From Ascidia mentula (taxonomy: Eukaryota; Chordata; Ascidiacea; Phlebobranchia; Ascidiidae), in the NCBI GenBank assembly GCA_947561715.1, contig OX387200.1, forward strand, positions 11,410,501 through 11,474,500: DNA of 64,000 bases, given 5' to 3'. Below, one piece after another: positions 1-64,000 of the stretch (positions are counted from its first letter, which is position 1; every line of letters begins with the position of its first letter). The notes under the pieces are model-generated. The model was not told the origin of the DNA. It did not search any database and worked only from the letters and a program-made list of their open reading frames with translations. The position numbers and the translations under genes were made by a program.

Positions 1-45
1 CTGCCAAAAAAAAAACAAGTTGCGTTTTGAAATCAACATACATTA

Positions 46-51
46 TTTATT
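46..51 (-). terminator. Poly(A) signal AATAAA of the proteoglycan gene
   Basis: AATAAA lies on the minus strand about 90 nt after the stop codon at 144-142. Nothing else in the short 3' region competes, so the transcript probably ends within the first 45 bases of the window or just outside. Confidence 0.6.
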
Positions 52-141
52 GTGTATTTTATAGTTTGAAGTAACTGCAATTAAATGAACGTACTCGTGC
101 TGAAAATGTTGATTTGTGTCGGTTTAAAATTTAATGATCAA

Positions 142-1558
142 TTAAGGTTCATTGTGTAGTCTACATCGAAATTTCGGTGGTGTCCATTTTCCTTTTTTAC
201 ATTGTAAAATAGCTAAACCAATAACTCTGTATCCATCATTGCAAACGTACAACACATAAGATGGTAAACGGTTTCTTGAATTTACTTGGTTAATCTGAGG
301 GCGACGAAATGTAACTGGATGGGCATTATTAATTTCGGGATAAGGTCCACATCCACCTGGCAAAAGACATTATGTTAAAGGAGATGAATAACTGCCGAAG
401 AATAGCCACCTTATACATGTTTCTAGTGTGTGGCAGTAAAGTAACTTAATTTAAAAATATTGTACTAAAACTTTAAAGCAGCAATAGGCTACACATTTAA
501 ATGGTCACAAACTCCATATCTACAAAAAACTTTCGTTGCGCTCTGAAAAAAGTATTTGATGAATCAAAAAAGTTGAGAACAAATAATAGCTGTGTACCAT
601 GACATGTGAATTTTGGTGAAGTCCAACTTCCATCTGACAAACACGACACAATTGCAGAGCCACTTCTAGTATATCCATCAACACAAGAATAAGACACTAC
701 TTCTTTGGGATGATATGCCAACTTTATGTTCGTGGGCTCCAAATGAGCATTACTCACTTCCGGTGGTTGAGGGCATGTACCTTAACACAACACTAATTGA
801 ACAAACAGCGGTGTGCACGTTAGCTCTACTTATATACACGGAACAAACAGAATAACTAAGAATATGTCAACGAAACCATGAGGTATCCTACCTCGGCACG
901 AAAGTATTGGCGGCTCCCACACCCCACCGGGCAAACAATGTATTGCAAAGACAAAGCCAACTGAATGACCTTTAAGACATCGATATGAAACGGTTTCACC
1001 TGGATTGTAGTTTGCTGGTTGTAATCTGTTTACTAAACGTGCATTATCTATAGATGGTGGTTCTTGGCAGCTTCCTGTAACATATAGTCAACAGTGTTTA
1101 GCCATCAAAGGTAAATATTTGAAACAAAACAACCTACTTTTGCAAATAAATTTGGGCTTTGACCAGCTTCTGTTAATTTTACATCTTACAAACATATGTC
1201 CGGTCTTTTTAAAACCAGGATTGCATGCAAACTTTACAACTGAATACACTGCATAACTTTGTTGAGCATTTGGGACAAGAGCGTTTGGAACATCTGGAGG
1301 TCTAGGGCAGGCTCCTTAAATGAAATGACAATGCCGTAATTTAAAAACATTATTTAATAATATGTTAAGTGTATTTACCAACACAGTAAAATTGAGGTTC
1401 TGAAAATACGCCCATATCAGTGCATGTTAATATTCCACTTCCATTGAAAGCTACATATCCTTTTTTACACCCGTACTGAACAAGTTGTCCCACTCCATAT
1501 GTCCGCCTTTGGCTCAATAACACTGCATTTTGAATTTTGGGAAAAGTTCTGCACCCAA
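142..1558 (-). CDS. Exons 14-18: five CCP/sushi domains and stop
   Basis: One CCP domain per exon: 1558-1379, 1314-1138, 1074-892, 780-598 and 356-142. Each has the four-cysteine pattern with a Gly-Tyr or similar turn after Cys2 and a Trp (or equivalent) before Cys4; examples are YGCKKGY, SCVDGY with SWTSPKFTC, and VCNDGYR with KWTPPKFRC. Internal boundaries are phase 1. The last exon runs through its CCP and stops at TAA (144-142) only five residues after the final Cys. The protein therefore ends in the CCP array with no membrane anchor or GPI signal. Lecticans carry one CCP after the lectin domain; five is unusual and recalls selectins or complement regulators. Confidence 0.88.
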
Positions 1559-4500
1559 CTATAAAAAAGCAACATTTTATCGTTGTTGATGAATCTGTCA
1601 ATTTTTAGACAACTTACTTGGTGGCGCTTTACAAGTAAAACCTAACCTATGGTTACATCCAACATCGTTCCATTTACCCTTTCTGACGTTAATCATGACG
1701 ACGCAGTCATCGCGCCACAAATGATTGGGTTGATTGGGTAACCAGTTGGTATACGTCTAAAAATATTATGTATGGTTCATTCCACAACGTGTATTAGGCC
1801 TACAAGAGAATCTTACGAAAGGACTGCCATCGCTCCACACGAAATTAGATTCTTGTCTTCTGTCGTTTAAGCCAATCCACTGGTACTGGTTTCTCCGAAT
1901 AAGTCTACCATACCAACCTATAATTTTATGCTGACATGTTAAAAGGCGATGTCCAAACGATTGATGGTTATTTATATCTAATATTGTCGGATTCTATTCG
2001 TGTAACACATTATTACTCGATAAAAAGCGGTTTTCTTTGTTGGTGTGAATGCTTGCAACAGAAGCATTAAATTTTTGTTTGCAATAATTTTCAGCGTTTT
2101 TCCAACTTTTTCCTTTGGTTTTAGGTATGATGTAGCAATACCCTTCAAATTTTCGCCATCCTCTCTGGCATGGAATTGTCAAATCTACACACAGATGACT
2201 TTTTGAACAACATTTTGTTTTATAAGTTTTTTAAAAGCCACCAGAATGTTCGGAAGATTTAACTTACCGACTTCACATTGAAATCCTGAAAATCCTTCAG
2301 GGCAAGTACAATGATAGCCAGAGACATGAGATTGGCAATGAGCTTCATTTTTACACGGATTTGAGCGACAGTAATCGATGTCTACGTGCCGAGGAAAAAG
2401 AGGAAATCTTTTACTTGCATTTTAAGTCAGTTAAAGTCACATTGTTTCAGTAAAAACGCTTTTATTAGAAAACAAATTAATAAGTGTATGAAAAACCTTC
2501 GCACGAAAAGCCATCTGCTTGCAGAGTGTGTCCAGGCAAACAAGAACAACCATAGCTCCCAACAGTGTTGTTGCAAATATGATCGCATTTATTTAGACCA
2601 TTACTGAGGCACTCATTGATATCTAAATGTAGGAAATCGTAAAACTTTTGCATATATATTATGTTTGCAAGTGAAACTGTTGCACGCAAAATTACTGATC
2701 AGTAGAATAGATAATAAATGAGTTTTCAATATCCAATTATATTAACGAAGTATGTTATTGCGACATCCTTACTAGTTTCGACACCTACCAATACACAGTC
2801 TTTCATCGTTCCCGAGATAGAACCCAGTTCGGCACACACATTCATACGATCCAAATGTGTTATAACACGAATGGTCACAATAATGATACATGTAAAAGCA
2901 CTCGTCATCATCTAAAAATAAACAAGACTATACACGCACCGGTATAACGTAGGTGGGCGTCGAAGGCTACAATTGCTTTGATCATAGCCATAAACGAATA
3001 AAGAAAATGCGCAACACAAAATATTGCTGTGTCAGAAACGAATCCAAGTTGCCTAGCCACAGCAATTGTTTGTAGTTTGCGCACGAGTTTGAGCTCATTT
3101 TTTAGAATTTACAAGACTGTAGTAGGCACAGATGCTTAAACTAATTACTAGGGCATTTTTTGTTGCTCAAGTAAGTTTTTTGCACAAGGTGTAGGTGCTT
3201 TGAAACGCACAAATATCAGACTATTTTTGTTCCAGGGTGACTAACAAAACAGATATAAAGTCATATTTCATTAATTTGGGAATAAAATATTATTAGGTTG
3301 TTAAAGTTGTAAGATGAATTGGAAAGATTTTGTTCGCCTTCGGGTTGGTAAAATATTCAATTCTTGGTCACAAAAAATAAGTGTTTAACTTGCATTGTGA
3401 CGCAATAGGTAGCTTTGTTTAACTTAAGGGTAGTCACGCTATACCTTACACCAGCCCTGTTTAAAGTGCATATGACACGTAAAAATAAAACATATTAATA
3501 ATCAAACTAAGAGATGTTCATAACTTTAAAACATTTTTGGCGAAAAAAGTAGCTTGATTTTTCTGAGATACAGCTGATCAAAGTCTTCAATTACCTCCCT
3601 TGGATGAAAATATGTATATTCCCTGTTTGCCGCTGCAGTCACGTGTTTAGGCAACCGATTTTGTCCAGATTACGGATCTTGGACGCTACCTGTGTCAGTG
3701 GGTTGACGTAAAGTTACAGCCCCTTCTATCGTATGTAGAATAGTTTTTGTTTGTTTGTTTTCTTGACCACATAAACGCTTCCTTCCAAAGTAGAAAAACT
3801 TCGGTGCATGTACCACCACAAAAAAACGCATTTAAGTTTTGTTGGCAAGAATATAAGCCACGGTTTGCGTAATTAGCGCACACGCATTTTTTGAAGCTTG
3901 AACCTGTTAACCGTAATTTATCAGCGAAAAGTAGAAAATTTTAGACCCAATAACGGTCAGCATTGGTTATGACGTCTCGACGGGACCGCCCCCAGCCGAT
4001 TCTGAAAACTTGCGCCTATGTTGGGGGGTACTGAGTGTGGTGATCGAACGCAACGCTTACACGGGCGCGTGTAATTAATTGTGCCTTTAGCTTTGTACGC
4101 TTCCTTTGGTCTACCAGCGCCCTGTGGTTCCTTAGTTGTTACTGGCGTTTCTCTGTGTGCAGTTTTACTTTTACTTTTCCTTTACAGGTATTATGGTTTA
4201 TCAGTCGAAGTTCAACTTAATTAAAACCTGGATTCCGTTTACTAATAAAACTCCCTCTAAAGGTTTTGACAATTTAATTAAGTTGTTCAAAGTTGATAAA
4301 ACAAAAAAAAATGGAACAGCACATACCCCGACCGAAGGATTTAACTGCTGATCCGAATGCACCCGATGCAGCCAAGGTTTTTTAAATTTTGGCTTCGTAC
4401 TGTTACGGATTACCTTGCCTCATTAGAAGACTTCAAAGCTGAAGGCTTACCGGCAATTAACAAAGCTCGTGTCATACGGAGTTTTCTTTCGCCTGATATT

Positions 4501-7500
4501 TACCCGTATGTGGAGAAAAATGACAGCTACGATTCCATCGCAACTACGTTAAAGGAACTCTATGAGAAAAAGCGAAACAACATCTACTCCAGGTATCTGC
4601 TAGTTAGTAGACAGCAAGCAAACGGCGAAAGTGTGCATGAATATCTTCGTGCTCTTAAGCTCCTTACCAAAGAATGCAAATTTGAAAACGTCAGCGCGGT
4701 GATATATCGTGACGAACTAGTTTGGGATTCTTTTATAAATGGACTTCGGTCTCCTTCCATTCGGCAACGACTTTTAGAGGTCAATGACATCGACCTTCAA
4801 CGCGCCTCCGATTTAGCACATACTCTGGAAAGGACTCACCTACAGTCAAGCTCGATGGCCCCGCATTCTCCCCTTCAGCTGACATCCACTATCAATGAGA
4901 GTGACAGAGATTTCAATTTTATTGCCTCTACTTCCAAATTCAAAGATCCAAAGCTTCCTGTCAGAAAATGTTTCTATTGTGGAGGATCAGTGCACAGCCG
5001 CAATTTCTGTCCTGCTCGGGAAAGCAACTGCCATAAATGCGGCAAACGCGGGCATTATTCTAAAGTTTGTCGTAGCGGCAATCGCGTGACCGCCACTGCT
5101 TCCACGAATGTTGGTGAACAAGCCATTCATTCTCGCTATCTGGTTGTAGCATCGAAGGCAGACAAGTATACAGTGGATTCCACTGGAGCGCCGCATGCTT
5201 GCGAAGGGCCGTCGTTAATTCTTAAATTGAGGGCGTGTTTGCAAAAGCCTTGCTTGACTCTGGAGCGTCAGAAAACTTTATTGATAAATGCTTAGCTGAC
5301 AGACTGAATCCTAATCTTAAAAGTAAAACAGGAGAAGTAACGATGGCTTCGACAAAGCTTCTCCTGAAAACATATGGTCGCGTACGCGTAAACCTCGAAC
5401 TTCTCGGAAGAGTGTACAATAATATTTAAATGGAGGTTATGCAAGATTCCTGTTCTGACGTAATACTTGGACAAAGTTTCTTCGCAATTCACCGTGCTGT
5501 CACATTTCTGTTAAACGGGCCGGAGAAACCACTTATGATTAATTCAAAGCCGAAGTTTGCAGCTCTGATTTCGGCCAAAGTATGGCCCCCTAAGCTTTTC
5601 CAATTTCTTCAGCCAAATTACAAGCCGATTGCATCTCCTTCCCGCTCATACCGCCAGGAAGACATTTTTTTTTGGTGAGAAAATTAAGCGTCTGTTGGAC
5701 GAGGATATCATTGAGCCCGCGCGCTCTCCGTGGAGGTCGCAGGTACTTGTCGTAAAGAACAAGAACAAACGACGGTTGGTTATTGACTACTCCCAGACCG
5801 TAAATCGTTATACTCTACTTGACGCATACCCTCTACCCTAAATCGAGGAAATAGTGCGCAAAGTTTCGCAAGACAAGTTTTACAGTTCTTTGGACCTGCG
5901 CTCCGCTTATCATCAAGTACCTATTTTGGATGAGGAAAAACCTTTCACTGCTTTTGAAGCAATGGGGAAATTGTACCAGTACAAACGTTTGCCGTTTGGT
6001 GTTACGAATGGCGTATCAGCCTTTCAAAAAGTGATGGACGACTTCATTCCAAGAAACAATTTGCAAAAGGTATATGCGTATCTCGACGATCTGACAGTAA
6101 CCGGTGCCACTATAGAGGAGCATGATAAGAACTTGAGAGCTCTCTACGAAGCCGCAAAGTCTGACAATCTGACTTTTAACGAAATAAAGTCTAAGATACG
6201 ACAACAGATTTTAAACTTACTGGCTTATCAAATATCTCATGGTGAACTAAAACCCGACCCCGAACGCTTACGCCCTCTTCTTAATTTGCCACCGCCTAAA
6301 TCGCTCCGTGAGCTAAAGCGGGTGAATTGAATGTTTGCTTATTACTCTAAATGGATCGAAAATTTTTCAACAAAAGCTGGACCCCTGCTAAAGGTCGACG
6401 ATTTTCCGCTCGGGCATGAAGCTCTACAATCATTTGAAACCCTCAAATGTGCTCTAGCGAACGCAAGTCTTCGTAGTATTCGCGAAAACATTCCGTTCGA
6501 AGTAGAAAGCGACGCTTCTGACTATGCCATAGCGGCGATTCTATCACAAGGAGGTCGCCCAGTCGCGTTTATGTCACGTACTTTAAGCAACAGTGAACGA
6601 AATTATCCAAGCATTGAAAAGGAAGCCACGGCGATTATGGAAGCCGTTCGCAAATGGTCACATTTTCTAAAGGGACGAACCTTTACTCTCATAACAGATC
6701 AACGCTCTGTTTCTTTTATGTTTGACAAAAAAACCATGGCAAAATTAAGAATTACAAAATATCGATGTGGCGATTGGAATTAAGTCCGTTTCATTATGAA
6801 ATTCGACACAAACCGGGGATCGAGAATGTTGCGCCTGATGCTTTCTCCCGAATCTGCGCCGCCACGAGTTCGCTAGTGCAGTTGACGAAACTGCATGACT
6901 CTTTGGGACATCCGGGCTTTGCAAGACTTTACCATTTTATACGGTCACGCAATCTACCATATACTGGCGAAGAAACCAAACTTGCGACCAGTCGATGTCG
7001 AACTTGCGCTGAAATAAAACCTCGTTTTTACCGGCCTGCTTCTCGGACGCTGGTTAAAGCCACACACTCTTGGGAACGCTTAGCGATTGATTTCAAAGGA
7101 CCTGTTAAAGGTCCCAAGCCGTATCTACTTGTAATCATTGACGAATTTAGCAGATTTCCGTTTGTTTTTCCGTGTAAGAAGATGTCGTCAGAAACGGTAA
7201 TTGATTGTTTGTCGACACTCTTTTGTCTTTTTGGGTTTCCGCAATATATCCATAGCGACCGGGGGATGTCCTTCATTAGCAAAGATGTTAGGGAATTCTT
7301 AACTGCTCGTTAGATGAACCTACAAGTCCGCAACAGAGATCGAATGATTGCGATGAAGTAGATAATGGCGAAGATTGCATACAAGAGCCAAACGAGGAAC
7401 CTTCCCATCTCGAAGAAACGGCGTCAACGCCGCCTGGTCCCAGGCGTTCTAACCGTGAACGCAAACCTCCGCAGAGGTTCGGAGAGTGGACCACATGACA

Positions 7501-10500
7501 TTGAACTCATTATTTCTCTTGTGTCTTATGTGTCCTATAACCTATAGTTGTAAACAAAAATTAGCGGGGTGATTGTGGTGATCGAACGCAAGGCGTACAC
7601 GGGCGCGTGTAATTAATTGTGCCTTTAGCTTTGTACGCTTCCTTTGGTCTACCAGCGCCCTGTGGTTCCTTAGTTGTTACTGGCGTTTCTCTGTGTGCAG
7701 TTTTACTTTTGCTTTTCCTTTACAGGTATTATAGTTTATCAGTCGAAGTTCAACTTAATTAAAGCCTGGATTCGGTTAATAAAACTCCCTCTAAAGGTTT
7801 TGACACGGAGAAAACGGTGTTTCTAACATGTCCGCTAATGTATTAGAAACACCCCTGGGAAAAGTGGGCAGTAGGGGACAGCTTTTAGTGGTGACTGCTG
7901 TTATGCCCATAATATCATGATGAATTGATATTATGAATGTATCACACAAAATCCCTGACATTTCAGCATTTTTTAACTTCCCCTTTTACCATTTGATTTT
8001 AACAGTAAAATTTCAGGCATGCCAGGGAAAATTGCAACAACCCTATGCAAACCCTACTGCCCTTTATTGTATGTTTTAAGTATGACACTGTATAAAACCT
8101 GTGAATGATATGCAATATGAAAAAGTAAAAAAAAAACACTTATTGTCAATATGTATTCTAAAGGTTCTGTGTACTTAAGTGCACATAAATAATAGCTGTC
8201 ATTCGTAAAGCATGAACTTGTCTCAAATTGTGAACTTTCTTGGCAAGTTTATGCTAACCATAACAAAAACTTTTGGTTTAAAATTTTGAGTAGTAGTTGT
8301 CATCACACGGCTGTATACACTTGTTTCATGTAGATATCTTAGTAATTTCTCAAAGCGAAAGTGTAACCGGGAGACAACTATAGGAGTGTATACCCTCCAC
8401 CCCCAAAAAACAACATCAAGCAACAGAAATAAAGCATGTGCAACCTAGGTATTTTCCTGATCGAATTAGAATATTCGGATTTGGCCGAATAGTAGTTTTT
8501 TTTAATATTTTAACGAATCTTAAAATTGACTTTGAATCTAACATTTGCTTTACTCAATTTTAAGCAATGATACTTGGAATCGCATTGTTGTATATATACA
8601 CAAAAATAGGATTACACGAAGCAAACACTAGCAAATTAAATGCATAAATAACAAGCTCAGAATAAAATTATGTTGCTATGACGAAAATATTTACGACGCA
8701 CATGAAGCGGAATGTAAATTATGACATCTTCGAATATTGAGATTCGGTCACCCAATGTTAGGCCCAACCCAAATCTTTTTAAATTCTATGAAAAACGTCT
8801 GCATTATCCCAAAAACAAAAAAGAAACTGTTGTTTATTTTGTAGAATGTGAAATCGCCTGTAGTTTTTTTTGCTGTAGTTTTGTATATAGCTTAAATACA
8901 CCTTTTTTTTAAATGTTATATGCTGGAATTTATTATTTTAATCCTGGTTAATATAGTTGCCAACTTCAATGTTTCTTAGAGTTTATTTTCCATGTTTTTT
9001 TAATATTTGATGACAATCAAATTTGTTCACCTGCATTAAAAAAATTCTGTGCAACATAACTTGTATCTTTGATTCTGTTGCAAGATTTCTATTAATTATA
9101 AGCACATGCAAAAATAGATTTGAACTCAAGAATACATGAATAAAAAATAGATAATTCAGTGATTTTAAGGTTAATTTTTCACATACCAATTTCACATGTT
9201 TTTCCTAGAAGTCCTGTTGGACAAATGCAGTAATAACTTGCTACTCCATCCATAATACACGTTCCACCATTTGGACAAGCATTCGGAGGACAAAGAGATA
9301 CTGTAAAAGAGCATGCAATAAATCTTTGGTACAACATTTTTTAGTTATAACAGTGCCTTACATATTGGAATGTGTTGTAGAGTGTTTTTCATGTTCGTTG
9401 TTGCAGATGAAATAGGATTATTCGAAAAATCTGTAAAACTCACAGGAATTGAAACATTTTCTTTGTCTTCTTCTGTATTCACAATATGTAGGCTTGTCAG
9501 ATCATGTCTCTGTATATGCTTATCTGTTTTGTTTGTTATTTCTAGGATCTTTATTTCCAAAAGTGTTGTAGAATGGTGGTGCACAGTGTTAGCAAATATT
9601 GGTAGTTGAGTAGAATGTAAAAGGTTTTTAATTGATGCCACATCAATTTCAAGCATTCGGGGAAAAGTTTTCATTATAGATTCCATTGAAACATTAAAAT
9701 AAAAACCAAGATGTGTTTGTATTTTTGTAGAAACATTTGATTCAGAAGAAATAACAACATTTTGACTATATTTTTTTATAATTTTAGTACGTTTTGATGT
9801 TGACTTGTCAGGTTTTACAAATTTTATAGGTGTCAAATTGGTTTGTTTTTTGCCTATTCCATGTATTTTGTTACCGGGAAACGGACTGTAATTAAAAAGT
9901 AAAAATGTGTTAGAGAACAGAGGTACAACTGGAAATGATGTTAATTTTAAGGTATGTGATTTTTTGAAAACATATGTACTGGTAAGGCTTTTTGGAGAAT
10001 ACAAAGTGAGATTCGATTGAGAATGAATAGTCTTTTCTGCCAAAAAAGTTGCCGATGCTGGATTTAGCAAAGCAGTTGAGGTTATTGATAACCAGCTTAT
10101 ATTTTTTAATCCTGTTTTTGTTATGTTGTATGCAACCTCTTCACTTGTTTTTTTTTTGTCAGAAGTTGGATGAAATCTGCTTTCTTCCTTCGTTTTAAAT
10201 TCCTTATTTTGAAGACTTTCAGTTTTAAAAAAAACAGAAATGTTTGGCCCAAATAAACTTGTCACAGATGTATATAAACTTTCCACTTTGTTCGTATTGT
10301 TGTGTAAAAGTTTTGTAATGTTATTCTTCATGAAGGTACTGATGCTAGTTTTATGGAAGAATGAAACTGTAGAATACTTGCTTACAGAATGTCCAAATTT
10401 TAATTTCCAAGTCACATATGGTATGTTTGATAATAATTTTGGTTCTGTCATTTGCATCAACAAAGTTAAACTTCTTACACTACATGTTGTTGTTGGCAAT

Positions 10501-13500
10501 TCTGTTGGTAATTGTAGGTCATAACTTGTTGCAGCGCAACATAATGTTTTTGTTACAGATTGTTTGACTTGATGATCTGCAGAATAAATATCCAAATTAC
10601 TACCACCAGTACTTTTTGAAGTTGAACTGGAAGGGCTAGTTGGAGAAGTTTTTTTAAACTGCGGAGCAGATGACAAAATTTGAGTTACTTTGGCGGGAAA
10701 TTTTGACAAATTAATGTATTTAAAATGAGAAAAATATGTCTTATTATGAAGCCCTGTTGACGTCGTAAATGGTATGTCGGAATGAAATGCAGAAATATTG
10801 ATGAAAGTTAGTCTATGAAAGTCGGTAGCCTGTTCCAAAGAAAATGGTTTTGCATTACTTCTCTGCAGGCTTGTTGTTTTAGTGTATGACATGGCGTCAG
10901 CAAGAAACCTAGCATAGTATGAAGTTGTTAGTACTCTGTACATTGGGATTAAGTATGTAGTCAATGAAATATGGGATTTAGCTGCTCCAATTCTGTTTGA
11001 TACAGCTTGATCAAACACTGTTATCTCCTTTGTCATTTCAACAAACTGTAATGATGAAAATAATTTTGGTGTCTGTTTGATTGAGGTGACTACAGATGAA
11101 GTAGATAATTGAAGGTGGCCATAAACTGTGCTGGGCATAGGTGTTTTATCCCAAGTTTTAAAAAATGGGTAATATTCCATGACCATCTTTTCAATGCTAA
11201 ATAATGGATAAACCGACATAACTTCGGTTGTCATTGGTCTTGTTGTATTAGTGCTAACAAATATGCTGATCATGTCTGTAAAATTCTCACCTAGATATGT
11301 AGTTTCTTTGTGTTTTGAGGAGGTTGTTGTTTTTTCCATTTGTTTAGAAGTGTCCATGGTGCTAATAGGTTTTGTATATTTGTAAAATTGTGAAGCAGAC
11401 AATAAAACAGTTGATAGTAATAGATTAAAGTGTTCTTTGATTATTGGGAAAATGATGTCTGTCCTTCCGATAGATTTTGGAAGCATGTATGCATGTGAAA
11501 CTAAACCTTCATTGCTTAGTAAAGAAACATGTGAAGCACTTGTTGTTAAGCCCAACAAGGAAGAATGTGGCCAAGTCCATGTGGATCGCCAATGTAATGG
11601 CGAGATTTGAAGTTTTGTTGTTTTTGAGCTGAATATAAAACTTGACAGCAGTACTTTACTTTTCGGAGATAACACTATAAATACAGAGTCATGTGTGGTG
11701 ATATCTAAACTTGATATCACTGTGCAACATTTAGATACATCCACGCACATATATGCAGAAGTATCATCAGTGTTCAAGGTTACTGATACATAACCATGTA
11801 CATTTTTAATTACAGTTGAAATAATGCCTCTTTCTGACAAATTCTTTTGAACTCCTAAACTGGATCCTTCAAACCCAGTTTTTTTTGTTTGTGTGTGTGT
11901 ATAATTGGTGTGAAGAAATCTTATTTCAGTTGCTTTGGTTATTGTCTTTAAAACATTCTCAATATTGGGAATTGAGTATGTTGTCAATGTGTAAAAGTGG
12001 TCACCAACAAATTTACTTGCACCAGAAACATCATCTGTGCTATGTACAAAAGTTGAGTTATGTTGTAATGGTTCTTTCTTCTTTGTCAGATCTAAGTTGG
12101 GATGTGATGTTGGCCTGAGGTGTTTTAGTGAAAAGGGAATAGATATTAGTGAAGTTTGCAAAAACATTTCTGGGATAGTTTTAACCTGATATGTTTTAAC
12201 AACTGAATGAACCACTGGATTAATTGTAAGCAACATGATATTTTCAGTTTTTCGTAGCATAATGAGTTTTGTCTTAGAATAATTCAAATAAATGTTGGAA
12301 GTTGCAGAAGATATGGGAACACTAGCTTGTGTTGGTGCAAATGTCACATTAAATGAAGCAATTCCCTGTAGTTTTGTTGCATTGATATGCATGAATTTCT
12401 TAATGATATTAGACACAATCTTGGTTTGGTAGGTAGGTGTTTCTTCAACTTTCAGCGATAATAATGTGGTGATTATTGGGCCACCCTGAATTAGTCTTAC
12501 TAAAGATTTTGTATATACGTAGGACTGTGGAACTGTACTATCAATACTAAAACAACAATGACGAAATGGCGTTGCAATTTTATCCCTATTTACTGTCAAA
12601 TGATCCACATGAATTTCAGTTTTGAGAATGTAAGTGAGAAGATTGGTAATTGTGGCAGACGGGGAATGTGGCCAAACAGATTTGTATCGCCAATTTGAAG
12701 GCAGTGTTTTTGGTTTAAATGTTTGGTAACGGTATATAAAATTTAAATTCAATATTTCTCTCTTATGAGTTGATATCATTAATTTGAGAACCTGTGTAAT
12801 ATGCAATTTTGATGTGGTTATATCAATACCGGATACATCAACAAATGCAGCTGTAGTAGAATATATATCTCTGTTCGATAAACATATTTCTGCATCTGTT
12901 TTTGTTTGTTTATGTGTATAATTGGTGTGAAAAATTCCTGATTTGGTTGCTTTGGTTACCTTTAGAACAATGGGAATTGTATATGTTGAAAATGTATAAA
13001 TGTGGAGGTCAACAAACCCTGAATAAATGTCAGTTTTTGTTGTAATAAACGTAAAATTATTAGCTTTTGTGGTCATGATTGATTTTGTCTTAAAATGATG
13101 CATATGAATATTAGAAGTTGCAACATATTTAATCACTGTAACTTTAGTTGGGGCAAATGTCATATCAAATACAGCCAATTGCAGTAGTTTTGTTGTATTG
13201 ATACCAATTGATTTTTGGAAAGTATCAAACACAACCTTTGTTCGGTATGTGGGTATTGTTTCTTCAAATTCGGTCGATAAGAATGTAATGCTGCCTTTGA
13301 CCATTGGGTCACTCTGTTTTCTTTTTATCATATATTTTGTAAATGTGTGAGACAGTAAAACAGTGGCATCACTACTAAATAAAGATTTATGAAGAAATGT
13401 TGAAAACTCTTCCATTTTCAATTTTGTGTGTACTGCTAAATGATCCACATGAATTTCTGTTTTGAGAATGGAAGGGGGTAGATTGTTAATTGTGACAGAT

Positions 13501-16500
13501 GGAGTATGTGGCCAAGAAGATTTGTATTGCAAATTTAAAGATCGCATTTTCAATTTATGTGTTTGCTCATTGTTAAATAAACTTGAATGTCTTTTGTAAT
13601 ATGATATTGTAAATTTGGTAAGCCTAGGTTTAATATCTAACTTTGATATGGTTATGCTGCTGCCAGAAACATCAACAAATGCATCTGTGAGAATAACACT
13701 TTTTGGTAACTTTGTCACATAGATTTGGCCATAATACATGGTAGTCGAATAGATATCCCTCTTGGATAAACTGACTTCTGTTCCTGCTTTTCCCAAACTA
13801 GACTCTTCAAACCCCATTTTTATTTTGTGTTCATGTGTATAATTGGTTTGAGAAAATTCTGCTTCAATTGCTTTGGTTATTACCTTTAGAACATTATAAA
13901 CAGTGGGAATTGAATATGTTGTTAATGTATAAAAGTTGACGCCAAGAACACCACTCCCATTAGAAAAGTCATCCATGCTATATGAAAATGTTGTATCATC
14001 CAGTAACAGGTGTTTTTTCTTTGTCACGTCAAAATTACGATCAGTCCTTGGTTGGACATTTTTCTCTGAAAATGAATGATCTTCAGCTTTGATTGTGAGC
14101 AATGTGATATTTGTAATTTGTGTGGTCGCAATGGATTGTTTCTTCAAATAATGCTGATAAACATCGGAAGTTGCAACATATTTAATTGCTGTAACTTGTG
14201 TTGGGACAAGTGTCATACCAAAACTAAGACCCGTTCTTGGCTGGAAATGTTTCACTGAAAATGAATGATCTTCGCTTTTGATTGTAAGCAATGTGAAATT
14301 TGTAATTTCAGTGGTCACAATGGATTTGGTCTGAAAATGATGCATATAAATGTTGGATGTTGCAGAATATTTAGTTACTGTAAGTTGTGTTGAGGCAAAT
14401 TTTTTTTTAAATGCAGCCAATTGCAGTAGCTTTGTTGTATTAGTACCAATTGATTTTTGGATCATATCGAATGCAATCTTAGTGTGGTATGTGGTGGTAG
14501 TTTGTTCAACAACATTTGATAATAATGTAGTGTACACTTTGGTTATTGGGTCACTCTGTTTTGTTTTTATCATATACTTTGTAAATGTGTGAGACAGTAA
14601 AACGGTGGCATCACTACTAAATAAAGATTTATGAAGAAATGTTGAAAACTCTTCCATTTTCAATTTTGTGTGTACTGCTAAATGATCCACATGAATTTCT
14701 GTTTTGAAAATGGAAGGGGGTAGATTGTTAATTGTGACAGATGGAGTATGTGGCCAAGGAGATTTGTATTGCAAATTTAAAGATCGCATTTTCAATTGTT
14801 GTGTTAGCTCACTGTATACTAAATTTGATTGTAATAATCCTTGTTTGTAATATGATATTGTAAATTTGGGAAGCCTAGGTTTAATATCCAACTTTGATAT
14901 CGTAATGCCACTGCCAGAAAAATCAACAAATGCATCTGTGAGAATATCACTACTTTTTGGTAACTTTGTCACATAGATTTGGACATAATGAATTGTAGTT
15001 GAATGTATATCCCTCTTGGATAAACTGATTTCTGTTCCTGCTTTTCCCAAACTAGACGCTTCAAACCCAATTTTTGTTTCTTGTTGATGTGTATAATTGT
15101 TCTGAAGAAACTCTGTTTCAGTTTCTTTGGTTATTACCCTCAGAACATTGTCAATAGTGGGAATTGTATATGGTGTAAATGTGTCAAAGTGCTCACTAAC
15201 AAGTCCACTTCCACCAGAAAACTCAATTGTGCTGTAAACAAATGTTGATTCATGCAGTATTGTTTGTTTACTCTTTGTCAGGTCAAAACTAAGACCCGTT
15301 CTTGGCTGGAAATGTTTCACTGAAAATGAATGATCTTCACTTTTGATTGTAAGCAATGTGAAATTTGTGATTTCAGTGGTCACAATGGATTTGGTCTGAA
15401 AATGATGTTTATGAATATTGGATGTTGCAGAATATTTAGTTACTGTAAGTTGTGTTGAGGCAAATTTTTTTTTAAATGCAGCCAATTGCAGTAGCTTTGT
15501 TGTATTAGTACCAATTGATTTTTGGATCATATCGAATGCAGTCTTAGTGTGGTATGTGGTGGTAGTTTGTTCAACAACATTTGATAATAATGTAGTGTAC
15601 ACTTTGGTCATTGGGTCACTCTGTTTTGTTTTTATCATATATTTTGTAAATGTGTGAGACAGTAAAACAGTGGCATCACTACTAAATAAAGATTTATGAA
15701 GAAATGTTGAAAATTCTTCCATTTTTGATTTTGTGTGTACTGCTAAATGATCCACATGAATTTCTGTTTTGAAAATGGAAGGGGGTAGATTGTTAATTGT
15801 GACAGATGGAGTATGTGGCCAAGGAGATTTGTATTGCAAATTTGAAGATCGCATTTTCAATTGTTGTGTTTGCTCACTGTATACTAAATTTGATTGTAAT
15901 AATCCTTGTTTGTGATATGATATTGTAAATTTGGGAAGCCTAGGTTTAATATCCAACTTTGATGTCATTATGCCACTGCCAGAAAAATCAACAAATGCAT
16001 CTGTGAGAATATCACTACTTTTTGGTAATTTTGTCACATAGATTTTGACATAATGAATTGTAGTTGAATGTATATGCTTCTTGGATAAACTGATTTCTGT
16101 TCCTGCTTTTCCCAAACTAGACTCTTTAAACCCAATTTTTGTTTCTTGTTGATGTGTATAATTGTTCTGAAGAAACTCTGTTTCAGTTTCTTTGGTTATT
16201 ACCCTTAGAACATTGTCAATAGTGGGAATTGTATATGGTGTAAATGTGTCAAAGTGCTCACTAACAAGTCCACTTCCACCAGAAAACTCAATTGTGCTGT
16301 AAACAAATGTTGATTCATGCAGTATTGTTTGTTTTCTCTTTGTCAGGTCAAAACTAAGACCCGTTCTTGGCTGGAAATGTTTCACTGAAAATGAATGATC
16401 TTCGCTTTTGATTGTAAGCAATGTGAAATTTGTAATTTCAGTGGTCAAAATGGATTTAGTCTGAAAATGATGCATATGAATATTGGATGTTGCAGAATAT

Positions 16501-19500
16501 TTAGTTACTGTAAGTGGTGTTGAGGCAAGTTTTTTTTTTAATGCAGCCAATTGCAGTATCTTTGTTGTGTTATTACCAATTGATTTTTGGATCATATCGA
16601 ATGCAATCTTAGTGTGGTATGTGGTGGTAGTTTTTTCACCAATATTTGATAATAATGTAGTGTACACTTTGGTCATTGGGTCACTCTGTTTTGTTTTTAT
16701 CATGTATTTTGTAAATGTGTGAGACAGTAAAACAGTGGCATCACTACTAAATAAAGATTTATGAAGAAATGTTGAAAATTCTTCCATTTTCAATTTTGTG
16801 TGTACTGCTAAATGATCCACATGAATTTCTGTTTTGAAAATGGAAGGGGGTAGATTGTTAATTGTGACAGATGGAGTATGTGGCCAAGGAGATTTGTATT
16901 GCAAATTTAAAGATCGCATTTTCAATTGTTGTGTTTGCTCACTGTATACTAAATTTGATTGTAATAATCCTTGTTTGTGATATGATATTGTAAATTTGGG
17001 AAGCCTAGGTTTAATATCAAACTTTGATGTCGTTATGCCCCTGCCAGAAAAATCAACAAATGCATCTGTGAGAATATCACTACTTTTTGGTAACTTTGTC
17101 ATATAGATTTGGACATAATGAATTGTAGTTGAATGTATATCCCTCTTGGATAAACTGATTTCTGTTCCTGCTTTTCCCAAACTAGACGCTTCAAACCCAA
17201 TTTTTGTTTCTTGTTGATGTGTACAATTGTTCTGAAGAAACTGTGTTTCAGTTTCTTTGGTTATTACCCTCAGAACATTGTCAATAGTGGGAATTGTATA
17301 TGGTGTAAATGTGTCAAAGTGCTCACTAACAAGTCCACTTCCACCAGAAAACTCAATTGTGCTGTAAACAAATGTTGATTCATGCAGTATTGTTTGTTTT
17401 CTCTTTGTCAGGTCAAAACTAAGACCCGTTCTTGGCTGGAAATGTTTCACTGAAAATGAATGATCTTCACTTTTGATTGTAAGCAATGTGAAATTTGTGA
17501 TTTCAGTGGTCACAATGGATTTGGTCTGAAAATGATGTTTATGAATATTGGATGTTGCAGAATATTTAGTTACTGTAAGTTGTGTTGAGGCAAATTTTTT
17601 TTTAAATGCAGCCAATTGCAGTAGCTTTGTTGTATTAGTACCAATTGATTTTTGGATCATATCGAATGCAATCTTAGTGTGGTATGTGGTGGTAGTTTGT
17701 TCAACAACATTTGATAATAATGTAGTGTACACTTTGGTCATTGGGTCACTCTGTTTTGTTTTTATCATATATTTTGTAAATGTGTGAGACAGTAAAACAG
17801 TGGCATCACTACTAAATAAAGATTTATGAAGAAATGTTGAAAATTCTTCCATTTTTGATTTTGTGTGTACTGCTAAATGATCCACATGAATTTCTGTTTT
17901 GAAAATGGAAGAGGGTAGATTGTTAATTGTGACAGATGGAGTATGTGGCCAAGGAGATTTGTATTGCAAATTTGAAGATCGCATTTTCAATTGTTGTGTT
18001 TGCTCACTGTATACTAAATTTGATTGTAATAATCCTTGTTTGTGATATGATATTGTAAATTTGGGAAGCCTAGGTTTAATATCCAACTTTGATGTCATTA
18101 TGCCACTGCCAGAAAAATCAACAAATGCATCTGTGAGAATATCACTACTTTTTGGTAATTTTGTCACATAGATTTTGACATAATGAATTGTAGTTGAATG
18201 TATATGCTTCTTGGATAAACTGATTTCTGTTCCTGCTTTTCCCAAACTAGACTCTTTAAACCCAATTTTTGTTTCTTGTTGATGTGTATAATTGTTCTGA
18301 AGAAACTCTGTTTCAGTTTCTTTGGTTATTACCCTTAGAACATTGTCAATAGTGGGAATTGTATATGGTGTAAATGTGTCAAAGTGCTCACTAACAAGTC
18401 CACTTCCACCAGAAAACTCAATTGTGCTGTACACAAATGTTGATTCATGCAGTATTGTTTGTTTTCTCTTTGTCAGGTCAAAACTAAGACCCGTTCTTGG
18501 CTGGAAATGTTTCACTGAAAATGAATGATCTTCGCTTTTGATTGTAAGCAATGTGAAATTTGTAATTTCAGTGGTCACAATGGATTTAGTCTGAAAATGA
18601 TGCATATGAATATTGGATGTTGCAGAATATTTAGTTACTGTAAGTGGTGTTGAGGCAAGTTTTTTTTTTAATGCAGCCAATTGCAGTATCTTTGTTGTAT
18701 TATTACCAATTGATTTTTGGATCATATCGAATGCAATCTTAGTGTGGTATGTGGTGGTAGTTTTTTCACCAATATTTGATAATAATGTAGTGTACACTTT
18801 GGTTATTGGGTCACTCTGTTTTGTTTTTATCATGTATTTTGTAAATGTGTGAGACAGTAAAACAGTGGCATCACTACTAAATAAAGATTTATGAAGAAAT
18901 GTTGAAAATTCTTCCATTTTTGATTTTGTGTGTACTGCTAAATGATCCACATGAATTTCTGTTTTGAAAATGGAAGGGGGTAGATTGTTAATTGTGACAG
19001 ATGGAGTATGTGGCCAAGGAGATTTGTATTGCAAATTTGAAGATCGCATTTTCAATTGTTGTGTTTGCTCACTGTATACTAAATTTGATTGTAATAATCC
19101 TTGTTTGTGATATGATATTGTAAATTTGGGAAGCCTAGGTTTAATATCCAACTTTGATGTCATTATGCCACTGCCAGAAAAATCAACAAATCCATCTGTG
19201 AGAATATCACTACTTTTTGGTAACTTTGTCATATAGATTTGGACATAATGAATTGTAGTTGAATGTATATCCCTCTTGGATAAACTGATTTCTGTTCCTG
19301 CTTTTCCCAAACTAGACGCTTCAAACCCAATTTTTGTTTCTTGTTGATGTGTATAATTGTTCTGAAGAAACTGTGTTTCAGTTTCTTTGGTTATTACCCT
19401 CAGAACATTGTCAATAGTGGGAATTGTATATGGTGTAAATGTGTCAAAGTGCTCACTAACAAGTCCACTTCCACCAGAAAACTCAATTGTGCTGTAAACA

Positions 19501-22500
19501 AATGTTGATTCATGCAGTATTGTTTGTTTTCTCTTTGTCAGGTCAAAACTAAGACCCGTTCTTGGCTGGAAATGTTTCACTGAAAATGAATGATCTTCAC
19601 TTTTGATTGTAAGCAATGTGAAATTTGTGATTTCAGTGGTCACAATGGATTTGGTCTGAAAATGATGTTTATGAATATTGGATGTTGCAGAATATTTAGT
19701 TACTGTAAGTTGTGTTGAGGCAAATTTTTTTTTAAATGCAGCCAATTGCAGTAGCTTTGTTGTATTAGTACCAATTGATTTTTGGATCATATCGAATGCA
19801 ATCTTAGTGTGGTATGTGGTGGTAGTTTGTTCAACAACATTTGATAATAATGTAGTGTACACTTTGGTCATTGGGTCACTCTGTTTTGTTTTTATCATAT
19901 ATTTTGTAAATGTGTGAGACAGTAAAACGGTGACATCACTACTAAATAAAGATTTATGAAGAAATGTTGAAAACTCTTCCATTTTTAATTTTGTGTGTAC
20001 TGCTAAATGATCCACATGAATTTCTGTTTTGAAAATGGAAGGGGGTAGATTGTTAATTGTGACAGATGGAGTATGTGGCCAAGGAGATTTGTATTGCAAA
20101 TTTGAAGATCGCATTTTCAATTGTTGTGTTTGCTCACTGTATACTAAATTTGATTGTAATAATCCTTGTTTGTGATATGATATTGTAAATTTGGGAAGCC
20201 TAGGTTTAATATCCAACTTTGATGTCATTATGCCACTGCCAGAAAAATCAACAAATGCATGTGTGAGAATATCACTACTTTTTGGTAATTTTGTCACATA
20301 GATTTGGACATAATGAATTGTAGTTGAATGTATATGCTTCTTGGATAAACTGATTTCTGTTCCTGCTTTTCCCAAACTAGACTCTTTAAACCCAATTTTT
20401 GTTTCTTGTTGATGTGTATAATTGTTCTGAAGAAACTCTGTTTCAGTTTCTTTGGTTATTACCCTTAGAACATTGTCAATAGTGGGAATTGTATATGGTG
20501 TAAATGTGTCAAAGTGGTCACCAACAAGTCCACTTCCACCAGAAAACTCAATTGTGCTGTAAACAAAAGTTAATTCATGCAGTATTGTTTGTTTTCTCTT
20601 TGTCAGGTCAAAACTAAGACCCGTTCTTGGCTGGAAATGTTTCACTGAAAATGAATGATCTTCGCTTTTGATTGTATGCAATGTGAAATTTGTAATTTCA
20701 GTGGTCACAATGGATTTAGTCTGAAAATGATGCATATGAATATTGGATGTTGCAGAATATTTAGTTACTGTAAGTTGTGTTGAGGCAAATTTTTTTTTTA
20801 ATGCAGCCAATTGCAGTAGCTTTGTTGTATTAGTACCAATTGATTTTTGGATCATATCGAATGCAATCTTAGTGTGGTATGTGGTGGTAGTTTGTTCAAC
20901 AACATTTGATAATAATGTAGTGTACACTTTGGTCATTGGGTCACTCTGTTTTGTTTTTATCATATATTTTGTAAATGTGTGAGACAGTAAAACGGTGGCA
21001 TCACTACTAAATAAAGATTTATGAAGAAATGTTGAAAATTCTTCCATTTTTGATTTTGTGTGTACTGCTAAATGATCCACATGAATTTCTGTTTTGAAAA
21101 TGGAAGGGGGTAGATTGTTAATTGTGACAGATGGAGTATGTGGCCAAGGAGATTTGTATTGCAAATTTGAAGATCGCATTTTCAATTGTTGTGTTTGCTC
21201 ACTGTATACTAAATTTGATTGTAATAATCCTTGTTTGTGATATGATATTGTAAATTTGGGAAGCCTAGGTTTAATATCCAACTTTGATGTCATTATGCCA
21301 CTGCCAGAAAAATCAACAAATGCATCTGTGAGAATATCACTACTTTTTGGTAATTTTGTCACATAGATTTGGACATAATGAATTGTAGTTGAATGTATAT
21401 GCTTCTTGGATAAACTGATTTCTGTTCCTGCTTTTCCCAAACTAGACTCTTTAAACCCAATTTTTGTTTCTTGTTGATGTGTATAATTGTTCTGAAGAAA
21501 CTCTGTTTCAGTTTCTTTGGTTATTACCCTTAGAACATTGTCAATAGTGGGAATTGTATATGGTGTAAATGTGTCAAAGTGGTCACCAACAAGTCCACTT
21601 CCACCAGAAAACTCAATTGTGCTGTAAACAAAAGTGAATTCATGCAGTATTGTTTGTTTTCTCTTTGTCAGGTCAAAACTAAGACCCGTTCTTGGCTGGA
21701 AATGTTTCACTGAAAATGAATGATCTTCGCTTTTGATTGTAAGCAATGTGAAATTTGTAATTTCAGTGGTCACAATGGATTTGGTCTGAAAATGATGCAT
21801 ATGAATATTGGATGTTGCAGAATATTTAGTTACTGTAAGTGGTGTTGAGGCAAGTTTTTTTTTTAATGCAGCCAATTGCAGTATCTTTGTTGTATTATTA
21901 CCAATTGATTTTTGGATCATATCGAATGCAATCTTAGTGTGGTATGTGGTGGTAGTTTCTTCACCAACATTTGATAATAATGTAGTGTACACTTTGGTCA
22001 TTGGGTCACTCTGTTTTGTTTTTATCATGTATTTTGTAAATGTGTGAGACAGTAAAACAGTGGCATCACTACTAAATAAAGATTTATGAAGAAATGTTGA
22101 AAACTCTTCCAGTTTCAATTTTGTGTGTACTGCTAAATGATCCACATGAATTTCTGTTTTGAAAATGGAAGGGGGTAGATTGTTAATTGTGACAGATGGA
22201 GTATGTGGCCAAGGAGATTTGTATTGCAAATTTAAAGATCGCATTTTCAATTGTTGTGTTTGATCACTGTATACTAAATTTGATTGTAATAATCCTTGTT
22301 TGTGATATGATATTGTAAATTTGGGAAGCCTAGGTTTAATATCCAACTTTGATGTCGTTATGCCACTGCCAGAAAAATCAACAAATGCATCTGTGAGAAT
22401 ATCACTACTTTTTGGTAACTTTGTCACATAGATTTGGACATAATGAATTGTAGTTGAATGTATATCCCTCTTGGATAAACTGATTTCTGTTCCTGCTTTT

Positions 22501-25500
22501 CCCAAACTAGACGCTTCAAACCCAATTTTTGTTTCTTGTTGATGTGTATAATTGTTCTGAAGAAACTGTGTTTCAGTTTCTTTGGTTATTACCCTCAGAA
22601 CATTGTCAATAGTGGGAATTGTATATGGTGTAAATGTGTCAAAGTGGTCACTAACAAGTCCACTTCCACCAGAAAACTCAATTGTGCTGTAAACAAATGT
22701 TGATTCATGCAGTATTGTTTGTTTTCTCTTTGTCAGGTCAAAACTAAGACCCGTTCTTGGCTGGAAATGTTTCACTGAAAATGAATGATCTTCACTTTTG
22801 ATTGTAAGCAATGTGAAATTTGTAATTTCAGTGGTCACAATGGATTTGGTCTGAAAATGATGTTTATGAATATTGGATGTTGCAGAATATTTATTTACTG
22901 TAAGTTGTGTTGAGGCAAATTTTTTTTTAAATGCAGCCAATTGCAGTAGCTTTGTTGTATTAGTACCAATTGATTTTTGGATCATATCGAATGCAATCTT
23001 AGTGTGGTATGTGGTGGTAGTTTGTTCAACAACATTTGATAATAATGTAGTGTACACTTTGGTCATTGGGTCACTCTGTTTTGTTTTTATCATATATTTT
23101 GTAAATGTGTGAGACAGTAAAACGGTGGCATCACTACTAAATAAAGATTTATGAAGAAATGTTGAAAACTCTTCCATTTTTAATTTTGTGTGTACTGCTA
23201 AATGATCCACATGAATTTCTGTTTTGAAAATGGAAGGGGGTAGATTGTCAACTGTGACAGATGGAGTATGTGGCCAAGGAGATTTGTATTGCAAATTTGA
23301 AGATCGCATTTTCAATTGTTGTGTTTGCTCACTGTATACTAAATTTGATTGTAATAATCCTTGTTTGTGATATGATATTGTAAATTTGGGAAGCCTAGGT
23401 TTAATATCCAACTTTGATGTCATTATGCCACTGCCAGAAAAATCAACAAATGCATCTGTGAGAATATCACTACTTTTTGGTAATTTTGTCACATAGATTT
23501 GGACATAATGAATTGTAGTTGAATGTATATGCTTCTTGGATAAACTGATTTCTGTTCCTGCTTTTCCCAAACTAGACTCTTTAAACCCAATTTTTGTTTC
23601 TTGTTGATGTGTATAATTGTTCTGAAGAAACTCTGTTTCAGTTTCTTTGGTTATTACCCTTAGAACATTGTCAATAGTGGGAATTGTATATGGTGTAAAT
23701 GTGTCAAAGTGGTCACCAACAAGTCCACTTCCACCAGAAAACTCAATTGTGCTGTAAACAAAAGTGAATTCATGCAGTATTGTTTGTTTTCTCTTTGTCA
23801 GGTCAAAACTAAGACCCGTTCTTGGCTGGAAATGTTTCACTGAAAATGAATGATCTTCGCTTTTGATTGTAAGCAATGTGAAATTTGTAATTTCAGTGGT
23901 CACAATGGATTTAGTCTGAAAATGATGCATATGAATATTGGATGTTGCAGAATATTTAGTTACTGTAAGTGGTGTTGAGGCAAGTTTTTTTTTTAATGCA
24001 GCCAATTGCAGTATCTTTGTTGTATTATTACCAATTGATTTTTGGATCATATCGAATGCAATCTTAGTGTGGTATGTGGTGGTAGTTTCTTCACCAACAT
24101 TTGATAATAATGTAATGTACACTTTGGTCATTGGGTCACTCTGTTTTGTTTTTATCATATATTTTGTAAATGTGTGAGACAGTAAAACGGTGGCATCACT
24201 ACTAAATAAAGATTTATGAAGAAATGTTGAAAACTCTTCCATTTTTAATTTTGTGTGTACTGCTAAATGATCCACATGAATTTCTGTTTTGAAAATGGAA
24301 GGGGGTAGATTGTTAATTGTGACAGATGGAGTATGTGGCCAAGGAGATTTGTATTGCAAATTTGAAGATCGCATTTTCAATTGTTGTGTTTGCTCACTGT
24401 ATACTAAATTTGATTGTAATAATCCTTGTTTGTGATATGATATTGTAAATTTGGGAAGCCTAGGTTTAATATCCAACTTTGATGTCATTATGCCACTGCC
24501 AGAAAAATCAACAAATGCATCTGTGAGAATATCACTACTTTTTGGTAATTTTGTCACATAGATTTGGACATAATGAATTGTAGTTGAATGTATATGCTTC
24601 TTGGATAAACTGATTTCTGTTCCTGCTTTTCCCAAACTAGACTCTTTAAACCCAATTTTTGTTTCTTGTTGATGTGTATAATTGTTCTGAAGAAACTCTG
24701 TTTCAGTTTCTTTGGTTATTACCCTTAGAACATTGTCAATAGTGGGAATTGTATATGGTGTAAATGTGTCAAAGTGGTCACCAACAAGTCCACTTCCACC
24801 AGAAAACTCAATTGTGCTGTAAACAAAAGTGAATTCATGCAGTATTGTTTGTTTTCTCTTTGTCAGGTCAAAACTAAGACCCGTTCTTGGCTGGAAATGT
24901 TTCACTGAAAATGAATGATCTTCGCTTTTGATTGTAAGCAATGTGAAATTTGTAATTTCAGTGGTCACAATGGATTTAGTCTGAAAATGATGCATATGAA
25001 TATTGGATGTTGCAGAATATTTAGTTACTGTAAGTGGTGTTGAGGCAAGTTTTTTTTTTAATGCAGCCAATTGCAGTATCTTTGTTGTATTATTACCAAT
25101 TGATTTTTGGATCATATCGAATGCAATCTTAGTGTGGTATGTGGTGGTAGTTTCTTCACCAACATTTGATAATAATGTAGTGTACACTTTGGTTATTGGG
25201 TCACTCTGTTTTGTTTTTATCATGTATTTTGTAAATGTGTGAGACAGTAAAACAGTGGCATCACTACTAAATGAAGATTTATGAAGAAATGTTGAAAACT
25301 CTTCCAGTTTCAATTTTGTGTGTACTGCTAAATGATCCACATGAATTTCTGTTTTGAAAATGGAAGGGGGTAGATTGTTAATTGTGACAGATGAAGTATG
25401 TGGCCAAGGAGATTTGTATTGCAAATTTAAAGATCGCATTTTCAATTGTTGTGTTTGCTCACTGTATACTAAATTTGATTGTAATAATCCTTGTTTGTGA

Positions 25501-28500
25501 TATGATATTGTAAATTTGGGAAGCCTAGGTTTAATATCCAACTTTGATGTCGTTATGCCACTACCAGAAAAATCAACAAATGCATCTGTGAGAATATCAC
25601 TACTTTTTGGTAACTTTGTCACATAGATTTGGACATAATGAATTGTAGTTGAATGTATATCCCTCTTGGATAAACTGATTTCTGTTTCTGCTTTTCCCAA
25701 ACTAGACGCTTCAAACCCAATTTTTGTTTCTTGTTGATGTGTATAATTGTTCTGAAGAAACTCTGTTTCAGTTTCTTTGGTTATTACCCTCAGAACATTG
25801 TCAATAGTGGGAATTGTATATGGTGTAAATGTGTCAAAGTGCTCACTAACAAGTCCACTTCCACCAGAAAACTCAATTGTGCTGTACACAAATGTTGATT
25901 CATGCAGTATTGTTTGTTTTCTCTTTGTCAGGTCAAAACTAAGACCCGTTCTTGGCTGGAAATGTTTCACTGAAAATGAATGATCTTCACTTTTGATTGT
26001 AAGCAATGTGAAATTTGTGATTTCAGTGGTCACAATGGATTTGGTCTGAAAATGATGATTATGAATATTGGATGTTGCAGAATATTTAGTTACTGTAAGT
26101 TGTGTTGAGGCAAATTTTTTTTTAAATGCAGCCAATTGCAGTAGCTTTGTTGTATTAGTACCAATTGATTTTTGGATCATATCGAATGCAATCTTAGTGT
26201 GGTATGTGGTGGTAGTTTGTTCAACAACATTTGATAATAATGTAGTGTACACTTTGGTCATTGGGTCACTCTGTTTTGTTTTTATCATATATTTTGTAAA
26301 TGTGTGAGACAGTAAAACGGTGGCATCACTACTAAATAAAGATTTATGAAGAAATGTTGAAAATTCTTCCATTTTTGATTTTGTGTGTACTGCTAAATAA
26401 TCCACATGAATTTCTGTTTTGGAAATGGAAGGAGGTAGATTGTTAATTGTGACAGATGGAGTATGTGGCCAAGGAGATTTGTATTGCAAATTTGAAGATC
26501 GCATTTTCAATTGTTGTGTTTGCTCACTGTATACTAAATTTGATTGTAATAATCCTTGTTTGTGATATGATATTGTAAATTTGGGAAGCCTAGGTTTAAT
26601 ATTCAACTTTGATGTCATTATGCCACTGCCAGAAAAATCAACAAATGCATCTGTGAGAATATCACTACTTTTTGGTAATTTTGTCACATAGATTTGGACA
26701 TAATGAATTGTAGTTGAATGTATATGCTTCTTGGATAAACTGATTTCTGTTCCTGCTTTTCCCAAACTAGACTCTTTAAACCCAATTTTTGTTTCTTGTT
26801 GATGTGTATAATTGTTCTGAAGAAACTCTGTTTCAGTTTCTTTGGTTATTACCCTTAGAACATTGTCAATAGTGGGAATTGTATATGGTGTAAATGTGTC
26901 AAAGTGGTCACCAACAAGTCCACTTCCACCAGAAAACTCAATTGTGCTGTAAACAAAAGTTAATTCATGCAGTATTGTTTGTTTTCTCTTTGTCAGGTCA
27001 AAACTAAGACCCGTTCTTGGCTGGAAATGTTTCACTGAAAATGAATGATCTTCGCTTTTGATTGTAAGCAATGTGAAATTTGTAATTTCAGTGGTCACAA
27101 TGGATTTAGTCTGAAAATGATGCATATGAATATTGGATGTTGCAGAATTTTTAGATACTGTAAGTTGTGTTGAGGCAAATTTTTTTTTAAATGCAGCCAA
27201 TTGCAGTAGCTTTGTTGTATTAGTACCAATTGATTTTTGGATCATATCGAATGCAATCTTAGTGTGGTATGTGGTGGTAGTTTGTTCAACAACATTTGAT
27301 AATAATGTAATGTACACTTTGGTCATTGGGTCACTCTGTTTTGTTTTTATCATATATTTTGTAGATGTGTGAGACAGTAAAACGGTGGCATCACTACTAA
27401 ATAAAGATTTATGAAGAAATGTTGAAAATTCTTCCATTTTTGATTTTGTGTGTACTGCTAAATGATCCACATGAATTTCTGTTTTGAAAATGGAAGGGGG
27501 TAGATTGTTAATTGTGACAGATGGAGTATGTGGCCAAGGAGATTTGTATTGCAAATTTAAAGATCGCATTTTCAATTGTTGTGTTTGCTCACTGTATACT
27601 AAATTTGATTGTAATAATCCTTGTTTGTGATATGATATTGTAAATTTGGGAAGCCTAGGTTTAATATCCAACTTTGATGTCGTTATGCCACTGCCAGAAA
27701 AATCAACAAATGCATCTGTGAGAATATCACTACTTTTTGGTAATTTTGTCACATAGATTTGGACATAATGAATTGTAGTTGAATGTATATCCCTCTTGGA
27801 TAAACTGATTTCTGTTCCTGCTTTTCCCAAACTAGACTCTTTAAACCCAATTTTTGTTTCTTGTTGATGTGTATAATTGTTCTGAAGAAACTCTGTTTCA
27901 GTTTCTTTGGTTATTACCCTTAGAACATTGTCAATAGTGGGAATTGTATATGGTGTAAATGTGTCAAAGTGGTCACCAACAAGTCCACTTCCACCAGAAA
28001 ACTCAATTGTGCTGTAAACAAAAGTTAATTCATGCAGTATTGTTTGTTTTCTCTTTGTCAGGTCAAAACTAAGACCCGTTCTTGGCTGGAAATGTTTCAC
28101 TGAAAATGAATGATCTTCGCTTTTGATTGTAAGCAATGTGAAATTTGTAATTTCAGTGGTCACAATGGATTTGGTCTGAAAATGATGCATATAAATATTG
28201 GATGTTGCAGAATATTTAGTTACTGTAAGTTGTGTTGAGGCAAATTTTTTTTTAAATGCAGCCAATTGCAGTAGCTTAGTTGTATTAGTACCAATTGATT
28301 TTTGGATCATAGCGAATGCAATCTTAGTGTGGTATGTGGTGGTAGTTTCTTCACCAACATTTGATAATAATGTAGTGTACACTTTGGTCATTGGGTCACT
28401 CTGTTTTGTTTTTATCATATATTTTGTAAATGTGTGAGACAGTAAAACAGTGGCATCACTACTAAATAAAGATTTATGAAGAAATGTTGAAAATTCTTCC

Positions 28501-31500
28501 AGTTTCAATTTTGTGTGTACTGCTAAATGATCCACATGAATTTCTGTTTTGAAAATGGAAGGGGGTAGATTGTCAACTGTGACAGATGGAGTATGTGGCC
28601 AAGGAGATTTGTATTGCAAATTTGAAGATCGCATTTTCAATTGTTGTGTTTGCTCACTGTATACTAAATTTGATTGTAATAATCCTTGTTTGTGATATGA
28701 TATTGTAAATTTGGGAAGCCTAGGTTTAATATCCAACTTTGATGTCATTATGCCACTGCCAGAAAAATCAACAAATGCATCTGTGAGAATATCACTACTT
28801 TTTGGTAATTTTGTCACATAGATTTGGACATAATGAATTGTAGTTGAATGTATATGCTTCTTGGATAAACTGATTTCTGTTCCTGCTTTTCCCAAACTAG
28901 ACTCTTTAAACCCAATTTTTGTTTCTTGTTGATGTGTATAATTGTTCTGAAGAAACTCTGTTTCAGTTTCTTTGGTTATTACCCTTAGAACATTGTCAAT
29001 AGTGGGAATTGTATATGGTGTAAATGTGTCAAAGTGGTCACCAACAAGTCCACTTCCACCAGAAAACTCAATTGTGCTGTAAACAAAAGTTAATTCATGC
29101 AGTATTGTTTGTTTTCTCTTTGTCAGGTCAAAACTAAGACCCGTTCTTGGCTGGAAATGTTTCACTGAAAATGAATGATCTTCGCTTTTGATTGTAAGCA
29201 ATGTGAAATTTGTAATTTCAGTGGTCACAATGGATTTGGTCTGAAAATGATGCATATAAATATTGGATGTTGCAGAATATTTAGTTACTGTTATTTGTGT
29301 TGAGGCAAATTTTTTTTTAAATGCAGCCAATTGCAGTAGCTTTGTTGTATTATCACCAATTGATTTTTGGATCACATCGAATGCAATCTTAGTGTGGTAT
29401 GTGGTGGTAGTTTCTTCACCAACATTTGATAATAATGTAGTGTACACTTTGGTTATTGGGTCACTCTGTTTTGTTTTTATCATATATTTTGTAAATGTGT
29501 GAGACAGTAAAACAGTGGCATCACTACTAAATAAAGATTTATGAAGAAATGTTGAAAATTCTTCCAGTTTCAATTTTGTGTGTACTGCTAAATGATCCAC
29601 ATGAATATCTGTTTTGAAAATGGAAGGGGGTAGATTGTTAACTGTGACAGATGGAGTATGTGGCCAAGGAGATTTGTATTGCAAATTTAAAGATCGCATT
29701 TTCAATTGTTGTGTTTGCTCACTGTATACTAAATTTGATTGTAATAATCCTTGTTTGTGATATGATATTGTAAATTTGGGAAGCCTAGGTTTAATATCCA
29801 ACTTTGATGTCGTTATGCCACTGCCAGAAAAATCAACAAATGCATCTGTGAGAATATCACTACTTTTTGGTAACTTTGTCACATAGATTTGGACATAATG
29901 AATTGTAGTTGAATGTATATCCCTCTTGGATAAACTGATTTCTGTTCCTGCTTTTCCCAAACTAGACTCTTTAAACCCAATTTTTGTTTCTTGTTGATGT
30001 GTATAATTGTTCTGAAGAAACTCTGTTTCAGTTTCTTTGGTTATTACCCTTAGAACATTGTCAATAGTGGGAATTGTATATGGTGTAAATGTGTCAAAGT
30101 GGTCACCAACAAGTCCACTTCCACCAGAAAACTCAATTGTGCTGTAAACAAAAGTTAATTCATGCAGTATTGTTTGTTTTCTCTTTGTCAGGTCAAAACT
30201 AAGACCCGTTCTTGGCTGGAAATGTTTCACTGAAAATGAATGATCTTCGCTTTTGATTGTAAGCAATGTGAAATTTGTAATTTCAGTGGTCACAATGGAT
30301 TTGGTCTGAAAATGATGCATATAAATATTGGATGTTGCAGAATATTTAGTTACTGTAAGTTGTGTTGAGGCAAGTTTTTTTTTAAATGCAGCCAATTGCA
30401 GTAGCTTAGTTGTATTAGTACCAATTGATTTTTGGATCATATCGAATGCAATCTTAGTGTGGTATGTGGTGGTAGTTTCTTCACCAACATTTGATAATAA
30501 TGTAGTGTACACTTTGGTCATTGGGTCACTCTGTTTTGTTTTTATCATATATTTTGTAAATGTGTGAGACAGTAAAACAGTGGCATCACTACTAAATAAA
30601 GATTTATGAAGAAATGTTGAAAATTCTTCCAGTTTCAATTTTGTGTGTACTGCTAAATGATCCACATGAATTTCTGTTTTGAAAATGGAAGGGGGTAGAT
30701 TGTCAACTGTGACAGATGGAGTATGTGGCCAAGGAGATTTGTATTGCAAATTTGAAGATCGCATTTTCAATTGTTGTGTTTGCTCACTGTATACTAAATT
30801 TGATTGTAATAATCCTTGTTTGTGATATGATATTGTAAATTTGGGAAGCCTAGGTTTAATATCTAACTTTGATGTCATTATGCCACTGCCAGAAAAATCA
30901 ACAAATGCATCTGTGAGAATATCACTACTTTTTGGTAATTTTGTCACATAGATTTGGACATAATGAATTGTAGTTGAATGTATATGCTTCTTGGATAAAC
31001 TGATTTCTGTTCCTGCTTTTCCCAAACTAGACTCTTTAAACCCAATTTTTGTTTCTTGTTGATGTGTATAATTGTTCTGAAGAAACTCTGTTTCAGTTTC
31101 TTTGGTTATTACCCTTAGAACATTGTCAATAGTGGGAATTGTATATGGTGTAAATGTGTCAAAGTGGTCACCAACAAGTCCACTTCCACCAGAAAACTCA
31201 ATTGTGCTGTAAACAAAAGTTAATTCATGCAGTATTGTTTGTTTTCTCTTTGTCAGGTCAAAACTAAGACCCGTTCTTGGCTGGAAATGTTTCACTGAAA
31301 ATGAATGATCTTCGCTTTTGATTGTAAGCAATGTGAAATTTGTAATTTCAGTGGTCACAATGGATTTGGTCTGAAAATGATGCATATAAATATTGGATGT
31401 TGCAGAATATTTAGTTACTGTAATTTGTGTTGAGGCAAATTTTTTTTTAAATGCAGCCAATTGCAGTAGCTTTGTTGTATTATCACCAATTGATTTTTGG

Positions 31501-34500
31501 ATCACATCGAATGCAATCTTAGTGTGGTATGTGGTGGTAGTTTCTTCACCAACATTTGATAATAATGTAGTGTACACTTTGGTTATTGGGTCACTCTGTT
31601 TTGTTTTTATCATATATTTTGTAAATGTGTGAGACAGTAAAACGGTGGCATCACTACTAAATAAAGATTTATGAAGAAATGTTGAAAATTCTTCCATTTT
31701 TGATTTTGTGTGTACTGCTAAATGATCCACATGAATTTCTGTTTTGAAAATGGAAGGGGGTAGATTGTTAACTGTGACAGATGGAGTATGTGGCCAAGGA
31801 GATTTGTATTGCAAATTTAAAGATCGCATTTTCAATTGTTGTGTTTGCTCACTGTATACTAAATTTGATTGTAATAATCCTTGTTTGTGATATGATATTG
31901 TAAATTTGGGAAGCCTAGGTTTAATATCCAACTTTGATGTCGTTATGCCACTGCCAGAAAAATCAACAAATGCATCTGTGAGAATATCACTACTTTTTGG
32001 TAACTTTGTCACATAGATTTGGACATAATGAATTGTAGTTGAATGTATATCCCTCTTGGATAAACTGATTTCTGTTCCTGCTTTTCCCAAACTAGACTCT
32101 TTAAACCCAATTTTTGTTTCTTGTTGATGTGTATAATTGTTCTGAAGAAACTCTGTTTCAGTTTCTTTGGTTATTACCCTTAGAACATTTTCAATAGTGG
32201 GAATTGAATATGGTGTAAGTGTGTCAAAGTGGTCACCAACAAGTCCACTTCCACCAGAAAACTCAATTGTGCTGTAAACAAAAGTTAATTCATGCAGTAT
32301 TGTTTGTTTTCTCTTTGTCAGGTCAAAACTAAGACCCGTTCTTGGCTGGAAATGTTTCACTGAAAATGAATGATCTTTGCTTTTGATTGTAAGCAATGTG
32401 AAATTTGTCATTTCAGTGGTCACAATGGATTTGGTCTGAAAATGATGCATATAAATATTGGATGTTGCAGAATATTTAGTTACTGTAAGTTGTGTTGAGG
32501 CAAATTTTTTTTTAAATGCAGCCAATTGCAGTAGCTTTGTTGTATTAGTACCAATTGATTTTTGGATCATATCGAATGCAATCTTAGTGTGGTATGTGGT
32601 GGTAGTTTCTTCACCAACATTTGATAATAATGTAGTGTACACTTTGGTTATTGGGTCACTCTGTTTTGTTTTTATCATATATTTTGTAAATGTGTGAGAC
32701 AGTAAAACAGTGGCATCACTACTAAATAAAGATTTATGAAGAAATGTTGAAAATTCTTCCAGTTTCAATTTTGTGTGTACTGCTAAATGATCCACATGAA
32801 TTTCTGTTTTGAAAATGGAAGGGGGTAGATTGTTAACTGTGACAGATGGAGTATGTGGCCAAGGAGATTTGTATTGCAAATTTAAAGATCGCATTTTCAT
32901 TTCTTGTGTTTGCTCACTGTATACTAAATTTGATTGTAATAATCCTTGTTTGTGATATGATATTGTAAATTTGGGAAGCCTAGGTTTAATATCCAACTTT
33001 GATGTCGTTATGCCACTGCCAGAAAAATCAACAAATGCATCTGTGAGAATATCACTACTTTTTGGTAACTTTGTCACATAGATTTGGACATAATGAATTG
33101 TAGTTGAATGTATATCCCTCTTGGATAAACTGATTTCTGTTCCTGCTTTTCCCAAACTAGACTCTTTAAACCCAATTTTTGTTTCTTGTTGATGTGTATA
33201 ATTGTTCTGAAGAAACTCTGTTTCAGTTTCTTTGGTTATTACCCTTAGAACATTGTCAATAGTGGGAATTGTATATGGTGTAAATGTGTCAAAGTGGTCA
33301 CCAACAAGTCCACTTCCACCAGAAAACTCAATTGTGCTGTAAACAAAAGTTAATTCATGCAGTATTGTTTGTTTTCTCTTTGTCAGGTCAAAACTAAGAC
33401 CCGTTCTTGGCTGGAAATGTTTCACTGAAAATGAATGATCTTCGCTTTTGATTGTAAGCAATGTGAAATTTGTAATTTCAGTGGTCACAATGGATTTGGT
33501 CTGAAAATGATGCATATAAATATTGGATGTTGCAGAATATTTAGTTACTGTAAGTTGTGTTGAGGCAAATTTTTTTTTAAATGCAGCCAATTGCAGTAGC
33601 GTTGTTGTATTAGTACCAATTGATTTTTGGATCATATCGAATGCAATCTTAGTGTGGTATGTGGTGGTAGTTTCTTCACCAACATTTGATAATAATGTAG
33701 TGTACACTTTGGTCATTGGGTCACTCTGTTTTGTTTTTATCATATATTTTGTAAATGTGTGAGACAGTAAAACAGTGGCATCACTACTAAATAAAGATTT
33801 ATGAAGAAATGTTGAAAATTCTTCCAGTTTCAATTTTGTGTGTACTGCTAAATGATCCACATGAATTTCTGTTTTGAAAATGGAAGGGGGTAGATTGTCA
33901 ACTGTGACAGATGGAGTATGTGGCCAAGGAGATTTGTATTGCAAATTTGAAGATCGCATTTTCAATTGTTGTGTTTGCTCACTGTATACTAAATTTGATT
34001 GTAATAATCCTTGTTTGTGATATGATATTGTAAATTTGGGAAGCCTAGGTTTAATATCCAACTTTGATGTCATTATGCCACTGCCAGAAAAATCAACAAA
34101 TGCATCTGTGAGAATATCACTACTTTTTGGTAATTTTGTCACATAGATTTGGACATAATGAATTGTAGTTGAATGTATATGCTTCTTGGATAAACTGATT
34201 TCTGTTCCTGCTTTTCCCAAACTAGACTCTTTAAACCCAATTTTTGTTTCTTGTTGATGTGTATAATTGTTCTGAAGAAACTCTGTTTCAGTTTCTTTGG
34301 TTATTACCCTTAGAACATTGTCAATAGTGGGAATTGTATATGGTGTAAATGTGTCAAAGTGGTCACCAACAAGTCCACTTCCACCAGAAAACTCAATTGT
34401 GCTGTAAACAAAAGTTAATTCATGCAGTATTGTTTGTTTTCTCTTTGTCAGGTCAAAACTAAGACCCGTTCTTGGCTGGAAATGTTTCACTGAAAATGAA

Positions 34501-37500
34501 TGATCTTCGCTTTTGATTGTAAGCAATGTGAAATTTGTAATTTCAGTGGTCACAATGGATTTGGTCTGAAAATGATGCATATAAATATTGGATGTTGCAG
34601 AATATTTAGTTACTGTAATTTGTGTTGAGGCAAATTTTTTTTTAAATGCAGCCAATTGCAGTAGCTTTGTTGTATTATCACCAATTGATTTTTGGATCAC
34701 ATCGAATGCAATCTTAGTGTGGTATGTGGTGGTAGTTTCTTCACCAACATTTGATAATAATGTAGTGTACACTTTGGTTATTGGGTCACTCTGTTTTGTT
34801 TTTATCATATATTTTGTAAATGTGTGAGACAGTAAAACAGTGGCATCACTACTAAATGAAGATTTATGAAGAAATGTTGAAAATTCTTCCAGTTTCAATT
34901 TTGTGTGTACTGCTAAATGATCCACATGAATTTCTGTTTTGAAAATGGAAGGGGGTAGATTGTTAACTGTGACAGATGGAGTATGTGGCCAAGGAGATTT
35001 GTATTGCAAATTTAAAGATCGCATTTTCAATTGTTGTGTTTGCTCACTGTATACTAAATTTGATTGTAATAATCCTTGTTTGTGATATGATATTGTAAAT
35101 TTGGGAAGCCTAGGTTTAATATCCAACTTTGATGTCGTTATGCCACTGCCAGAAAAATCAACAAATGCATCTGTGAGAATATCACTACTTTTTGGTAACT
35201 TTGTCACATAGATTTGGACATAATGAATTGTAGTTGAATGTATATCCCTCTTGGATAAACTGATTTCTGTTCCTGCTTTTCCCAAACTAGACTCTTTAAA
35301 CCCAATTTTTGTTTCTTGTTGATGTGTATAATTGTTCTGAAGAAACTCTGTTTCAGTTTCTTTGGTTATTACCCTTAGAACATTGTCAATAGTGGGAATT
35401 GTATATGGTGTAAATGTGTCAAAGTGGTCACCAACAAGTCCACTTCCACCAGAAAACTCAATTGTGCTGTAAACAAAAGTTAATTCATGCAGTATTGTTT
35501 GTTTTCTCTTTGTCAGGTCAAAACTAAGACCCGTTCTTGGCTGGAAATGTTTCACTGAAAATGAATGATCTTCGCTTTTGATTGTAAGCAATGTGAAATT
35601 TGTAATTTCAGTGGTCACAATGGATTTGGTCTGAAAATGATGCATATAAATATTGGATGTTGCAGAATATTTAGTTACTGTAATTTGTGTTGAGGCAAAT
35701 TTTTTTTTAAATGCAGCCAATTGCAGTAGCTTTGTTGTATTATCACCAATTGATTTTTGGATCACATCGAATGCAATCTTAGTGTGGTATGTGGTGGTAG
35801 TTTCTTCACCAACATTTGATAATAATGTAGTGTACACTTTGGTTATTGGGTCACTCTGTTTTGTTTTTATCATATATTTTGTAAATGTGTGAGACAGTAA
35901 AACAGTGGCATCACTACTAAATGAAGATTTATGAAGAAATGTTGAAAATTCTTCCAGTTTCAATTTTGTGTGTACTGCTAAATGATCCACATGAATTTCT
36001 GTTTTGAAAATGGAAGGGGGTAGATTGTTAACTGTGACAGATGGAGTATGTGGCCAAGGAGATTTGTATTGCAAATTTAAAGATCGCATTTTCAATTGTT
36101 GTGTTTGCTCACTGTATACTAAATTTGATTGTAATAATCCTTGTTTGTGATATGATATTGTAAATTTGGGAAGCCTAGGTTTAATATCCAACTTTGATGT
36201 CGTTATGCCACTGCCAGAAAAATCAACAAATGCATCTGTGAGAATATCACTACTTTTTGGTAACTTTGTCACATAGATTTGGACATAATGAATTGTAGTT
36301 GAATGTATATCCCTCTTGGATAAACTGATTTCTGTTCCTGCTTTTCCCAAACTAGACTCTTTAAACCCAATTTTTGTTTCTTGTTGATGTGTATAATTGT
36401 TCTGAAGAAACTCTGTTTCAGTTTCTTTGGTTATTACCCTTAGAACATTTTCAATAGTGGGAATTGAATATGGTGTAAGTGTGTCAAAGTGGTCACCAAC
36501 AAGTCCACTTCCACCAGAAAACTCAATTGTGCTGTAAACAAAAGTTAATTCATGCAGTATTGTTTGTTTTCTCTTTGTCAGGTCAAAACTAAGACCCGTT
36601 CTTGGCTGGAAATGTTTCACTGAAAATGAATGATCTTTGCTTTTGATTGTAAGCAATGTGAAATTTGTCATTTCAGTGGTCACAATGGATTTGGTCTGAA
36701 AATGATGCATATAAATATTGGATGTTGCAGAATATTTAGTTACTGTAAGTTGTGTTGAGGCAAATTTTTTTTTAAATGCCGCCAATTGCAGTAGCTTTGT
36801 TGTATTAGTACCAATTGATTTTTGGATCATATCGAATGCAATCTTAGTGTGGTATGTGGTGGTAGTTTCTTCACCAACATTTGATAATAATGTAGTGTAC
36901 ACTTTGGTTATTGGGTCACTCTGTTTTGTTTTTATCATATATTTTGTAAATGTGTGAGACAGTAAAACAGTGGCATCACTACTAAATGAAGATTTATGAA
37001 GAAATGTTGAAAATTCTTCCAGTTTCAATTTTGTGTGTACTGCTAAATGATCCACATGAATTTCTGTTTTGAAAATGGAAGGGGGTAGATTGTTAACTGT
37101 GACAGATGGAGTATGTGGCCAAGGAGATTTGTATTGCAAATTTGAAGATCGCATTTTCAATTGTTGTGTTTGCTCACTGTATACTAAATTTGATTGTAAT
37201 AATCCTTGTTTGTGATATGATATTGTAAATTTGGGAAGCCTAGGTTTAATATCCAACTTTGATGTCGTTATGCCACTGCCAGAAAAATCAACAAATGCAT
37301 CTGTGAGAATATCACTACTTTTTGGTAACTTTGTCACATAGATTTGGACATAATGAATTGTAGTTGAATGTATATCCCTCTTGGATAAACTGATTTCTGT
37401 TCCTGCTTTTCCCAAACTAGACTCTTTAAACCCAACTTTTGTTTCTTGTTGATGTGTATAATTGTTCTGAAGAAACTCTGTTTCAGTTTCTTTGGTTATT

Positions 37501-40500
37501 ACCCTTAGAACATTGTCAATAGTGGGAATTGTATATGGTGTAAGTGTGTCAAAGTGGTCACCAACAAGTCCACTTCCACCAGAAAACTCAATTGTGCTGT
37601 AAACAAAAGTTAATTCATGCAGTATTGTTTGTTTTCTCTTTGTCAGGTCAAAACTAAGACCCGTTCTTGGCTGGAAATGTTTCACTGAAAATGAATGATC
37701 TTCGCTTTTGATTGTAAGCAATGTGAAATTTGTAATTTCAGTGGTCACAATGGATTTGGTCTGAAAATGATGCATATAAATATTGGATGTTGCAGAATAT
37801 TTAGTTACTGTAAGTTGTGTTGAATCAAATTTTTTTTTAAATGCAGCCAATTGCAGTAGCGTTGTTGTATTAGTACCAATTGATTTTTGGATCATATCGA
37901 ATGCAATCTTAGTGTGGTATGTGGTGGTAGTTTCTACACCAACATTTGATAATAATGTAGTGTACACTTTGGTCATTGGGTCACTCTGTTTTGTTTTTAT
38001 CATATATTTTGTAAATGTGTGAGACAGTAAAACAGTGGCATCACTACTAAATAAAGATTTATGAAGAAATGTTGAAAACTCTTCCATTTTCAATTTTGTG
38101 TGTACTGCTAAATGATCCACATGAATTTCTGTTTTGAAAATGGAAAGGGGTAGATTGTTAATTGTGACAGATGGAGTATGTGGCCAAGGAGATTTGTATT
38201 GCAAATTCGAAGATCGCATTTTCAATTGTTGTGTTTGCTCACTGTATACTAAATTTGATTGTAATAATCCTTGTTTGTGATATGATATTGTAAATTTGGG
38301 AAGCCTAGGTTTAATATCCAACTTTGATATCGTAATGGCACTGCCAGAAAAATCAACAAATGCATCTGTGAGAATATCACTACTTTTTGGTAATTTTGTC
38401 ACATAGATTTGGACATAATGAATTGTAGTTGAATGTATATCCCTCTTGGATAAACTGATTTCTGTTCCTGCTTTTCCCAAACTTGACTCTTTAAACCCAA
38501 TTTTTGTTTCTTGTTGATGTGTATAATTGTTCTGAAGAAACTCTGTTTCAGTTTCTTTGGCTATTACCCTTAGAACATTGTCAATAGTGGGAATTGTATG
38601 TGGTGTAAATGTGTCTAAGTAGTCAGCAACAAGACCACTTCCACCAGAAAACTCAATTGTGCTGTACACAAAAGTTGATTCATGCAGTATTGTTTGTTTA
38701 CTCTTTGTCAGGTCAAAACTAAGACCCGTTCTTGGCTGGAAATGTTTCACTGAAAATGAATGATCTTCACTTTTGATTGTAAGCAATGTGAAATTTGTAA
38801 TTTCAGTGGTCACAGTGTATTTGATCTGAAAATGATGCATATAAATATTGGATGTTGCAGAATATTTAGTTACTGTAAGTTGTGTTGAGGCAATTTTTTT
38901 TTTTAATTCAGGCAATTGCAGTAGCTTTATTTTATTAGTACCAATTGATTTTTGGATCATATCGAATGCAATCTTAGTGTGGTATGTGATGGTTGTTTCT
39001 TCACCAACATTTGATAATAATGTAGTGTACACTTTGGCCATTGGGTCACTCTGTTTTGTTTTTATCATATATTTTGTAAACGTGTGAGACAGTAAAACAG
39101 TGGCATCACTACTAAATAAAGATTTATGAAGAAATGTTGAAAACTCTTCCATTTTTAATTTTGTGTGTACTGCTAAATGATCCACATGAATTTCTGTTTT
39201 GAAAATGGAAGGGGGTAGATTGTTAATTGCGACAGATGGAGTATGTGGCCAAGGAGATTTGTATTGCAAATATAAAGATCGCATTTTCAATTGTTGTGTT
39301 TGCTCACTGTATACTAAATTTGATTGTAATAATCCTTGTTTGTGATATGATATTGTGAATTTGGAAAGCCTAGGTTTAATATCCAACTTTGATGTTGTTA
39401 TGCCACTGCCAGAAAAATCAACAAATGCATCTGTGAGAATATCACTACTTTTTGGTAACTTTGTCATATAGATTTGGACATAATTAATTGTGGTTGAATG
39501 TATATCTCTCTTGGATAAACTGATTTCTGTTCCTGCTTTTCCCAAACTAGACTCTTTAAACCCAATTTTTGTTTCTTGTTCATGTGTATAATTGTTCTGA
39601 AGAAACTCTGTTTCAGTTTCTTTGGTTATTACCCTTAGAACATTGTCAATAGTGGGAATTGTATATGGTATCAATGTGTCAAAGTGGTCACCAACAAGTC
39701 CACTTCCACCAGAAAACTCAATTGTGCTGTACACAAAAGTTGATTCATGCAGTATTGTTTGTTTTCTCTTTGTCAGGTCAAAACTAAGACCCGTTCTTGG
39801 CTGGAAATGTTTCACTGAAAATGAATGATCTTCCCTTTTGATTGTAAGCAATGTGAAATTTGTAATTTCAGTGGTCACAATGGATTTGGTCTGGAAATGA
39901 TGCATATGAATATTGGATGTTGCAGAATATTTAGTTACTGTTAGTTGTGTTGAGGCAAATTTTTTTTTAAATGCAGCCAATTGCAGTAGCTTTGTTGTAT
40001 TATCACCAATTGATTTTTGGATCATATCGAATGCAATCTTAGTGTGGTATGTGGTGGTAGTTTCTTCACCAATATTTGATAATAATGTAGTGTACACTTT
40101 GGCCATTGGGTCACTCTGTTTTGTTTTTATCATATATTTTGTAAATGTGTGAGACAGTAAAACAGTGGTATCACTACTAAATAAAGATTTGTGAAGAAAT
40201 GTTGAAAACTCTTCCAGTTTCAATTTTGTGTGTACTGCTAAATGATCCACATGAATTTCTGTTTTGAAAATGGAAGGGAGTAGATTGTTAATTGTGACAG
40301 ATGGAGTATGTGGCCAAGGAGATTTGTATTGCAAATTTAAAGATCGCATTTTCAATTGTTGTGTTTGCTCACTATATACCAAATTTGATTGTAATAATCC
40401 TTGTTTGTGATATGATATTGTAAATTTGGGAAGCCTAGGTTTAATATCCAACTTTGATATCGTTATGGCACTGCCAGAAACATCAACAAATGCATCTGTG

Positions 40501-43500
40501 AGAATATCACTAATTTTTGGTAACTTTGTCACATAGATTTGGACATAATGAATTGTGGTTGAATGTATATGCCTCTTGGATAAACTGATTTCTGTTCCTG
40601 TTTTTCCCAAACTAGGCTCTTTAAACCCAATTTTAGTTTCTTGTTCATGTGTATAATTGTTCTGAAGAAATTCTGTTTCAGTTTCTTTGGTTATTACCTT
40701 TAGAACATTGTCAATAGTGGGAATTGAATATGGTGTAAATTTGTCAAAGTGGTCACCAACAAGTCCACTTCCACCAGAAAACTCAATTGTGCTGTACACA
40801 AAAGTTGATTCATGCAGTATTGTTTGTTTTCTTTTTGTCAGGTGAAAACTAAGGCCTGTTCTTGGCTGAAAATGTTTGTCTGAAAATGTATGTTCTTCAC
40901 TTATGATTGTAAGTAATGTAATATTTGTTAGTTTTCTAGTAACGATGGATTTTGTTTTGAAATGATATTTATAAATATCTGAATTTCTTTCAGATTGTAG
41001 CATTGTAACTTGTGTTGTGGCAAATGTCTTGTCAAATGAAGCCAATTGCAGTAGCTTTGTTGTATTATTACCAATTGATTTTTGGATCATATCGAATACA
41101 ATCTTTGTGTGGTTTGTGGTGGTAGTTTCTTCACCAACATTTGATAATAATGTAGTGTGCACTTTGGTCATTGGGTCACTCAGTTTTGTTTTTAACATAT
41201 ATTTTGTAAATGTGTGAGACAGTAAAAAAGTGGCATCACTGCTAAAAAAAGATTTATTGATAATTGTTGAAAACTCCTCCATTTTCAAGTTTGTGTATTT
41301 TGTTAAATGATCCACATGAATTTCGGTTTTTAGAATGGAAGGGAGCACATTGTTAATTGTGGTTGTGGTACCACTAGCAGTGACATTGACAGCATTACAT
41401 GCAGTTGTAGCAGCAACTTTTTGTATATTATTCTTGTAGCTTTGGGCATATTGAATTATTGTAAAAAATGTATTCTTCTTCGTTAAACTATTCGGTGTAC
41501 CTGGTTTTACCCAAATAGATATTTCAAACCCAATTGATTTATGTGCATAATTGGTTCGATGAAATCCTGTTTTTGTTGCTTTCCTTATTACCTTTGTAAC
41601 ATTATCAACATTCTTATTTGTGGTTGAAAGTAGTACAATACTTTTCTGAGGTGGTAATGTAATTTTCCTTTTATGTGCACTGATACCTGTAGCCATTTTC
41701 TCACGACCAAAAATGCCAACACTAATATTACCTGTGACACTATCAGTTGTGAATGATATTGTTTCTCTTTTTTGAAAATGAATTGAACCAGTGTACGAAA
41801 AAAATTGTTTTTTGGTAACGGTGCTTTTTTCAAAACAATTAGTGTAAAAAAAAATTGAATTTGTTTGATTTTGTGACTTAGCACTAGTCTTTTCATGCAT
41901 AGATCGTTCGGAGAAATTGCCTTCAAATATTAAATTTCTACAATGCATGTACCTACTTAGTGTATGCAAATCTAAAGTGCCAGGACAAGTTGATGTGCTT
42001 TTGATTTTACAGTCTGATTTTGTTCTTTGAATAAATTTACTTGTTGTTAAAATAGACATGTGTTTAATTGAAACAATATCAGTATGTCCAAACCATATGT
42101 CACTTATGATAGCTGCCCATGTCTGCCCCACTATATTGGGTGTATATGAAAATTCTTCCACTTGCTGATAGGAAGTGAAAGTTATGGTCAAGTTTTTAAC
42201 AAGCAACTGCATTGCTGAAACTTGAGTAGATGTATAGAATTCCAAAGGTATAGGTGACTGGGTCCAATGGTAGAAGGTAACTGGAGCCTTTGTAGTTGGT
42301 GCTGGTAAACCTAAATTCATCAATTGAACAGGTTTGTGTATAAAATTGTTAAGCCACATTTTGCACTACTGGTTAGAATATTTCTTTTCTTTACAGCATA
42401 ATATGTGACTATTAGACTGCTAAATGAGAACTATGTTATGGAACTAAAATTTTATATACAACAGGAAGGGCTAGTATGTCACTTGAGCAAACTAGGCAGC
42501 CTACTTTAAATAAAAACGTTTTTGTGTCTTGCATTTTAATTTTTTTTCTTTTTCGTTTAAATTATTTTAAAATTAATTGCAGTAAAAATTGAGGCAAATA
42601 ATTCAATTTCTTTCTTTGTTAATGAGACTATGATACGTCAGAATTGTGTCTAGGGGTTTTGTGATATTTCATTCAAAATGTCAATTCACAACCTGCCAGC
42701 TGTAGTAATCGAATAAAATAGCGTCTTTAGCACAGTAATGGTAGATATAAAGAGTGAAAGCATAGCTGTGTTAGCACTTGGTAACAATTGATACGAATAA
42801 TTTTCAATTAAGTATTGCTCATTCTGGCTAAAATGTGTAATATTGGCAGTACCAAAAACGACCTTGCAGGACTAAAAAATCGAAAGGCACAGAAAAAAGA
42901 AAGGAAAAGCTAAACAAACCTCAGCTACACTTAAAATTTTTAATAGTGATGATCAGGACTGTTAACATAAAGATTTTAATAGTTAGTACCCTTGAGAAGA
43001 ATAAGTATGGAGAAACAACAGCATTTTGCAACAGAATTAACAATAGAAAATGTAGTTAAGCAGCAAAAGATGACAAGAAAAACAGCACCACTTGCCCTAA
43101 GAATGCTTATGCCTTGCATGAATTCAGTGACCCATGTAATTGGCCAAAAGATTTAGACATGTGTGAAAAACACTACTTGAAGAAGGCATAAAGCAGATTC
43201 AATCACATGATTTCCTAGAGACAAAAACAATCAAAATATTTTATACTGTGCATTACAACAGGAGGCTTCCGGATGAGGGGTAGGTTTGTCATGAGTGGGT
43301 GGTGTATTTTCTGGCAAACAATGCTGTTTTCTGCTTTTGTTGCAAATTGTTCGGCAATCTTTTTTGCAAGACAGTGGTTCTAAAGCCCGGAAAAAACACT
43401 GGAGCAACACTTTATTCCTCATCAGAAAAGTTGCAAACATCTACAAAACTTTGTTGGGAGTTTGAACTAAGGTTGTTAAAGGGTAAAACAATTGATATTG

Positions 43501-46500
43501 CTAATCGGCAGAAAATACTGGAACAAGAGAAGTACTGGAAACAAATACCAGAACGCTTGGTTGGTAGCGAAGCAGTTTTTACCATGAAAAACCTAGCGAG
43601 GCGCATATGAAGTGTAGTATTGTGCTGACAATGGAAATTTTTTGAAGCTGAAATATTTGGCTTTGTTCGTTTCTTTTATGAATGAGCAAAAATTGAACAA
43701 AGTCTGCAATAAAAAATTATGATTCAATGTAGGAAAGGAAATTGAGAACCAGTTGATACAACTTCTTGATCACTTAATTTATCCAAAGTGATCATGGCAA
43801 ATTACTTTAATAATCTTGGCTTGTATGTCAGATGTTAAGAAAAAACCAATATCGAAACATACGTTCCACATTGCTGAACACCATTTCACTTTCGCAACTT
43901 TTACGTTCGGTACGTAACTTTTTCCTTTTTGGCGGTTGGATAAACTGATCATGCCGTTTTAGGCGAAATATATTTTTCTCAACAAAAATCCATCTGAGCT
44001 GTCCACAGATCGCTTTGTGAAATTTAACATAATTATTCCATTTCACAAGGATGTTTTACATATATATTCATGCAACTCCTGGATTTTTATCACAACACGG
44101 CATGTCAAGTAAAAAAAAACACCTAGGAAGATATTTATCAATACTAAGTCCTAGGTTATACATCGGAATGACTTCAAACACAGACATTTCAACAATTTAT
44201 GCTTTGTGACCGCACATTCGAGCAAATGCCAAACCACTAATTTTCGAAAATCTCTGTATCTGTCAAAAATTTAGTGCTGTTTAGCGTGAAAATATTCAAA
44301 GTCGGTAGACCTTCTAAGTATTCGGATAAGAATAGAATACCTAGGATCTCCACAGATTTTAATTATTTTCAGACTAAACAGTACATAATCTAGTTTTTAA
44401 GTCATTCTGATGTTGAACCTGGGACTTAGTATTGATAAATATCTTCCTAGATGTTTTTTTTTTACTTGACATGCCGTGTTGTGATAAAAATCCAGGATTT
44501 GCATGAATATATATGTAAAACATCCTTGTGAAATGGAATAATCATATTAAATTTCACAAAGCGATCTGTGGACAGCTCAGATGGATTTTTGTTGAGAAAA
44601 ATATATTTCGCCTAAAAAGGCATGATCAGTTTATTTATATTACATTTAGATGTTTTCTTCTATTTAATATTCCTTGTTGTGAGTATTTGCTTGAATGTAT
44701 GTGTAAAATGATGTGGAACGTTATTTTTGAATTTTTTGGGGAGTTCTGCCAGGATGACAATAGTAATTTTAAACGCCGGAAACCCTACAAAAACCGCCCC
44801 CACATGCCTAAATTCACTTAGCAACAGTACATACATATGTGCTAACTTAAACGTGAAATTGACCACCATGCACCACTGATTGGTTTGTTACGTCATCGTT
44901 GTATTGTGACAGAATACAGGGTGGGCATTTCCAGCTGGCGAAACTTATTTTTCTAATAGAAATACTTGGTTGTGACGCACTGATATCTATGAACACTGGA
45001 TAGCGCAACTCCGCTCAAAATTGAAGTAATGTCATTGGCGCAGCCGTCATCTTGGAAGGTCCAACTTTATGGTTTGCTAGCATTGGCGCACGGTCACGGT
45101 CAATCCAGTGTTTATAGATGTTACGTATGACTGATGTCATAACTCACATGATTGACAATTGGGCTCTAATTAGGGGTTAAAGGCTGAATACGTCTAATTC
45201 AAAGGTGTAATTTTTAGATGTGATTTAGGGATTGGCAGTTCAATTTTGGAATGTTTTCATCTCAAATTTTCCGTTAATTTTTAGTGTAATTACGCCTTCG
45301 TATCAGACAACGTTTTTCGTTCTCAGACAACGTTACGTATTAATCGAATATGTCACTTTTCATCTGACAAACTTCCCAAACTTAATTGTTTGAGAAAAGC
45401 TTATTATATCGTTAAATTGTGTTTGTGCATGACTAATTTTCCGTCAATGTTCGACATAAATATGTATTTGGTGCTTAATTGTTTCACCACGCCTTCAGTG
45501 TAATTGGATTTATTACGTATCGTTTATTTTGCGTGTCACGCTAATCACGCTGTCTGTATAAACTGCCGCTGTCAATAAGATAGCTGGCAGAGGCAAGCTG
45601 GCATTAAGCAAGGCTGAATCGTTTTGTGACAATTGCTCGTATATGAATGAACTATAGCTCTTTGTCTCGTAAAGTTAATTCCGCATTTATTCTTTATTAA
45701 TTGATCTCGATTTATAATGTCATTTTAAGGTTAAAACTCACGTTTATCGAAGTAACCTTGAGGCTCTGTAAATACATTTTGATGGTGTAGCAATACGTTG
45801 TAACAAAATAGTTTGTAAACAGTTTAAGCTAGTTTAGTTTGTGTTGAAGGCAGTTTTAGGATTATTCTTAGCTGGCCAAAAGTAAGCGAATAACGAACTC
45901 ACGAAAAGCGTGTTTGAAACGCGTAACATAACTGCTGCCCCGAGTGATTTTGGCATTTTTCTTAGAATAAGCTTTCAACACGGGCAAAAGGTAAGATTGT
46001 TCGTTAAATCTTCCCAAGAAGCAACATGATTTTCCCAAAAAGCTACAATTATTTCTTAGTTTCAACTAATCATTGGGAAGTTCTTGGAGACATTTGTCAG
46101 TTGGTACCACTGTCAAGCGATACAAGATGGGGAAGTCACATTGATACTTTGACAGCAATTCGATACAACCTTGCTAATATGTATGACACTCTAAGGCAAA
46201 TCTACTAAGATACAAAATTAGTGGGTTGTACTGCAAATGACTCCCATGTTAAGGTAGACAAAGAGACTGCAATAGACCCAAAGCAAAAGTTTAGGGTGGA
46301 TTGCTACTTTGTTGTTTTAGACACAGCTATAGCAACAATAAGATTTGTAGAACTTCAGTACATTTCGCTCTTCGGTTTCTTGAATGACAATTACAGTGTA
46401 AAAGAAAACTATTAGACAATGTTCCAAATGCTTGCGGTTTGCGAGTTCTACTGATGCTTCCAGTATCGGTGACAAGCAACGAGCATAGCTTCTCTAACTT

Positions 46501-49500
46501 AAAACTTATCAAAACGTTTGCCAGACATAGCTACTAATTTATATCAAAAATAACCTTGCGCCGGCCCTGGAAGGAGGTAGGGATGTGCTGGACCGAATCC
46601 AATTTTCAGCCGAGGAGTAGGTGTCCGAATATTGACTTTGAATCCTACATTTGTTGCTACGATACTTGGAAGTACTTATTGTCTTCGGAATTTATGCACG
46701 AAAATAATAGAAAATTCAACGCGTAAATAACGACGTCAGAACAAAATTGTTGCCATACCCAAAATATAAACTATGTGTTTGATTTTTTCGACCGAAATGG
46801 AAATTTATGACGTCATTAAATATTCGGATTCGTCCGAATAATGGGTGCAGGCATTCGGATTCCGCAGAATCCGAATCTTTTCCAATTTGGGCACATCCCT
46901 ACCTGGAGAAATCTCAATACTTGGTTTGTGAGAAATTTGTAAAACACCACACTGGGCCCACTGCTCTACTGACTCAGCTACAGAAGAACATAGGCTAGAT
47001 TGGGTGTGTCAAGATACATTGGTGTAACTGAATCGATGGAGCAATAGGTCCAGCCTGGCTGCGATGCCAGTGAGCCTTATGATTTCTACATTTTGTGTGT
47101 GGTTAATTCATAGCGCCCTCTATGCTATGGGTTCATTGCATTCTAGTGTCTGTGCAAATACCATATCTGTTGGTCTGTTTTTAAGCAAGGAAACGCAATA
47201 TAAAACATATCGTTGTAGTTTTGATAAAAAAAATGAAAAGAAGCTTTTCACCATTAATCCAATCTAACACGGGCTCTGGGTATGCAACACATATGAATAA
47301 ATATGTTTAATAAACATAAAAAAAAATTTTACACACCAACAAAAAGGTTGATGGATCCTTTACTTTTCTGAAACCCAACTCTAACTTCACAAACATATGT
47401 CCCGGAGTCCGAAACTTTCAAGTTTTTCATCAGCAAAGAAGCATTTCCTTCTATCTTGGATAAGGACACACGACCCCTGATGAAGCACAATGTATATTTA
47501 AAAATAAGTCATAGGCGTTGAGAGGATTTTCCTGTACAATGTTTTGCAACATATTTAAACAAAACAAAGCATGGTATCGGTTAAAAAACAAGCATTATTT
47601 TTGACACGGAAGAACTCGGTTAACCCGGATTCGATTTGCCTGGATTTAGGCAGTTCCAAATTGTCCATAACGTTTGTTTTCAGGTGGTCAGTAGGATATC
47701 GGTAAAAGTCGCCTCAGTTGAACACAGCAAAACACATCCTATTTAGTCTGACTAAGGTTGTCCTATACTAAACTTTGGTATTTTTATGGAAAGTACTGCG
47801 ATGCTTTTCAAGTGCAGTAAGTTTTTAAGTTTCTTATTATTTATTTGAAGTGAAACCCACAAGAACAATTGTTCGCAAACAATTTAAAATAGGACCTGTT
47901 TGTTAATTTGATGAATAAAGAAGTCACCAAAGAAAAATAGTTCATATTTCCACATCTCCTCGATGAAATTTGCCAACAGTTTTAAAATTCTTACAAAACT
48001 GCAAATGCATACTGTTAATGTTGGTGCTACACGCAATTTATTTTTATTGCTCATGCAATACGTGTAAAAATATCATACCGCTTCTGTTACGCAGACTACA
48101 TTTCACATGGACAATGAACTGTGTAGGCTATGGTTGTGTGAGAGGTGCCAGACAATTAAGAGACCGTTTTCTTTCGCGAGGGAGTTGGGCTGACAGAGAT
48201 ATCCGATTCTGACGCCCCATCATAAACATTTTATGCTTGTCTTGCCGTCAGCGTGTGTTGCAGTCTTGCGTATCCATTCTTTTACGAGATTACAAACTTT
48301 TTGCAAGCACCATATTTTTCGCCTGTTTAAAAAGTATGTTCTGATCCGATACTGTCTTAAGGTATCGGCTCCGATCTGATATTACCGGATATCCCTAGAT
48401 GTGAATTTTCAGGATAGCTTAAAATAAACACTGTGTTTTCGTAAAATGTGAGAAGTGAATGAATTTACCAGATTTAAGTTTCGCATAGCAATTTAGGATA
48501 CACCACGTAATGATTTCACACAGGAATGCCGTACCGGCAAGCATTTTTCTACTAGTACAGCTTTCCGGCTTAGACACTAGGGACGATGCAAAGAGTTTCT
48601 GGCCACAAAAGCATTGGTCAAATAAACTGGGACGTCTTACGCGCAGCAATATTTACGGTTAGTATTCCCTGTTACAATGCTTTAGCATCGTATATTCATG
48701 TTTTAGTCTAACTCCGACTTTTTATTGTCTCTGTCACGCATGAACACTTCGCCACAGAACCACAACCGATACCGATACACCACCGAGGTCAATTTTACTT
48801 GTCAGCAATTGTTTTTGACAAGCAAGCAAAACAGTCTGTACATTGTGTATTATTTCCCTCAAAATAGGATTTTTTGAATTTAATTATGATATAACAGTTT
48901 TGTTGTTAGCATATTTGAAAACGTTGACTCAATTAAAGTAGACAAAAATGCTGTGTCATAGGTCAATAGAACTTTTATTAGGCCGTTTAATTTATAAAAT
49001 ATTCTGTTTCTTATTTTGTAATACCACACTTTATTTACAATGCCTCAGTTTTGTAGGTTAATTCGCTGCACACGTTATAAAAAAAACTACAGATGCGATT
49101 TCCTGGGATAGGCACTATTTCAGGTGCATTTCAGAAATCAGGAAATTGCTTTGGGTTAGGTTCAAAGTCAACACCTCGAATAGGATATCACCGTCTTGGT
49201 CAAAAACTAACTCGCATACATGACATTTCCTAGACAGTCTAGCGCCTCCGCAATCGCACACCGTTCATTGTTCGTGTGAAGTGTATGACGCAAGTCATTA
49301 CGTAACATATGTAAAATTTGTGAATGGTGTTTGTTTGTTGGAGTAAAACTTGTTTCAAGGCAAAGTGATTTCATATAAACTGCATTGTTTCATTTTGCTT
49401 AATTTTTGCACATTAATAATCAAATCACAACTAAACACGTTGTGATTATATCCTGTGTATAGTTTTGAAATGGGCAATAGAACAAATGATATTGTGTTTG

Positions 49501-52500
49501 TAATGCAACTGTGTATTCAACTGACAAATGCCTTTTCTTATTACTTGGTAACGTCCTCTATTTCACTTACTTTCAACACATATTATACTGAATGACAGCA
49601 TTAATACAGAAACTTAAATGAATCAAAAATCTTACCAAGAAAACAGCAAATTTACACTACAAAAATGCATTGGTCTAGGCAAAATTTACCATGATAAATT
49701 GGCACATAAAAGCCACGTTGTTACTATTTAAAACAGAAAGCAACAGATTTCGCTATGACATACTATTTCAATCTTGTAGTAGTCAGTAACATGCAATATA
49801 TTGGCTGAAATTTTATAGGTTTCGGAAAAAAACTTTGCCTGATTTTGGATGTGCTATATCAATTTTCAGCTGGCAAAGCATCATGCAGAACAATTGCGAT
49901 GTCATAATTGGTGATCAAAAAATTTTTGTATCTAAAATTGCAAATAAATCTTGTCAACCCATCCATTTTGGGGTGAAATACAAAGAAGCGTTAACACACT
50001 TAAGACAGGAACGTGCAATCCCTTTAAGCTGTCCGTGTCAGTGTGGGGTGGACACTCCTTGGAGAGCACATCTGGCACTCTGTTTGAGGCCTTTTCACTC
50101 AACGAACAAAAACCGAAATGTTCAAGGGTTACGAACCCAAAATGCCACAATGGAAGTTGGAATGCCACATGAGTATATGTTATAGTTGTAGATCCAATTA
50201 GACGCTGGTCGGCCAAACATTATTCATAACTGTCACAAAAAAAAAACTTTTCTGCTTATAACTTCTTTCGGAGCTCGACAGGGAAGACAAATCTTATATT
50301 GTCACAAAGTGTTATTTTTTTGTGATGGCAATGAATAATATTCCGTCGTAAGGCACAGAGCCTCTTTGAAATCTATTTTATTTAGGGTCGGAAAAAGTAT
50401 CACAGCATGACTTTTATTCTTGGTTTCTCCACATTTTATGAAATGGTAACCGTTGTTGCAGAGAACACTGCGGTTAAGCAAGAATCTAATTTCAAGTATA
50501 GTTGTTATAAATGAGCTTTTTGTTTAAAAAGTATTGCAACTAAGTCAGAGACCTGTAGCAAACCTTTTCGACATGCGCGGTTAAACGGCCTTAATAAGTA
50601 GCAAAGTTTGAACTTTGTTGCTAACTATAAGAAAAAAAAGAAGTCAGAGTCAAATTGCAATGTCTCGCGACTTCACAACTTTGGACTAAACTGAGATTAA
50701 ATTGTGTTTGGGATAACCTGTCTCACCATTTTCATGTAGCCAATTTGCATTGGGGGACAGGGCAGGTCCTTGGCACATTTGACCGATTTCAGCACATGCG
50801 CCTGAAACGGGGCGGAATTTCTAGAAAATTTAGCATTAATCGGAAGAAAACTACAACTGTCTTTCAAAATCGGACTCGCAATTTTGGAGAATGGTAAACT
50901 TCTGATTTTTACGGTGCCTTGACCATTTGTTGTTTTGGATTTGGCATAACTTCATCGATCACGTAACAGCTCGCAGCGAGAAACATTGGAAAAAGCAGGT
51001 GAAGAAAGTTAAGTTGAATCCGTCAAAAACAACAGTGAACAAACGCCTTTTTAGTAAGCCCTCCACGCTATAGCTTTCACTTCCTAGCCCAATTTTCCTA
51101 CTGTCTATCCGGTTTTCGCTTTTGAATAATCACCTTGTACTATGATGTGTTTCGACTTGACAAACCTATAGCTTTTGGCTGAACTGATTCACACACGTTT
51201 TTATACGCTGGCTTTTTTTGTGCCACATAAGCGCAACTAAAGTTAAATTACTTGCATAAATTTTGTTAAAATTTTTATTTTCTTAATTTCCAATTTCCTT
51301 TGCCAATTGATGTATACATTTAACTTGGTTGAAAGTAATTTTTTTGCAAAAGATACTTATGCAAATATGCGTTTCATGCCCGCTTTGCGCCGCGTGCCCT
51401 TGAATCATCATGAATATTCGTAACCTGGTCTTATATTATATTCAGGCATATTATTATGCGGATATTCACATCATCAAATATCCGAAAGTACACCGGCCGA
51501 GAAAAGAACCAAGAGGTTTTAAACTCTGAACTTTGGCAGATAGATAAAAGTAACAAGCATTGTTGATCTAAACAAATATCATATATGGTGGCATTTTGTG
51601 TTCGTATTGTTCAACACATTTTATCACAATTTGTGCGTATTGACTAAATACCTGAACGAGCCGAAGCTTTCGTCAATGATCCATTCCTTTATCATGACTT
51701 TCGTTCTTGTTTGTTGGTTTCCTAATTTGTACCATTTCACGCGTTTCGAGTAGAAACTTAAACTTGTGTGGGGACTAGGAAATATACACGGAAGAAGTAC
51801 CTGACCATGTGGCGACCCGCTTTTAGGTCCAAATGTTTTTACTGCAAACTTTTCTGAAAAGAAAAAAGTCACCTAAATAAATTGATTTTACTATCAGATA
51901 CCTTATACCTGCACATATTTTGCATTCTCCTGAACACAGTGGTGAAACGCGGACCCGTCGGAGACAGGAAACTTTTTGCAAAGTACATTTATTTTTGTAC
52001 GTTTTTTTGTTTGAGCCACACACCGGAAATTTGCTTAAACCTCGACACTTAAAGGGGCAAATGCATTTCTGTAAAATGTTACTGAAATCAAACATCAATT
52101 ACGGCCATAATAACAGATTTAGTTATGTACACAACTGTTGAGTTTTAAATAGGGATGTCTCGAAATAGGGATCGAATTCTGCCAAACAGTGGTTATATAT
52201 TCCAATATTGGACCGAGTATGGACACCGAGTCCAAATATTGACAGGCAACCCTACATTAGATGTGCTTTTCGTTTCGGCAGAAACTAACAATATCATTTT
52301 ACTAGGCGAAATTTTAGTTTTTTGGCAATATGATTCCACTGATAAAAATTCATGCAAAATTACGTTGTGACACAAATTACAGAATCTTTGTCAAACTCAT
52401 GTCCTACCTGTTTTTCACTGCATTTACCGTAAGGCTCGCATTCCCAATCTTTGTTACAACGTTTAGGTAGTCGACGAACTAGAAGTATTCAAATAAACAC

Positions 52501-52840
52501 AAAAGTAAATTCTACCGGTAGTTGATCACCGTATATGTGGTTTTAACTATTTTAGTGAGATTACTACTTACAAATAAACAACCTTACCTACTACAGAAGA
52601 AGTAAGAATCATGGGTTTGTATCAAACATTAACAGTTTTGAGATACCTGCTTTTTGCTCAAAACTGCCAAAATGGTTGAATCAAAACCATGCAAACATAC
52701 AAAATGCGGCAATGAAATAAGTTATATGACCAATTATTTTTAAAAATTATAAATTGTTCACCTTTCTTCAAAGACGACATCCTTGCGTATACGGTAAATA
52801 CAAAAAGTCCTAAAAAGCAGAGCGAGATTAACCGAAACAT
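142..52840 (-). CDS. Giant lectican-like proteoglycan gene, 18 exons (composite model)
   Basis: I assembled this from exons at 52840-52762, 52478-52408, 52068-51909, 51853-51652, 47476-47337, 42310-9362, 9300-9187, 2911-2789, 2622-2497, 2381-2268, 2184-2017, 1917-1817, 1756-1618, 1558-1379, 1314-1138, 1074-892, 780-598 and 356-142. All junctions use AG/GT and agree in phase, and the sum is divisible by three (about 11,807 residues plus stop). Domain order: signal peptide 1-20, follistatin/Kazal 34-103, Ig V 104-217, Thr/Ser-rich repeat region 218-11,200, four EGF 11,201-11,359, CTLD 11,360-11,495, five CCP to the end. There is no transmembrane segment, so a secreted matrix proteoglycan is inferred. 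The architecture is that of lecticans, which bind hyaluronan through link modules; none is seen here. The least certain junction is Ig exon to giant exon, across 5 kb. If it is wrong, there are two neighbouring genes on the same strand. Confidence 0.7.
1618..2184 (-). CDS. Exons 11-13: C-type lectin domain
   Basis: Three exons (2184-2017, 1917-1817, 1756-1618) joined in phases 1 and 0 give a full CTLD of about 125 residues. Landmarks in order: [21 protein letters not shown], the hallmark [37 protein letters not shown] and FTCK. All six cysteines of a long-form CTLD are there, as is the WND calcium-site motif. The sugar-specificity triplet reads QPN, neither the mannose-type EPN nor the galactose-type QPD. 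The spacing and wording of the WIGLND to FTCK half closely resemble lectican lectin domains, which bind tenascins and fibulins through protein contacts, so sugar binding should not be assumed. Confidence 0.88.
2268..2911 (-). CDS. Exons 8-10: three EGF domains, calcium-binding type
   Basis: Exon 8 (2911-2789) has DDDEC, then [10 protein letters not shown], and ends with DERLC. Exon 9 (2622-2497) has [16 protein letters not shown] and DGFSC. Exon 10 (2381-2268) has [16 protein letters not shown] and GFQC. Exons 8 and 9 show the calcium signature (acidic residues before the first Cys, and N-T-x-G-S-Y that permits Asn/Asp hydroxylation in other proteins). Exon 10 keeps the acidic start but has a shorter loop. 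All three exons are symmetrical phase 1-1 and could be gained or skipped without frame change. Calcium-rigid EGF arrays typically space a lectin domain from the stalk. Confidence 0.85.
2912..4035 (-). other. Intron 7, part on the 3' side of the Gypsy element
   Basis: No exon is recognised here. It contains one copy of a dispersed repeat at 3467-3590. A short minus frame at 3883-3695 has five cysteines but no domain pattern or clear splice sites. The DNA next to the Gypsy insertion is locally GC-richer (about 3960-4035). Confidence 0.45.
3467..3590 (+). repeat. Dispersed repeat, inverted partner at 54246-54380
   Basis: About 120 bp reading from CATATGACACGT through ATTAATAATCAAACTAAGA to AGCTGATCAAAGTC match the reverse complement of 54246-54380 over nearly the whole length, with scattered mismatches. 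It codes for nothing visible and is probably part of a nonautonomous element. Confidence 0.6.
4036..4271 (+). repeat. 5' LTR of the Gypsy element (236 bp)
   Basis: It pairs with 7574-7805 and has TG..CA ends. A pyrimidine-rich stretch with CTTTACAG lies inside both copies. Directly downstream I could not recognise a convincing tRNA primer-binding site. Confidence 0.88.
4311..5220 (+). pseudogene. Gypsy gag, frameshifted
   Basis: The frame starts at ATG 4311, 40 bases after the LTR, and reads 24 codons to a TAA made by an extra T in a run near 4378-4384. The remaining gag continues in another frame. It holds a capsid-like helical region, then two zinc knuckles of CX2CX4HX4C form ([14 protein letters not shown] and [14 protein letters not shown], about 4969-5070). 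Gag packages the element RNA; the knuckles bind nucleic acid. The frame then drifts into non-homologous sequence where the protease frame takes over (about 5220). Confidence 0.8.
5221..7498 (+). pseudogene. Gypsy pol: protease, RT, RNase H, truncated integrase
   Basis: Protease is marked by LLDSGAS (about 5250). RT spans about 5680-6200 with [10 protein letters not shown] and the catalytic YAYLDD. RNase H is at about 6490-6780 ([19 protein letters not shown]). Integrase starts after 6830 with an HH-CC zinc region ending CRTC, then the catalytic Asp in AIDFKGPV and IHSDRG. The region with the third acidic residue is missing: at about 7305-7313 the frame hits TAG, and the normal Pro/Arg-rich pol tail resumes in another frame to a stop near 7498. 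Other lesions: TAA 5427-5429, frame change in the T-run near 5666-5676, TAA 5839-5841, TGA 6328-6330, frame change near 6765-6780. Confidence 0.85.
7574..7805 (+). repeat. 3' LTR of the Gypsy element (232 bp)
   Basis: It differs from the 5' copy by about six substitutions and lacks 4 bp near the AATAAAACTCCC stretch. The stretch AGCGGGGTGAT before it is a weak candidate polypurine tract. Confidence 0.88.
7816..7853. repeat. Perfect 11 bp inverted repeat next to the LTR
   Basis: GGTGTTTCTAA (7816-7826) and TTAGAAACACC (7843-7853) are exact reverse complements with a 16 bp loop. The hairpin begins 11 bp outside the Gypsy LTR. It may be an older element end or chance. Confidence 0.45.
8460..8760. 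repeat. MITE-like repeat related to the one at 46576-46904
   Basis: The ends carry inverted CGAATATT/TTCGG words (8468-8492 and 8731-8753). Inside, blocks such as GACTTTGAATC, ATACTTGGAA and GCATAAATAACAAG line up in the same order with 46640-46780. It is an older, more diverged copy. Confidence 0.5.
9187..9300 (-). CDS. Exon 7: EGF domain 1
   Basis: The exon follows CTTTTACAG and ends ATTG before GTATGTG, phase 1 on both sides. It encodes a compact EGF domain with six cysteines: [18 protein letters not shown] and GKTCEI. There is no D-x-D/N-E calcium motif before the first cysteine, so this is a non-calcium EGF domain. In lecticans the domain next to the glycosaminoglycan region is also a plain EGF domain. 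The following intron is 6.3 kb because a Gypsy element sits in it. Confidence 0.85.
9362..14227 (-). other. Decayed repeat units and unique tail of the giant exon
   Basis: From 14227 down to about 11600 the sequence still aligns to the 355-residue unit but has many substitutions and shortened copies. One regular unit is cut after PRTGLSF and fused at about 14215 to a diverged copy starting with [11 protein letters not shown]. Below about 11600 the sequence becomes unique Ser/Thr/Lys-rich with sequons. Cysteines appear in VSKCCTV, TLCCAAT and TTCSVR. The frame stays open to the donor at 9362. Confidence 0.6.
9362..42310 (-). CDS. Exon 6: 32.9 kb giant exon, Thr/Ser-rich repeat region
   Basis: A single uninterrupted frame runs from the acceptor at 42310 (GAATTTAG, then Gly codon in phase 1) to the donor at 9362 (AATAT before GTAAGG, phase 1). 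It encodes about 10,982 residues. A stop lies in frame just upstream of the ATG at 42359, and that ATG is followed by no signal peptide, so a spliced entry is preferred. The head (about 41380-42310) and tail (about 9362-11600) are unique Ser/Thr-rich sequence. Between them lies a 355-residue tandem repeat. The region is nearly cysteine-free and rich in Thr, Ser and Lys, with many N-x-T sequons and Ser-Gly pairs beside acidic residues. In lecticans one large exon encodes the chondroitin sulphate region, and I infer the same role here. I do not recognise a folded domain in the repeat. Confidence 0.8.
14228..40852 (-). repeat. Tandem array: 25 units of 1,065 bp (355 residues)
   Basis: The same landmarks recur every 1,065 bp without one indel; for instance the word GATGTTGCAGAATATTTAGT (plus strand) or close variants recurs near 14353, 15418, 16483 and so on to 39913. 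Units look mostly well over 90% identical by eye. Each unit carries a [10 protein letters not shown] segment, sequons in NNYTH, TNFT and TNTTK (or NNTTK), and the Ser-Gly sites [11 protein letters not shown] and VDFSGSG. Diverged partial units flank the array: half a unit near 40860-41380, and several decayed ones down to about 11600. No known repeat family comes to mind. Confidence 0.92.
41380..42310 (-). other. Unique N-terminal head of the giant exon
   Basis: About 310 residues without the 355-residue periodicity, starting [15 protein letters not shown]. They are Thr/Ser-rich with several sequons, and contain a few cysteines (in STCPGTL, YMHCRNL, TNCFEK, TTACNAV) that the array lacks. No domain is recognised. 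The run of Pro and Thr directly after the Ig domain looks like a linker. Confidence 0.55.
43120..43610 (+). pseudogene. hAT-like (ZMYM/TTF-finger type) transposase, N-terminal fragment
   Basis: A short frame with [10 protein letters not shown] (43120-43190) is followed, after stops, by a 103-residue frame from 43299. That frame has [11 protein letters not shown], then a Trp-containing stretch and [16 protein letters not shown] and MKNLARRI. This succession (D-P-x-x-[10 protein letters not shown] finger, helix with T-I-D, then N-L-A-x-R) is that of the TTF-finger and DUF4371 part of hAT-related transposases and ZMYM-like proteins. Multiple frame breaks show it is dead. It lies antisense within intron 5 of the proteoglycan gene. 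Confidence 0.6.
43941..44633. repeat. Large inverted repeat, about 220-240 bp arms
   Basis: Left arm 43941-44157 (weaker to about 44178) and right arm 44416-44633 (weaker from about 44395) are reverse complements with only a few mismatches by eye, around an unrelated spacer of about 215-255 bp. Both arms include GACATGCCGTGTTGTGATAA and CAAAGCGATCTGTGG. It sits between the two hAT-like fragments. It could be a foldback element or long terminal inverted repeats of a short nonautonomous transposon. Its transcript would form a long hairpin. Confidence 0.85.
44862..44971 (+). repeat. Dispersed repeat, second copy at 57931-58036
   Basis: Shared words in the same order include TGTGACAGA, GGGCATTTCC/GGACATTCCC, GGCGAAAC and TAGAAATAC. 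It is an old copy of an unnamed interspersed repeat. Confidence 0.5.
46020..46545 (+). pseudogene. hAT-like transposase, C-terminal fragment
   Basis: The first frame has [15 protein letters not shown] and [10 protein letters not shown]; after a stop comes [13 protein letters not shown] with FGFLND. In a third frame (46442-46530) [15 protein letters not shown] and [13 protein letters not shown] match the pattern of the hAT C-terminal dimerisation segment. Order and strand fit the N-terminal piece at 43120-43610, so the two are probably one element split by about 2.4 kb of later DNA. There are several stops and frame changes. Confidence 0.62.
46576..46904. mobile_element. MITE, 329 bp, terminal AGGTAGGGATGTGC
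   Basis: AGGTAGGGATGTGC at the left end and its exact reverse complement at the right end bound noncoding DNA with several ATTCGG/CCGAAT words. The TAGGGATG-type ends are common in hAT-class nonautonomous elements. Flanking CCTGGAAG and CCTGGAGA might be a decayed 8 bp target duplication. It begins about 30 bp after the hAT-like transposase C-terminus. Confidence 0.65.
47306..47311 (-). terminator. Possible poly(A) signal (ATTAAA) for a short FS-Ig isoform
   Basis: If exon 5 is not spliced at 47336, translation stops at 47331-47329. An ATTAAA hexamer follows 17 nt later on the minus strand. That would give a secreted 219-residue follistatin-Ig protein. ATTAAA is a known weaker variant and is common by chance in AT-rich DNA, so support is thin. 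Confidence 0.3.
47337..51853 (-). CDS. Exons 4-5: V-type immunoglobulin domain split by a 4.2 kb intron
   Basis: Exon 4 (51853-51652) holds the first half: strand B cysteine in VLLPCIF and the core tryptophan in RVKWYKL. It ends FGSFR in phase 2. Exon 5 (47476-47337) resumes [19 protein letters not shown] and carries DSGTYVCEV with the second cysteine. Joined, this is one complete V-set domain of about 110 residues. The two Cys, the Trp and the D-x-G-x-Y-x-C motif are all present, plus one sequon (NAS). V-set domains of this general look begin link proteins and lecticans, and also occur in junctional Ig proteins. Exon 5 can end at GTTG before GTGTGT (phase 1), which fits the phase of the giant exon. 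Without splicing, a stop follows after two codons (47331-47329). Confidence 0.72.
47477..51651 (-). other. Intron 4 (4.2 kb) inside the Ig domain
   Basis: The interval separates the two Ig half-exons. It contains only short frames without recognisable domains, for example at 49835-50185 and 50655-50897. It also holds one MITE-like repeat near 48195-48399. I see no link module, no second Ig exon and no other gene. Confidence 0.55.
48195..48399. repeat. Possible short MITE with GATATCCG ends
   Basis: AGAGATATCCGAT at the left and the reverse complement of GGGATATCCGGT at the right are similar over about 10 of 12 bases. An internal CCGATAC/GTATCGG pair is also present. It is short and diverged, so this is tentative. 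Confidence 0.35.
51909..52478 (-). CDS. Exons 2-3: follistatin N-terminal and Kazal domain
   Basis: Exon 2 (52478-52408) encodes a small Cys module containing [17 protein letters not shown]. It joins in phase 0 to exon 3 (52068-51909), which starts KCICPFKC and carries the Kazal signature [14 protein letters not shown] followed by two more paired cysteines and CSGECKIC. Together they form a follistatin-type domain (FOLN hairpin plus Kazal) of about 70 residues, as found in SPARC, agrin and follistatin-like proteins. Such domains bind growth factors or inhibit serine proteases; nothing in the sequence decides which. Exon 3 ends CAG before GTATAAGG in phase 1. Pairing a follistatin domain with a following Ig domain also recalls the IGFBP7/KAZALD1 group. 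Confidence 0.75.
52762..52840 (-). CDS. Exon 1: signal peptide
   Basis: The exon begins [21 protein letters not shown] short basic start is followed by a strongly hydrophobic core and a small-residue site (VYA), which is a typical secretory signal with cleavage expected near residue 19-20. The exon ends AAAG before GTGAAC, in phase 1. The next exon starts with two bases completing a Val codon. There is an in-frame stop about 30 codons into the intron, so this exon cannot be extended far. A signal peptide here makes this the natural start of the gene; the giant exon has none of its own. Confidence 0.7.
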
Positions 52841-52923
52841 AACAGTAACTTTTACTCGTGTAAGAGGTTCGCAACTTTAGTAAAACACTTGCCTCAAAGA
52901 ATTAAGATTCAATATTTTTGTCG

Positions 52924-52931
52924 CTTTTATA
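52924..52931 (-). promoter_or_regulatory. TATA box (TATAAAAG) of the proteoglycan gene
   Basis: TATAAAAG reads on the minus strand about 85 nt upstream of the ATG at 52840. Initiation about 30 nt downstream would leave a 5' leader of roughly 55 nt. The ATG has G at -3. No promoter was tested, so a trans-spliced leader, known from tunicates, is a possible alternative 5' end. Confidence 0.5.
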
Positions 52932-54245
52932 TTGCTTTCCTATTGATTCAGTAAATATATTAGGGAGGCGATAACTCTAACATAAAGATGTAAAATTTAA
53001 CGTGTTGGCGCTAACTTCGCAGTTAGCTTTGGGAAAAGTGCGTGTTGAAAGTGTGTGAAATGTCAAATGAATCAGTTATAAGAACGACTGTGTAACCATA
53101 GTTTGTTGTCAAACACTGCTATCACCTAAAATAACAAATATAAATCAGTATTGGGAAAAGGGGATTCAACAATTCCACGATTGACCGGAAATTACCTCAA
53201 AGAGGAAATCTGTGTGCCTGTGTGTAGTTTTAACGCCAAAGGTTCGACGTCTCACAAAGTACAGAAGTTAGTAGTACTATTTCATAACGTCGTGCGAACC
53301 CGAATATATTCGTATGTAAGTATGACGTCAATACTAGTTGGTCGTTTGCATCACTTGCGAAAGCACATTGCTTCATCAACTATTGTTTTGCTATCATACG
53401 ACAAGTATATTGCATACAGTTGATTTCTGTAAAGTTTTTTTCTGTAAAGTTTGTTAGTGCAACAGCACTTGTCAGAGCAAGCTGTCTTAAGTGTAGGCCA
53501 TGACAACTTTGCGTAAAACTAAGGGTACATCCACAACAAACATATATCCAAAGTTTTACGGTTCGACGTTAACTAAAAATGTAGAAAACTGCACGAAAAG
53601 TGACGGCGACCAAAAATCGTAAACCTTTTGCGCTGAGGAGAAAAGGACATCACATAAGGCGCTTGCGTCGAAAAAATGCATTGTTTAGATTGGAGGAGGC
53701 GCCTTTTTTTGCAGATATCGAATAGTTTTAAACATAGGAGAATCCACAGATTACGTTACCTTAAAGGTCAGGACAGGGTTTTGCATCACACAAAAATTTG
53801 TCATTGTGACGTCACGAATCAAAGGCTTATTTGTCCCTAATTAACGGAAGACCATAGGATATAACAGAAACGACATAACTGTGAGTGGACAAAACGACAA
53901 TGCTAAACTAACGGTTTGTCTCTGTCGTGTTTTCAAAAGTTCATGTATCACGTTAGCGATCATAAATGCTGTAACAACAAGAACACCCTGTCCCATCTAA
54001 ATAAGACATAATAGGTCGAACACCGGCTATCTGTCTACAGCTTAAATTAACATAAAAATCCGTTTATTGCACTCACTTTTTGTCCCCTGTTTAATGCAAT
54101 ATTATGCTTAAACCAGTTTTACAATGTTTTCCATTCCTATACGCATAAGGCTTGCTGCCAGCACTCGCGCACGACCGAAGCGCCTTCTATGACGTCACGC
54201 ACCAATATCTCGCTTTCGCACGATTTCGTTCACAGCGGCAAAAGT
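52932..54245. other. Upstream intergenic region
   Basis: No gene is recognised. The 90-codon plus frame at 53151-53423 has no domain, no signal peptide and no supporting splice context. Regulatory DNA of the proteoglycan gene may lie here, but only the TATA box can be pointed to. Confidence 0.4.
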
Positions 54246-54380
54246 GCGACTTTGATCAGCTGTATCTCAGAAACCAGTCGCCGTATCAAGCTACTTTTTT
54301 CGTCAAAAATGTTCTAAAGTTATGAACATTTCTTAGTTTGATTATTAACGTGTTTAAATTTTACGTGTCGTATGCACTTT
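54246..54380 (-). repeat. Dispersed repeat, inverted partner of 3467-3590
   Basis: It begins GACTTTGATCAGCTGTATCT and ends GTGTCGTATGCAC. It matches the reverse complement of the copy inside intron 7, 50 kb away. Just beyond it, the GTATGCACTTTAAGA word is repeated about 104 bp on, bracketing three GTCGACTT motifs. Confidence 0.6.
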
Positions 54381-54528
54381 AAGATGATCATGTAAATACG
54401 TCGTTTTCGCGGTCGACTTTGAAAATCACGTGACTTTGCTGCGAGTCGACTTTAGCTTCGAGTCGACTTGGCCATACGCACTTTAAGACGCTTTAATTGT
54501 CTTTTTCTCTTCGCCGAAAACGAGAGAC

Positions 54529-54942
54529 TTGGATCGGCGAGTCAGCTTCGAAGCTGTCTTAAACCGTCATGTAAACAGGGTTAACAGGTTTAGCCAGCCT
54601 CAATTGGTGGCCCGTTACAGTCAGCTTTTACCGGCGACATTCGGCTCAGTGGCGAAGTCCGAGGTGCATCACTTTTCGGATGCGTCTACTCAAGGATATG
54701 GAACCGTGTCGTACCTCCGACTGGTGAATGTAAGGTTAAAGTCCATTGCTCATTGTTTTTTTGCAAAGTCGAAGGGGACACAACCTAAAATCGAGAGCAT
54801 TCCCAGTCTCGAACTGGCCGCTGCTGCTCTTGCAGTAAAAGCTGACAAATCGCTTCGACGCCAATTGAAGTTCGAAACGTTTGTGTTTTGGACGGACTCG
54901 TGCGACGTCCGACAGAGCATACGCAATACTACAATATATTAA
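54529..54942 (+). pseudogene. BEL/Pao RNase H fragment
   Basis: An open stretch of 137 codons includes HHFSDASTQGYGTVSYLRL, IPSLELAAAALAVKAD and FWTDSCDVRQSIRN. These are the landmarks of the BEL/Pao RNase H domain, with the catalytic Asp residues in SDAS and TDS. It breaks off at a stop right after the last motif. No RT precedes it. It belongs to a different copy from the BEL/Pao element at the right end of the window, whose RNase H wording differs. Confidence 0.7.
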
Positions 54943-55084
54943 AAGTAAACGGGTATATGTTTAAAGAAAACGGACAAGTCAGACAGTTGCTGCTTGATCA
55001 GTAGCCTATATAACAAGTCCCGCGATTTTTTTACTTACACTTCAAGACATTGACGAGCATTCCGAGACTACCCTACACTGATTG

Positions 55085-55650
55085 CTTTGGCAAATCGTCT
55101 ACCATTTATGATGCAAGAGGGATGGAAACAGTATGTAGAAAAAATTTAGGACGACCGGCCGTGAACCTCAGTTCGAACATCTAATCGAATTCGTGGAAAC
55201 GGAGGACCGGATTCCGAATTCGTTGTTTAGCCGCATGTTGGACGAGCATCGCAACAAAGTCAAGAAAGCGAAAGGTAGGATGTAAAGGCCCTCAGCCATG
55301 TCGTTTCGAAGGAAGAAGAATCGTGCTGGACCTTTCCAATTTCCCTCTGTGTCCGTGCTGTTTGGTAAAACATGGACTAAAAGGTGCGAACATCTGTGCG
55401 CAGTGCGGTGCCGCAGACTGTTTAATAACTGTGTATAAGCTGCAGACAGATGGCCACTGTTTCGACCAAAAGGTCTCATCAGTGCAGCTGGTGTGACTAT
55501 AAGACGACTTTGCTGTTTAATAACTGTTTTAGATTTGGACACATTGCCAAAAATAGCAACAGCCCCAAGGCGTGCACCAAGAACAACAAGATTACAGATC
55601 ACAGATCACAATTTATGCAGAAGAATACCTTCCTACAATTTTAAGGGGAC
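55085..55650 (+). pseudogene. BEL/Pao gag C-terminal fragment
   Basis: Frames at 55085-55290 read LPFMMQEGWKQYVEK and, after stops, FEHLIEFVETEDRI and RMLDEHRNKVKKAK, the pattern of the BEL gag end. At 55510-55640 a decayed zinc knuckle region follows, with NCFRFGHIAKNSNSPKACTK, in which expected Cys residues are changed. Gag normally precedes pol, yet this piece lies downstream of an RNase H piece on the same strand, so two copies or a rearrangement are implied. Confidence 0.65.
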
Positions 55651-56252
55651 ATTCGAACGATACGTTTGTTTTCGAACGTAGTCAATTTGATGTAGAAACT
55701 GTTGCTGAGCTGCCATAGGCACCATATCAGTAGTAAATCCCCAAAATCAAGTTTTGAAGGTTATCATCATTAATACACAAACTGCTTTTTTTGCCCACAA
55801 CAATTCCTGTGATCGGTGACTCATGAAGATCTACTACTACTACTATTCAAAGAGAAAAAAAATGATTGCAGCTGCATCGGACAAAGCACAACAAGGATCT
55901 ATAGGTTTTATGCTATGTTTACTCAGTGAAACACAAAACCTAACTATAACTCCAAAGAGACTCCAACACTGTGCAATTAGTAATTACTGGGTTGTATTAA
56001 AATTAGTAAGACATTCGAGTACTCACAACAAAAGATGCAATTTCAATGATGTAGTTCGAGTAATATCCAATGATAGCGCTGAGACAGTACAAATGTTCAA
56101 TCGTACGGTTCAGAAACTGTCTGGCTTTACAGCCCAAGGGGTCAATTGTAACGACTAAATTTCAGGCGTGTTGACCAGGTAAAAATGTCATAAAACAAAC
56201 GTAGATTACATAAAAATCATAAGGCTTTGGTCAGCGGAAAAGTCCGGTGTTG
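55651..56252. other. Unassigned stretch after the BEL/Pao relic
   Basis: It contains a 111-codon plus frame (55823-56158) ending near NRTVQKLSGF, faintly like an LTR-element pol terminus but too weak to call. A CTACTACTACTACTATT run lies near 55832. Otherwise nothing is recognised. Confidence 0.35.
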
Positions 56253-57860
56253 CTAAGCTGACCAAGATGAATTTCTCTCACGTACTAGAGCGGGCTTATC
56301 AGATTTATAACGCACGAGTATCATGACTTGGCGAATTAAAGAGTGACGTGCGTTAATGAACGAATGTTGGTTAAACAAACAAAAGCGATAACATACAATT
56401 TTCATTATCTTCTACAGATCCGAGGTGCCCCCAGGAGATTCTTATGTCCTATAGGATAGCAAAAATAGTCCCAGGGGCAACCAAAGCAACTTTCCTGAGA
56501 CAAAAAAAGGAACTTTGGTTGCCCCCTAAAACTGAAAAATTGCGTAGAAAAGGGTTGGGGCCAACATTAAATTGAAAATTGGATGTGGCTTTTGTGATTC
56601 ATTATTTCGCAAAACCAACTTACATTTTTTTCAACCTATTTAGCTCCAGGGGTCACCGGTGACCCCATGACTTTAAAGACCGATACAAGAAAGGTTTCTG
56701 CTTTTTCATTTTTTTTTACCTTTAAAGCCCAGAGTCCCCCCTTTGCCCTGATCTACATAAAATTTTAAAGCCGGTAGATGTCGCTATAGCAAATTTTTGA
56801 TTGACACAGCAAGCACACCGGAAGGAAACGTAAAAGTGCTTGATAAGCTACATCTAAATATGTAAAAAATACCATTCATTTGGTGAACAATTTGCAAATA
56901 AAATTGGTAATCCTTTAGCTAAGGCCTTGTATAGTATCTATAAAAAAGTTAGGTATTCGTAGCACGTATTTTTAAGAAACGGCACACCTTATAATTTCAT
57001 GGGGTCGTGTATGGGACATAGGGCATTGGTGACAAGTACGATGAAATTTCGTGAATCATGTTTTTAAGCTTTTCAATGAATATTATTACATAACAGCATC
57101 ACATGATACTAGAAATAATACGTGCATCATCATTGTCTCGATTTCGGGTCAGGATTTTATTTCATGCACGGTAATATAGCTATTTGCGTAGGTTTTTTCC
57201 AATTTTATCAGTGTAAATAATCATTGACCAGCAAAAGTTGTCAAATATCGCTGTTACAACTTGTGCAGCATCAACACGGATCTAAATAAGGCGTTGTTTA
57301 GCTTTAAATACTGAAAAACAAGGTTTTCTGCCCATATGAACCTGCGAAACACGAAAATCACACGTAGTGGGGGTCTAAAAATTAGTTGTTTGACCAAACG
57401 TAGTAAAATATTACCTCGATTTCATTCAGGATGTTACTTGCACTACTAAAGAATGCATAGCTTCACTAGTTTCAACAAAATTAGAAAGTTAATTTTTTTC
57501 ATTGAGAATCCTCCTGAGCCCAATGGGTCACAGGTGACCCCACCAGAAAATGGGGGGTGGCGGTCAAACATCTCAAATTTTTTTCATGAAATGTGTTATT
57601 GGACCCATCAACGCAACAAAACGCTATACATTCATTTTTTTCTGTTGCTCAGTATACCCTTGGGCTCTAAAGGGTTAAAGCAACTATCCTGCAACTAATT
57701 TTGACCTGAATGCGTAGACAAGAAGCGGGCCTAACATAAAATCACAAATTTTTTTTTAGCTACATCCTCTTGAACATTTTGATGCCTTTTCAACTAACTT
57801 TTTCACAGCACCCAACACCAAATGACTAGCTGACTGAGAAGGGCAAAAAATGCTCTAAAA
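56253..57860. repeat. Duplicated locus, copy A (with insertion)
   Basis: 56253-56645 matches 58725-59117 over 393 bp without a length change, and 57675-57860 matches 59147-59332 over 186 bp. The sequence carries the words CCGAGGTGCCCCCAGGAG and GGTTGCCCCCTAAAAC. Between the halves copy A carries 1,029 bp that copy B lacks. Identity looks above 95%. Confidence 0.88.
56646..57674. mobile_element. 1.03 kb insertion with GGGTCAC..GTGACCC palindromes, possibly piggyBac-like
   Basis: It is absent from copy B, which has 29 unrelated bases instead. The perfect palindrome GGGGTCACCGGTGACCCC is 3 bp inside the left edge, and GGGTCACAGGTGACCC is about 135 bp from the right edge. The right edge reads GGGCTCTAAAGGG then TTAA, the end and target site expected of piggyBac-type elements. 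The left edge lacks TTAA, so it may be truncated. No transposase frame is visible. Confidence 0.45.
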
Positions 57861-58724
57861 CTGCACCAAACACACTGAAATCGCCCTGGCAACAGCACGT
57901 GCCTTCCTGCTCATTCAACCATAAATTTGTCCCCAATGCATCACTAATTGCCTTGTGACGTAACTGTTTCTCTGTGACAGAGGAGTAGAAGACGGACATT
58001 CCCCGCGGGCGAAACTTTTTTTGATAGAAATACTACTACGCGGTCTATAAATGGTTCACATGATTTTTCTTTTAGTTTTATTGATGTATTGAACTTTTTA
58101 CCTACTATATTGCGGTAGATTATCTCTTAACTGTGGCTTCGATGGCGCCAACGCGTGAGTCTCAATAATGGTTGATCCAAAATCTGTCGATCTGTCGGTT
58201 TCACCAGCAAACGGTTGAATCCGAATAAACAGTTTATTATCAGACTGTGGGAATAAAACACAAACCGCCGAATAGCTTGTAGAGTCTTAGTAATAATAGC
58301 AGTGTCTTGTCACCGAATAGAAGTACGATGATTCCGAATAGTGGAGTCGAGCCGAATAGTAAAGAGCCCAATTAACAGGCACACATGACTATCTTTACTT
58401 GGACTATCGGAAGCTTGTTGGTTGGTTTAGTCACGTGCCGTTAGACATCACTTGGGTTAATATAATATAAGAACAAAGGTGTGGTGTGACATAAGCATAG
58501 AACATCTTATGGGGTAAACAGGATGTTAAATGAATCACTTTACTCGAGAACATTCAATGGATAAATCATTTGGGTCACCTTATGGGATAATGTTTACACT
58601 TGGGTCGGAAGTTGCGAAATATCCAATGCCCATGGTAACGGGCTTGCAAATGCTTTTGCGATGCTGCAAACGAAATGAATTATGCAACACTTCTGCAATG
58701 CTGCCCACAAGACATTACGCAATA
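57861..58724. other. Repeat-rich spacer between the duplicated loci
   Basis: It holds the second copy of a dispersed repeat (57931-58036) and five CCGAATA words within about 150 bp (58214-58360), a motif shared with the MITE family at 46.6 kb. No gene is recognised; the 67-codon frame at 58530 has no domain. Confidence 0.4.
57931..58036 (+). repeat. Dispersed repeat, second copy of 44862-44971
   Basis: It shares ATGCA..CACT..ATTG, TGTGACAGA, GGGCGAAAC and TAGAAATAC in order with the copy in intron 5. Confidence 0.5.
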
Positions 58725-59332
58725 CTAAGCTGACCAAGATGAATTTCTCCCACGTGCTAGAGCGGGCTTATCAGATTTATAACGCACGAGTATCATGACT
58801 TGGCGAATTAAAGAGTGACGTGCGTTAATGAACGAATGTTGGTTAAACAAACAAAAGCGATAACATACAATTTTCATTATTTTCTACAGATCCGAGGTGC
58901 CCCCAGGAGGATCTTATGTCCTATAGGATAGCAAAAATAGTCCCAGGGGCAACCAAAGCAACTTTCCTGAGACAAAAAAAGGAACTTTGGTTGCCCCCTA
59001 AAACTGAAAAATTGCGTAGAAAAGGGTTGGGGCCAACATTAAATTGCAAATTGGATGTGGCTTTTGTGATTCATTATTTCGCAAAACCAACTTACATTTT
59101 TTTCAACCTATTTAGCTAAAATAATGTCCAAACAGGGGGCGAAAGCTTAAAGCAACTATCCTGCAACTAATTTTGACCTGAATGCATAGACAAGAAGCGG
59201 GCCTAACATAAAATCACAAATTTTTTTTTAGCTACATCCTCTTGAACATTTTGATGCCTTTTCAACTAACTTTTTCACAGCACCCAACACCAAATGACTA
59301 GCTGACTGAGAAGGGCAAAAAATGCTCTAAAA
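58725..59332. repeat. Duplicated locus, copy B (without insertion)
   Basis: It matches copy A in two collinear blocks (58725-59117 and 59147-59332), separated by only 29 bp. It lies 2.47 kb downstream in the same orientation. The short frames in both copies are not conserved as protein. Confidence 0.88.
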
Positions 59333-60251
59333 AATAATGTGAGGCATTATCCAACAAAGTTTACACATTATTATGCCTGCCAAGCGATTTTATTTAATTG
59401 TGTAAGCTGCAGACAGATGGCCACTGTTTCATATGATTTTTTTTTAGTTTCTGGTTGCACTAAATATGCGCTTATGCCATTGTAACCGAAATTAGTGCGG
59501 CGACCCTGTAATTCTGCCTAACGTCCAGGTGGCGAGTTGTTAAGGGTCTAAACTAATAGTTTTCCCAACCCCAACTGCGATTTTAAACAGGGTAGCCAAA
59601 CCCAATATGGAAAACGTCCAAGTTACCCTGTACCAGAGGCCTACCGCAAAGATCTGGAGCCGCGCAGCTAGGTGGCTACTTTTGCATAATAAAGAACAGA
59701 CGTCAATACATACAAAAGGCTAAAAACGATAAATGCGCAATTTGAAACAACGTTTGTTTAACGCTTACACACCACAGTACTACACTTTACCCTGCGCCCA
59801 ACAGCAACAAAATCTTTATGTACGAGACCACCGCGCTAACAACAAATAGCTCTTTACATCTCGCCACCACCAGAGAACTCCGGCTTGCCACTCATTATTT
59901 CGGCCGCCAGCAACTCAGTCAATTAGTGCATCCCATATCTGCCATGCAAACACGACTGCTCGAGCGTGAATAAAAATAACAAGTAAAAAGGTAAATTAAA
60001 TACAAATATATGTTAAAAGTGTGTGGAAAATAACAAAGAAAAACACGTTAACAAGTGAATCTATAGATTAGAGAAAATATAGATTGAAGTGAACATATAG
60101 ATAGAAACAATACGTGTGAAAACAAAACGAAGAAAGGTCGTTTACACCATGTGCAGTCAAAGCTGGCAGTGGTATTTTCTGCAATTTATCACCAAACATT
60201 TGGCTTAAACACCAATTCAACATGTTTATTGCAATAATTTTTAATATGTGG
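59333..60251. other. Spacer beside the BEL/Pao element
   Basis: At 59403-59430 a 28 bp piece (TAAGCTGCAGACAGATGGCC and neighbours) repeats a stretch of the gag relic at 55436-55460. The rest, including AT-rich DNA near 60000-60120, holds nothing I recognise. Confidence 0.4.
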
Positions 60252-60788
60252 TGTAACGTGCTTTTTCTGCGGATCGGCGGCGCTACACGCTACACAGCAG
60301 TTTTTTGGCCTTTAGCCCAAACGCGTCCCATCCAATCTTCTAGGTAGCCGAGCCCGCGAAACACAACAGACACTTGTATTCGATACAGGAACGACCGGCA
60401 CAACAACGCGCCAGGAATGGAACGACCGGCACAACAACACGCCAGGAATGGAACGGTTTCGAACTGTTTTGCGACCGATCTTATTCCGTAAATTATCAGT
60501 AGTGACAACACATCTTTCAGTTGCATTAGTAATCCAGTAAACTTTTCAATTGTTGCAAAGCAGTCAACAAACTATTTCGCGTTTTGCAACTAAAACCTTA
60601 TTCAAATAGAATCAGTATTATTATATGTACCACAATAACTGGCAACACAACTAGCAATGAAAAACAGAACCATGCGGTCTGCACGCGCACGTCTACTGCG
60701 CAGCCTTTATCACATAATAACGAGAGTTGTGCCAAACATAGAAAACATAACGTGAAAGAATTAACGAAATTGGGTTTGGGAATCTACA
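60252..60788 (-). repeat. Putative 3' LTR of the BEL/Pao element (about 537 bp)
   Basis: The minus strand reads TGTAGATTCC directly after a G-rich polypurine tract, and TACA at 60252-60255 gives matching TGTA..TACA ends. The start is well supported. The end is a guess, since the partner LTR is not in the window. Confidence 0.5.
60390..60451. repeat. 31 bp tandem duplication inside the LTR
   Basis: Two copies of a 31 bp unit beginning AACGACCGGCACAACAAC, differing at one position. Short tandem repeats of this kind are common in LTR promoter regions. Confidence 0.8.
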
Positions 60789-60835
60789 TCCTCCCCCCGA
60801 AAATTGGGAAACCAATTTTACATCGACACAAAGAT

Positions 60836-63800
60836 TCACAACTCAGTCTCATTCTCCTGCGCGGGGATCACCACGCAGAGCTTAGTGATGGGTCTCCTGA
60901 GGAAACCGCCGGCCGTCTTCACTGCAACGCTCCTCACCACCTGGTGTTTATCATGGAATAGTTCGGTGACTTTTCGTTGCCAAAACTCATCGGCAACATG
61001 CTGAACCAGGCGGTATCGGCGTCTGGCGTAGCAATCGCTCGGGTAGGTCATCGTCGGCGGCAATCCCACCGATGGGTTAATTCTTAATAGGTGGTTTGGC
61101 GTCAAGGGCATGTCTTCACCAACTTCCAGGGAAACTTCAGTTAGAGGTCGTGAATTTATGATGTTCTCCACCTCCAACAGCAACGTGTATAGGGCGTCAT
61201 CGTCTAGTTTTCCCTCAGGATAAATCGCCATCATAATTCTTCGGACGGTTCTGATCATCCGTTCCCACACTCCACCCATGTGGCTTGCTCCTGGTGGGTT
61301 GCACGACCACTTCACCTTCCGCAAGTAGTCACAGATCTGATTTTGGTTCCACTTTTCCACGTCTTCCTTCATAACGCGGTTAGCACCGACGAAATTGGTT
61401 CCGTTATCCGAGTAAATGTGTGATATTGGACCACGTCGTGCAAGAAATCGCCTCAAGACATTCAAAAAGGCGTCTGTAGTTAGGTCGGCAGCAACTTCTG
61501 AATGAACAGCACGTGTCGTCATACACGTAAACAGACATCCGTACCTTTTTATTTCGCATCTGCGTTGTCTGATCAGCAAAGGTCCGAAATAGTCCACACC
61601 GACGTGTGAGAATGGTGGTTCGTCAACCTGCAATCTGGACGGAGGCAGGTCAGCCATCAGCTGCTGTCCTGGCTTGGCGTTTCTTCGTCGGCAAAACAAG
61701 CAATGGCGTATAACCCGGCGAACAGTCGCTCGGGCGTTCACTATCCAGTAACGCTGGCACAACAAACTCAATGTGTAGTTGATACCAGCATGCCCCGCAC
61801 CTTGGGCGTGCACTTCTTGGGCAATTAATTCCGTTAGGCGACAATCATTTGGCAGAATCGCCGGATGCCTTGTTTCGTAGCTCAACGTCGCGTTGTCGAG
61901 TTTGCCGCCAACACGAAGTATGTCGTCCTTCAATATAGGGTCGAGCCTATAGAGCGCAGATTTTGGCAGCAGTTTACCCGTGGGTCGCGATGCAAGCCAA
62001 TCAGCAAAGTGCTGACGCTGCACAAACTTGACGAGTTCTGACTCAGCAATTTTTAATTCGTCAACGGATATAGGCGAGTGTGACACGGTCACCTCTTTCT
62101 TTTTAGCTTTACAGTACAAGTAGCGTTTAAACCTGAGCAACCATGCAGTTGCCAACTTCAAACAATGTAGTGATGAAAAATAGACAATCAAACGATCAGT
62201 ACCTTTTTCTTCGAGCGTTGTGAGGAAAACATCCGCCTTGATTCTTTCCAAGTCAAAGCTTTTGCAGACCTCAGCAGTAGTTGGTTTCTTAGTAAATCGA
62301 TTTGGCCACTGGTCGGGTGTCTTTCGCAGGAACTCAGGTCCGGTTAACCACATTCCACTGCACAGTGCATTGGCAGTAACACCGCGAGACGCTGCATCAG
62401 CCGGGTTCTCGTCGGTTGGCACGTGCATCCAATCATGGACACATGAGTGATTCAAAATCTGTGTAATTCGATTTCGCGAAAATATAGGAAAGTTCTTACT
62501 GTCGGCGTGCAAACTCTGCAGCACGATGGATGAGTCAGTCCAAAACAGACAAGGACAGTCTTCTAAATCAAGTTCCTCCTTCACTGTTCGTGACATTTTT
62601 ACTGCATCCAAAGCAGCCTCCAGTTCCAGTCGTGGTATGGTTTGCCTTCCTGAACCGGAAAGTAGTGATTTGCCCATCACCAGAGAGCACGTAACGTTCG
62701 AGCGGTCATCTACTGACCTCAGGTAACAAGCACAACCTCGTGCTTCTGACGAAGCGTCAGCAAAAACATGTAACTGTACTTTGGACGCATTGGTGGTCAT
62801 TCGATAAAAACGAGGTATTCTTACCTCACAAAGGTCACAGAGGCTTTCTCGCCATTTTCGCCACCTGGCTTGATCCGTGGTCGGCATGACATCGTCCCAT
62901 CCAATCTTCTGTTGACACACGTCCCTGTAGATCAATCTGGCTTCTAGGACCACGGGTGCAACGAGTCCAAGGGGGTCAAACAGGGAGTTTGTCACGGAGA
63001 GCATTCCACGTCGCGTAATCGGTTTGTCCGGCAGGACGACATTAAATCCAAACTCGTCCTCCGGCAGACGCCAGCTGATTCCCAGAACACGTTCCTGTAC
63101 CTCTCCGCCAAGCGGAATGTTCTGGATTAATTTGGACCTTTCTCCGTTAGGAACAGAGGTCATCACAGCATCACTCGATGACAACCATTTTGTCAGCCTG
63201 AAACCTCCCATGGACAGTAGACTTCTCAAATTTTCCAACATTTTAATTCCCATTGTTTCTGTGGGGATTGATAATAAACAATCGTCCACATAAAAGTTTT
63301 TTCTCACAACCTCGGCAACACGAGGATCAAAAAACTTCCCAAATTCACGTAGGCAGAATGTGGCGCAGCTTGGGGACGACTTCGCGCCAAATAAATGAAC
63401 AGTCATTCGGTGAGGCACAGGATCCTTCAGTGTGTCGCCTCCTGGCCACCACAAGAATCTGAAGGCGTCACGATTCTGCTGCGTGACGCGTACTTGATGG
63501 AACATGGCTTCTATGTCCGCAACCAAAGCCACGGCTTCTTTGCGGAATCTCAGAAGCACTCCAACTAACGAGTTCATTAAGTCTGGTCCTTTCATCAAGT
63601 GATCGTTGATAGAGTTACCGTCGCACTTTGCGGCACAGTCAAAAACGATTCGAAGCTTATCCGGCTTCTTTGGGTTTACCACGGGGTGGTGAGGAAGGTA
63701 CCACTTCCGACCATCAGTACTAATTTCTTCTTCTGTAACCCATTCGGCATAACCCTTTTCCAAAAGGATTTGCATCTGCTGAACATACTTTTGACTTAAA

Positions 63801-64000
63801 CTTGCATCACGTGACAAACGCTTCCTAAGACCAGACAGTCGTTTCTGTGCCAATTTCAAAGTGTTGGGAAGAATGTCTGCCGAATTTCGCCACAACAGCG
63901 GTAACTGGTAATGTCCGTCTTTGTGTTCCACTTGCTTGGCCATGATGTCATATGCAATGACGTCTTCTGCTGAAAACTTCAATCCAAACTCCATTGCCTC
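60836..64000 (-). CDS. BEL/Pao pol polyprotein (RT, RNase H, integrase), 5' partial
   Basis: The frame is still open at the window edge; the Met at 63994 is not taken as the start. Counting from it: RT with DIEAMFHQVRV (about 160-170) and the catalytic FYVDDCL (about 234-240); RNase H with VFADASSEA, IPRLELEAAL and FWTDSS (about 410-570); an integrase zinc region with HAGINYTL and HCLFC; integrase core with VGVDYFGPL, YSDNGTNFVGA and GGVWERM, supplying D, D and E. It then runs to RPITKLCVV and a stop. The usual stretch between the FW motif and the final RSVAVKT segment looks shortened by some tens of residues, in frame, so the C-terminal integrase domain may be defective. Confidence 0.9.
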   Translation of the reverse strand, partial: EAMEFGLKFSAEDVIAYDIMAKQVEHKDGHYQLPLLWRNSADILPNTLKLAQKRLSGLRKRLSRDASLSQKYVQQMQILLEKGYAEWVTEEEISTDGRKWYLPHHPVVNPKKPDKLRIVFDCAAKCDGNSINDHLMKGPDLMNSLVGVLLRFRKEAVALVADIEAMFHQVRVTQQNRDAFRFLWWPGGDTLKDPVPHRMTVHLFGAKSSPSCATFCLREFGKFFDPRVAEVVRKNFYVDDCLLSIPTETMGIKMLENLRSLLSMGGFRLTKWLSSSDAVMTSVPNGERSKLIQNIPLGGEVQERVLGISWRLPEDEFGFNVVLPDKPITRRGMLSVTNSLFDPLGLVAPVVLEARLIYRDVCQQKIGWDDVMPTTDQARWRKWRESLCDLCEVRIPRFYRMTTNASKVQLHVFADASSEARGCACYLRSVDDRSNVTCSLVMGKSLLSGSGRQTIPRLELEAALDAVKMSRTVKEELDLEDCPCLFWTDSSIVLQSLHADSKNFPIFSRNRITQILNHSCVHDWMHVPTDENPADAASRGVTANALCSGMWLTGPEFLRKTPDQWPNRFTKKPTTAEVCKSFDLERIKADVFLTTLEEKGTDRLIVYFSSLHCLKLATAWLLRFKRYLYCKAKKKEVTVSHSPISVDELKIAESELVKFVQRQHFADWLASRPTGKLLPKSALYRLDPILKDDILRVGGKLDNATLSYETRHPAILPNDCRLTELIAQEVHAQGAGHAGINYTLSLLCQRYWIVNARATVRRVIRHCLFCRRRNAKPGQQLMADLPPSRLQVDEPPFSHVGVDYFGPLLIRQRRCEIKRYGCLFTCMTTRAVHSEVAADLTTDAFLNVLRRFLARRGPISHIYSDNGTNFVGANRVMKEDVEKWNQNQICDYLRKVKWSCNPPGASHMGGVWERMIRTVRRIMMAIYPEGKLDDDALYTLLLEVENIINSRPLTEVSLEVGEDMPLTPNHLLRINPSVGLPPTMTYPSDCYARRRYRLVQHVADEFWQRKVTELFHDKHQVVRSVAVKTAGGFLRRPITKLCVVIPAQENETEL

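Follow-up and report, generated by a model that had tools for sequence, protein, structure and literature searches.

The minus strand of the window (the whole stretch of 64,000 nucleotides that was analysed) carries a gene that is probably the tunicate pro-orthologue of the vertebrate lecticans (such as aggrecan and versican, proteoglycans of cartilage and brain), encoding a secreted and very long core protein of the extracellular matrix, with no second genomic copy seen in the genome searched (195.8 Mb in 79 contigs). Its 18 exons, running from 52840 to 142, join into one frame of 35,424 nt (11,807 aa plus stop), with the ATG at 52840 and the TAA at 142. All 17 introns are bounded by GT..AG and the phases agree throughout, in line with the single 35.4 kb frame of the original prediction. 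The exons and the repeat array are as follows.

52762..52840, minus strand: exon 1, start codon and signal peptide (by eye)
52408..52478, minus strand: exon 2, follistatin/Kazal module, first part (Pfam)
51909..52068, minus strand: exon 3, Kazal domain (Pfam Kazal_2, 1.6e-7)
51652..51853, minus strand: exon 4, Ig V-set, first half
47337..47476, minus strand: exon 5, Ig V-set, second half; donor in phase 1
9362..42310, minus strand: exon 6, giant middle exon of 32,949 nt
14742..41363, minus strand: tandem array within exon 6, 25 complete copies, all in frame, of a unit of 1065 bp (355 aa)
9187..9300, minus strand: exon 7, EGF 1 (Pfam)
2789..2911, minus strand: exon 8, EGF 2, calcium-binding type by sequence (Pfam)
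2497..2622, minus strand: exon 9, EGF 3, EGF_CA (Pfam)
2268..2381, minus strand: exon 10, EGF 4 (Pfam)
2017..2184, minus strand: exon 11, CTLD part 1; donor not certain
1817..1917, minus strand: exon 12, CTLD part 2; acceptor not certain
1618..1756, minus strand: exon 13, CTLD part 3, with NQPN and WND motifs
1379..1558, minus strand: exon 14, CCP 1 (Pfam)
1138..1314, minus strand: exon 15, CCP 2 (Pfam)
892..1074, minus strand: exon 16, CCP 3 (Pfam)
598..780, minus strand: exon 17, CCP 4 (Pfam)
142..356, minus strand: exon 18, CCP 5 and stop codon (Pfam)

The modules initially proposed (follistatin/Kazal, Ig V, four EGFs, CTLD and five CCPs) were recovered by Pfam families together with the reading of the exons. 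Besides Kazal_2, Pfam identified V-set (4.4e-14), Lectin_C (7.3e-23), several EGF families and Sushi over five stretches (1.5e-39); the count of four EGFs comes from the reading of exons 7-10 and from the alignment to Ciona, not from Pfam. The C-terminal order EGF-CTLD-CCP is that of the lectican family. The folded modules (follistatin, Ig, each EGF, the CTLD and each CCP) all begin in phase 1 and, the last one excepted, end in it as well; such 1-1 phase modules are the usual mark of shuffled extracellular modules. As joined between exons 11 and 12, the CTLD is six residues longer than that of Ciona, so that another splice pair may be used at this point. With 11,807 residues, the protein is indeed several times the usual length of lecticans.

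Exon 6 lies within an open frame of 11,006 codons and is rich in threonine (14.4%) and serine (10.8%), with 3.5% proline. The single giant Thr/Ser-rich middle exon had been correctly recognized, but the earlier account missed that most of it consists of tandem copies repeating every 355 residues exactly. This period also escaped Tandem Repeats Finder because the limit of that program is 500 bases. When one unit was compared in six frames with the whole genome, all 32 matches fell in exon 6 and none elsewhere; 25 of them are full-length (as assembled) and 84-99% identical to the query unit. The coding frame of one unit contains no stop, against 16-29 stops in each of the other five frames. Non-adjacent copies (for example units 4/8, 10/12 and 6/11) share 99.4-99.8% DNA identity, which points to recent block duplication. 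The pN/pS ratio among the 25 copies is 0.74, a sign of weak constraint on the residues, the frame nonetheless being kept open. The array is a striking example of a protein enlarged by tandem duplication within a single exon. The repeat unit matches no Pfam family at E 0.1, and its AlphaFold model, without a confident fold, is uninformative (pLDDT 28.8, pTM 0.19). In the consensus unit, two SG clusters follow an acidic residue, EFSGGSG and DFSGSG, and the giant exon as a whole contains 104 SG, 23 SGxG and 119 NxS/T motifs. In a single unit, SG motifs are weakly enriched, the measures exceeding those of shuffled sequences only slightly (p 0.01-0.06), and the N-sites show no excess (p 0.53).

Among 5.8 billion proteins, with candidates of 453-1442 aa, the best match is a Ciona intestinalis protein annotated as 'zonadhesin-like isoform X2' (P0002, 1150 aa), which is 46% identical to the query over 74% of its length. 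Its tail consists of four EGFs, a CTLD and four Sushi domains, with no link module. Its 630-aa middle region is Thr/Glu-rich and contains five SGxG motifs, a number reached in none of 5000 shuffles; its acidic-SG sites are not enriched (p 0.56) and strict acidic-SGxG motifs are lacking. We consider this protein a likely orthologue, judging from the sequence. It shares with the Ascidia gene the EGF x4-CTLD-CCP tail, SGSG motifs within a middle region rich in Thr and the lack of a link module, but it differs in its repeats, in having four CCPs and in a model devoid of Ig and Kazal domains, which are not visible because the fetched model begins inside the middle region. No orthologue was thus seen for the N-terminal half of the Ascidia protein. 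In the homologue search with the four EGFs, fibrillins dominate among the matches listed (120 of 636).

The CTLD scores clearly best with those of lecticans. With BLASTP, the Ciona protein reached 119 bits and 15 lectican-type proteins 97-118, against 84 for the best other match. Among single-CTLD chains of the PDB, aggrecan came first (105 bits), followed by MRC2 (84); by whole-chain score, the multi-CTLD yolk-sac IgY receptor, LY75, PLA2R and mannose receptors rank above aggrecan. The phylogeny of the CTLD against lecticans, suggested earlier as a check, upheld the grouping in one of two trees. In the 64-row tree, the Ascidia and Ciona sequences form a pair (99/84) that joins 14 lecticans (97/87), whereas the 51-row tree, with eight lecticans, does not settle the question: lecticans and the tunicate gene come together in 62% of bootstraps (the bootstrap itself being not settled), this group is not rejected (p 0.565), and a tree that unites the tunicate CTLDs and MRC1 CTLD6 has about the same likelihood (AU p 0.48). 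Grouping with MRC1 CTLD2 or CTLD4 is rejected (0.007 and 0.012). For the reverse search, we assembled 14 sequences from the Ascidia genome (13 fetched loci plus the window), the genome having at least 150 CTLD matches. The window gave the best single alignment for all four lectican CTLDs and for Ciona, and also for both MRC1 CTLDs tried among the three non-lectican queries; by summed score, locus L002 stands above the window for the versican row. The next CTLD in the same genome is 41% identical (E 1.7e-10).

Kinship with mannose receptors or selectins was set aside in view of weaker CTLD scores, MRC1 CTLD6 being still allowed by the 51-row tree. Members of the mannose-receptor family (MRC1 and its amphioxus and starfish relatives) share the CTLD fold and a moderate similarity, up to 84 bits, but they carry many tandem CTLDs, and for the members compared Pfam lists neither V-set nor EGF nor CCP families. 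A giant matrix protein of the nematode DIG-1/mesocentin type, at which CTLD clusters had hinted, was also rejected on the mitochondrial COX1 gene (contig C79, 19.5 kb): TGA must be read as Trp, and AGA/AGG stand at expected glycine positions (reading by eye), which is the ascidian code. Genome-wide, 150 CTLD matches were scored of 770 candidates; at least ~105 of the 150 fall in a very large cluster of C-type lectin exons at C1:22.4-27.6 Mb, which suggests a lectin expansion.

The Ig domain leans to lecticans only modestly, as far as its scores can tell, in a comparison set without HAPLN. Among the fetched Ig proteins, nearly all of which are lecticans, the best match is a fish neurocan (36.7 bits); the leading fish lectican Igs, scored as single domains, are mostly neurocans, and the only non-lectican match is hemicentin (8.7 bits). 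With the same query against the PDB, the best passing single stretch is an antibody V domain (31.4 bits), so the lectican lead is small, about 5 bits; CD4 chains reach 34.7 as a sum over domains, the best CD4 domain scoring 20.9. The combined follistatin-Ig head had no match at E<=0.01 among candidates of 269-856 aa, and no second such head was found in the Ascidia genome, where Kazal-like matches are weak (best E 0.0015, 24%).

Vertebrate lectican genes lie near MEF2 and IQGAP genes. In Ascidia, a MEF2 exon (named by eye) and IQGAP (RasGAP_C) are located on the chromosome of the window (C67), CHD1/2 maps to a different chromosome, and no RGM gene was found in the genome. Two of the three located genes are thus on a chromosome that makes up 11.6% of the genome, with a chance of ~0.04 under random placement.

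None of the 11 Xlink matches found genome-wide at E<=10 lies in the window, the stretch 42311-47336 included, and a link module hidden in the 5-kb intron 5 was not detected at this threshold. The absence of a visible link module therefore held under a profile search, and with Kazal_2 matched at 1.6e-7 the picture of a link-free gene with a follistatin/Kazal module added before the Ig domain was borne out. Of the 11 matches, eight make up link modules, located at C1:25.228-25.242 Mb and C67:20.863 Mb, and three are weak (E 0.29-4.2). On C1 (25228103-25241932; L016 and L017), three tandem loci contain pairs of link-module exons, and frames resembling F5/8-type C domains adjoin the link exons at the two of these loci that were read (by eye). 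On the chromosome of the window (C67:20863286-20863991; L018), link exons are accompanied by Thr-rich exons and a stretch that looks membrane-spanning, an arrangement that is CD44-like by eye. HAPLN link proteins, as generally described, consist of a lectican-type N-terminal Ig and two link modules and nothing else; no gene of this Ig-Link-Link type was found among the link exons of two C1 loci and the C67 locus. A HAS2 query of 297 residues, which does recover HAS chains from the PDB, that of frog among them, found no hyaluronan synthase in the genome (best match 17.8 bits, E 0.135). Since the link modules that we looked for are absent, the Ascidia gene is by definition not a hyalectan.

Two questions bear on this reading of the locus: whether it holds one gene and how that gene arose. 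The evidence for the join between 47337 and 42310 consists of phase and splice-site scores: exon 5 ends in phase 1 at the Ig boundary, which fits exon 6, and in leave-one-out scoring its donor falls within the best 1.3% of the 3,292 GT on the strand, the acceptor of exon 6 within the best 4.9% of the 3,167 AG. From these we infer that exons 5 and 6 are joined in one transcript. An in-frame TAA two codons beyond the exon 5 donor, with an ATTAAA ~17 bases further on, could instead mark the end of a gene. The locus would then comprise two neighbours, a short secreted follistatin-Ig protein (exons 1-5, ending at this TAA) and a giant repeat-EGF-CTLD-CCP gene whose first exon is unseen, an arrangement that would also suit the 5 kb length of intron 5 and a Ciona model that covers the second half only. 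We regard it as improbable, given the matching phases and well-ranked splice sites, the lectican leaning of the Ig domain and the fact that the giant frame has no visible signal peptide of its own (by eye).

The gene resembles the lecticans or hyalectans (aggrecan, versican, neurocan and brevican) in its V-set Ig, in a giant Ser/Thr-containing middle with SG clusters, in its EGF-CTLD-CCP end and in its best CTLD scores, and the description of the gene as lectican-like is sustained. It differs from them in the lack of link modules, in the follistatin/Kazal module before the Ig, in having four EGFs and five CCPs, in its size of 11.8 kaa and in its tandem array of 355-aa units. A tunicate protein assembled independently by shuffling of Ig, Ser/Thr spacer, EGF, CTLD and CCP modules, and convergent on lecticans, would not be surprising in a genome with so many CTLD exons; the Kazal head sets it apart from lecticans, the 51-row tree holds the lectican group weakly and the Ig lead is small. 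Yet such convergence appears unlikely to us, as the CTLD scores, the modest Ig lead, the shared module order with 1-1 phases and the linkage to MEF2 and IQGAP together favour common descent. These signs, drawn in part from small CTLD and Ig data sets, are concordant, none of them being decisive by itself, so that descent shared with lecticans is supported but not settled. The original prediction had offered either an ancestral or an independently assembled relative of the lecticans; common descent being favoured, an ancestral state is possible, but a tunicate gene that once had link modules and lost them would explain the data equally well or better.

Such a loss, a sub-case of descent as a lectican pro-orthologue, would mean that the chordate ancestor possessed the link modules and that tunicates lost them along with hyaluronan. 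It is quite possible, and the genome retains link modules in other genes. Lancelets branched off before tunicates. One study describes lancelets as binders and probable producers of hyaluronan and places some of their link domains within its HAPLN and aggrecan clusters, which favours loss in tunicates; Ciona XLINK is described there as binding other glycosaminoglycans and not hyaluronan (PMC12383584). Against loss, a domain survey whose genomes included Ciona and amphioxus counts the combination of Xlink and V-set among the vertebrate-specific pairs that arose by shuffling (PMC11788884). Conversely, the Ascidia gene may keep a pre-vertebrate state, the tunicate-vertebrate ancestor having had link-free Ig-spacer-EGF-CTLD-CCP lecticans and link modules having been shuffled in behind the Ig in vertebrates only; we put this forward tentatively.

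As a lectican pro-orthologue, the Ascidia protein could act through two folded binding ends, the follistatin/Kazal-Ig head and the G3-like EGF-CTLD-CCP tail, tethering matrix partners, the CTLD being probably calcium-dependent as in lecticans. The ~25 repeats between them would form a long and probably unfolded spacer that bears O-glycans and N-glycans, with glycosaminoglycan chains (in ascidians perhaps of dermatan sulfate) attached at the SGSG/SGGSG clusters. Together, the glycan-bearing spacer and the binding ends might produce a hydrated, space-filling matrix by analogy with aggrecan and versican. Ascidians are reported to produce highly sulfated dermatan sulfates, which makes a glycosaminoglycan-bearing core plausible (PMC3127831). 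Because link modules are absent, link-based anchoring to hyaluronan is not expected. We are thus probably dealing with a matrix proteoglycan lacking this type of anchoring, whose glycosaminoglycan attachment, partners and tissue role we infer from its domain make-up.

Lecticans have been presented as vertebrate novelties tied to cartilage, and amphioxus is reported to have no clear lectican, yet two ESTs resembling the EGF-lectin end (PMC1950077). Among the titles and abstract openings listed from the open-access literature, none describes a tunicate lectican. If the pro-orthologue reading is true, the family would date from the tunicate-vertebrate ancestor at the latest, and sequence and expression could be used to test which was assembled first, the core or the hyaluronan binding. 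A link-free tunicate gene extending from Ig to G3 is what a pre-link ancestor would be expected to look like, loss being at least as likely; if the pre-link state is real, hyaluronan binding would have been added late to a proteoglycan that already existed.

Mobile elements occur in and around the gene. Intron 5 contains transposase-like frames on the plus strand (~43060-46730), of hAT type by eye, which may have lengthened this intron; one piece was scanned and gave no Pfam match. Intron 7 harbours a Ty3/gypsy-like LTR element (3957-7760, plus strand) with pieces of reverse transcriptase, RNase H and integrase spread over different frames, a zinc-knuckle gag-like frame recognized by eye (no Pfam match) and ends that look similar by eye. 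Upstream of the gene, a Peptidase_A17 fragment is present at 54487-54942 (plus strand), the second in the window, the first belonging to a BEL/Pao element at 60836-64000 (minus strand) with Peptidase_A17, reverse transcriptase and integrase zinc finger, which runs off the window edge.
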